A DNA stretch of 35,110 nt, from assembly GCF_001436255.1 (NCBI RefSeq), contig NZ_AZEI01000075.1:1-35110 (forward strand), read 5' to 3'. The notes under the pieces are model-generated. The model searched no databases, was not told the origin of the DNA, and saw only the letters and a program-made list of their open reading frames with translations. Origin of the DNA: Lentilactobacillus rapi DSM 19907 = JCM 15042. Lineage in GTDB: Bacteria > Bacillota > Bacilli > Lactobacillales > Lactobacillaceae. Below are positions 1 through 35,110 of the stretch, one piece after another; the stretch's first letter is position 1; every line of letters starts with the position of its first letter. The position numbers and the translations under genes were made by a program.

Positions 1-225
1 GAAAACCAACAGTTCTAACCTGCCGTTTTCCTACATTTTACGGGTGCCTTTTACAAAACAGAGGCATATCCAAAAAATAAGCCTAAACTTAGACTAGAAA
101 GAAACAAACCTTTTATAACTTTTCCCCTCAGCATAATTCAGAACTTCCTTTCTTAATAAGTTTATACAGTTATATTAATGTATGCAATCGTATGCAATCG
201 TGATTTTATCGTACCCATAACGAGC
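1..225. other. Intergenic window edge, no gene seen
   Basis: No coding region is supported here. A perfect tandem duplication of TATGCAATCG lies at 181-200, just after the stop of the first minus-strand gene. The string GTGATTTTATCGT (200-212) recurs at 1013-1025 just after the next minus-strand gene, so the two 3' regions share sequence. Confidence 0.5.
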
Positions 226-963
226 TTACATGTCACTTCTTACATTGGCGGTAGAATTTACCAAAACAATTTTTTTGTTCCAGTTATAAGCGAAAGCGCC
301 AGCATTGGATTCTAGATTTCCAAACTGATCAATAAAATGCTGAGCTAACCATTCGGGCATTTCATTATAATATTTATAATTAGCCGGCTTTTTAGTTAAA
401 TACCTTTTACTAGGATCATTACTGATATAATAAACAACCCAATTCTTTCCATGTTCAGGATTAGTGAACGTATCCTTATAAGAATGATTCCCAGGCATAA
501 ATTCGAGATTGTATGATTGGTAAGTTGCCTGCCCCATCATTTTATGCCCATTCGACATGGTAGAAACATATTGATAAACTCCATCAGAAGTTCGGTATAC
601 TTTCTGGCCCTTACCAGGGATAATGTAACCTCTAGAATTATGTAATGTACCAGAAGACGATTTACCCGGTGTTCTCAACCACGAGTTTAATTTGATGGCA
701 TTTTTTTCTACCGTTTTTTCACTATATTTTTGGTAATTCATAAACTTTGCCCATGACAATTGATGTGGACTAGTTGGATAAGGAACGCCAGCGGGTAATT
801 TAGTAGTCCCTTTAATTCCAACGACCCCGGTCTTATATCGCTTCAATCCATGCGATTTCTTAACTTTCTTTGCCGAAACGTTGATCGGCTCAGTTAGCGT
901 CGTAAACGTTGCTCCCCCAAAGAGCGTCAATGCCATTGCAGCTGTAATGATTGATTTTTTCAA
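226..963 (-). CDS. Secreted protein of unknown function
   Basis: A 245-residue protein. The start is TTG at 963, chosen because GGAGGGG lies about six bases upstream. Residues 1-31 form a signal peptide: MKK, a hydrophobic core, then a cleavage region around VSAKK. The mature part is basic and rich in Tyr, Asn and Lys (for example near KRYKTGVVGIKG), with no transmembrane segment and no anchor motif that I can see, so it is probably released or held to the wall by charge. I recognise no catalytic motif. It is the last of four consecutive small secreted-protein genes on the minus strand, and the similar signal peptides suggest related cell-surface roles. Function unknown. Confidence 0.75.
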   Translation of the reverse strand: MKKSIITAAMALTLFGGATFTTLTEPINVSAKKVKKSHGLKRYKTGVVGIKGTTKLPAGVPYPTSPHQLSWAKFMNYQKYSEKTVEKNAIKLNSWLRTPGKSSSGTLHNSRGYIIPGKGQKVYRTSDGVYQYVSTMSNGHKMMGQATYQSYNLEFMPGNHSYKDTFTNPEHGKNWVVYYISNDPSKRYLTKKPANYKYYNEMPEWLAQHFIDQFGNLESNAGAFAYNWNKKIVLVNSTANVRSDM

Positions 964-1049
964 TAGATTCCCCTCCGAATCCTAGATTGGTCACCGAGTG
1001 CACGATGAAACTGTGATTTTATCGTGAGTTACCACATTTCAAATTTAAT

Positions 1050-1502
1050 TTATGATAAATGAGCTAGTGTGTTCTTGTGCCAAACCCACCCAGTAATCTG
1101 GGAGTTGGTAACGTGATAGTAAACAGCTTTTTTACCGTTTGTTTTACGAACAACTTCTTTACGATTAATGGTGAACTTAGGGCCAATGTACTTTACAACA
1201 CGAGCTTTTGCATAAGAAAGACGCTGACTAGAATAGATATTTCCACCATAAGCCAAATAAGCAGTTCGTGGCGTAACCTTTGTATTGGATAAAACTTTAG
1301 CGGCCTTATGTTGACCTAATTTGCTAGGTCGGTGATTGTCAAAGCCTTGTTCATGAGCTTCCTTTTCAGATTTCTTTGCAGCGGCTTCACCTTGTTTAAC
1401 CCAGCCAGGTTCAGACGCACTTACAGATGCTCCAGGTAAAGCAAAACCAGCAATTGACAATGCAACGATAGCACTAGTGATAACTTTTTTATTTAATTTC
1501 AC
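1050..1502 (-). CDS. Secreted basic protein with SLAP-like tail
   Basis: A 150-residue protein started at GTG 1502, because AGAGAGG lies eight bases upstream and this start gives a clean signal peptide (residues 1-29: KLNKK, hydrophobic core, ASVSA). A longer reading from 1538 would put extra charged residues in front of the signal. The mature N-terminal part is Lys/Glu/His rich. The C-terminal ~80 residues contain YAKARVVKYIG and YYHVTNSQITGWVWHKNTL, which resembles the short beta-strand units of SLAP/GW-like wall-binding domains in lactobacilli; this is an inference from pattern only. It is probably non-covalently bound to the cell wall. No enzyme motif is visible. Confidence 0.72.
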   Translation of the reverse strand: MKLNKKVITSAIVALSIAGFALPGASVSASEPGWVKQGEAAAKKSEKEAHEQGFDNHRPSKLGQHKAAKVLSNTKVTPRTAYLAYGGNIYSSQRLSYAKARVVKYIGPKFTINRKEVVRKTNGKKAVYYHVTNSQITGWVWHKNTLAHLS

Positions 1503-1553
1503 AATGTTAACCTCTCTAATTGCTTTTATAAAATTCAAATTTTAAATAAGACT

Positions 1554-1991
1554 CTAATGAATTCGGTACATCTTTTCCAATTTATTAAAAGAGTAACCAC
1601 CTTTAAATGTCTGATTACCACTATTCGCATAAACAAGATGGGAGTTGACACGCACAACTTTGATTGCACCAGACCCACCCTTAATTATGTAGGTTTTACC
1701 TGAATGTTTGTATTGCGCATGCTTCAGACGATAATTATATTGAGCACCGTAAAATTTTACCTGGGTCCGATACGTCTTAAATCCCTCATATCTTCTTAGA
1801 TTGGGATTTTTAGCCCAACCAATCCCAGGCCACTTAATGTATTTTGGCCCTAACTTAGTACGATAAAATGTATTTCTAAGGAATCCGGGTGTTCCTTTGT
1901 GCCACGTTGCTGCATTAGCAGATGTACTTACAGTACCAAATCCTAATCCAGCAGTCAGTAAAGCTGTTACGATCATTGTTTTAGCTTTCAT
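1554..1991 (-). CDS. Small secreted basic protein (TPxxLRxTxY type)
   Basis: A 145-residue protein. Start ATG 1991 follows GAGGGG at a good distance; the upstream extension from 2006 is not needed. The signal peptide (residues 1-27, ending SANA) is nearly the same as that of the neighbour at 2025-2504 (both end in ANA after ALLTAGLG). The mature chain begins near GTPGFLRNTFY, matching STPSSLRGTWY in the neighbour, so the two look like diverged tandem paralogues. Very basic and aromatic, no Cys, no membrane segment. Such small exported proteins are common in lactobacilli but have no established function. Confidence 0.75.
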   Translation of the reverse strand: MKAKTMIVTALLTAGLGFGTVSTSANAATWHKGTPGFLRNTFYRTKLGPKYIKWPGIGWAKNPNLRRYEGFKTYRTQVKFYGAQYNYRLKHAQYKHSGKTYIIKGGSGAIKVVRVNSHLVYANSGNQTFKGGYSFNKLEKMYRIH

Positions 1992-2024
1992 ATGATTACC
2001 CCTCAATTCTGAACGTTGCGTGCA

Positions 2025-2504
2025 CTATTTGAAAGAACCAGTGATTGTATACTGATGTGCTGGTTTAAACTTCGTGTAAATTGAAAATGGACCTTGTTGT
2101 GGCGTCTGCAACATTACGTGCCTATATTTTCCGTTAATCCGTAAATGTGTTGATACGTATCCTGTTGAAGATATTTTAGAAAACATATATGTATTTAATT
2201 GCTTTCTGGCATACCCCTTAAACTTGTACGAGTATTTGTGGTACTGAACCGTAAACATCTTTCCGTGAATATCGGTAGTTCCAATTGTGCACTTGTCTAA
2301 GAAGGAATGCTTGGTAATCGTTATTCTCTCCAGATCAGGCTTCGTACCTTTCGATATTCTACTAATATGATACCAAGTTCCTCTAAGTGAAGAGGGTGTG
2401 CTACTTCGGGTTTTTAAGAAAGCCGCATTAGCAGTTGTGCTAGTAGCTCCCAAACCAAGTCCAGCGGTCAATAAAGCAGTTGCAATGATTGTTTTTGTGT
2501 TCAT
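2025..2504 (-). CDS. Small secreted basic protein, paralogue of neighbour
   Basis: A 159-residue protein with ATG start at 2504 and a GGAGGGG ribosome binding site just upstream. Signal peptide residues 1-27 (KTIIATALLTAGLGLG, TTANAAF). The motif STPSSLRGTWYHI at the mature N-terminus is shared with the downstream gene. The rest is rich in Lys, Thr and Tyr, and the YKFKGY and YRHVML stretches suggest short beta strands. It lies 33 bp before the paralogue in the same direction, so co-transcription is likely. Function unknown; exported. Confidence 0.75.
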   Translation of the reverse strand: MNTKTIIATALLTAGLGLGATSTTANAAFLKTRSSTPSSLRGTWYHISRISKGTKPDLERITITKHSFLDKCTIGTTDIHGKMFTVQYHKYSYKFKGYARKQLNTYMFSKISSTGYVSTHLRINGKYRHVMLQTPQQGPFSIYTKFKPAHQYTITGSFK

Positions 2505-2601
2505 GTATGTATTACCCCTCCAACAATATAATTAACAATCTAATTATACTGCTATCAGGGTTTGATAAAATGAATATTTTAAAGAAAGTTGATTTAAATA
2601 C

Positions 2602-2642
2602 ATGAAGAGCCCTCGTCAAATGGCGAGAGCTTCTTTTTGATC
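2602..2642. terminator. Hairpin terminator between surface genes
   Basis: An inverted repeat (GAAG..CCTCG / CGAG..GCTTC) is followed by TTTTT on the plus strand. It sits ten bases beyond the stop of the large minus-strand gene at 2652. The T-run is on the plus side, so efficiency on the minus strand is uncertain. Confidence 0.5.
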
Positions 2643-2651
2643 CTATTCAGT

Positions 2652-5066
2652 TCAGTAACTACCTTGAATAATTAGTTTCTTATTCGCAGTGACATACTTG
2701 CCATTCGTTAGCTGGTACCGAGTGGTTAAATTATGCTTAACAAGTTTCTTGACTCGCAAGTGAGTGCCCTTCTTAAAGTGCTTAGTTTGACCAATTAAAC
2801 TTCTAGTCTTATACGAATAAACACCTTTAGGATTAATTACCGTGATCCGCTTGTGCTTGGGCATTGTCTTGTAATAGACGTTCACCACATACTTGCGGTT
2901 GGCAGTAATATAGCCCTTCTTGCCGTCAGTCTTGGAATGGTGGTTTACATCACGGACTTTGTAACGCAAGGCACCACCTTTTGACCGAGCATAACCCGTG
3001 ACAACAAACATCGGTCGGTTGATTCGTTTCTGTTTAGGATAAGTGGCGATCCGTTGGGATTTTTTGAAATTGCCGTGTTTGTAAAGATAAATCTTCTTGG
3101 TAGCGTAGACAGCCGATCCTTTAACAGCCGCATAGTTTGGTAATGTTGGCGTGGCTGGTTTCTCAGTAGTCGTAGTGTGATTGTCATTGTTTGAGCCACC
3201 ACCATTATTGTTTGGGACTGGTGTCGGCCCGGGTTGCGGATTTGGAGTTGCGCCTGTCACGTTGATAATTAGTTTTCCTTGTAAGGCTGCATTCCCACTA
3301 GTTGGCTTTTGGGTTGTAACTTCAACCGTATATTTACCCTTCTCGGAGCTAATCTTACCAATATTATCAACAGCGAATTCCTTATCATCAGGATCTTTGA
3401 TGGTGAAATTATAACCAAGTGGCGTGTGACCATCGGAATTGACCGCCGAAATCTTCTGTTTCAAGTCATTCTCTGAAAACGCCTGATTCAAATACAGATT
3501 AATATCCGTAGTGTCCAACTTAGCTTGGTCAAGAAGAATGGTTAAGTCCAATGTCTTACTTGTACCATCTTTGCCACCATTGTTGTAAGTCAATTGATAA
3601 GTTCCCGGCTTCAAAGCCGCCATGGTATCTTTCGTAACTGGATTGCCATCGCTATCGGTGATTGTGACATTACTTTTATCATTAGCACCATTTTTGGTAG
3701 CTGAATTAATGACACTGGTTGGAACCCAATTTTTGGCTTGATTTCCTTGATACAGTGAAACTGGATTTTCATTCAGATCAAGGGTGTACTTATCCTTTAT
3801 TGGAGTTGATTTTTGTTGCCATACATAGGTTTCTGGTTGTGGTTCTCCTTGAATTGGACGATCTCTAATAAAATCGCCTGTTGAAGCGTAAAGATGCCCT
3901 TGTGGATTATCTACCGTCCCATTGCCAACTGCTTGCCAGCCAGGACCAGTCGCTATTATTGGTATGTTGCCGTCAAAGCTTTTGTAGCCCACTTGATGCC
4001 CTGGTAATGTTTCCAAGGCAGAATTATCAAATTTGTTGCCTAGCTTAAGTTGGCAGAGTAGAGAATCGCCAGCAAACATGCCAGACAGACCAAACGCTGA
4101 TGTCGCATCCACTTTAGACATATCAAAATTGGAAACGTCCAATTTTGTTAAGGCTTTGTCAGACGCAAACATATACCTCATATCTGTCACTTTAGACGTA
4201 TCAAAATTGGGAATATCCAATTTTGTTAAGGCTTTGTCATTCTCAAACATATCCCACATACGTGTTGCTTGGGATGTATCAAAATTGGAAACGTCCAATT
4301 CCGTTAAGGCTTCCTCACCGGAAAACATATACTCCATATCTCTCACTTGAGACGTATTAAAATTGGAAATATCCAATTTTGTTAAGGCATTATCGTTAAG
4401 AAACATCTGGTTCATATTCCTCACTTTAGACGTATCAAAATTGGAAATATCCAATTTTGTTAAGGCATTGTCATTGCAAAACATAGAATCCATACTCGTC
4501 ACTTGAGACGTGTCAAACTTGGAAACATCCAAATTTGCTAAGGCTTCGTCATTCTCAAACATACCCCACATATTTGTCACTTGAGACGTGTCAAACTTGG
4601 AAACATCCAAATTTGTTAAAGCGAGGTCGTTAACAAACATCTGGTCCATATCTGTCACTCGGGACGTATTCATGTCATCCAATCCTATTATATCAACAGC
4701 ATGTTCCAAGCCTGCAAATAAACCCGACGAATCACTAGGAAGTGTTATAGGGCCTTGTATTTTTATATGAGTAATTGTTTTTTCTAAATCATCTTTGATA
4801 AACGGATTATCACCGCCAGTTCCAGTTGTAATATTATATTTTCCACCCGTTTCGCCGATAGTTAAAGTATCTCCAACTACCTTCCACGGGCATCCGTCCC
4901 AATCACCACTTGAAGTTGCTGTACTACCAGTTTGGTAGGACTTAATTATTGGTGTTTGACTGCCTATATCTGCCTGCGCTTTTGCTGAATATGTAAATGT
5001 TGATGCAGCACTGAAAGAAAGCGCAGCCATTGCTACATACAACCAATATCGATTATTCTTTATCAT
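2652..5066 (-). CDS. BspA/DUF285-repeat surface protein with SLAP-type C-terminus
   Basis: An 804-residue secreted protein. Residues 1-33 are a signal peptide. Residues ~130-340 hold about nine 24-25-residue repeats of the type FDTSQVTNMxxMF-N-ALTxLDVSN, the DUF285/BspA leucine-rich-like repeat of bacterial surface proteins. Residues ~430-610 look like two beta-rich Ig-like domains (one with KPGTYQLTYN). A Pro/Asn/Thr linker (~610-645) leads to a basic C-terminal region of about 155 residues with INRPMFVVT, VRDVNHHSK, GYITAN and HNLTTRY, the SLAP/DUF5776-type repeat that binds the wall non-covalently. There is no LPxTG. It is probably an adhesin-like surface protein. The C-terminus closely matches the gene at 16629-19113 and the remnant at 6616-6770. 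Start ATG 5066 follows a GGGGG-type ribosome binding site. Confidence 0.85.
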   Translation of the reverse strand: MIKNNRYWLYVAMAALSFSAASTFTYSAKAQADIGSQTPIIKSYQTGSTATSSGDWDGCPWKVVGDTLTIGETGGKYNITTGTGGDNPFIKDDLEKTITHIKIQGPITLPSDSSGLFAGLEHAVDIIGLDDMNTSRVTDMDQMFVNDLALTNLDVSKFDTSQVTNMWGMFENDEALANLDVSKFDTSQVTSMDSMFCNDNALTKLDISNFDTSKVRNMNQMFLNDNALTKLDISNFNTSQVRDMEYMFSGEEALTELDVSNFDTSQATRMWDMFENDKALTKLDIPNFDTSKVTDMRYMFASDKALTKLDVSNFDMSKVDATSAFGLSGMFAGDSLLCQLKLGNKFDNSALETLPGHQVGYKSFDGNIPIIATGPGWQAVGNGTVDNPQGHLYASTGDFIRDRPIQGEPQPETYVWQQKSTPIKDKYTLDLNENPVSLYQGNQAKNWVPTSVINSATKNGANDKSNVTITDSDGNPVTKDTMAALKPGTYQLTYNNGGKDGTSKTLDLTILLDQAKLDTTDINLYLNQAFSENDLKQKISAVNSDGHTPLGYNFTIKDPDDKEFAVDNIGKISSEKGKYTVEVTTQKPTSGNAALQGKLIINVTGATPNPQPGPTPVPNNNGGGSNNDNHTTTTEKPATPTLPNYAAVKGSAVYATKKIYLYKHGNFKKSQRIATYPKQKRINRPMFVVTGYARSKGGALRYKVRDVNHHSKTDGKKGYITANRKYVVNVYYKTMPKHKRITVINPKGVYSYKTRSLIGQTKHFKKGTHLRVKKLVKHNLTTRYQLTNGKYVTANKKLIIQGSY
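4083..4670 (-). repeat. In-gene tandem repeats of about 72-75 bp
   Basis: The DUF285 units are visible in the DNA as recurring strings such as TCAAAATTGGAA and TCCAATTTTGTTAAGGC spaced about 72-75 bp apart. Near-identity of adjacent units makes unit gain or loss by recombination plausible. Confidence 0.75.
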
Positions 5067-5329
5067 GTATTAACCCCCGTTTTCAAAACTACATACCCCT
5101 AGACCTGACTTCATGAAGGCAAGCCAATTAATTATAACTCAAAGTTAATTATATAACTTCATAACTTTTATGTTAACCAAATTATTATATATGAGTACCT
5201 ATTTTATTGATTCCATAGGGCTGAATCAAGTTTCGATCTTAAATCAATCTTCTCAACCCTAATCCCATTTTAGTTTCTGGACTCGCTAAATTCCCTTTTA
5301 AATTTCACAAAAAGCGCCAACCATTGTGG
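5067..5329. other. AT-rich intergenic region, probable promoter area
   Basis: About 260 bp without a gene. On the minus strand it carries several TATAAT-like strings (near 5130-5190) upstream of the surface-protein start, but I cannot pick one promoter. The right end holds the terminator of the hicB remnant. Confidence 0.4.
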
Positions 5330-5336
5330 TTAGCGC
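5304..5336 (-). terminator. Terminator of the hicB remnant
   Basis: On the minus strand GGCGCTAACCAC / GTGGTTGGCGC-like arms are followed by TTTTTGTG. The stop codon of the hicB reading frame (5330-5332) lies inside the stem. Confidence 0.75.
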
Positions 5337-5743
5337 CTATTTGTTATAGAGTGCAGTTTTTCTTCAAGCGCATCAGTCAGTACTTCGCTAAAATTGAGTC
5401 CTTGTTCCCTAGCAGCGTCAGCAAGCACAACTGGAATCGTCACATTTTTGTGAACCGTGCGTTTCTTCATCTGGTTCAAATTCTGCGCCATATCAACATC
5501 GACCAAACTGACAACCTTATCGAGATTCTCAGCCTGGATCTTTCTAATGTCTGATGGTTAGGGATATATCGCATAGTCTGGTAAGGCAACTGCAATCGCG
5601 TCAGCCGTTTCTTTCATTGCGTCAGTTAAATTCTTTCCCTGTGAAACTGTATCAGGTATATCGGGGAAAGTTACCGTGTAGTAACCGTTATTATTTGTGT
5701 TATCAAAAATTGTTGGGTAAATAACATAATTAAGATTTTTCAT
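5330..5743 (-). pseudogene. hicB: HicB-family antitoxin, interrupted by a stop codon
   Basis: The minus strand reads from ATG 5743 as a HicB-like antitoxin (YYTVTFPDIPDTVSQGKNL, then EALP-type helix), reaches TAA at 5558-5560 after 61 residues, and continues in the same frame for another 75 codons (starting PSDIRKIQ and containing NVTIPVVLADAAREQGLNFSE, a ribbon-helix-helix-like C-terminus) to TAA at 5330. Full length would be about 137 residues, normal for HicB. One base change at the TAA would restore it. No HicA toxin gene is found next to it, so this is an orphan. Known role of the family: neutralise and autoregulate with HicA mRNA interferase. The truncated N-terminal domain could still be made, but would lack DNA binding. 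Confidence 0.8.
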
Positions 5744-5871
5744 AGTGTTACTAGGTTAACATAACTAAAGTCTCTTCATTCGGTGTTAATATTCAACCAT
5801 GGCAACCTCTTTCGTTATAAGAGTAATGACTTGATGTTATTATGTAATTGATAAAAGAGGAGGGGATTGTT

Positions 5872-6093
5872 TTGAAAGCCCGCAAACAAGGGAACGACTT
5901 AGTTTTGAGTATTCCCAAACACTTTAAAGTCGCTGAAGGCACCGAATTTATGAGTATGCAAGGAGCTGATGGCAGCCTTATCTACACGCCTAAAGCTCCA
6001 AATATCTACCAAGATCCCAAATATGCTAAGACCAATCTAAGGTTTGTTCCGAAAGACATTGACGATGGCCCAGTCGGTCGGGAGGATGTTTAA
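5872..6093 (+). CDS. MazE/PemI-type antitoxin (AbrB-like)
   Basis: A 73-residue protein, start TTG 5872, chosen because AGGAGGGG lies about eight bases upstream; an in-frame TTG at 5848 lies in front of that site and is less likely. The N-terminal KARKQGNDLVLSIPKHFKVAEGTEF is a swapped-hairpin AbrB/MazE DNA-binding fold, and the acidic C-terminal tail (DIDDGPVGREDV) is the usual toxin-binding part. The stop overlaps the ATG of the pemK gene (TAATG at 6091-6095), so the pair was translationally coupled. The toxin gene is now broken, so this antitoxin seems to be left without its own partner; it could still repress its promoter or neutralise a related toxin. Confidence 0.85.
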   Translation: MKARKQGNDLVLSIPKHFKVAEGTEFMSMQGADGSLIYTPKAPNIYQDPKYAKTNLRFVPKDIDDGPVGREDV

Positions 6094-6470
6094 TGTCGAT
6101 TAATTCAATTGGTAATTATAACTACCAAGGCTACACTCCTCGGCAAGGTGATCTGGTTTGATTTCGATCTCAGTGTTGGTCGTGAAATCAAAAAGCGTCG
6201 CCCAGCCATTGTGGCTAGCAGTGATGCGTTCAATCTGCAGACTGGTTTTGTAACCATCTGTCCCATTACCAGTACCATCAGGGACTTGCCGTTTTTCATC
6301 AATTTACATGGCACGGCTAAATCAATGCCTCACAGTTACGGACAATTGATTTCATGTCCAAGGATCGGCGCATTGAGTTTGTCGAAAAAGACACCGACAT
6401 AGACTTCATGCAAACCGCAAAAGTCATTATGGACGGACTCGGCTTCGAGAAAACAATTAACAATCTTTAG
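6093..6470 (+). pseudogene. PemK/MazF-type mRNA interferase, two frameshifts
   Basis: Reads from ATG 6093 as NYQGYTPRQGDL, then must change frame near 6150 to continue as IWFDFDLSVGREIKKRRPAI, and again near 6345 to continue from SKDRRIEFVEKDTDIDF to TAG 6468. The pieces together give a normal ~125-residue PemK/MazF with the RRPA and PITST motifs. The first shift fits loss of one AT from GATATC; the second removes part of the beta strand after HSYGQLIS. The first and last pieces are in the same frame, so the shifts compensate at the ends but leave a stop (TGA) in the original frame at 6159-6161. Active toxin is unlikely. The family cuts mRNA at short sequences and is held by the upstream antitoxin. 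Confidence 0.82.
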
Positions 6471-6615
6471 TCATTCCAAATTTCTCCAAACTATTTATGT
6501 TACAGATATTAGTTTAGAAAATGATTATAATTTTTGTGATTAAATATTGTAGTAATTGAGTAAAATTAACGGATCAAAAAGCTCTAACCATTAAACTAAC
6601 GAGGCCCTTCATACT
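6471..6615. other. Short AT-rich spacer
   Basis: About 145 bp between the pemK remnant and the SLAP remnant. I see no gene and no strong hairpin. Confidence 0.4.
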
Positions 6616-6770
6616 TTATTTGATTACTTCAACGTATTTACCATTTCCAGTAATATAGCCGCCGGCCACGTGGTATCTCAAGGCGCCATGGAGTAATCGT
6701 AATTGTGAACTTTGAAGACTTTGACTCGGTTTCCTACGAACACGAATCGTGTACATGGTCTCAAAGATTG
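6616..6770 (-). pseudogene. Remnant of a SLAP-type surface-protein C-terminus
   Basis: On the minus strand, ALRYHVAGGYITGNGKYVEV then IK-stop (TAA at 6618-6616) matches the last residues of the surface protein at 16629 (AKRYAVAGGYVTANSKYVKV). Just upstream, in another frame, NRVKVFKVHNYDYSMAP matches the preceding part (VLKVKKWEYSHPYSA), so a frameshift lies near 6683. No start or signal peptide remains. The upstream end merges into the promoter of the RelB/MazF-like pair, so a larger surface-protein gene was probably truncated when that pair arrived, or by a deletion. Confidence 0.75.
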
Positions 6771-6771
6771 G

Positions 6772-6803
6772 GTATAATATACATACAGAATAAGTATAAT
6801 ATA
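6772..6803 (+). promoter_or_regulatory. Promoter with duplicated GTATAATATA, likely self-operator
   Basis: GTATAATATA occurs at 6772-6781 and again at 6794-6803, a 22-bp offset that puts both on about the same face of the helix. Each holds a TATAAT -10 hexamer; TGTACA lies 17 bp before the first. The repeats end about 15 bp before the start codon at 6819. Antitoxins of this type usually repress their own operon, so these are good operator candidates. Confidence 0.6.
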
Positions 6804-6818
6804 TTCGGAGGTGTTTCT

Positions 6819-7109
6819 ATGCCAACTCAATCTGACGAAAAGAAACGAATTCAGGTCATGATGGATAAACAGTTAAGTGACGACGTTAACGATATCTTAT
6901 CAGATCTGGGATTAAACCCATCTATTGTTATGAATGCCTTATATCATCGCATCGAAGCGGAAGGAAAGATTCCGTTTGACCTGTCATTAACTGATGAAGA
7001 GCGGGCCACTCATCATTTAACAAGTACAATCAAATCTCTAGACATTCCTGTCATCAAAGGCAAAAAGGCAGCTGAAAAGTTCTTGTTTGGAGACGATGAT
7101 GAAAAATAA
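6819..7109 (+). CDS. RelB/DinJ-family antitoxin
   Basis: A 96-residue protein. Start ATG 6819 follows GGAGGTG; upstream in-frame codons have no ribosome binding site. Residues ~10-55 (KRIQVMMDKQLSDDVNDIL, LGLNPSIVMNALYHRIE) form the ribbon-helix-helix domain of RelB/DinJ antitoxins, and residues ~56-96 are the acidic and Lys-rich tail that would bind the toxin. It overlaps the toxin gene by 14 bp. The family binds the operon promoter as a dimer and, with toxin, as a complex. Upstream DNA is a decayed surface gene, so the module looks acquired. Confidence 0.85.
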   Translation: MPTQSDEKKRIQVMMDKQLSDDVNDILSDLGLNPSIVMNALYHRIEAEGKIPFDLSLTDEERATHHLTSTIKSLDIPVIKGKKAAEKFLFGDDDEK

Positions 7110-7437
7110 TACAATTGCGATTGCCTTCATAACATATTCGGACCAGGTGGGAAAAGGAAAGACTCGGCCTGTCTTAATCTATAAACAAGACGATGCTCAC
7201 TATCAATTGTTCAAGATCACCACAAAATATGAAACTAAATCGGAACACATAAGAAAGTTCTACTATAAAGTTCAGGAGTGGCAGGAGGCTGGTCTCAACC
7301 GCCCATCTTGGATCGATACCAGTACACTGGTTGATTTTCACAAAGAATGGCAGATTATAAAAGTCGGGAAGCTCCAACTCGATGACATTATCGGCCTCGA
7401 CCAATTCTTAGAGTCGCATCGTACTGAATACTTGTAG
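7096..7437 (+). CDS. PemK/MazF-like toxin paired with RelB-type antitoxin
   Basis: About 113 residues. ATG codons at 7096 and 7099 both lie inside the end of the antitoxin gene; no separate ribosome binding site, so translational coupling is likely. IAFITYSDQVGKGKTRPVLIY near the N-terminus fits the SH3-like barrel of PemK/MazF-like proteins (the RPVLI strand carries the Arg that is commonly near the active site). Downstream helix-rich part (QEWQEAG.. LDDIIGLDQFL) is typical of the MazF-like toxins that pair with RelB/DinJ antitoxins in lactobacilli. The predicted role is RNA cleavage and growth arrest. Intact as far as I can see. A hairpin terminator follows. Confidence 0.75.
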   Translation: MMKNNTIAIAFITYSDQVGKGKTRPVLIYKQDDAHYQLFKITTKYETKSEHIRKFYYKVQEWQEAGLNRPSWIDTSTLVDFHKEWQIIKVGKLQLDDIIGLDQFLESHRTEYL

Positions 7438-7507
7438 CATTCAGTACAACTTGTGTGAAATTCAGTAAATTATTTATCCCCTTGAATCATTATCAACAAA
7501 AGCTACC

Positions 7508-7549
7508 TTCACTATGTTTGGCGACAAGCATAATGAAAGTAGCTTTTTA
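7508..7549 (+). terminator. Terminator after the RelB/MazF-like pair
   Basis: Arms AAAGCTACCTTCA and TGAAAGTAGCTTTTT around a short loop, followed by a T-run on the plus strand, about 70 bp after the toxin stop. Confidence 0.75.
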
Positions 7550-7597
7550 TCAAGGATAAATTTTGGCATATGACTCATAAAGTTTTCTTTACTCACT

Positions 7598-7664
7598 GTA
7601 CCCGCACAATCACTTTTCCAAAGCTATGATGGCCATCCATAAACGCCTGGGCATCAGCGGTGTG
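7598..7664 (-). pseudogene. Remnant of the 3' end of a quinone-reductase-like gene
   Basis: The 64 bp at 7601-7664 match 9337-9400 with two differences and the same strand. Read on the minus strand they encode HTADAQAFMDGHHSFGKVIV-RV, the last residues of the zinc-type oxidoreductase at 9329-10285, with a Gln codon then stop instead of Asp-stop. Similarity ends sharply at 7664. It is a duplicated gene end, not a gene. Confidence 0.9.
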
Positions 7665-7916
7665 AGCCATGGGACACTCTGATATCTTCTTTCTACACTT
7701 AATATGATATGCCTATCTGTGTTGATCATCGACACATGAGTGTATTATGCGAACAGGTTTTTCACTTTCATATATAAAATTTGCCCATAACTCCAGGCCC
7801 AAATTGTCAAGAGTTACTCATAATTCACTTGGAGTTCTGGGAAGTCAGATGCAACCGTCTACTATACGAATACCAAGAAGAATGCTTATATTGGGAATTA
7901 TCATTTTTGAATTTTT
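7665..7916. other. No gene recognised between remnant and CPBP gene
   Basis: About 250 bp. Short open frames on both strands give no family I recognise. It contains paired strings such as ACTCCAGG (7789-7796) and CTTGGAGTT (7830-7838), and may be decayed coding DNA. Confidence 0.35.
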
Positions 7917-8696
7917 TTAATTTGCAGATTCTGCTGTTAACAACTGATGATCAATTAAATTCAGATAGATGAATAATCCTCCCAGCAACAAGCAGGCGAC
8001 AATCGCCAGCAAACCGCCAATAACCGGGTTGGTTAACGGGTTGGTCGTCGTAATACTGAGCATCAAGTCAACCATGAAATGTAGGCCAACACACCATCTA
8101 AAGCCATTCGTCATCATTCGAACACAGAAAAACACTAAGGAAAGTAATAGATTTAAGCCAAACTCTAATCCAAAGACAGTTAAACTCAACTTTGTCATTC
8201 CTAATATGTAAGGTACTGCAATCAATGACGCATCAAGAAATGACGTGATTAGAGCAGTTACGGTTATTTTAAAGCTAATACTATCGTAATACTCAATAAT
8301 TTTTAGAATGGCGGACGTAAATAGCCCTCTAAAAATATATTCTTCTGAAATGGCGGACGAAAGCGCCAGAATTCCAGCCCCAACAAGCATTTTAGAAGAA
8401 TGTGCAAAGTGAAAAGGAAGATCCTGAAGAAAGATGAACACCACTAACCCACAAATTATCATCGAAGCATAATGAATCATTTTTTTATTAGCTACGATAT
8501 TCTTCTTGAAAATTCGCCCCGTTCCCAGTAAATGCCAAGTTTCAAATAAAACAAATATCGAATATATCAGCTGAATGGTTCCATTCGAAACTAAAGAGGC
8601 ATCTGACACGAATGCACTGATAAACATTTGGAAGATAAAAAGGATTATTGCAACTAATATTTGCTCACCGCCAGAGCTCTTACTATCTTCAATCAT
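7917..8696 (-). CDS. CPBP-family membrane protein (Abi-like)
   Basis: A 259-residue integral membrane protein with about eight hydrophobic segments. Start ATG 8696 is chosen because AAGGAG lies eight bases upstream; an in-frame GTG at 8705 falls on that site. Motif 1 of the CPBP/CAAX-protease-like family is clear (SEEYIFR, E118, E119, R123) and motif 3 is likely (H207, D210 in GLHFMVD). The usual F-xxx-H of motif 2 is not evident: the expected place reads F153-LDA-S157, so peptidase activity is uncertain. In lactic acid bacteria such proteins often sit near bacteriocin or regulatory loci and give self-immunity, but no bacteriocin gene is seen here. The start overlaps the stop of the upstream membrane protein gene by eight bases, so both are one operon. 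Confidence 0.8.
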   Translation of the reverse strand: MIEDSKSSGGEQILVAIILFIFQMFISAFVSDASLVSNGTIQLIYSIFVLFETWHLLGTGRIFKKNIVANKKMIHYASMIICGLVVFIFLQDLPFHFAHSSKMLVGAGILALSSAISEEYIFRGLFTSAILKIIEYYDSISFKITVTALITSFLDASLIAVPYILGMTKLSLTVFGLEFGLNLLLSLVFFCVRMMTNGFRWCVGLHFMVDLMLSITTTNPLTNPVIGGLLAIVACLLLGGLFIYLNLIDHQLLTAESAN

Positions 8697-9213
8697 GCTC
8701 ACCACTCCTTACCGTATTAACAATTTTCCTTATGGGAATATACATCAAAAATAAAGGCCCAAAAATGATTACAACTAAATTAAGAACAAAATTTTTAAAA
8801 TAGTTGAAGGCTGAATCCGAAACCCCTTTATACGACTGCGTTTGCGAATACATAAATTCCCAGGGATTTGAGGTCACACCGTTTGCGGACCAAGCCCTGT
8901 TCTTATGGTTAGCCTGAATATCTGAATGGTGCATTTTAAGTGCCTTATCTTTATAAGTCTCAAATTCAACCTTATCGTCTCGGTATATGTGGGAGTACCA
9001 GTGCCGGACAAGCGGAATTGTGATTACATAATCAGCAAAAAAATACCAATCTAATGGTGATAAATTAAGCTTTACAGTCATTTTTGCTGGGTTAATTGTC
9101 GTATACAAGTACGATAACCTGAGAGCCCCATCATACAGATACACAACCAATAGAGGCATACTACCACTTAGTATGCCCTTAAGATATTCAATGATCACTT
9201 TGACAGTTTTCAC
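8689..9213 (-). CDS. Membrane protein of unknown function, operon partner of CPBP
   Basis: A 174-residue protein with GTG start at 9213 (AAGGTGAT just upstream). Two hydrophobic segments near residues 10-30 and 145-165 flank a polar central part with YRDDKVEFETYKDKALKMHH. I recognise no domain. It overlaps the CPBP gene and shares its promoter. Together they may form a two-gene self-protection or envelope unit, but this is inference. Bounded by the 64-bp direct repeat of an unrelated gene end, so the pair may have moved as a block. Confidence 0.65.
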   Translation of the reverse strand: MKTVKVIIEYLKGILSGSMPLLVVYLYDGALRLSYLYTTINPAKMTVKLNLSPLDWYFFADYVITIPLVRHWYSHIYRDDKVEFETYKDKALKMHHSDIQANHKNRAWSANGVTSNPWEFMYSQTQSYKGVSDSAFNYFKNFVLNLVVIIFGPLFLMYIPIRKIVNTVRSGEHD

Positions 9214-9248
9214 CCTATCATCACCTTCATTTGAATATCATTATTATA

Positions 9249-9276
9249 ACTCGCTTTGAAATCTAATCAAATTCTA
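9249..9276 (-). promoter_or_regulatory. Promoter of the two-gene membrane operon
   Basis: On the minus strand TTGATT, 16 bp, TATAAT, about 35 bp before the GTG start at 9213. Confidence 0.55.
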
Positions 9277-9328
9277 ATATGGCTTAATTAGCATTCGCTT
9301 CCATAAGTGCTGTGGAAATTAATACCTA

Positions 9329-10285
9329 CTAATCCACCCGCACAATTACTTTTCCAAAGCTATGATGGCCATCCATAAACGCCTGGGCGTCAGCGGTGTG
9401 TTGCAGATCAAACACTTTTCTTGGCGTCACATCAACATGTTTCTTGTCGATCAGGTCGAATAATTCATCGAAGGTGGCTTGGTTCAGCGCGCCTGATTCA
9501 AAGCTGGTGAGGTAGGCGCCCTGTAATTCGGAAATTGGTTCGAAGTCTTTAAGGGTCCACACGCCGCCTAATTCACCGGTCATGCAGACAATGCCATCGG
9601 TCTTGGTCACCATCATTGAATTTTTCAAGGTGGTTGCGCCGACCAGCTCCAACACGCGGTCAAATTGCGAGCCATCTGTCTGCAACTTGTTATCCTCATC
9701 GCGGATTACGGCGTCAAAGCCATTTTCTTTCAATTCCTCGGCTTTTTCCATATGCCGAGTGGAACCAGTGATTTCAATTTCAGGCACCATTGCCCTGGCT
9801 AAGCGAGCGGCCGCAACACCGACTCCACTGGTTGCGCCCCGGATCAGTAAACGATTACCAGACGCCAATTTCAATTTTTTCAACGACCCATAAGCTGTCC
9901 CACAGGTTTCTGGAACGGCTGTTAGATCGTCCCAGTTCAGATCAGTGTGAACAGTATAAATGTGCTTATTGGGCAGCAAGGTGTATTCAGCGTAACTGCC
10001 ATCAAATTCACGGCCCATGCCGCCCATAACTGAAATCACCCGTTGACCGGGATGTAGTCGACTTGGATCAGTGGTTTTGACGACTTCACCAACGCACTCA
10101 ATCCCTAAAATCCGCGGTAATTTGACAGTCGGCGACCACCCATTTCGGGTAAAGATTTCAGATCGGTTAACCCCGAATCCTTTGACCTTGACCAACGTCC
10201 AGCCAGCCTTCACTGTTGGCATCGGCACGTCTTCATATGACAATACATCCGGTTCTCCCGGTTTTCGCAATACAATTGCTTTCAT
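9329..10285 (-). CDS. Zinc-independent MDR oxidoreductase (NADPH:quinone reductase-like)
   Basis: A 318-residue medium-chain dehydrogenase/reductase. The N-terminal GroES-like part begins KAIVLRKPGEPDVLSYEDV and includes GFGVNRSEIF and LGIECVGEV; the Rossmann cofactor domain has GATSGVGVAAARLARA at about residues 149-164. The cysteine and histidine pattern of zinc-binding alcohol dehydrogenases is missing, so it fits quinone oxidoreductase-type enzymes that use NADPH on quinones, enones or aldehydes. It has its own leader: a hairpin element ends seven bases before AGGAGG. A duplicate of its last 64 bp lies at 7601-7664. Substrate unknown. Confidence 0.82.
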   Translation of the reverse strand: MKAIVLRKPGEPDVLSYEDVPMPTVKAGWTLVKVKGFGVNRSEIFTRNGWSPTVKLPRILGIECVGEVVKTTDPSRLHPGQRVISVMGGMGREFDGSYAEYTLLPNKHIYTVHTDLNWDDLTAVPETCGTAYGSLKKLKLASGNRLLIRGATSGVGVAAARLARAMVPEIEITGSTRHMEKAEELKENGFDAVIRDEDNKLQTDGSQFDRVLELVGATTLKNSMMVTKTDGIVCMTGELGGVWTLKDFEPISELQGAYLTSFESGALNQATFDELFDLIDKKHVDVTPRKVFDLQHTADAQAFMDGHHSFGKVIVRVD

Positions 10286-10310
10286 TAGATACGTCTCCCT
10301 CCTAAAATAA

Positions 10311-10428
10311 GTGAGCGGAGTAAAGCGATTAGAAACTGGATCCTAAGTCTCCTTCGGCAGAAATCCCTGGCTTTGGGATTTTGTCGAAGGTGCTTAGGAG
10401 GAAGTTTCTGCTTTACGCAGCTGTCCTA
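10311..10428 (-). repeat. Hairpin element E1, leader of the oxidoreductase gene
   Basis: A 118-bp imperfect palindrome, sense on the minus strand. Stems: GTAAAGC/GCTTTAC, AGAAACT/AGTTTCT, CCTAAG/CTTAGG, then CCTTCG/CGAAGG. It ends (CTCAC) seven bases before AGGAGG of the downstream gene. Its first bases TAG are the stop codon of lacI. Bulge reads AATC instead of the usual AACC. Confidence 0.85.
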
Positions 10429-11412
10429 CACACTCTGCCTAGCAATAATTTTAAACGGGGTAAAGGTTGATTTGGCAGCCTTTGCCGGTTGATTAATAAT
10501 CCGCTGCATCCCCCGAACCCCCATCTCGAAGAATTCCTGAGTGACGCTGGTTAATTGAGGTCGCACGATGCTGCAAAGTTTCGTGCCATCAACGCTCATC
10601 ACTGCCAAGTCAGCCGGAATTCTCAATCCATAATCCTGCGCCTGATTCATCACGCCAATTGCGGCCAAATCACTGGATGCGATCACCGCGGTCACTTCCG
10701 GTTCACGACCATATTGTTTCATAGCATTAACGCCGTCTTCGTAGGCAAAATCACCGCCGAGAACCCAGGCCGAATTCAATTGCAACCCATTGTCGGCCAT
10801 GGCCTGACGGTAGCCGTCCAACCGCAACTGACCGGTCACAGAGTTTAAATCCGCTGCGGCAAAACCAATTTCGGAATGACCCTTATCGACCAAATACTTG
10901 GTGGCTTGATAGCCGATCTGAAAATCGTCAGAGGTAATGAACGGCAATTTCCGATTTTTAAGGGTGATCGATAGGAACTGATACGGAATATTGGCATTCA
11001 CTAACAGGTCCTCGTTAGCCGGATTAAGGTCAACCGCGACCAACAAAATCCCCATCACCGACCGCTCGATCACGGTTTCCAAAGCTTTCCGCTCCATCTG
11101 GGGATCTTTTTCGCCAGCATACAAAATAATCACGTTTAAATCATGCTGACGAGCTTCTTGCTGAATGCCATCAATGATCTGGTCGGAAAAGTTCGTTTGG
11201 GTTGAGCTGACGATGACCGCAATCACCTTGCTGCGGCGGGTAACCAGTTCAACGGCAGCCGTATTTTTTTGATAGCCAAGTTTTTTGGCTGTTTTTTTTA
11301 CCTTTTTTGCCGTTTTCTCGGAGTAAAATTCTGTCTGCCCAGACAGCACCCTCGAAACTGTGGCAGGAGAGACCCCTGCTTGTCTGGCAATATCTTTAAT
11401 TGTGACCGCCAT
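10426..11412 (-). CDS. LacI-family regulator of the alpha-glucoside operon
   Basis: A 328-residue regulator. Residues ~4-23 are the LacI helix-turn-helix (TIKDIARQAGVSPATVSRVL), followed by the hinge region and a periplasmic-binding-protein-like sugar domain (SDDFQIGYQATKYLVDKGH; VMSVDGTKLC near the end). It is divergent from an MFS sugar transporter and a GH13 glucosidase, so it most likely represses them until the sugar or a derivative binds. Three palindromic ACGTTT-centred sites lie in the intergenic region. The stop codon TAG (10428-10426) lies in the first bases of hairpin element E1, so the last codons may have been altered by insertion of the element. Confidence 0.88.
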   Translation of the reverse strand: MAVTIKDIARQAGVSPATVSRVLSGQTEFYSEKTAKKVKKTAKKLGYQKNTAAVELVTRRSKVIAVIVSSTQTNFSDQIIDGIQQEARQHDLNVIILYAGEKDPQMERKALETVIERSVMGILLVAVDLNPANEDLLVNANIPYQFLSITLKNRKLPFITSDDFQIGYQATKYLVDKGHSEIGFAAADLNSVTGQLRLDGYRQAMADNGLQLNSAWVLGGDFAYEDGVNAMKQYGREPEVTAVIASSDLAAIGVMNQAQDYGLRIPADLAVMSVDGTKLCSIVRPQLTSVTQEFFEMGVRGMQRIINQPAKAAKSTFTPFKIIARQSV

Positions 11413-11531
11413 GATTGCGCCACCTCTCTTTTATGTATGTTACAAAGTTTTACTGGGATCATTAACGTCAACCGTTTTACAATGTCAATCTCATTTTACC
11501 ACAGTAAACGACGCCTAAATTTTTAGTAAAA

Positions 11532-11545
11532 CACAAACGTTTGTG
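11532..11545. promoter_or_regulatory. Perfect LacI-type operator
   Basis: CACAAACGTTTGTG, a perfect 14-bp palindrome between divergent regulator and transporter. It has the central CG of LacI-family operators. Confidence 0.75.
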
Positions 11546-11562
11546 ATATTGATACAAAAGGT

Positions 11563-11591
11563 TTGCAAACGTTTTCTTCGGGTGCTATTAT
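11563..11591 (+). promoter_or_regulatory. Promoter of the sugar operon with overlapping operator
   Basis: TTGCAA, 17 bp, TATTAT (a TATAAT also lies at 11589-11594). The -35 is the left end of TTGCAAACGTTTTC (11563-11576), which fits cre-like or LacI operators except for the last base. Binding here would block RNA polymerase. Confidence 0.7.
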
Positions 11592-11596
11592 AATCG

Positions 11597-11611
11597 TTGT
11601 AAACGTTTCCT
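11597..11611. promoter_or_regulatory. cre-like or LacI-type operator at the start site
   Basis: TTGTAAACGTTTCCT lies just past the -10, near the expected transcription start. It resembles the CcpA cre pattern except at its end, so both specific and carbon-catabolite repression are possible. Confidence 0.65.
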
Positions 11612-11652
11612 TGCAATATATTTATTGGCCAAGTTGCTGGGAGGGTTCACGG

Positions 11653-11763
11653 GGAACGGTCGTGTAAAGCGAAATTCCTACCTAAACACCCTTTTTCAAA
11701 ATTCCTGAAGTAGGAGCTTTCGAAAAAGAGACTTGGGTTTCTAACCGCTTTACTCCGCTCACT
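11653..11763 (+). repeat. Hairpin element E2, leader of the sugar transporter
   Basis: A diverged copy, sense on the plus strand. GTAAAGC/GCTTTAC, GAAAT/GTTTC and a CCTAA/TTGGG stem are kept, the AACC bulge is present (CTAACCGC), and the apical part is CTTTTTC/GAAAAAG. It ends about eight bases before AGGAGG of the transporter gene, so it is in the 5' untranslated RNA. Confidence 0.75.
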
Positions 11764-11784
11764 TATTTTTTAGGAGGAATCATT

Positions 11785-13176
11785 ATGGACGCAAAAGCAA
11801 AAGCTGACAATGGTGACGTTAAAACTGAACCTAAAAGTTTTGCATCCCACTTGCCAAGTTTGAAAGTAAGTACGATTTTTGCAATGACGTTTGGCTTTTT
11901 CGGGGTTAACATGGCGTTCTCGCTTCAGCAATCACAAATGGGGCGAATTTTTCAAACCATTGGCGCCAACCCGAATAATTTAGGCTTTTTCTTCATCTTG
12001 CCACCGCTAGCCGGAATGGTTATTCAACCTTTAATCGGTAAATACTCCGACCGCACTTGGACCCGTTTTGGAAGACGCATGCCGTATTTATTTATTGGCG
12101 CACCCGTCGCAGCAATTGTTTTGGTATTACTTCCTAACGCCGGTTCATTTGGATTCGGTTATGGTTCGGCAGCCGCACTGTGGTTTGCCGCTATCGCCAC
12201 CTTGTTCATGGACCTGTCATCCAACGTTTGTATGCAACCATTCAAGATGGTCATTGGCGACATGGTCAACGAAGACCAAAAAGATATGGCCTGGTCCTGG
12301 CAACAATCCTTCTCCAACCTTGGTGGGGTTCTCGCTAGCCTGGTGCCATTCTTCCTCGCATTCATCGGCCTTTCCAACGTCGCTCAAAAAGGTGAAGTGC
12401 CAATCACCGTTAAATTAGCCTACTACCTGGCCGCAGCCGTTCTGTTGCTGACCTCGTTCTACACGATTGCCAAGGTTCACGAATACAATCCAGAAGAATA
12501 TGCTTTATATCACAACATTGACTTAACCAAGCAAAAGAAGCAGCCTAGTCTTTGGGAATTAACCAAGAAAGCACCCCGGGTCTTCTGGGAAATCTCAATT
12601 GTTCAATTCTTTACCTGGTTTGCCATTCTCTACTCTTGGACCTACGCTGCCGGTGCCATTTCCTTGAACGTTTGGCACACCTCCAACCCGTCATCAGCCG
12701 GTTATCAAGCCGCTGGTAATTGGTACGGCGTGCTTACCTGCATCCAAGCCGTTGCTTCAGTTCTCTTCGGTTTGTTAGTACAAGCACGGACTAAACCAGA
12801 ACACCGAAAAGCTTGGTACGTCTTTGGTTTACTTGCTGGTGCCCTTGGCTTCATCCTGATCTTCTTCATCCACAGCAAATGGTTGCTCGTTTTGCCATTC
12901 TGCCTGATCGGAATCACCTATATCACCATGAACACCCAACCATTCTCACTCTTAACAGAGGCTTTGAACGGTGAAAATGAAGGGGCTTACCTGGGACTCT
13001 TCAATTGTGCAATTTGCTTGCCACAAATTGCCGCATCCCTTTGCAGCTTCTTCATCTTCCCAATGGTTGGCCACTCAATGCCAGCAATGTTCTTAGTTGG
13101 CGGAGTTTCACTAGTACTCGCTGCATTTTCAGTTCGCTTTATCCACTCAAGACTGAGTGAACCAGTTAAACTATAA
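11785..13176 (+). CDS. MFS sugar transporter, SLC45/maltose-sucrose type
   Basis: A 463-residue protein with about twelve transmembrane segments. Start ATG 11785 lies seven bases after AGGAGG. The loop after segment 2 holds GKYSDRTWTRFGRRMPY, the MFS signature loop D-R-x(3)-R-G/R-R in the form seen in SLC45-like and related disaccharide transporters. It is followed 24 bp later by a GH13 alpha-glucosidase and preceded by divergent LacI, which says the substrate is an alpha-glucoside taken up with protons and not phosphorylated, probably isomaltose-, maltose- or sucrose-like. Which one cannot be told from sequence. Confidence 0.85.
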   Translation: MDAKAKADNGDVKTEPKSFASHLPSLKVSTIFAMTFGFFGVNMAFSLQQSQMGRIFQTIGANPNNLGFFFILPPLAGMVIQPLIGKYSDRTWTRFGRRMPYLFIGAPVAAIVLVLLPNAGSFGFGYGSAAALWFAAIATLFMDLSSNVCMQPFKMVIGDMVNEDQKDMAWSWQQSFSNLGGVLASLVPFFLAFIGLSNVAQKGEVPITVKLAYYLAAAVLLLTSFYTIAKVHEYNPEEYALYHNIDLTKQKKQPSLWELTKKAPRVFWEISIVQFFTWFAILYSWTYAAGAISLNVWHTSNPSSAGYQAAGNWYGVLTCIQAVASVLFGLLVQARTKPEHRKAWYVFGLLAGALGFILIFFIHSKWLLVLPFCLIGITYITMNTQPFSLLTEALNGENEGAYLGLFNCAICLPQIAASLCSFFIFPMVGHSMPAMFLVGGVSLVLAAFSVRFIHSRLSEPVKL

Positions 13177-13200
13177 TAACGAGAAAGAGGAGAATTCAAT

Positions 13201-14868
13201 ATGACCCACAAATGGTGGCAAAATGCCGTAATTTATCAGATTTATCCACAAAGTTTTCAGGACAGCAACAATGATGGAATTGGTGATCTTCATGGAATCA
13301 TCAAGCGCCTGCCTTATTTAAAGAAGCTTGGAGTTGACGTCCTTTGGTTGAACCCAATTTATCAGTCCCCTCTCAAAGATAACGGCTACGATATTGCCGA
13401 TTACGAGAAAATCTTACCAGAATATGGCACGATGGCGGACTTCGACGAATTGTTGAAAGAAGTCCACGCCCACGGATTGAAATTACTGATGGACCTCGTG
13501 GTTAACCACACTTCCGATCAACACCGCTGGTTCCAAGAAAGCAAACAATCCAAGGATAACAAGTACGCCGACTACTACATGTGGCACGATCCAGTTGACG
13601 GTCATGAACCCAACAACTGGCACGCAGCCTTTGGTGGCAGTGCCTGGACGTACGTTCCGGAACGGGGTCAGTACTACCTGCACCTCTTTGCCCCTGGTCA
13701 ACCCGATTTGAATTGGGAAAACCCAGCCGTTCGGGAATCCGTTTGGAACATCATGCGATTCTGGTTGGATAAAGGAATCGATGGCTTCAGAATGGACGTC
13801 ATCAACCTGATTTCCAAACCTGAAGGCCTTCCGGATGCACCTGAACCCGGCACCTACCCACTCACGGAGGGTCTGGTTGCCGATGGGCCTAAGTTGAACG
13901 ACTATCTCCGCGAAATGAACGACAAGGTGCTTTCCCACTATGATGTCATGACGGTTGGTGAAATGCCGAGTTCAAAGCCAGAAGACGCCATCAACTACAC
14001 TGGCCTCGACAGTCATGAACTGAACATGGTCTTCCAGTTCCAGCACGTTGCTTTGGAGCCCAATCCGGACAAACGCTTAGGCAAATGGAATGATCAGCCG
14101 GTCAAGTTACCGGAGTTGAAGAACGCCCTCTCCCGTTGGCAAAAAGCCTTAGATGGCAAGGGTTGGAACAGTCTCTACTGGAACAACCATGATCAACCTC
14201 GGGCAGTGTCCCGCTTCGCCAACGATGATCCAAAGTACCGGGTTCGCGCCGCTAAAATGCTGGGTACCACCCTTCACATGATGCAAGGAACGCCATTTGT
14301 CTTTGAAGGTGAAGAGCTTGGCATGGCTAATGTGCACTACACCAGCATTGATCAGTACGAGGATCTCGAATCAATCAACGCCTATCGCGAGTTGGTTGAG
14401 GAAAAGAAGCTGGTGGATGGGCCAACCATGCTGAAGTATTTGGCTAATATTTCAAGGGATAATGCTCGCACCCCAATGCCATGGGACGATGGCAAGAACG
14501 CCGGCTTCTCAGATGCAAAACCATGGTTTGCCTTGAATCCAACTTATAAGGAAATCAATGCCAAAGCGGCTGTTGACGATCAAGATTCCGTCTTCTACCA
14601 CTATCAAAAGCTGATTCAGCTCCGTCACGATTCCGACTTGATTAAGTTTGGAACCTATGATGAAATCGATCCTGACGACGCCGAAGTCTTTGCTTACCGG
14701 CGTCATTATGAAGGCAAGACGTTGCTGGTAATCAGTAACTTCACTGCCAACTCGGTGACCCGGGATTATGATCAGGGGAAAGCCGACAAACTCGTCATCA
14801 GCAATTACGATGATGATCAAGGCACGGAATTACGCCCCTATGAAAGTAAGGTCTATGTATTTAACTAG
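13201..14868 (+). CDS. GH13 alpha-glucosidase, oligo-1,6-glucosidase type
   Basis: A 555-residue cytoplasmic enzyme (no signal peptide) of glycoside hydrolase family 13, subfamily 31 type. Conserved regions: MDLVVNHT with D98, GFRMDVIN with nucleophile D199, VGEMPSS with acid/base E254, NNHDQPR with D331. V200 directly after the nucleophile is known from the Bacillus oligo-1,6-glucosidase family to mark alpha-1,6 specificity, while Ala or Thr is usual in alpha-1,4 enzymes. It therefore probably cleaves isomaltose, isomaltooligosaccharides or similar compounds imported by the preceding transporter. ATG 13201 follows AGAGGAG. A terminator follows the stop. Confidence 0.9.
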   Translation: MTHKWWQNAVIYQIYPQSFQDSNNDGIGDLHGIIKRLPYLKKLGVDVLWLNPIYQSPLKDNGYDIADYEKILPEYGTMADFDELLKEVHAHGLKLLMDLVVNHTSDQHRWFQESKQSKDNKYADYYMWHDPVDGHEPNNWHAAFGGSAWTYVPERGQYYLHLFAPGQPDLNWENPAVRESVWNIMRFWLDKGIDGFRMDVINLISKPEGLPDAPEPGTYPLTEGLVADGPKLNDYLREMNDKVLSHYDVMTVGEMPSSKPEDAINYTGLDSHELNMVFQFQHVALEPNPDKRLGKWNDQPVKLPELKNALSRWQKALDGKGWNSLYWNNHDQPRAVSRFANDDPKYRVRAAKMLGTTLHMMQGTPFVFEGEELGMANVHYTSIDQYEDLESINAYRELVEEKKLVDGPTMLKYLANISRDNARTPMPWDDGKNAGFSDAKPWFALNPTYKEINAKAAVDDQDSVFYHYQKLIQLRHDSDLIKFGTYDEIDPDDAEVFAYRRHYEGKTLLVISNFTANSVTRDYDQGKADKLVISNYDDDQGTELRPYESKVYVFN

Positions 14869-14887
14869 AAACACAATATATTCGGGC

Positions 14888-14938
14888 ATAAAGAGTCTTC
14901 TCAACTGATGGGGAGGCTCTTTTACTCTTTGTTTAATA
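14888..14938 (+). terminator. Terminator of the sugar operon
   Basis: AAAGAG-CTTCTC and GGGAG-CTCTTTT arms around a short loop, with T-rich tail, 20 bp after the glucosidase stop. Confidence 0.85.
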
Positions 14939-14972
14939 CCGCAGGAATCCATTGACCTATCGGCATAATATT

Positions 14973-15000
14973 TTGGTTAGTTATTATTTCGATATATAAT
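14973..15000 (+). promoter_or_regulatory. Promoter of the MgtC-like gene
   Basis: TTGGTT, 16 bp, TATAAT, ending 37 bases before the ATG. Confidence 0.6.
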
Positions 15001-15036
15001 GCAATTAGTTATATTATTTGATCGGAGGTGCTGCCA

Positions 15037-15723
15037 ATGGATTACTGGTTATATCAACTGGAATGGGTGCTGCGACTGTTTGTGGCCGCTATTTGCGGTG
15101 GCGCGGTCGGTTATGAGCGCAAAGTCCGCTTGAAAACTGCCGGCATCCGAACCCATATGCTGGTGGCCGTCGGTGCCGCCCTCTTCATGATTATTTCTAA
15201 ATACGGCTTCTTTGATTTAACCGGCCATGCCACCGACATCAGCTTGGACCCATCCCGGGTGGCTTCACAGGTTGTCACTGGAATCGGGTTCATCGGTGCC
15301 GGCGCAATCATGACCAGAAACCACAAAATTGACGGTTTGACCACTGCGGCCGGCTTGTGGGCAACGGCGGCAATTGGGTTGGCTATTGGAGCGGATATGT
15401 ATGTCATCGGGATTGCCGGTACGCTGTGCATTCTGATCACCCAAACAATTGTCCGCAGAATCAAGGCGCTGAAACGCTACCCGAACCGCACCATGATCCG
15501 CCTGCAAGTGACCTTCACTGGAAAGCTAAACGATATGGATGCCCTGCCGAGACGATTGCAAATTATCGGCAGCAGCAATGTTCGCATGCGAATCTTGGCA
15601 TATAAGCCAGATTCGTTCTCACTAGAAATGCAAATTAGATTAATAAGACGAACAGATCCTGATGATTTCATCATGAAGATGAGTAATTTGGCGGATGTGA
15701 AGAAGATTGATGTGTTGGATTAA
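15037..15723 (+). CDS. MgtC/SapB-family membrane protein
   Basis: A 228-residue protein. ATG 15037 is chosen for its GGAGGTG six bases before it; an in-frame GTG at 15028 overlaps that site. Residues ~1-140 hold about four to five membrane segments with the family motifs GGAVGYERKVRLKTAGIRTH and TGIGFIGAGAI, and the C-terminal ~85 residues are a soluble alpha/beta domain. MgtC-like proteins in Gram-positives are linked to magnesium limitation, acid tolerance or ATP-synthase inhibition; the exact role here is not known. It has its own promoter and is followed by two hairpin elements. Confidence 0.87.
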   Translation: MDYWLYQLEWVLRLFVAAICGGAVGYERKVRLKTAGIRTHMLVAVGAALFMIISKYGFFDLTGHATDISLDPSRVASQVVTGIGFIGAGAIMTRNHKIDGLTTAAGLWATAAIGLAIGADMYVIGIAGTLCILITQTIVRRIKALKRYPNRTMIRLQVTFTGKLNDMDALPRRLQIIGSSNVRMRILAYKPDSFSLEMQIRLIRRTDPDDFIMKMSNLADVKKIDVLD

Positions 15724-15730
15724 AAGCAGA

Positions 15731-15837
15731 GTGTGGAACCAAGCAGCAATCAGTCCATAAGTTGCCATCAGAAAAAATCCTGTACTTGGGATTTTTACTG
15801 ATGGTGCTTATGGGCAGATTGCTGCTTGGTGGAACAC
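15731..15837 (-). repeat. Hairpin element E13, diverged copy
   Basis: A 107-bp copy, sense on the minus strand. It keeps the core TAAGCACC and the internal loop TGCC/GACT, with arms CCAAGCAGCAATC/GATTGCTGCTTGG and CATAAG/CTTATG, but lacks the 4-nt bulge. It stands just after mgtC with no gene immediately downstream in its sense direction. Confidence 0.75.
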
Positions 15838-15857
15838 GTTTCGGCTATGTTGCCAGA

Positions 15858-15974
15858 GCGCGACGAGACCCGGTTTGACCCCGGAGCATAAGCAGAATCA
15901 GCCAATGATGAACGCTTTTTGTTCATTGTTGGTTGGTTTTGCTTATGCAGTAGGGGTCAGGGTCGTCGGAGCGC
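15858..15974. repeat. Hairpin element E14, larger relative
   Basis: A 117-bp palindrome with GCGCGACGA/TCGTCGGAGCGC outer arms, TTTGACCCC/GGGGTCA, and GCATAAGCAGAATC/GGTTTTGCTTATGC inner arms. The GCATAAGC core links it loosely to the main family. Orientation cannot be decided. Confidence 0.6.
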
Positions 15975-16099
15975 GTTTCCACTACATAATGGCGTACCAA
16001 TCCAAAGTATCTTAGAAACCTATCAAAGATTTCTACCATAGTGGCATACTAAACCCACTATCCATAAGTAAATTACTATCCAATACCCCCCACCAATCC
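15975..16099. other. Intergenic, no gene seen
   Basis: AT-rich stretch before the small-RNA promoter. Short inverted repeats (AGAAA/TTTCT, AGTAT/ATACT) are visible at 16009-16053 but have no clear role. Confidence 0.4.
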
Positions 16100-16128
16100 T
16101 TGAAGCCACCGCACAAATCATGTATTAT
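16100..16128 (+). promoter_or_regulatory. Promoter of the candidate small RNA
   Basis: TTGAAG (16100-16105), 17 bp, TATTAT (16123-16128). The expected start is about 16135. Confidence 0.55.
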
Positions 16129-16134
16129 AACTAT

Positions 16135-16227
16135 GTGAAAAGTGACTGCCAGTGTGCGAGACCGACAGCCACAAACGTAATTACGGATGATTTGGGCGAA
16201 GCTAATCTAAATGATTAGCTTTTTTTA
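16135..16227 (+). ncRNA. Candidate small RNA of about 93 nt
   Basis: Between a good promoter and a strong terminator (AGCTAATC TAAAT GATTAGCT followed by seven T). The 5' part can form GTGaCTG/CAGcCAC. It holds GATGATTTGGG (16186-16196), which is repeated in inverted form at 16273-16283, beyond the terminator. A short open frame overlaps it, but it starts inside the promoter, so I do not call it a gene. It may act on, or be countered by, a transcript from the opposite strand. Similar arrangements occur in type I toxin-antitoxin loci, but no Fst-like toxin is recognisable. Confidence 0.5.
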
Positions 16228-16500
16228 TTAGGTAATCCGCTCGCGCAAACGTTAAGCTTGCTTGTGCGGTTACCCAAATCATCACGGCGACTTGCGCCGG
16301 GACGGCCTCCTAATCTTTCCAATTGGCATGGCACCTCACCTCCGTGGGCATTTTACTGAGGGGTGGGCACCGTAACTCACTAAGCCAGAGTTGATTAGGT
16401 GCTACCTAAGTCTCTTGGCCATCTTTAGTTTTAACAGGCGATTAGTTCGCAACACAATCATTTTTTGCTACCGATTTTCTTGCGTGTTTTGTGATATACG
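16190..16500 (-). ncRNA. Candidate opposite-strand structured transcript
   Basis: On the minus strand a strong Shine-Dalgarno (GGAGGTGAGG) at about 16342-16351 precedes ATG at 16333 of a 15-codon basic frame (MPIGKIRRPSRRKSP); its stop overlaps the ATG of a second frame of 26 codons (TGATG). CCTCA upstream can pair with TGAGG of that Shine-Dalgarno, and CCTAATC/GATTAGG and CGGCG/CGCCG pairs add structure. A TTGACA lies at 16528-16523 on the minus strand but with only a weak -10. Boundaries and expression are guesses; coding is not established. Confidence 0.3.
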
Positions 16501-16583
16501 ACCTATTTAAATATATGTCGTGTGTCAAATTCATGATGCTATTCCAAGGAATTCTTCAAAATCATTTAAAAACTGGTCCCACA

Positions 16584-16622
16584 TAAAAAAGCCTATCAGC
16601 AAAAAACTGATAGACTTTTTTC
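16584..16622. terminator. Bidirectional terminator
   Basis: AAAAAAGCCTATCAG / CTGATAGACTTTTTT with loop CAAAAAA, seven bases beyond the stop of the minus-strand surface-protein gene. T-runs exist in both directions. Confidence 0.85.
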
Positions 16623-16628
16623 GTAATG

Positions 16629-19113
16629 CTATTTAATTACCTTAACATACTTGCTATTCGCAGTTACATAACCACCAGCAACTGCATAACGCTTAGCACC
16701 AAAGGTCGTGGCTGAGTATGGATGTGAGTATTCCCACTTCTTAACTTTCAACACAGTGCCGTTCTTGATATGCTTTGTGCGTTTACCGAAGTTGGCGTTG
16801 TTGTAACGGTAAATGGCTTTCTTAACTTTAATCTGTTTAGGTTGTTTCTGACTACCAGCAATCACAAGTTTGCGGTTTCCGGTAATGTAGTGGCCGTTGC
16901 TCAAGAGATAACGGGTGGTTAAGTTATGCTTAACAAAGCCCTTCACTTTGAGTTGCGTGCCTTGTTTAAAGTTCTTAACCTTACCAGACAAATTCTTGTT
17001 CTTGTATTCATTGACACCACTTGGATTAATGACCGTCAGTGTCTTATGCGAACTGTGATAGTAAACGGGACGAACGTAAGCGTAGTCAGCGGTAATGTAA
17101 CCTTTCTTGCCAGCGGTCTTACTGTGATGGTTGACATCCCGAACCACGTACCGCAAGTTGCCAGCTTTAGACTTCGCGTAATCCGTTACCACAAACATTG
17201 GTCGATTGATCCGTGGCTTCTTAGCGTAGCTCGCAATTCGTTCGCTCTTCTTGAAGTCCTTGTTGCTGTACATATAGATCTTCTTTAAAGCGTAAACAGC
17301 TTCACCCTTCTTGGCAATGCCTGGAGTTGAAGGCTGCATGGTAACCGTTGGCGTTGATGGCGTCGGCGTTGGAGTCGGTGTTGGTTGCGGCGTCGGTTCT
17401 GGTTTAGGCCTGGACCTGGGTTTGGTGGTGTAGGATTTGAATTTTTCGTGTATTCATAGGTAACTGTTTTTCCTGTTTCACCTAATGTTCCAGTGACCGG
17501 ATCAGAACCCGCCTTAACATCTTTATACGTGTAACCATTAATATTGATCTTATAATCCTTGGAAACATCATACGGATCATCAACAATACCTGGATAATTC
17601 TTATCCGTCTTAAGTGGGAAGGTCTTATCAGGTGCAATTGTTTGTTGGGTTGCAGCATCAACATAATGAACCGTGACCGGCTTTGCTAACTGACCATATA
17701 CATAAGTAAATTCTTGATTGCTATCAGTAAACTGGCTTGGAATTGTCCCTTCAGTTTTAATCCAGCGATATTCATGATTATTAAACTTAATATTATCGTG
17801 GCTTGGAGCTGAGTATGAATCATGTAACGCCCCACTCTGCTCATCATCAGGCTTAATTTGATTACCATTCTTATCTTGATAATGAACTGTAATTGTTGTC
17901 TTATCATGATAGTTATCATCTAGACGATAAGGTTGAATGTACCAACCTTGATAACTATATGATGTTTGATTAGGAAGAGTTTTATTCCATATTACAGTCA
18001 TATACCCAAGATTATTCGTCGAATCGTAGTTTTTCTTCAGATTAGTCCAAGCAACTTTTGTCGTTGTCGTTGTAGCAGAATCCTCGTCAGCAGTACTCTT
18101 ATAATCTATACCAAGCCCCCTGTTGTTCATCCATGAGTCAGGATCCGTGCTTGCTACAGGATAATACTTCACCGGAACATTGGCCCCATCAACTCCCTTA
18201 ATGTACTTAGATTGCATATAATTGCTTGTTGTATTGGGATTTATAGTGATTTCAGGTGCAATATAGATCTGATTTCCAAACTGATAAGTGTTCGACTCCG
18301 ACGTTGGAATTGAAAGCTTTAATGGTGACGCATCAATTATGTGATTTTGTTGTAGTTGAGTCGAATATATTAATTGAACCCCATTGATTACCTCAGTTAT
18401 GTTATTAACCAAACTCTTATCGGACAAAGGACTTATATCATATATACTATCCATTTCGGCATCAATGGCCTTAAACTTGGTAAGGCTTCTAAGAGCTTCT
18501 AAGTCAGATAATTTTCCTATCGAAGTAATTCCCCAATTTTCGGACGCATTGAAATCAGGAGTCGTGTAAATCATCCTGAGTTCAGTAGCGTATTGAAGCC
18601 CTTCAAGGGACTGCATATTAACCGTATTCTCATAATAACTTTTGTCTGTACGTTGTGTAATAAATGAAGCATTCATCGATAAAACATTATTCTTCAACCA
18701 ATCTTTTGTTATTTGATCCGGAGATGAAACAGGGTTAGTTGAATTTTTGTACTGTTTAAGAATTAATTGTTGTAAATTTTTATCTGGCATCCATTCATCG
18801 ATATACGGGTTACCAGTTTTCGAATCCGTCCCCTTTGCATCTGCAGGAATGCTGGCAGCATAATCAGAACTAACCCATTCAGGATAGGTTGCTTTCAACC
18901 ATGCATCATGCTGCGCCGCAGTTCCACCAACCCAATTACCTTGTGGATCGGTGTAACTATTCGGCCAAACATAAGAATCAGCAGCTAGAGCGCTCTGCTG
19001 CCCCCCCCCATCATATTAAACGATAAACCAAACAAAACTGTTGCCACGGCAATTATAACGGTTTTAAGAAGCCATCGCAGTTTTGTCCTTTGGTGATAAT
19101 TCATATTATCCAT
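16629..19113 (-). pseudogene. MucBP/SLAP surface protein, split by two frameshifts
   Basis: Three frames join into one protein of about 828 residues. Part 1 starts at ATG 19113 and gives a signal peptide (KLRWLLKTVIIAVATVLFGL). After a run of nine G at 19009-19001 the frame must shift by one base to continue as QQSALAADSYVWPN, which supplies the cleavage site ALA-AD. Part 2 (to ~17410) has a short LRR-like stretch, then two MucBP-type domains (TITVHYQDKNGNQ, VTVHYVDAATQQT). In the Pro linker near 17410 one base is again missing (CCAGGTCCAGGCCTAAA), and part 3 continues as PKPEPTPQPTPTPTPTP and then SLAP/DUF5776-type repeats to 16629. Both shifts are one base lost. As read, no full-length exported protein is made. 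It could be a true pseudogene, a phase-variable gene in the off state, or include sequencing error. Confidence 0.85.
19001..19009 (-). repeat. Homopolymer of nine G in the signal-peptide region
   Basis: On the coding strand ATG is followed by a run whose total is nine G. Seven or ten G would put the signal peptide in frame with the rest of the protein; nine leads to a TAG six codons after the tract. Such a run is a classic slippage site. Confidence 0.9.
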
Positions 19114-19227
19114 AACAATATTCCCCCTTGAATTTTATATATAGTATATACAAATAATGTATACACTTGTATCCCTCTAACAATCTCATTCTAACATAAA
19201 GCGATTACAAACTGGTCAACAGATAAT

Positions 19228-19274
19228 AAAAAAGTCACCCTCACCATCCCTACAGATGAATAAGTGTGACTCCA
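19228..19274 (-). terminator. Terminator of the amino-acid ABC operon
   Basis: Minus strand GTCAC-ACTTATTCATC / GATGGTGAGG-GTGAC followed by TTTTTTATT, about 25 bp after the stop of the last permease gene. Confidence 0.85.
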
Positions 19275-19299
19275 TAAAACCTCATATTCAGTTGAAAAT

Positions 19300-20007
19300 C
19301 TATCTCTGCGCTTCTTGGGCCACAATCTCCGCCTCATCGGCACCCTTCTTAGATGACCCGATTCGGTGTTCGAGATATTGTGACAACAGCGACAGTGAGT
19401 AGCAAACGATAAAGTACATGACCGCAAGTGCCAGGAACATTGGGATCGTGTAGTTGGTGTTCTGTCCGTAAATGATCTGGGCGTGATTCATCAGATCCGG
19501 CAGCACAATGATCGTCGCCAATGACGTATCCTTAACCAGCGAAATAAATTGGCTGACAATCGCTGGGATCATATTCTTAACGGCTTGTGGCAGGATAATG
19601 TACCGCAGTGCCTGCCAATAGGACATCCCGGTGGAACGGGCCCCTTCCATTTGACCGACTGGAATTGAATTAATTCCAGCCCGGACAATTTCGGCGACCA
19701 TCGCTGACTCAAAGACCGCCATGGCAATGACCGACGCCCAAATTGGATCCGGCTTGAAACCGATGTTTGGTAAGCCAAAGTAGGTAAAGAAGATTATCAA
19801 GATCAATGGCAGGTTCCGAATGATATCAATCAAAAACCCAACGATTGCCGAGACATACTTAATCTGAACATACCGGATCACTCCTAGAATCAGCCCAAAT
19901 ATGTAACTCAGGATGATCGAAAGGACTGAAACCAGAATCGTGACCCAGGCCCCTTCAAGAAGGAACCGGATGTTAATCCACGAATATGCACCTAAAATAG
20001 TTAACAT
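19300..20007 (-). CDS. Polar amino-acid ABC transporter permease 2
   Basis: A 235-residue membrane protein of the HisM/GlnP type: about five transmembrane segments and the EAA loop near residues 105-145 (SAMVAEIVRAGINSIPVGQMEGARSTG). The ATG at 20007 follows AAGGAGG. It is the last gene of the operon ATPase, binding protein, permease 1, permease 2, and forms a heterodimeric pore with permease 1. The C-terminal tail is charged (SSKKGADEAEIVAQEAQR). Confidence 0.9.
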   Translation of the reverse strand: MLTILGAYSWINIRFLLEGAWVTILVSVLSIILSYIFGLILGVIRYVQIKYVSAIVGFLIDIIRNLPLILIIFFTYFGLPNIGFKPDPIWASVIAMAVFESAMVAEIVRAGINSIPVGQMEGARSTGMSYWQALRYIILPQAVKNMIPAIVSQFISLVKDTSLATIIVLPDLMNHAQIIYGQNTNYTIPMFLALAVMYFIVCYSLSLLSQYLEHRIGSSKKGADEAEIVAQEAQR

Positions 20008-20022
20008 ATTATCATTCCTCCT

Positions 20023-20661
20023 TTAAGCCAATTTCTTTTCAAGGTAGCGCATGTAATAACTCAACGGCAAGGTCAAAATTAGGTACAATACCCCAACACA
20101 GAGGTAAGTGCTCATACTTTGCAATGAATCAGAAGCAATCACATTACCTTGATACATCAAATCAAAGCCGGCAACAAAGGCCAGGACTGATGAATTCTTG
20201 ACCAGGTTAATAAACTGGTTGCCCAATGGTGGAATCACGTACCTAAATGCCTGGGGCAACACGATGTATCTCATTGACTGCCAGAAAGACAAGCCAGTTG
20301 AACGAGCCCCTTCCATTTGACCAGGGTCAACGGATTGAATCCCAGAACGAACCGTTTCGGCGATAAAGGCTGATGAATAGAGAATCAGACCAATTGTCCC
20401 GGAAACAAACCCGCTGATTTCAACGATATACATTGGAATGACCACGTAGAAGAACATGGTAATAACCAATAATGGAATGTTTCGGAAAACTTCGATGTAA
20501 ATTTTCGCAATCACTCTAAAGAACTTGTTAGGCACAACTTCTAGGATGGCAAACCCTGAGCCGATGATTAACGCAAATACCAAGGCGATAATACTGCACA
20601 GGAGCGTCTGCCCTAATCCATATAGGAGCGCACCACCATAATTTTGAAATATACTAATCAT
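20023..20661 (-). CDS. Polar amino-acid ABC transporter permease 1
   Basis: A 212-residue permease with the same fold and the EAA motif (SAFIAETVRSGIQSVDPGQMEGARSTG). The ATG at 20661 overlaps the stop of the binding-protein gene (ATGA), so the two are translationally coupled. It partners with the permease encoded 15 bp downstream. Family substrates are glutamine, glutamate, aspartate or arginine. Confidence 0.9.
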   Translation of the reverse strand: MISIFQNYGGALLYGLGQTLLCSIIALVFALIIGSGFAILEVVPNKFFRVIAKIYIEVFRNIPLLVITMFFYVVIPMYIVEISGFVSGTIGLILYSSAFIAETVRSGIQSVDPGQMEGARSTGLSFWQSMRYIVLPQAFRYVIPPLGNQFINLVKNSSVLAFVAGFDLMYQGNVIASDSLQSMSTYLCVGVLYLILTLPLSYYMRYLEKKLA

Positions 20662-21488
20662 CGTTCTGCCCCCTTGAAGTCAAAGCCTTTAACTTTATGG
20701 AACCACTTATAAAGCAGCTTGTTATATTGGCCAGAATTTTCGACCTTGGTCAAGGCACTGTTCATGGCATTTCTCAGCGGTACCTGACCCTTATCAACCG
20801 CAATCCCATATGGTTCCTTGGTGAATGTTCCACCAACTACGGAATAACCGGGGTTTTCAATCGACATCCCATAAAGAATCCCGTTATCAGTGGTCAAGGC
20901 ATCCCCTTGCCCAGACTTCAGGGCAGTTAAAGCTTGCGAGTAATCTGACAACTGAAGCACTTTAGCTTTAGGGGCAAACTTAGCAATGTTTTGAACGGAG
21001 TTAGACCCCACAACGCCAAGAACAACGGCGCCCTTCTTATTCAAATCATGCACATTCTTAATTGGGCTGCCATTCTTAACCAGAATTGCTTGCCCAGCGT
21101 CAAAGTATGACCGGGAAAAATCAACCTGCTTGGCCCGTTCAGGAGTGATGGTCATCGTCGCCATAATCGCATCGATATTCCCGTTTCGAAGTAATGGCAT
21201 TCGCGTTTGGCTGGTAACTTGAATGAACCGCGCTTTACCATCCTTACCAAGGATCTGCTTGGTCATGGCCTTGGCGAGATCAATTTCAAATCCCTTAATC
21301 TGATTATCCCGAACATCCATCAAGCCAAACAGCTTGGTGTCAGCTTTAACACCCCAGGTAATGGTCTTCGTCTGTTGGTCGTCTTTAAGCACATTCTTCT
21401 TGGAAGCCGAACTGCTGCACGCACCCAACGACACGACCATCACAGCTAGGGCAACTAATAACCCTATCTTTGAAAAAATCTTTTTCAT
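20658..21488 (-). CDS. Amino-acid ABC transporter binding lipoprotein
   Basis: A 276-residue lipoprotein. Start ATG 21488 follows GGAGGG by seven bases; a longer reading from 21509 adds residues in front of the signal. Lipobox LGAC with C24. The mature part is a type II solute-binding domain (SBP_bac_3) with FEIDLAKAM, MATMTITPERAKQVDFS and GSNSVQNIAKFAPKA. The family pattern fits glutamine, glutamate or aspartate, but the ligand cannot be read off with certainty. Confidence 0.88.
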   Translation of the reverse strand: MKKIFSKIGLLVALAVMVVSLGACSSSASKKNVLKDDQQTKTITWGVKADTKLFGLMDVRDNQIKGFEIDLAKAMTKQILGKDGKARFIQVTSQTRMPLLRNGNIDAIMATMTITPERAKQVDFSRSYFDAGQAILVKNGSPIKNVHDLNKKGAVVLGVVGSNSVQNIAKFAPKAKVLQLSDYSQALTALKSGQGDALTTDNGILYGMSIENPGYSVVGGTFTKEPYGIAVDKGQVPLRNAMNSALTKVENSGQYNKLLYKWFHKVKGFDFKGAER

Positions 21489-21511
21489 GATGTGACCCTC
21501 CAATACCAATT

Positions 21512-22252
21512 TTAGTGGGTAATAATCTTACCAAGAAATTGTCGTGCACGTTCATTGGTAGGCTCACCGTTAAAGAATTTCTCGCTACTGTCATCTTCCA
21601 AAATGTGACCGTCGTCCATAAAGACAACCCGGTTGGCAACTTCACGCGCAAATCCCATTTCGTGGGTAACCACCAGCATGGTCATATCTGAGTCGGTGGC
21701 GATATCCTTCATAACGTTCAAAACATCGTCAATCATTTCAGGATCAAGGGCACTGGTTGGCTCATCAAACAAGAGGCACTTAGGCTTCATAGCCAGTGAA
21801 CGGGCGATCGCAATTCGTTGTTGCTGACCACCTGATAATTGAGCTGGCAACTTGTTCGCCTGACTCCGAAGGCCGACTTGATCCAATAACTGCATCGCAA
21901 CCTTTTTGTTTTCATCTTCCGGTCGATGCAATACGATCCGAGGCGCCAACATGATGTTCTCCAAGACCGTCTTATTTGCATACAGATTAAAATGTTGGAA
22001 AACCATCCCGACGTTCTTGCGAATTCGATTCATATCTGTCTTACGGTCGGCCAAATCCTGGCCATTCACAATTAATTTACCTTCTTGAATCCGTTCAAGA
22101 CCATTAACCGTCCGAATGAGGGTTGACTTTCCAGAACCTGAAGGGCCGATCAGAACAACGGTTTCGCCTGCTTCAATTTTTAAATTAATGTCCTTGAGGG
22201 CGTGAAAGTCGCCATAGTACTTTTGGACATCTTGAAATTCGATCATTGCCAT
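21512..22252 (-). CDS. glnQ: Polar amino-acid ABC transporter ATPase
   Basis: A 246-residue ATPase. Start ATG 22252 follows GGAGGAG; an in-frame upstream ATG at 22282 precedes that site. Walker A GPSGSGKST (36-44), Q-loop Q86, signature LSGGQQQR (139-146), Walker B LLFDEP with E164, D-loop SALD, switch H197. The GlnQ/HisP branch is clear. First gene of the operon. Confidence 0.9.
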   Translation of the reverse strand: MAMIEFQDVQKYYGDFHALKDINLKIEAGETVVLIGPSGSGKSTLIRTVNGLERIQEGKLIVNGQDLADRKTDMNRIRKNVGMVFQHFNLYANKTVLENIMLAPRIVLHRPEDENKKVAMQLLDQVGLRSQANKLPAQLSGGQQQRIAIARSLAMKPKCLLFDEPTSALDPEMIDDVLNVMKDIATDSDMTMLVVTHEMGFAREVANRVVFMDDGHILEDDSSEKFFNGEPTNERARQFLGKIITH

Positions 22253-22311
22253 GTCTTTCTCCTCCAATATACTAGGCTTCATTAAAATCGCCTAAGAATG
22301 ATACTAATTCC

Positions 22312-22340
22312 ATATTATGTTAAAAATCCTCATTGGTCAA
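22312..22340 (-). promoter_or_regulatory. Promoter of the amino-acid ABC operon
   Basis: Minus strand TTGACC (22340-22335), 17 bp, TAATAT (22317-22312), about 60 bp before the start. Confidence 0.65.
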
Positions 22341-22344
22341 AAAA

Positions 22345-22520
22345 TTGTTACAAAAGTTTTACTTGATTGTGATCATTCCGTAGCACAGCCAAAAAAGCAA
22401 ACCTTCAGATTAATAAATTCGGGTATCGATTGAATAATTATATCGAATATTTTATGAAAATACAAATGGGCACTAATAACGGTATTGTTTATAAGCATAA
22501 GCGTATAATTATACCTCTTT
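22345..22520. other. Intergenic, no gene seen
   Basis: AT-rich region between the ABC promoter and the next terminator. Short open frames here look random. Confidence 0.4.
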
Positions 22521-22523
22521 AAG

Positions 22524-22572
22524 CAAAAACAGCCACGCATCCCAGAAAACAGAATGCATGGCCGTTTTAATT
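22524..22572. terminator. Terminator of the membrane-protein pair
   Basis: AAACAGCCACGCAT / ATGCATGGCCGTTTT arms around CCCAGAAAACAGA; on the minus strand it is followed by TTTTTG. It lies downstream of the gene ending at 22633. Confidence 0.75.
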
Positions 22573-22632
22573 TAAATTGTGGGCTCAAATCACCTTTGAT
22601 CCAAACTCAGCATTTCGAGCGTTACCTTAAAT

Positions 22633-23469
22633 TCACGATCGTTTCTTGTAGGCAACTGACGCCCGAACCGTGTACTCCTGGGGGGCTTCAATCACGCCGG
22701 AGCGGCCGATCTGCTTGTAGGGGTCGCCAACCAAAGTGACTGATGCGAGGTACAATTTCACTTCCGACAAATCAAGGGAGCGAACCGATTGCAGCCCTAC
22801 CCGCTTAATTTCGCCGACTGGAAAAATCTCAGATTGATTCATGCCGCAGTAGACGATCATTGACAATCCCTGCTTACGCATTTCAAAGTAAGGCATTAAC
22901 ACGTCTTTGCCGATTGCGTAGATTGGCTTGCCATCGTTGACCTTCAGCAACTCGTAAATCTTGCGGTCACTCATGCCGTCGTAATCAGTGGTAAATAAGC
23001 CCTCCTGTTCCATTTGGGCCGCTAATCGATTGATGTTTTGCTGCTCTGAGGCAGTGACTTCAATCTTAGCCGGCAATAGATGAGAATCATCAAACAACCC
23101 ATTGGCGGCAATGTTACTCCGCCTCGTTTCCGGGACCACTGTCGACCCCATCCGTGAATTCACCTGGGTCTCTTGAGGGTGTTCCTGAATGTGCAGCCAC
23201 TTGGCCAATTTTGGTGAAATATCAAACCAGGGTTGCTTGGTTGTAAAATAATAGAAGAAATTACAAATGGTGAAGTACAACAAAATGATCGCAACCGCCA
23301 GAATCAGCGAGCCTTGTTTCAAGTAGCTATTTTTCAAGAACCGGAAGCTAATATAAAACAAATAAAGGTCACCAAAGGCTCCCAGGATTGTGTAGATGCG
23401 GCTCTTTAATTTGACATTAATATTAAAATAACCGAGGTAATGATTGACCATGTCTAAAAAGCTAAACAT
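22633..23469 (-). CDS. Membrane protein of unknown function
   Basis: A 278-residue protein with about three hydrophobic segments in the first 85 residues (ILGAFGDLYLFYISF; LILAVAIILLYFTICNFFYYF) and a soluble C-terminal part of about 190 residues that contains YELLKVNDGKPIYAIGKDVLMPYFE and ends in a beta-rich region. It resembles a conserved family of lactobacilli, but I know of no function. The start codon overlaps the stop of the upstream gene (TAATG) and its Shine-Dalgarno GGAGG is in that gene, so the two are coupled. Confidence 0.65.
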   Translation of the reverse strand: MFSFLDMVNHYLGYFNINVKLKSRIYTILGAFGDLYLFYISFRFLKNSYLKQGSLILAVAIILLYFTICNFFYYFTTKQPWFDISPKLAKWLHIQEHPQETQVNSRMGSTVVPETRRSNIAANGLFDDSHLLPAKIEVTASEQQNINRLAAQMEQEGLFTTDYDGMSDRKIYELLKVNDGKPIYAIGKDVLMPYFEMRKQGLSMIVYCGMNQSEIFPVGEIKRVGLQSVRSLDLSEVKLYLASVTLVGDPYKQIGRSGVIEAPQEYTVRASVAYKKRS

Positions 23470-24077
23470 TATTGATTACCTCCTTCACCATCCTGCGTGG
23501 TGGTTGTATTTCCCGCAGTTGTTGTGCCAGTATTGCCACCGGTGTTGCCCGTGGTTGTATTGCCAGTTGTGGTGTTGGCATTATTATCCGTTGTGCCCGT
23601 CTGAGTGTTGTCATCATTATTCGTCTGAGTATCACTCTTATTAGTGGTGCCACCGGTTGTTGTTGATTTATTGGTATTACTCTTGCTACCAATAGTACCA
23701 GTTGTTGATTTTTTAGTGCCAGTCGTTTGATTGGTATCGGTATCGTCAGTCGTTGTATCGGTATTATTTGATTCTTCTTTTGCTGAAGAAGCCTTCTTGG
23801 ATTCCTCGGCCGCTTTCTTTTCAGAGGATTCTTTAGCAGCTTTTTCAGACGATTCCTTAGCCTTCTCTTTTTCCTTCTGGGCGTCAGAATCTGACTTCTT
23901 TTTAGGTGTACCAAATATTTTATTTGACGTATTTTTTTGATTGGTCGTCTGAGTGGTAGTAGGCGTTCCTTCATTAGTGGACGTTACCTTATTAACCACG
24001 ACGTTTGTAGCTCCGAGTGCGAGCGAAATTGACAGAATCGCAAACGGTGTTATTAATGGCGGAATTCTATTATCCAT
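23469..24077 (-). CDS. Thr/Asn/Ser-rich exported protein
   Basis: A 202-residue protein with an N-terminal hydrophobic segment (residues 8-28, PPLITPFAILSISLALGATN) and then low-complexity sequence: a Lys/Glu/Ser-rich stretch (KEKEKAKESSEKAAKESSEK) that could form a coiled coil, and a Thr/Asn/Gly-rich tail (TTTGNTTTGNTGG). No anchor motif. It is probably a membrane-tethered wall-spanning protein made with the downstream membrane protein. Codon repeats of GTTGT-type can slip or recombine. Function unknown. Confidence 0.65.
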   Translation of the reverse strand: MDNRIPPLITPFAILSISLALGATNVVVNKVTSTNEGTPTTTQTTNQKNTSNKIFGTPKKKSDSDAQKEKEKAKESSEKAAKESSEKKAAEESKKASSAKEESNNTDTTTDDTDTNQTTGTKKSTTGTIGSKSNTNKSTTTGGTTNKSDTQTNNDDNTQTGTTDNNANTTTGNTTTGNTGGNTGTTTAGNTTTTQDGEGGNQ

Positions 24078-24155
24078 TCACAAAAACTTCCTTATTCAGA
24101 TTTGGTAGACCAATTATCGCACATTAGTTTGAACGATTGGTAAATTTTTATTTAA

Positions 24156-24596
24156 TTATTCGTTAAGTTGAGCGCATTCAGGACACAGGCCATAAATCTG
24201 GAAAAGGTGACCAGTCACTTGGCAGCCCTGCAATTGATTAACGATTTCCTGGCTCAGAGGGCAGTCTTTCAGCTCAATCACCTTGCCGCAATTGCTGCAA
24301 ATAAAGTGATGATGGTGTTCATGTTCAAAATCACATTGAAATTTAACTGAGGCTCGGTCACCTTGAACTTGGCGCTCAACGATTCCCAGGTCCGCAAACT
24401 CGGAAATATTGCGATAAATTGTGTTGTGGCTCATATTAGGGAACGTCTGGCGCATGAAGTCATCAATGCTGGTGACTTCAACGTACTTCTTTTTGGCCGT
24501 GTTAAATAGAAATTCAAGCATAGCTGTCCGTTGTTTCGTGATTTTTAAATGATTGCTTTTTAATACGTTCGTTGCTTCTTTGACTGTTGAAGGCAT
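24156..24596 (-). CDS. Fur-family metal- or peroxide-responsive repressor
   Basis: A 146-residue protein. Start ATG 24596 follows CGAGGTG; an upstream in-frame ATG at 24632 precedes that site. Residues ~10-80 form the winged helix (ITKQRTAMLEFL; MSHNTIYRNISEFADLGIVERQ). The HEHHHHF cluster and two CxxC pairs (C100/C103 and C138/C141) give the structural zinc site and metal site of Fur/PerR/Zur. Which metal it senses cannot be told. A nested palindrome in its own upstream region (24675-24710) suggests autoregulation. Confidence 0.85.
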   Translation of the reverse strand: MPSTVKEATNVLKSNHLKITKQRTAMLEFLFNTAKKKYVEVTSIDDFMRQTFPNMSHNTIYRNISEFADLGIVERQVQGDRASVKFQCDFEHEHHHHFICSNCGKVIELKDCPLSQEIVNQLQGCQVTGHLFQIYGLCPECAQLNE

Positions 24597-24674
24597 TCTA
24601 TTCACCTCGTGATATTGTTGGGTGGGATTCACTTGCTTGAGTTGACTTGGACTGGGTTACCCAAAACGCGAATC

Positions 24675-24710
24675 GCACTTTCGTTATAGTAACAATTACT
24701 ATTTAAGTGC
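24675..24710. promoter_or_regulatory. Nested palindrome upstream of the Fur-family gene
   Basis: ATAGTAA-CAA-TTACTAT (24686-24702, perfect 7-bp arms) lies inside GCACTT..AAGTGC (24675-24710). Size and place fit a Fur-type operator, but the centre is 3 nt rather than the usual 1. Confidence 0.5.
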
Positions 24711-24739
24711 ATACTATCACATTTAGTTCCTTGCAACAA

Positions 24740-25309
24740 CTATCCCATCGGTTCAATTAAATACTGAGTGACAATCTTATCAACTTTACGCTGAGTTTTG
24801 CCGAGATCCCAGTTCACGATTTCATAGGCCTTACCTTCCAGTTCTTCAGGCATTTCCAAGTCGCGAAGATATTCCTTACTATGGATGCGTTTAGCCACCA
24901 TCGCCGAATTGTCGCCGCGGCAAGCCATGCGTTTTTGCAGCTCTGTCGTGTCACCGACCTTGAGATAGATGATCACCGCTTGATCGCCGAGCTTTTGCTT
25001 ATATGTAATCGCCCCCGCTGTGTCCAACACGATACAGGCAAACGGTGACGTCTTCCAAGCGTTCTCCAGGCCTTCATAAGACGAGCCATAGCGATTGCCG
25101 GCGTAGACAACCGACTCCAAGTAGTGATTTTTCGGGAATGATTCCTTGGTTTCAAAATAGTAATCGACGCCATTCTTTTCGCCATCCCTGGGTTTTCGAG
25201 TGGTATGGGTGATCACTTTGGTCATATGAAATTTATCGTGTAAATAATTCCGCACGGTGGTTTTGCCACTACCCGCCGCACCGGTAATTACGAAAACTCG
25301 ATTTGTCAT
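24740..25309 (-). CDS. Guanylate-kinase-like P-loop protein
   Basis: A 189-residue protein with P-loop GAAGSGKT (10-17) and the guanylate-kinase pattern THTTRKPRDGEKNGVDYYF. Residues ~100-130 (DTAGAITYKQKLGDQAVIIYL) match the core. Its size is close to Gmk, but the rest is diverged, so it may be a paralogue with another nucleotide substrate. It starts three bases after the Nudix gene stop, so the two form an operon. Confidence 0.78.
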   Translation of the reverse strand: MTNRVFVITGAAGSGKTTVRNYLHDKFHMTKVITHTTRKPRDGEKNGVDYYFETKESFPKNHYLESVVYAGNRYGSSYEGLENAWKTSPFACIVLDTAGAITYKQKLGDQAVIIYLKVGDTTELQKRMACRGDNSAMVAKRIHSKEYLRDLEMPEELEGKAYEIVNWDLGKTQRKVDKIVTQYLIEPMG

Positions 25310-25312
25310 CCA

Positions 25313-25741
25313 CTATTCTCCGATATTTTCTTTATTACAAATGTAGTCGTTTGCCCGTTTCAATAACTGCTTCAAGTTGTCATAGGATAAGGTATCGTAG
25401 GCCTCCTGGTAGTTAAACCAGCCGTATTGGTTAATCTCTTCATCCTGCTTGGTCACCTTCACATCGGGGTGAACCTTGCTGACAAACAAAGTCACATCCT
25501 TGTGGTGCCCATTTTTCATATCGTATTCCAATTTTTCTTTGAAATTGGTGTCAATAATCGTCTTCAAATTCGTTTCTTCCCGGATTTCACGGACGGCTGT
25601 TTGAATGAGATTCTCATTCTTTTCAACGTGACCCTTGGGAAATCCCCAGAAATCATCAGTCGCACTTCGCAACAATAGATAGCGGACACGGCCATCTTTG
25701 ACCTCATAAACAACTGCGCCACTTGCATATTCTGTAACCAT
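25313..25741 (-). CDS. Nudix hydrolase, Ap4A-hydrolase type
   Basis: A 142-residue protein. Start ATG 25741 follows AAGGAG; further upstream in-frame codons are inside hairpin element E3. The Nudix box is GHVEKNENLIQTAV REIREET (37-57), with N58 instead of the usual Gly. The N-terminal pattern (SGAVVYEV, YLLLRS, FWGFPKGHVE) fits asymmetric bis(5'-nucleosyl)-tetraphosphatases, which destroy stress-linked dinucleotides. It is co-transcribed with the guanylate-kinase-like gene. Confidence 0.82.
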   Translation of the reverse strand: MVTEYASGAVVYEVKDGRVRYLLLRSATDDFWGFPKGHVEKNENLIQTAVREIREETNLKTIIDTNFKEKLEYDMKNGHHKDVTLFVSKVHPDVKVTKQDEEINQYGWFNYQEAYDTLSYDNLKQLLKRANDYICNKENIGE

Positions 25742-25764
25742 CAAAGACACTCCTTTTTGTAGTA

Positions 25765-25878
25765 GTGTGCGGAGCAAAGCGGTTAATAACCGAAGCCTAA
25801 GTCTCCTCAACTATAAATTCCGGTTTTGGGAATTTGTAGTTGAGGTGCTTAGGTGCAGGTTATTGCTTTGTGCAGCAC
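25765..25878 (-). repeat. Hairpin element E3, leader of the Nudix operon
   Basis: A 114-bp copy, sense on the minus strand. Stems GTGC/GCAC, CAAAGC/GCTTTG, AATAACC/GGTTATT, CCTAAG/CTTAGG, CCTCAACTA/TAGTTGAGG, bulge AACC. It ends ~12 bases before AAGGAG of the Nudix gene. Confidence 0.88.
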
Positions 25879-25890
25879 GATTCAGTAATA

Positions 25891-26004
25891 GTGTGCGAAA
25901 CAAAGCGGTTAGAAGTCGGAACCTAAGTCTCCTCTAACATAAATCCCGGTTTTGGGGATTTGTGTTAGAGGTGCTTAGGTGCAGACTTCTGCTTTGTGCA
26001 GCAC
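25891..26004 (-). repeat. Hairpin element E4, tandem with E3
   Basis: A 114-bp copy 126 bp from E3, sense on the minus strand. Stems GTGC/GCAC, ACAAAGC/GCTTTGT, AGAAGTC/GACTTCT, CCTAAG/CTTAGG, CCTCTAACA/TGTTAGAGG. It lies 11 bp after the antiporter stop. Confidence 0.88.
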
Positions 26005-26014
26005 AATTCAACCA

Positions 26015-27154
26015 TCAGACTTTTAAAGTTCGCTTCAATAATAACGGTGCCACGATCGTTGACAACACGATCACAATAATAATTTCTGAATATAAATTTT
26101 TGGCCATCAAGTTGGCGGATAGCCCGATTTGGGCAATGATCAATGCCATTTCACCCCGAGAAACCATCCCGGATCCCACGACAAATGCACTCCGCCAGTC
26201 CATCTTGGTGATAGCTGCACCAAGCGCCCCACCGAATAGCTTCGTGGCGATTGCCAACAACGTCATGATGACAATGAAGCCTAAATTTTTGAGGACGCCA
26301 CCAAATTCCATATCCAGCCCAATGCTTACGAAGAAAATCGGGATAAAGAATGTGTAGCCAACCGAACTGACACTGCTGGAAACTTCATCCTGGAACTTCG
26401 TTTGGGAAACGGCCACTCCAGCGAAGAAGGCGCCAACAACTGAACTCAAGCCAATTACATCGGCAAGCCAAGCCATTGACAAACATAATACCAACGAGGT
26501 AATGGCGACCGAGCCGTGAACTGGAATCCGCTCAGCGAACCGTAACCCAATCGGTGCCACGTATTTGACCAACAAGATCACACCTAAAAAATATAACAAT
26601 TGGAGCATGGTTGCAACCACCAAATTGGGGGCGTTATCGTCTGCCACGCCAAATGAGCTGACAAAAATACTCAATAAGATAACGGCGATAATATCGTCAA
26701 CCACCGCGGCTCCGAGGATTGTCGCCCCTTCCTTGGTATTCAATTTCTTGAATTCACGGAGAACTTCAACACTAATCGATACAGAAGTTGCCGCAAAAAT
26801 AACGCCCCAAAAAATTGACCGTTCGAATCCTTGACCCATCAATTCGCCATAACCGTAGAACGCAATCATTGGAAAGAGAACGCCAATCGCGGCAACGCTA
26901 ATCGCTGGCTTGAAATATTTCTTGAGCAAGTCTAAATCACTCTCAATCCCAGCAATAAACATCAAAATGATGACGCCAATTTCAGATCCTGCGTGCATTA
27001 AGTGCGTGTTTTGCAGGACACCAAACACGCCGGGTCCCAAAATAACCCCAACAACCAGCTGCCCAATGACTGCGGGCATCCCCAATCGTTGACTGATGGC
27101 TGCGGCAAGCAGTGTCGCTATCAAAATCAGTGCAATTTGTCCAATAAACCCCAT
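26015..27154 (-). CDS. CPA2-type cation:proton antiporter
   Basis: A 379-residue membrane protein with about twelve helices. GAAVVDDIIAV with D153/D154 is the double-Asp site of electrogenic CPA2 antiporters such as NapA, and the TSVSISVEVLRE stretch before it fits the family. No C-terminal TrkA domain is present, so it is a NapA-like sodium/proton exchanger rather than a Kef channel. It helps keep pH and sodium in balance. The ATG at 27154 has no strong Shine-Dalgarno that I can see. A tandem array of hairpin elements lies about 75 bp upstream. Confidence 0.85.
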   Translation of the reverse strand: MGFIGQIALILIATLLAAAISQRLGMPAVIGQLVVGVILGPGVFGVLQNTHLMHAGSEIGVIILMFIAGIESDLDLLKKYFKPAISVAAIGVLFPMIAFYGYGELMGQGFERSIFWGVIFAATSVSISVEVLREFKKLNTKEGATILGAAVVDDIIAVILLSIFVSSFGVADDNAPNLVVATMLQLLYFLGVILLVKYVAPIGLRFAERIPVHGSVAITSLVLCLSMAWLADVIGLSSVVGAFFAGVAVSQTKFQDEVSSSVSSVGYTFFIPIFFVSIGLDMEFGGVLKNLGFIVIMTLLAIATKLFGGALGAAITKMDWRSAFVVGSGMVSRGEMALIIAQIGLSANLMAKNLYSEIIIVIVLSTIVAPLLLKRTLKV

Positions 27155-27228
27155 TCAATATCTTCCAATCTATCTTGTCCGTTTAGTAACTTATTAATTG
27201 TAACAAGTTTACCATACTAGAGAGAACA

Positions 27229-27347
27229 GTGAGTGGAGTAAAGCGGTTAGAAGTCGGAGTGTAAGTCGGCACCGAGAAAAATTCCCGGTTTTGGAATTTT
27301 TCTCGGTGGTGCTTACATGCAGACTTCTGCTTTACGCAGCTGTCCTA
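27229..27347 (-). repeat. Hairpin element E5
   Basis: A 119-bp copy upstream of the antiporter gene, sense on the minus strand. Stems GTAAAGC/GCTTTAC, AGAAGTC/GACTTCT, TGTAAG/CTTACA and CACCGAG/CTCGGTG. First of a 125-bp-period array. Confidence 0.9.
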
Positions 27348-27353
27348 TGAACA

Positions 27354-27472
27354 GTGAGCGGATCAAAGCGGTTAGAGATCGGAGTGTAAGTCTCCTCGAA
27401 CAGAAATTCCGGGTTTGGGAATTTTTGTTCGAGGTGCTTACATGCAGATCTCTGCTTTGAGGAGCTGTCCTA
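27354..27472 (-). repeat. Hairpin element E6
   Basis: A 119-bp copy, 125 bp from E5. Stems TCAAAGC/GCTTTGA, AGAGATC/GATCTCT, TGTAAG/CTTACA, CCTCGAACA/TGTTCGAGG. All stems except TGTAAG differ from E5 yet pair fully. Confidence 0.9.
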
Positions 27473-27478
27473 AGAACA

Positions 27479-27597
27479 GTGAGCGGAGTAAAGCGGTTAG
27501 AAACTGGAGCCTAAGTCTCCTTTGGCGGAAATCCCGGATTCTGGGATTTTTGCCAAAGGTGCTTAGGTAGAAGTTTCTGCTTTACGCAGCTGTCCTA
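27479..27597 (-). repeat. Hairpin element E7, good model copy
   Basis: A 119-bp copy, 125 bp from E6. In sense order: TAGGACAGC, loop TGC, GTAAAGC, AGAAACT, internal loop TCTA, CCTAAG, CA, CCTTTGGC, apical AATCCC/GGGATTT, then the partner strands with AGA, CTTAGG, loop CTCC, AGTTTCT, the AACC bulge, GCTTTAC, loop TCC, GCTCAC. Confidence 0.92.
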
Positions 27598-27603
27598 AGA
27601 ACA

Positions 27604-27645
27604 GTGAGCGGATCCAGGTGGTTAGCAACCGGAGTGTAAGTCTCC
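27604..27645 (-). repeat. Half copy of the hairpin element, E8
   Basis: Only one arm (42 bp, GTGAGCGGATCCAGG .. GTAAGTCTCC) at the next 125-bp position. It stops at the uidA terminator; the partner arm is missing. Confidence 0.8.
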
Positions 27646-27646
27646 A

Positions 27647-27692
27647 AAGAAAAAGAGATCCCCGCCATTATTTTCGCAGGTGATCTCTAAAA
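27647..27692 (-). terminator. Terminator of the beta-glucuronidase gene
   Basis: Minus strand AGAGATCACCTGCG / GCGGGGATCTCT followed by TTTTTC. It lies about 25 bp after the stop and abuts the half element E8. Confidence 0.85.
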
Positions 27693-27717
27693 ATCTTCAT
27701 ACTATATTGGTAGATAA

Positions 27718-29532
27718 TTACTTTGTTTTATAACCAAAGTTAGGAATATTTGTCCAACGATCTTTCAGGTAACGGACAACCATCTTTGGCTCACGGGCTC
27801 TGGTGAAGATGCCCTTCTTGTTCCCCTGAACGCGTTGGATGCCAAACTTGGTCTGGAAGTCCGCAAAGTTCCAAAGCTGTTCGCCAACAAAGTTTGGAAT
27901 TTCATCGAAGACTTTGCTGGACATCCGGTAATAATCTTCTTGGAATTCTTCGGAGAATGGCTCGCCGTACTTACTGTGAAGGCCAGCAACCGTATCAGCA
28001 CCGTATTCAGTGTACATGATCGGTTTGTCAGGGAATTTTGCTTGATATTCCTTCAGCTCATCACGAGTGGAAGTTTCAGCGGTCTTCAAATCTCCGTTGC
28101 CGATGTACCAGCCATAGTACCGGTTCAGTGCAATCACATCAACCAGATCAATACACTCATCCGTCTTTGGATTGGCCATCATAATACTGGTGTAGGTGCA
28201 TGGGCGTTTTTGCGGATCTAATTCTCTGGCTTCATCGAACAATGGTTTGAAATAGTCGTGGGCACCCTTGGAGAAAGTTGCGGCTTCATTGGCAATCGAC
28301 CACATCACCACGGATGCATGGTTCTTATCACGATCGATCAGCTCACGAATGACTTGTTTATGCGCTTCGGCAGTCTTCAATTCTTTCCAAGTATCATCTT
28401 CGTAATCGTCACTTTCCAGCATTGAAACGTCAAACCCAAACGTGACCATCAGGCCAACCGCAGTGGTTTCGTCAATCACAACGATCCCTTCGCGGTCACA
28501 TAGACGCATCATTTCTTCTGAATATGGATAGTGAGACGTCCTAAATGAATTGGCGCCCATGTCCTTCATGAGGTTAATGTCCAAGACGTTGACGGGCTCA
28601 TTGAAGCCGCGGCCGTGAACGTAGGTATCCTCATGCTTACCAAATCCTTTGAAGTAGAATGGCTCACCATTGATCAAGAATTGACCGTTTTGAACGGCGA
28701 TCTTTCGAACACCAAATGGTTCTGAGTAAGTATCCTCCACGTCACCATTTTTGATAAGGTCAACTTTGGCTGTATATAGATAGGCGTTCAGCGGCTGCCA
28801 TAAGTTGACGTTAGAAATGGTCAAGACTTCGTCGGTACCCTCGCCACTCACAACTTCTTTACCAGCTTGATCGAGAATCGTCACTTTAACCTCATCAAAA
28901 TCACCAGCAGCTTTGATTGTTGTGTGAACGTTGGCTGATTTTGCGGCTAAATCAACATCGGGAACAACCGTGATATCGTCGATGTGGGCTTGGGGCGTCG
29001 AATAAATTTTAACGGGGCGTTGGAGGCCAGCGTAGTTGAAAAAGTCAAAATTTTCATCAACTTTGCGAACCAGATGACCATTTTCGTCTTTGGATTCACT
29101 GTAATGACCGACCGGCAACGTGGAATAATCAAGTAAGTTGCTCAATTTGACGGTCAGGCGGTTATTGCTGGCTTGAAGATAATCATTAATTTCAACTTCA
29201 AACGGGGTGAAGCCGCCCTTATAATGGGTAATTTCTTGACCATTTAAATAAACCCAAGCCTCGTGAGTCGCGGAGCCAAACCGCAAAACCAGTCGTTGTG
29301 AACGGAGGGGCTTAGCGATATCAAAGTTGGTTTCGTACCAAAAGTAACCGGAATGGTCACGGATTTTCTGAGAAGCCGTCTGGTCATTAAATGAAGCGGG
29401 AACAGCAAGTACTTCGTCGGTTGGTAAGGGCTTAGTGACATCGATTGGGGTCACTTCTTCATCGATCATGAATTTCCAAAGGCCTGATAAATCAAGTAAG
29501 GCGCGGGTAGGTGTTGTAGTTGGGTATAACAT
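27718..29532 (-). CDS. uidA: Beta-glucuronidase, GH2
   Basis: A 604-residue cytoplasmic enzyme (no signal peptide). Glycoside hydrolase family 2 order: sugar-binding domain, Ig-like domain, TIM barrel. Acid/base E416 in SIANEAA, nucleophile E509 in MYTEYGAD. The motif N571-K-K573-G in GNKKGIFTR is the Asn-Lys pair that binds the glucuronate carboxylate in known enzymes. It removes glucuronic acid from conjugates. The ATG follows GGAGG. A divergent AraC-type regulator is next to it, but no glucuronide transporter or uronate pathway gene is in view. Confidence 0.92.
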   Translation of the reverse strand: MLYPTTTPTRALLDLSGLWKFMIDEEVTPIDVTKPLPTDEVLAVPASFNDQTASQKIRDHSGYFWYETNFDIAKPLRSQRLVLRFGSATHEAWVYLNGQEITHYKGGFTPFEVEINDYLQASNNRLTVKLSNLLDYSTLPVGHYSESKDENGHLVRKVDENFDFFNYAGLQRPVKIYSTPQAHIDDITVVPDVDLAAKSANVHTTIKAAGDFDEVKVTILDQAGKEVVSGEGTDEVLTISNVNLWQPLNAYLYTAKVDLIKNGDVEDTYSEPFGVRKIAVQNGQFLINGEPFYFKGFGKHEDTYVHGRGFNEPVNVLDINLMKDMGANSFRTSHYPYSEEMMRLCDREGIVVIDETTAVGLMVTFGFDVSMLESDDYEDDTWKELKTAEAHKQVIRELIDRDKNHASVVMWSIANEAATFSKGAHDYFKPLFDEARELDPQKRPCTYTSIMMANPKTDECIDLVDVIALNRYYGWYIGNGDLKTAETSTRDELKEYQAKFPDKPIMYTEYGADTVAGLHSKYGEPFSEEFQEDYYRMSSKVFDEIPNFVGEQLWNFADFQTKFGIQRVQGNKKGIFTRAREPKMVVRYLKDRWTNIPNFGYKTK

Positions 29533-29676
29533 AAATGAATTCCTCCGTTCAATTTGAATTGTGTCGTTGTTTAAAGATTAACCGAATTAGCCGACATATT
29601 CTTCTACTATTTTTACATAAATTGTTCTATAATGACTTTTATGGAACCGCTAACATTTTTTTGAGGAGTGACACTT
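29533..29676. promoter_or_regulatory. Divergent promoter region uidA/araC
   Basis: Contains TATAAT at 29628-29633 for the plus-strand regulator (the -35 is weak) and the short palindrome CAATTTGAATTG near 29558. The likely AraC operator lies in here but cannot be singled out. Confidence 0.45.
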
Positions 29677-30897
29677 TTGCCTTCACCAGATTATCAACAA
29701 TCAGCCAAGTTATTTCATTCTGCGACCCAACTTAATATCGTTATTTATAGTCATGCCGGTGACCAACTATTGGATCTAACCGATAGTGGCACCATTCAAG
29801 CCTTTCATAGCCGCACCGAATTTCACCAAATTATGATCCAACTGGCCGCTCAACCCGCTAATCGTTACCTGCATTTTGTAACAGCCACTAAGCTCGAATA
29901 CCTGATTGTGGGTTTAATCAAGCAGTCTCAATCGGTGGGAATGGTCGTTGTCGGCCCCTTTATCACGAATACCTTCAATCGCGAGGCTGTCAATGATATC
30001 TTAATCGACAATTCTTATACCGTCAGTGAACGGCGGCGTTTGGAGCAATTGTACCAAGGGTTGCCAATCCTATCGTCGACGAGAATCGCAGATATTGGCG
30101 CACTCTTGGTCAACTTATTTAATCACGCGCTGGTTCAGTCCCAACCAGTCAAGCTCATTGATAAAAGGGCCCGCCCTCACCATACCACCCTGATAAACGT
30201 CAGTGCTGAATCTCAGGTCCAAATTGAAAAGCGGTATCTGGAAGAACAGGAACTCATGGACGCAATTGCGGCGGGGAACAAACAGGGCGTTGAAAAACAA
30301 CAGCATTCGATTGCACGGATTACCGAGCTGTTTTCCAATCGAATTCCCCATCAGCCGCTCCGCTCAACCAAGAATATTTCGTTTGTCTATAATACCCTTT
30401 GCCGAATTGCCGCTCACCGTGGCGGAGTTCAGCCAGTTTACCTAAACGACATCTCCGAAAAGTATGCCCTGCTGATCGAGCGGCAAAACACCGTTTCCGG
30501 ATTGAAATCATTGACAGCTGCAATGGCACTGGAATATTGCGCACTCGTTGATTCAGTCTCAACTAATCAGTACAGCCCCATGATTAAGCGAGCGGCTGAC
30601 TACATTTTACTCAACCTGGGTCACCATATTTCGCTAGGGGAAATTGCCACTGAAATTGGCACGAACCCCTCATATCTGTCGCGAAAGTTCAAGGCAGAAG
30701 TTGGCTTGACCATCACCGATTATCTGAATGAAAAGCGTATTTCAGAAGCTAAAAAATACCTCGAGCGACCCACCCCGTCCGTCACTGACATCGCTTTGAT
30801 GGCCGGCTTTAACAACGTCACCTACTTCATAAAGGTGTTCAAACGGGTTGTTGGGCAGACGCCATTAGACTATCGGAATTCGGTTGGGCGAAGATAA
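29677..30897 (+). CDS. AraC-family regulator, probably of uidA
   Basis: A 406-residue regulator. Start TTG 29677 lies eight bases after GAGGAG; GTG at 29668 is inside that site. The C-terminal ~100 residues carry two helix-turn-helices (HISLGEIATEIGTNPSYLSRKF; SVTDIALMAGFNNVTYFIKVF). The N-terminal ~150 residues form a PAS/GAF-like sensor-type fold with LIVGLIKQSQSVGMVVVGPF. The divergent position makes it the likely activator of the glucuronidase gene; the inducer is unknown. Confidence 0.85.
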   Translation: MPSPDYQQSAKLFHSATQLNIVIYSHAGDQLLDLTDSGTIQAFHSRTEFHQIMIQLAAQPANRYLHFVTATKLEYLIVGLIKQSQSVGMVVVGPFITNTFNREAVNDILIDNSYTVSERRRLEQLYQGLPILSSTRIADIGALLVNLFNHALVQSQPVKLIDKRARPHHTTLINVSAESQVQIEKRYLEEQELMDAIAAGNKQGVEKQQHSIARITELFSNRIPHQPLRSTKNISFVYNTLCRIAAHRGGVQPVYLNDISEKYALLIERQNTVSGLKSLTAAMALEYCALVDSVSTNQYSPMIKRAADYILLNLGHHISLGEIATEIGTNPSYLSRKFKAEVGLTITDYLNEKRISEAKKYLERPTPSVTDIALMAGFNNVTYFIKVFKRVVGQTPLDYRNSVGRR

Positions 30898-31002
30898 TTG
30901 GCATCGTTTGGTTATCCCCTTTACAGATAGGTTCAGGCGGTTAGCACTTTCTGAGGCAAATCTTTGTGAAAATTGATCGCAATCATGACTGGAAAAGTAA
31001 TG

Positions 31003-31008
31003 TATAAT
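31003..31008 (+). promoter_or_regulatory. Probable -10 box of pepX
   Basis: TATAAT with no clear -35. If used, the 5' RNA would be about 560 nt long and contain the four elements E9-E12. Confidence 0.45.
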
Positions 31009-31066
31009 GGCTTTAACAATTGTTTTGGGGTGCTGTTTTAGGCAGTAACCTGGATCTGCTTTTTCT

Positions 31067-31184
31067 TAGGACAGCTGCGTAAAGCAGAAGCTTCCACCTA
31101 AGCACCTTCTGCAAAAATCCCAAAACCAGGATTTCTGCAGAAGGAGACTTAGGTTCCAGTTTCTAACCGCTTTACCCTGCTCAC
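31067..31184 (+). repeat. Hairpin element E9
   Basis: A 118-bp copy, sense on the plus strand. Stems GTAAAGC/GCTTTAC, AGAAGCT/AGTTTCT (with one wobble), CCTAAG/CTTAGG, CCTTCTGCA/TGCAGAAGG. Confidence 0.9.
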
Positions 31185-31189
31185 TCTTT

Positions 31190-31308
31190 TAGGACAGCTC
31201 CTCCAGGCAGCAACCTGCACGTAAGCACCACAAGCAAAAATTCCCAAAACCGGAATTTCTGCTTGTGGAGACTTACGTTCCGGTTGCTAACCGCCTGGAT
31301 CCGCTCAC
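31190..31308 (+). repeat. Hairpin element E10
   Basis: A 119-bp copy 123 bp from E9. Stems TCCAGGC/GCCTGGA, AGCAACC/GGTTGCT, CGTAAG/CTTACG, CACAAGC/GCTTGTG. The outer stem is wholly changed from E9 in both arms. Confidence 0.92.
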
Positions 31309-31314
31309 TTATTT

Positions 31315-31433
31315 TAGGACAGCTCCTCCAAGCAGAGATCTGCATGTAAGCACCTCCGAGAAAAATTCCAGAACCGGGAATTTCCCTCGGCGGAGACTTA
31401 CACTCCGATCTCTAACCGCTTGGATCCGCTCAC
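31315..31433 (+). repeat. Hairpin element E11
   Basis: A 119-bp copy 125 bp from E10. Stems TCCAAGC/GCTTGGA, AGAGATC/GATCTCT, TGTAAG/CTTACA, CCTCCGAG/CTCGGCGG. Confidence 0.92.
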
Positions 31434-31439
31434 TCATTT

Positions 31440-31558
31440 TAGGACAGCTGCGTAAAGCAGGAGTCTGCACGTAAGCACCTCCGAGAAAAATTCCAAACCC
31501 GGGAATTTCCCTCGGAGGAGACTTACGCTCCGACTCCTGACCGCTTTACTCCGCTCAC
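31440..31558 (+). repeat. Hairpin element E12, leader of pepX
   Basis: A 119-bp copy 125 bp from E11. Stems GTAAAGC/GCTTTAC, AGGAGTC/GACTCCT, CGTAAG/CTTACG, CCTCCGAG/CTCGGAGG. It ends four bases before GGAGG of pepX. Confidence 0.92.
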
Positions 31559-31574
31559 TTTTGGAGGTATTCAC

Positions 31575-33986
31575 ATGAAAATCAATCAATTCGCATACGT
31601 TCCCACCAGTCATGACCAGATCGTCAAGGAATTGGCCGACGTCCGTTTCTTAACATCCCGGACTTCCAAGATTTCTGATCCCGTCATGTTGTTCCGCCAG
31701 TTTTTGCTCAAGTTTTACCTTGAAAAGCAAGGACTTTCCACCCGAGTTCAAAAAGTTGCTAATCTCATGGCTACCAGTGATCTGAACGCCTATGACTACA
31801 CTGCCAATGAAGGTACCCTGACAAAAGATGCCTTCTATAATGTTGCCTTGCAATTGCTGGGCTTTGAGGTTGGCTTGGACTTCAGCCTGAACGATCCCTT
31901 GGCTGCGATGAAAAAATTGAAGCTGCCAACTGCCGATGTCGGCGATCAACTCAGCCGCGACGACGTAATCGATGCTTGGTACAAATTACTGAACACCCGC
32001 ACCAAGCATGGACAGACGTTAATTGACTATCTGGCCGGCCAAGGCTACTACCATCAATTTGCCAACGATGGCTTAAAACAGCCGCTGATCTTTAATGGCA
32101 AATCCCAAGCCGTATTCGATACCAGCAAACTCATTCACGAAGTCGTTTACGTGGAGGCACCACTCGACACCGATCACGATGGCAAACGCGACCTGCTGAA
32201 AGCCGAAATTATCCGCCCAGCAGAAACTGAAGCTGGTTTGAAAGTGCCAATTGTCTTCACCGAAAGCCCCTACGATCAAGGAACCAATGACAAGCAAGCC
32301 GACGATTTGACCCACAAAGTCAACCTACCGCTCGAACGCAAAAAGCCAAATACGCTTACATACGATGACATCAAAGCGACCTATGATAACTCCAATCTCC
32401 CAGCACCACGGGCAGCCAAGGAAACAACAAAAGTGGCCGAAGAAACCTTCGTTAAGACTTGGACCTACTCACTGAATGATTATTTCTTGGCACGCGGCTT
32501 TGCGGTTGTCTACTCTTCAGGTGTGGGCACCAAAGATTCCGACGGTGTCCGAACAACCGGAACCCCGGATGAAACCATCAGTGCCACTTCAATTATTGAG
32601 TGGCTTCATGGTGATCGCCAAGCCTTTACCAACCGCCACGATCAAGTTGCCATCACCGCTTGGTGGAGTAATGGTAACGTTGGCATGACCGGGCGCTCTT
32701 ATTTGGGCACGTTGTCAACTGCCGCCGCAATGACGGGTGTCGCCGGTTTAAAGACCGCCGTGGTTGAAGCCGGTATTTCAAATTACTACGATTATTACCG
32801 CGAAAACGGCCTGGTTGTGGCTCCCGGCGGTTTCCAAGGCGAAGATACCGATGTTCTCGGTGAGCTAACGTTTAGTCGTGAACAATCAGCCGCAGACTAC
32901 CTCAAGATTAAGGATACCTGGTTGGGACAGCTCAAGAAGTTGACCAGTGGCCAGGACCGCAAATCCGGCAGCTATAATTCCTTCTGGGACAACCGAAACT
33001 TACTGAAGAACGTCAACGTCAGGGCGGATATGTTACTGGTTCACGGGCTGAATGATTGGAACGTCAAATTATCACACGTTTATCATCTCCGTAATCGATT
33101 AAAGAAGGAAGCAATCACTCAGAAATTAGTCCTCCATCAGGGGCAACACGAGTATTTAAACAACTTCCGGTCAGTCGATTTCACCGATATCGTTAACTTA
33201 TGGCTTACTAACAAATTGCTCGATGTCGATAACCAAGCCAACGACATTGTTCCAGACGTGCTGGTGCAGGATAACGCCGAACCAGAAACTTGGACGCCAT
33301 ATCAAGATTGGGGCGGTGATGCCAAAGTTGAGAAAATTTCATTGGCCGACAAACGTTTCACCGATCTCAATGAGAACACCAGCTTCACAGATCGACTAGA
33401 CGATGACCTGTTCAAACACTATATTTCAGACACCAGCAAGTGGCAACGAGCCCTCTTCACCAAAGAGCATTCCAAGATGGACAAGCATTGCATCAAACTG
33501 GTCTCCGAACCTTTGAGCGAGGATTTGATTGTCGATGGTCAAGCCAAGATTTCGCTGTGTGGATCAACCAGTACCAACGTTGGGCTATTAAGTGTTGCCT
33601 TGTTGGATTATGGTAAAGCCAAGCGCTTAACGCCAGTCCCCCAAGTTTTGGCTGCTCAACAAATTCTCACCGGCTACCATTGGCGCAAGGATGATTTGAA
33701 AGAATTTCTGCCAGAAAAAAAGGCCACAGCTTACAAGAAATTTACGGACGCTCATATGAACATGCAAAATCGAACCAACAATTATCAATCGGACGAACTG
33801 CTGCCAAATCAACTTTATACGTTTGAGATGGCCTTCCAGCCAACCTTCTGGCGCTTGTTGGCCGGTCACCAACTCGGACTGATCATTTACGCAACCGATA
33901 TGGATTATACAATTCGCGGTAATCAAGATATTACTTACACAATTGATTTGGCGGCTTCAAACATTGAGCTGCCTTACTTACGGTAG
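31575..33986 (+). CDS. pepX: Xaa-Pro dipeptidyl-peptidase
   Basis: An 803-residue intracellular serine peptidase (S15) that removes X-Pro dipeptides from peptides. Order: N-terminal helical domain (1-~145), alpha/beta-hydrolase catalytic part with S375 in GRSYLG, D494 in GLNDWN and H525 in GQHEYLN, and the C-terminal jelly-roll domain. Length matches the lactic acid bacterial family. ATG 31575 follows GGAGG by seven bases. The leader holds four tandem hairpin elements. It is followed by a prolyl iminopeptidase gene, giving a complete set for proline-rich peptides. Confidence 0.95.
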   Translation: MKINQFAYVPTSHDQIVKELADVRFLTSRTSKISDPVMLFRQFLLKFYLEKQGLSTRVQKVANLMATSDLNAYDYTANEGTLTKDAFYNVALQLLGFEVGLDFSLNDPLAAMKKLKLPTADVGDQLSRDDVIDAWYKLLNTRTKHGQTLIDYLAGQGYYHQFANDGLKQPLIFNGKSQAVFDTSKLIHEVVYVEAPLDTDHDGKRDLLKAEIIRPAETEAGLKVPIVFTESPYDQGTNDKQADDLTHKVNLPLERKKPNTLTYDDIKATYDNSNLPAPRAAKETTKVAEETFVKTWTYSLNDYFLARGFAVVYSSGVGTKDSDGVRTTGTPDETISATSIIEWLHGDRQAFTNRHDQVAITAWWSNGNVGMTGRSYLGTLSTAAAMTGVAGLKTAVVEAGISNYYDYYRENGLVVAPGGFQGEDTDVLGELTFSREQSAADYLKIKDTWLGQLKKLTSGQDRKSGSYNSFWDNRNLLKNVNVRADMLLVHGLNDWNVKLSHVYHLRNRLKKEAITQKLVLHQGQHEYLNNFRSVDFTDIVNLWLTNKLLDVDNQANDIVPDVLVQDNAEPETWTPYQDWGGDAKVEKISLADKRFTDLNENTSFTDRLDDDLFKHYISDTSKWQRALFTKEHSKMDKHCIKLVSEPLSEDLIVDGQAKISLCGSTSTNVGLLSVALLDYGKAKRLTPVPQVLAAQQILTGYHWRKDDLKEFLPEKKATAYKKFTDAHMNMQNRTNNYQSDELLPNQLYTFEMAFQPTFWRLLAGHQLGLIIYATDMDYTIRGNQDITYTIDLAASNIELPYLR

Positions 33987-34005
33987 TTGAAACGTTTTCT
34001 TTCAA
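33987..34005. promoter_or_regulatory. Inverted repeat between pepX and the iminopeptidase
   Basis: TTGAAA-CGTTTTC-TTTCAA lies directly after the pepX stop, with a CG core somewhat like catabolite sites but one base short. A separate promoter for the next gene is possible but not clear. Confidence 0.35.
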
Positions 34006-34048
34006 GCAGTATCATGATTACAAATACAAATTAAGGATTGGTGATTAC

Positions 34049-34963
34049 ATGCGAACAGGAACAAAGATCATTACCCTGGATAACGGTTATCATTTATGGA
34101 CCAACACGCAAGGCACTGGCGATATTCATTTGCTGGCACTGCACGGCGGCCCTGGTGGCGAACATGAATATTGGGAAGATGCAGCCAAGCAATTGGCTAA
34201 GCAAGGCCTGAACGTCCAAGTAACCATGTACGATCAATTGGGTTCATGGTACTCAGACAGCCCTGACTTCAGCGATCCCCAAGTGCGCAAGGATATTTTA
34301 AACTACGATTACTTCTTGGACGAAGTTGATGAGGTTCGTGATAAATTAGGCTTAGATAACTTCTATCTGATTGGCCAATCATGGGGCGGCTTATTAGTTC
34401 AAGAATATGCGGCTAAGTATGGCAAACATCTGAAGGGTGCCATTGTTTCCTCAATGGTCGACCGAATCGATGATTACACCGAAAACTTGGAAAAGGTTCG
34501 AGAAACTGCCTTGACCCCTGACCAAGTGGCCTACATGAAGAAGTGCGAAGCTGCCAACGATTATGACAATGATAAGTATCAGTCATACGTTGATATTTTG
34601 AATAAGGGCTACATTGACCGGAAGCAACCTTCTAAGTTGTCGCATTTGATTGACGTCACCAACACCGATATCTATGGTGCTTTCCAAGGTGATAATGAGT
34701 TTGTTATCACTGGTAAATTGGCAGAATGGAACTTCACCGACCACTTGAAGGATATCAAGGTTCCAACGCTGGTCACATTTGGTGAACATGAAACTATGCC
34801 GGTGGCAACTGGAAAACGAATGGCAGAAATGATTCCAAATGCCAAGTTCGTATCGACTCCAGAAGGCGGTCACCACCACATGATTGACAACCCAGATGTC
34901 TATTACGACCATCTGGCAACGTTTATCCGCGAGGTTGAGGCGGGAACGTTTAATAAAAAATAA
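34049..34963 (+). CDS. Prolyl iminopeptidase-like alpha/beta hydrolase
   Basis: A 304-residue S33-type peptidase. HGGPGG (32-37) forms the oxyanion loop and GQSWGG (109-114) holds nucleophile S111; the His is in GGHHHM (275-277). The third triad residue, normally Asp in GEYDxM, reads E248 in GEHETM, which may lower activity or shift its place. The enzyme removes N-terminal proline and fits pepX upstream. The start ATG is preceded by AAGGATTGG, a modest ribosome binding site, about 60 bp after the pepX stop. Confidence 0.85.
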   Translation: MRTGTKIITLDNGYHLWTNTQGTGDIHLLALHGGPGGEHEYWEDAAKQLAKQGLNVQVTMYDQLGSWYSDSPDFSDPQVRKDILNYDYFLDEVDEVRDKLGLDNFYLIGQSWGGLLVQEYAAKYGKHLKGAIVSSMVDRIDDYTENLEKVRETALTPDQVAYMKKCEAANDYDNDKYQSYVDILNKGYIDRKQPSKLSHLIDVTNTDIYGAFQGDNEFVITGKLAEWNFTDHLKDIKVPTLVTFGEHETMPVATGKRMAEMIPNAKFVSTPEGGHHHMIDNPDVYYDHLATFIREVEAGTFNKK

Positions 34964-34965
34964 GC

Positions 34966-35078
34966 GTGCGGAGAAAAACGCTTTGACGCGTCTATATAAG
35001 GCCTTCCAACTTAAATCCCGGTTTTTGGGGTTTGAGTTGGAAGGCCTTATATAGTTAAGACAAACTATATTACGTCAA
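34966..35078. repeat. Hairpin element E15, long-stem relative
   Basis: A palindrome with a nearly perfect CTATATAAGGCCTTCCAACT / AGTTGGAAGGCCTTATATAG stem (34992-35054), the apical AAATCCCGG seen in the family, and outer TTGACG/CGTCAA. It follows the iminopeptidase stop and could act as a terminator-like end. Confidence 0.65.
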
Positions 35079-35110
35079 GAGAAAACTTGGGATTCTTTTT
35101 TTATCTAGAT

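Follow-up and report, generated by a model that had tools for sequence, protein, structure and literature searches.

A hairpin family of Lentilactobacillus rapi conserved in structure rather than sequence, probably mobile DNA

We begin by considering a 35,110-nt contig of Lentilactobacillus rapi (the whole stretch is the window of this study), in which hairpins of about 119 bp stand beside genes and exchange whole stems in both arms from copy to copy. What keeps such a fold: an RNA in the mRNA leader, or a DNA strand recognised in its folded form?

Structure and extent of the hairpin family

The hairpins of the window, with the pepX signals next to the largest array, are as follows.

10308..10429, minus strand: E1, full copy of type A; its GCTCACT end is 6 nt before the SD of gene 9329-10285
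11651..11765, plus strand: degenerate copy with intact 3' arm and GCTCACT end, immediately before the SD of gene 11785-13176
15726..15843, minus strand: E2, type B (GAAACGTGT..ACACTCT), 4-nt bulge lost; adjoins the stop codon of opposite-strand gene 15037-15723
15853..15980, minus strand: second type B copy, diverged (42.5 bits), neighbour of E2 across GGCAACATAG
25762..25884, minus strand: E3, full copy with GTGC/GCAC ends, adjoining the SD of the gene ending at 25313
25888..26010, minus strand: E4, full copy in tandem with E3; site empty in L. fungorum (L048)
27226..27348, minus strand: E5, full copy, profile match
27351..27473, minus strand: E6, full copy, profile match; aligns with the copy at G000:C28:32172-32294 at a score of 117 (maximum 123)
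27476..27598, minus strand: E7, full copy, profile match
27603..27645, minus strand: E8, remnant of a 3' arm; same place occupied in L. dabitei (L046)
31003..31008, plus strand: TATAAT, candidate -10 box of pepX, present in relatives whether or not they have the array
31066..31187, plus strand: E9, full copy, the first of the four pepX leader copies
31189..31311, plus strand: E10, full copy, pepX leader
31314..31436, plus strand: E11, full copy, pepX leader
31439..31561, plus strand: E12, full copy; its GCTCACT end is 3 nt upstream of the pepX SD
31563-31567, plus strand: pepX SD (GGAGG); start ATG at 31575
34961..35069, minus strand: weak, diverged hairpin (32 bits) of uncertain membership

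The ten copies on which the initial annotation was built (E1, E3-E7 and E9-E12) are all present with the single architecture that it gave them, including the stems, the 4-nt AACC bulge, the 3x3 and 4x4 loops and the AATTCC/GGAATT top, and they score 128.7-142.7 bits with a model built from the same ten. The compensatory change that it reported is equally clear: 384 of 390 cells are paired (98.5%), one cell is G-U, 20 of the 39 pairs show two-sided changes, none of 500 shuffles reaches the covariation score, and slid controls give 24-47% pairing. Single-copy folding of five of the ten yields z of -7.7 to -9.3 against dinucleotide shuffles. The window also holds copies beyond these ten (15726-15843, 15853-15980, 11651-11765, 34961-35069 and the remnant at 27603-27645).

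The next question is how far this pattern extends. We use three larger sets, with reverse-strand duplicates removed and alignments fitted to the hairpin model: 146 copies from the L. rapi genome, 96 from other Lentilactobacillus and 55 from other genera. In these sets 96.2, 94.7 and 94.4% of the cells are paired, 36, 36 and 38 of the 39 pairs show two-sided change, and the two-sided cells number 1115, 868 and 640, where shuffles give at most 366, 255 and 214. The terminal lower stems differ freely among subfamilies and genera, their pairing being fixed and their sequence not, and the bulge is exactly AACC in 93 of the 146 copies of the L. rapi genome and in 33 of the 55 from other genera. The proposal that structure, not sequence, is selected is strongly supported in L. 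rapi, elsewhere in Lentilactobacillus and beyond that genus.

The family is dispersed in the L. rapi genome, with at least 150 copies (all 150 candidates scored were matches) and an extrapolated number of about 270. The hairpin is found in 35 of 121 sampled Lactobacillaceae genomes and 15 of 40 genera; counts per carrier genome are capped and may score both strands of a single copy. One complete genome has 18 + 9 versus 18 + 20 copies by half, its origin being assumed at the record start, figures that say little about a replication-strand bias. Rfam at gathering score has 0 matches across the window, and from 31030-31600 only sub-threshold microRNA hairpins appear (best E 7e-5, far under the cut-offs). 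The open-access literature searched gives no description of the family, and the impression that it has no name stands for Rfam and for that literature. Carriage by phages is rejected, as neither 50,697 phage records nor, for one exact 55-position pattern, viral contigs gave a match.

Position at gene edges and the constrained strand

Where do the copies lie? Our gene-context counts rest on the top 150 of 312 matches (146 once reverse-strand duplicates are removed), in stretches selected in part for holding hairpin copies. The GCTCACT end is found just before an SD or at the stop codon of an antisense gene in 58 of 85 arrays, 31 of the 85 ending directly before an SD, while the opposite (5') end is so anchored in 3 of 85 and random intergenic points in 6.1%; the genes were called with a simple script that misses some, and inspection by eye places a few arrays of the class OTHER before an SD. 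In other Lentilactobacillus the 3' end is anchored in 40 of 69 arrays and the 5' end in 5 of 69; in other genera just 12 of 37 arrays fall within the SD or STOP windows. Insertion is strongly polar. The stop codon of one gene carries copies of differing subfamilies in five species, and so does the end of one aptamer-like RNA (assigned to TPP by Rfam at one of the three loci scanned) in seven. Visible promoters lie upstream of the array, and the architecture is found in both orientations relative to genes. At pepX the array would be part of the 5' leader, because the candidate -10 box is kept in relatives with and without it. We infer that the anchoring reflects target choice rather than position-specific selection. 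Position-specific selection for a role in RNA or translation could also yield anchoring.

The strand that carries the constraint can be read from wobble pairs. Among 105 type A copies of the L. rapi genome, sense A.C outnumbers G.T by 90 to 33, that is, wobble on the antisense strand only is in excess. The same asymmetry is seen in type A copies of the SD class (26 copies versus 5, p=2e-4) and type B copies of the STOP class (12 versus 1, p=0.003), these p-values being nominal because the copies are related; it recurs in other species (120 versus 36) and other genera (75 versus 22), and is not significant in the small classes (STOP type A, 7 versus 2; SD type B, 3 versus 1; OTHER type B, 8 versus 2). 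Mutation bias is rejected as its source, since conserved unpaired sites are biased the opposite way (7/840 versus 62/2187). The antisense fold exceeds the sense fold in stability in 140 of 142 copies, in part an effect of composition. The structurally constrained strand is the antisense strand (5'-AGTGAGC...), with the layout 5'-AGTGAGC-GGA-7 bp-GGTT bulge-7 bp-4x4 loop-NNTAAG stem-long variable stem-loop and back to GCTGTCCT; its 5' ends are AGTGAGC, AGAGTGC or AGTGTGC, and no constant tag precedes them. What had been labelled sense is indeed the strand of the downstream gene, but the constraint sits on its opposite.

In copies that belong to mRNA leaders, the wobble-tolerant strand is the non-mRNA strand. 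An excess of antisense wobble even where the mRNA is the other strand argues, indirectly, for strand-specific recognition of folded single-stranded DNA and against attributing the covariation to a leader RNA (26 versus 5 in the SD class of type A). Of the two forms that the initial annotation had offered, RNA element or single-stranded DNA hairpin, the folded DNA strand is favoured, and an RNA function in the pepX leader is unlikely to be what keeps the fold.

Mobility and competing explanations

Near-identical copies at unrelated loci have only AGGACAGC...GCTCACT in common, about 119 bp, which indicates that this unit moves. A 3-copy array is absent from the matching locus of one relative (G011) whose flanks are 91-95% identical, and the full copies at pepX number 4, 1, 2 and 0 by species. 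By eye, single insertions mostly have no target duplication and none that is consistent, and array linkers, T-rich and of variable length, often repeat 4-7 nt of the right host flank. Exchange through TTTTAGGA homology is rejected, because the near-identical copies share the linker on neither side. Of the lone halves, 24 are missing the antisense 5' part and 7 are of the other kind; 22 of the 24 have a right half no more than 400 nt downstream, and some half units resemble internal deletions. No autonomous copy with a gene in its loop is seen in 1.72 Mb of partly overlapping loci scanned with half-element profiles from L. rapi genome copies, which diverged arms would escape. Of 44 lone left halves, 35 have a right half within 4 kb, 34 of them within 320 nt; the remaining one is 1062 nt from a right half that is part of a complete copy.

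Which enzyme could serve as partner? Among the 16 other carriers in the genus, Y1 (PF01797) has no match in 11, including two (G004 and G014) with at least 59 hairpin matches each; reverse transcriptase has none in 12, PF00078 being unmatched in G014, a genome rich in copies with near-identical pairs among them, and in 11 others; and IS110 transposase has none in 11. The L. rapi genome has one Y1 match, with one weak hairpin match (47.9 bits) near the gene, and no hairpins stand beside Y1, reverse transcriptase or IS110 genes in 15 other loci. These three families, among which no partner is found, are rejected in that role, since across 23 relatives in the genus none correlates with carriage.

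On the best reading the hairpin is a miniature element resembling REPINs, whose folded strand an enzyme would recognise, and we consider it rather probable that the copies form a non-autonomous family of mobile DNA to which the shape of a single strand gives its identity. The active form would be single-stranded DNA. The antisense strand would fold into a long hairpin read by such an enzyme, as REP-associated transposases read folded single strands, probably by means of the bulge, whose conserved GGTT is a likely handle. The unit would enter with its AGTGAGC end facing the coding region, typically 6-9 nt before an SD, at or a few nt past a stop codon, or past a terminator, and later units would join the existing array. 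If remobilisation were limited to well-folded units, stems would change on both sides with their pairing kept.

Other accounts can be set against the same observations. A cis-acting RNA of the leader or 3' UTR, acting as stabiliser, attenuator or leader switch and selected separately at each gene, is the account implied by the earlier suggestion of SHAPE on the pepX leader. It would be expected to lie within the mRNA, as the 31 of 85 arrays directly before an SD with visible promoters upstream do; the very exact position relative to SD and stop codon and the copy that follows the aptamer-like RNA in seven species also suit it. We nevertheless regard it as unlikely, given the wobble tolerance on the non-mRNA strand, the two orientations relative to genes and the range of 0 to 4 copies at pepX among related species. 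A classical MITE of a DDE transposase with terminal inverted repeats agrees with a short, non-coding, palindromic, intergenic hairpin in many copies, but is distinctly unlikely for terminal arms with fixed pairing and no fixed sequence, single insertions without consistent target duplication and strongly polar insertion.

A retroposon, in which an antisense-strand RNA is reverse transcribed and truncated copies lack its 5' part, would account for the wobble on that strand, the 24 versus 7 lone halves with their placement upstream of right halves, and the T-rich linkers of variable length; with PF00078 unmatched in G014 and 11 other carriers, and some half units resembling internal deletions, it appears very improbable. 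The least probable of these accounts is a palindrome without structural selection, its arms staying complementary because one is rewritten from the other by template switching or during hairpin repair. In its favour, mismatched cells are few and whole stems are exchanged in both arms. Against it, such rewriting should remove the bulge and the asymmetric loops, yet AACC persists in 93 of 146 copies of the L. rapi genome and in 33 of 55 from other genera, and it predicts no strand bias in wobble cells.

If the reading as mobile DNA is true, about 3 in 10 sampled Lactobacillaceae genomes (35/121) carry an apparently undescribed mobile hairpin, which rewrites the mRNA leaders of ordinary genes such as pepX and, elsewhere, a gene with a GAPDH-like start. 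Its insertion at gene edges would require an enzyme not yet named, and the copies would be a natural data set on the recognition of folded single strands and a candidate tool for placing short DNA beside start sites. A bacterial repeat may show strong covariation without there being a functional RNA. We put forward, tentatively and as a possibility short of our expectation, a new class of structure-defined mobile DNA, in which an enzyme outside the known single-strand transposases would read strand shape and bulge, and insertion would be directed to the outer borders of translated or transcribed stretches (SD sites, stop codons, terminators, the aptamer end), so that one gene edge is hit repeatedly across species by different subfamilies.

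Comparison with known systems

The nearest parallel is the REPIN with its RAYT (TnpA_REP). REPINs also display compensatory changes between arms (PMC3116915), so the pattern has a precedent; PMC8266576 describes REP transposases as recognising a folded single strand strand-specifically, with a bulge required in E. coli REPs, and PMC3733652 mentions termini that often provide flanking genes with a stop codon. The hairpin units are likewise short, intergenic and numerous, with a long hairpin, and they show the compensatory change of stems. They differ in having no 5' GTAG (or CGTC) tag, in being about 119 bp long and precisely anchored at SDs and stop codons, and in 11 of the 16 other carriers having no Y1 match.

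Bacterial MITEs (bcr1 of Bacillus cereus, RUP, NEMIS, EFAR) have terminal inverted repeats of 15-30 bp (PMC3733652), and are non-coding, mobile, often gene-adjacent and transcribed, with bcr elements in UTRs (PMC3733652 and PMC3446304). The hairpin resembles them in being non-coding, mobile and often gene-adjacent; unlike them, it has no fixed terminal inverted repeat, its sequence being free and its pairing and bulge kept.

The attC site of integrons is a bottom-strand hairpin with extrahelical bases, its shape conserved above its sequence, and its ends carry RYYYAAC/GTTRRRY. Integron integrases are named alongside REP transposases in PMC8266576. Like attC, the hairpin has extrahelical bases and a shape more conserved than its sequence; unlike attC, it ends (by eye) in AGGACAGC and GCTCACT rather than RYYYAAC/GTTRRRY, and it occurs in both orientations relative to genes.

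Structure and spread of the hairpin family

We consider the ten window copies of the hairpin (E1, E3-E7 and E9-E12), the window being one contig (C11) within a draft genome of 2.85 Mb (G000). The initial annotation had described compensatory stems in these copies, and their alignment bears this out. The RNAalifold consensus contains 39 pairs, 20 of which show a two-sided change in at least one copy; 384 of the 390 cells are paired, with a single G-U cell, and the covariation score is reached by none of 500 shuffles, while control structures slid along the alignment give 24-47% pairing. When copies are folded singly and compared with dinucleotide shuffles, five of the ten fall 7.7 to 9.3 sd lower, and E2, an ACACTCT-ended (type B) copy, 10 to 11 sd lower. 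The Rfam comparison that had been proposed yields no match for the window at gathering scores; below these, 31030-31600 gives only microRNA hairpins, far under their cut-offs. The family has no Rfam entry and was not found in the literature searchable for this analysis.

A covariance model built from the ten copies finds at least 150 places in G000 (150 candidates scored, 150 passing), and 0.81 Mb of this genome holds at least 146 independent copies. Since exact TTAGGACAGC occurs 75 times in this subset and 137 times genome-wide, we estimate the total by extrapolation at about 270. Copies are spread unevenly along the chromosome: in the largest contig seen (C12, 533,768 bp) they are scarce, lying around 432 kb and 481 kb, and smaller contigs have many. 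Among relatives, 23 of 60 genomes (G000 included) contain matches, as do 16 of the 23 other genomes of the genus, one of them by a single weak match. The search of lactobacilli suggested earlier gives matches in 35 of 121 sampled family genomes and 15 of 40 genera, with remote subfamilies undercounted because the model derives from GCTCACT-ended (type A) and similar copies. Phage records give no model match, and viral contigs no match to one exact pattern.

Nine plasmids are matched. On pLPBN-1 of Lentilactobacillus parabuchneri (L161), the element is found where a LacI gene ends, with MFS and alpha-glucosidase genes adjoining; the same LacI, MFS transporter and alpha-glucosidase cluster occupies window 10308-14868 with copy E1, and seven Lactiplantibacillus plantarum plasmids carry a match at genes whose annotation is substrate-binding or LacI-type protein. 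The sugar cluster may therefore travel together with the hairpin.

Across genera the stems are rewritten around a persisting layout, paired TAAG/CTTA segment and bulge. With reverse-strand duplicates removed, two-sided change is seen at 36 of 39 pairs in G000, 36 of 39 in other Lentilactobacillus and 38 of 39 in other genera; paired cells, in alignments fitted to the model, amount to 96.2%, 94.7% and 94.4% respectively. The bulge is exactly AACC (GGTT on the antisense strand) in 93 of 146 G000 copies and in 33 of the 55 from other genera, its commonest variants being AAGC and CCC or ACCC.

Two other repeats are seen in the window. Seven overlapping tandem copies with 78-nt spacing (4032-4733) lie inside an 804-aa frame (2652-5066, minus strand). 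A 65-nt stretch occurs twice, 97% identical, at 7600-7664 and 9336-9400; as the second copy stands at the end of gene 9329-10285, the first may be what is left of a related gene.

Mobility and anchoring at gene edges

The element moves. In an all-versus-all comparison of the 146 G000 copies, pairs at unrelated loci differ at few positions, and in the best 14 pairs, which were inspected, the similarity runs from AGGACAGC to GCTCACT with differing linkers. Empty sites are also found. The gene pepX (31575-33986), matched in Lentilactobacillus species (closest L. dabitei, 96% identity), has no element in front of it in four species (L. parabuchneri, L. otakiensis, L. kefiri, L. sunkii); L. dabitei has one copy, L. 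kisonensis two and L. fungorum a 77-nt remnant, and the window has four, between the TATAAT box and the Shine-Dalgarno site (SD). A three-copy G000 array, likewise between TATAAT box and SD, has no counterpart at the matching locus in genome G011 (flanks 91-95% identical); loss of host sequence is not evident, and the short leaders of the two genomes differ in sequence. The two-copy array 25762-26010 is absent in L. fungorum. By eye, single insertions show no consistent target duplication, and in linkers inside arrays the opening 4-7 nt of the host flank frequently recur.

Insertion sites are polar. Of 85 G000 arrays, 31 have the GCTCACT end 8-24 nt before the start codon of a co-directional gene and 27 have it no more than 8 nt from an antisense gene's stop codon, against 3 for the opposite array end in the same windows and 6.1% for random intergenic points (the stop null using points outside the gene only). 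A merely permissive region would produce no such peaks. Positions beyond the windows are nearly empty: no array has an antisense stop 9 to 50 nt away, and one has a start at 25 to 50 nt. For the 46 measurable linkers out of 50 SD-side arrays (G000 and other Lentilactobacillus pooled), the GCTCACT end lies on average 7.1 nt from the SD, 6-9 nt in 36 of them, and T content is 60% versus 32% before the SDs of 499 element-free genes. By eye, some remaining G000 arrays adjoin a terminator-like T-tract or have a partial copy after them. Anchoring at the GCTCACT end recurs in 40 of 69 arrays of other Lentilactobacillus (opposite end 5) and 12 of 37 in other genera (opposite end 0), where seven further arrays adjoin, by eye, A-tracts of apparent terminators.

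The same edge can be used in several species. In five the element stands at the stop codon of apparently one and the same gene, and in seven directly after an aptamer-like RNA, called a TPP riboswitch by Rfam in one of three loci scanned.

Loci with the element after a TPP-like aptamer
L116, 201-418: Rfam match that shares 14 nt with the model's flank
L117, L118, L119, L120, L123, L125: RNA assigned by sequence likeness; L119 and L120 give no Rfam match at gathering score

The element might there be part of the expression platform. Between themselves, copies at the aptamer and stop-codon sites share 60-80% identity (90% in one pair), and for 10 of 12 a closer copy exists at another locus; this mixing of subfamilies indicates that the same edge was hit, or refilled, repeatedly. 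At L093 (11162-11659, contig C25 of G000) four hairpins directly precede a gene starting MVKVGINGFGRI, which we take to be GAPDH-like; an essential gene apparently copes with a structured leader of 500 nt.

The constrained strand

On a constrained folded strand, G.T/U wobbles should outlast A.C mismatches. The sense strand of 105 type A copies in G000 has 90 A.C cells versus 33 G.T cells, so the wobble-tolerant strand is the antisense one. This holds by copy in SD-class type A, where sense is the mRNA (26 versus 5, sign test 2e-4), in type B at antisense stops, where antisense is the mRNA (12 versus 1, p=0.003), and in type A of neither class (14 versus 1, p=0.001); the same lean, non-significant, is seen in stop-class type A (7 versus 2), SD type B (3 versus 1) and the remaining type B (8 versus 2). 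Sense A.C versus G.T cells are 120 versus 36 in other species and 75 versus 22 in other genera (36 versus 7 by copy). These p-values are nominal, as cells of related copies are non-independent, and the weight rests on repetition in three data sets. Strand mutation bias is ruled out as the source by the opposite substitution bias at conserved unpaired positions (7/840 versus 62/2187). By prediction the antisense strand folds more stably in 140 of 142 G000 copies, 94 of 96 in other Lentilactobacillus and 52 of 55 in other genera, partly through composition (G/T-rich versus A/C-rich loops). Our impression is that wobbles are overall rarer than in typical RNA, more as in a DNA hairpin. Of the two options raised initially, an RNA element or a hairpin recognised as single-stranded DNA, a folded DNA strand is thus favoured and a leader RNA improbable as the source of the constraint, antisense tolerance prevailing 26 to 5 where sense is the mRNA.

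Mechanism and comparison with known systems

We propose a miniature element that would be inserted with fixed polarity, its antisense single strand being bound in folded form. A retroposon, with RNA of the antisense strand reverse transcribed into truncated copies, would fit the polar truncations: at gene ends, type B arrays include a series of half units that retain the 5' arm and top but have lost the 3' arm, upstream of one full unit, and lone left halves number 24 versus 7 right (E<1e-4), the seven including one cut by the locus end and two with a merely diverged left half; of the 24, 22 have a right half no more than 400 nt downstream. We regard it as very improbable, a reverse transcriptase match being absent in 12 of the 16 other carriers of the genus. 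For the proposed element bound as a folded strand, 11 of these carriers likewise lack a Y1 match and 11 an IS110 transposase. Genome G014 lacks all three and has at least 59 element matches, with scores for copy pairs reaching 113 of about 123. The partner enzyme may therefore have been lost or belong to the host. Some 0.4 kb from the sole Y1 transposase match of G000 there is a diverged hairpin of the family (L070, 2247-2367, contig C22; 47.9 bits), probably by chance given the copy density.

The repeat family is real and widespread, has been active recently and is defined by its structure. It fails the REPIN tag and Y1 enzyme tests, and is closest in logic to REPINs. According to the cited papers, REP transposases act on one hairpin strand and require the bulge in E. 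coli (PMC8266576), REPINs carry compensatory changes (PMC3116915) and GTAG REP ends often supply stop codons (PMC3733652). The likeness lies in the one-strand hairpin recognition proposed here, the compensatory changes and the ends at stop codons.
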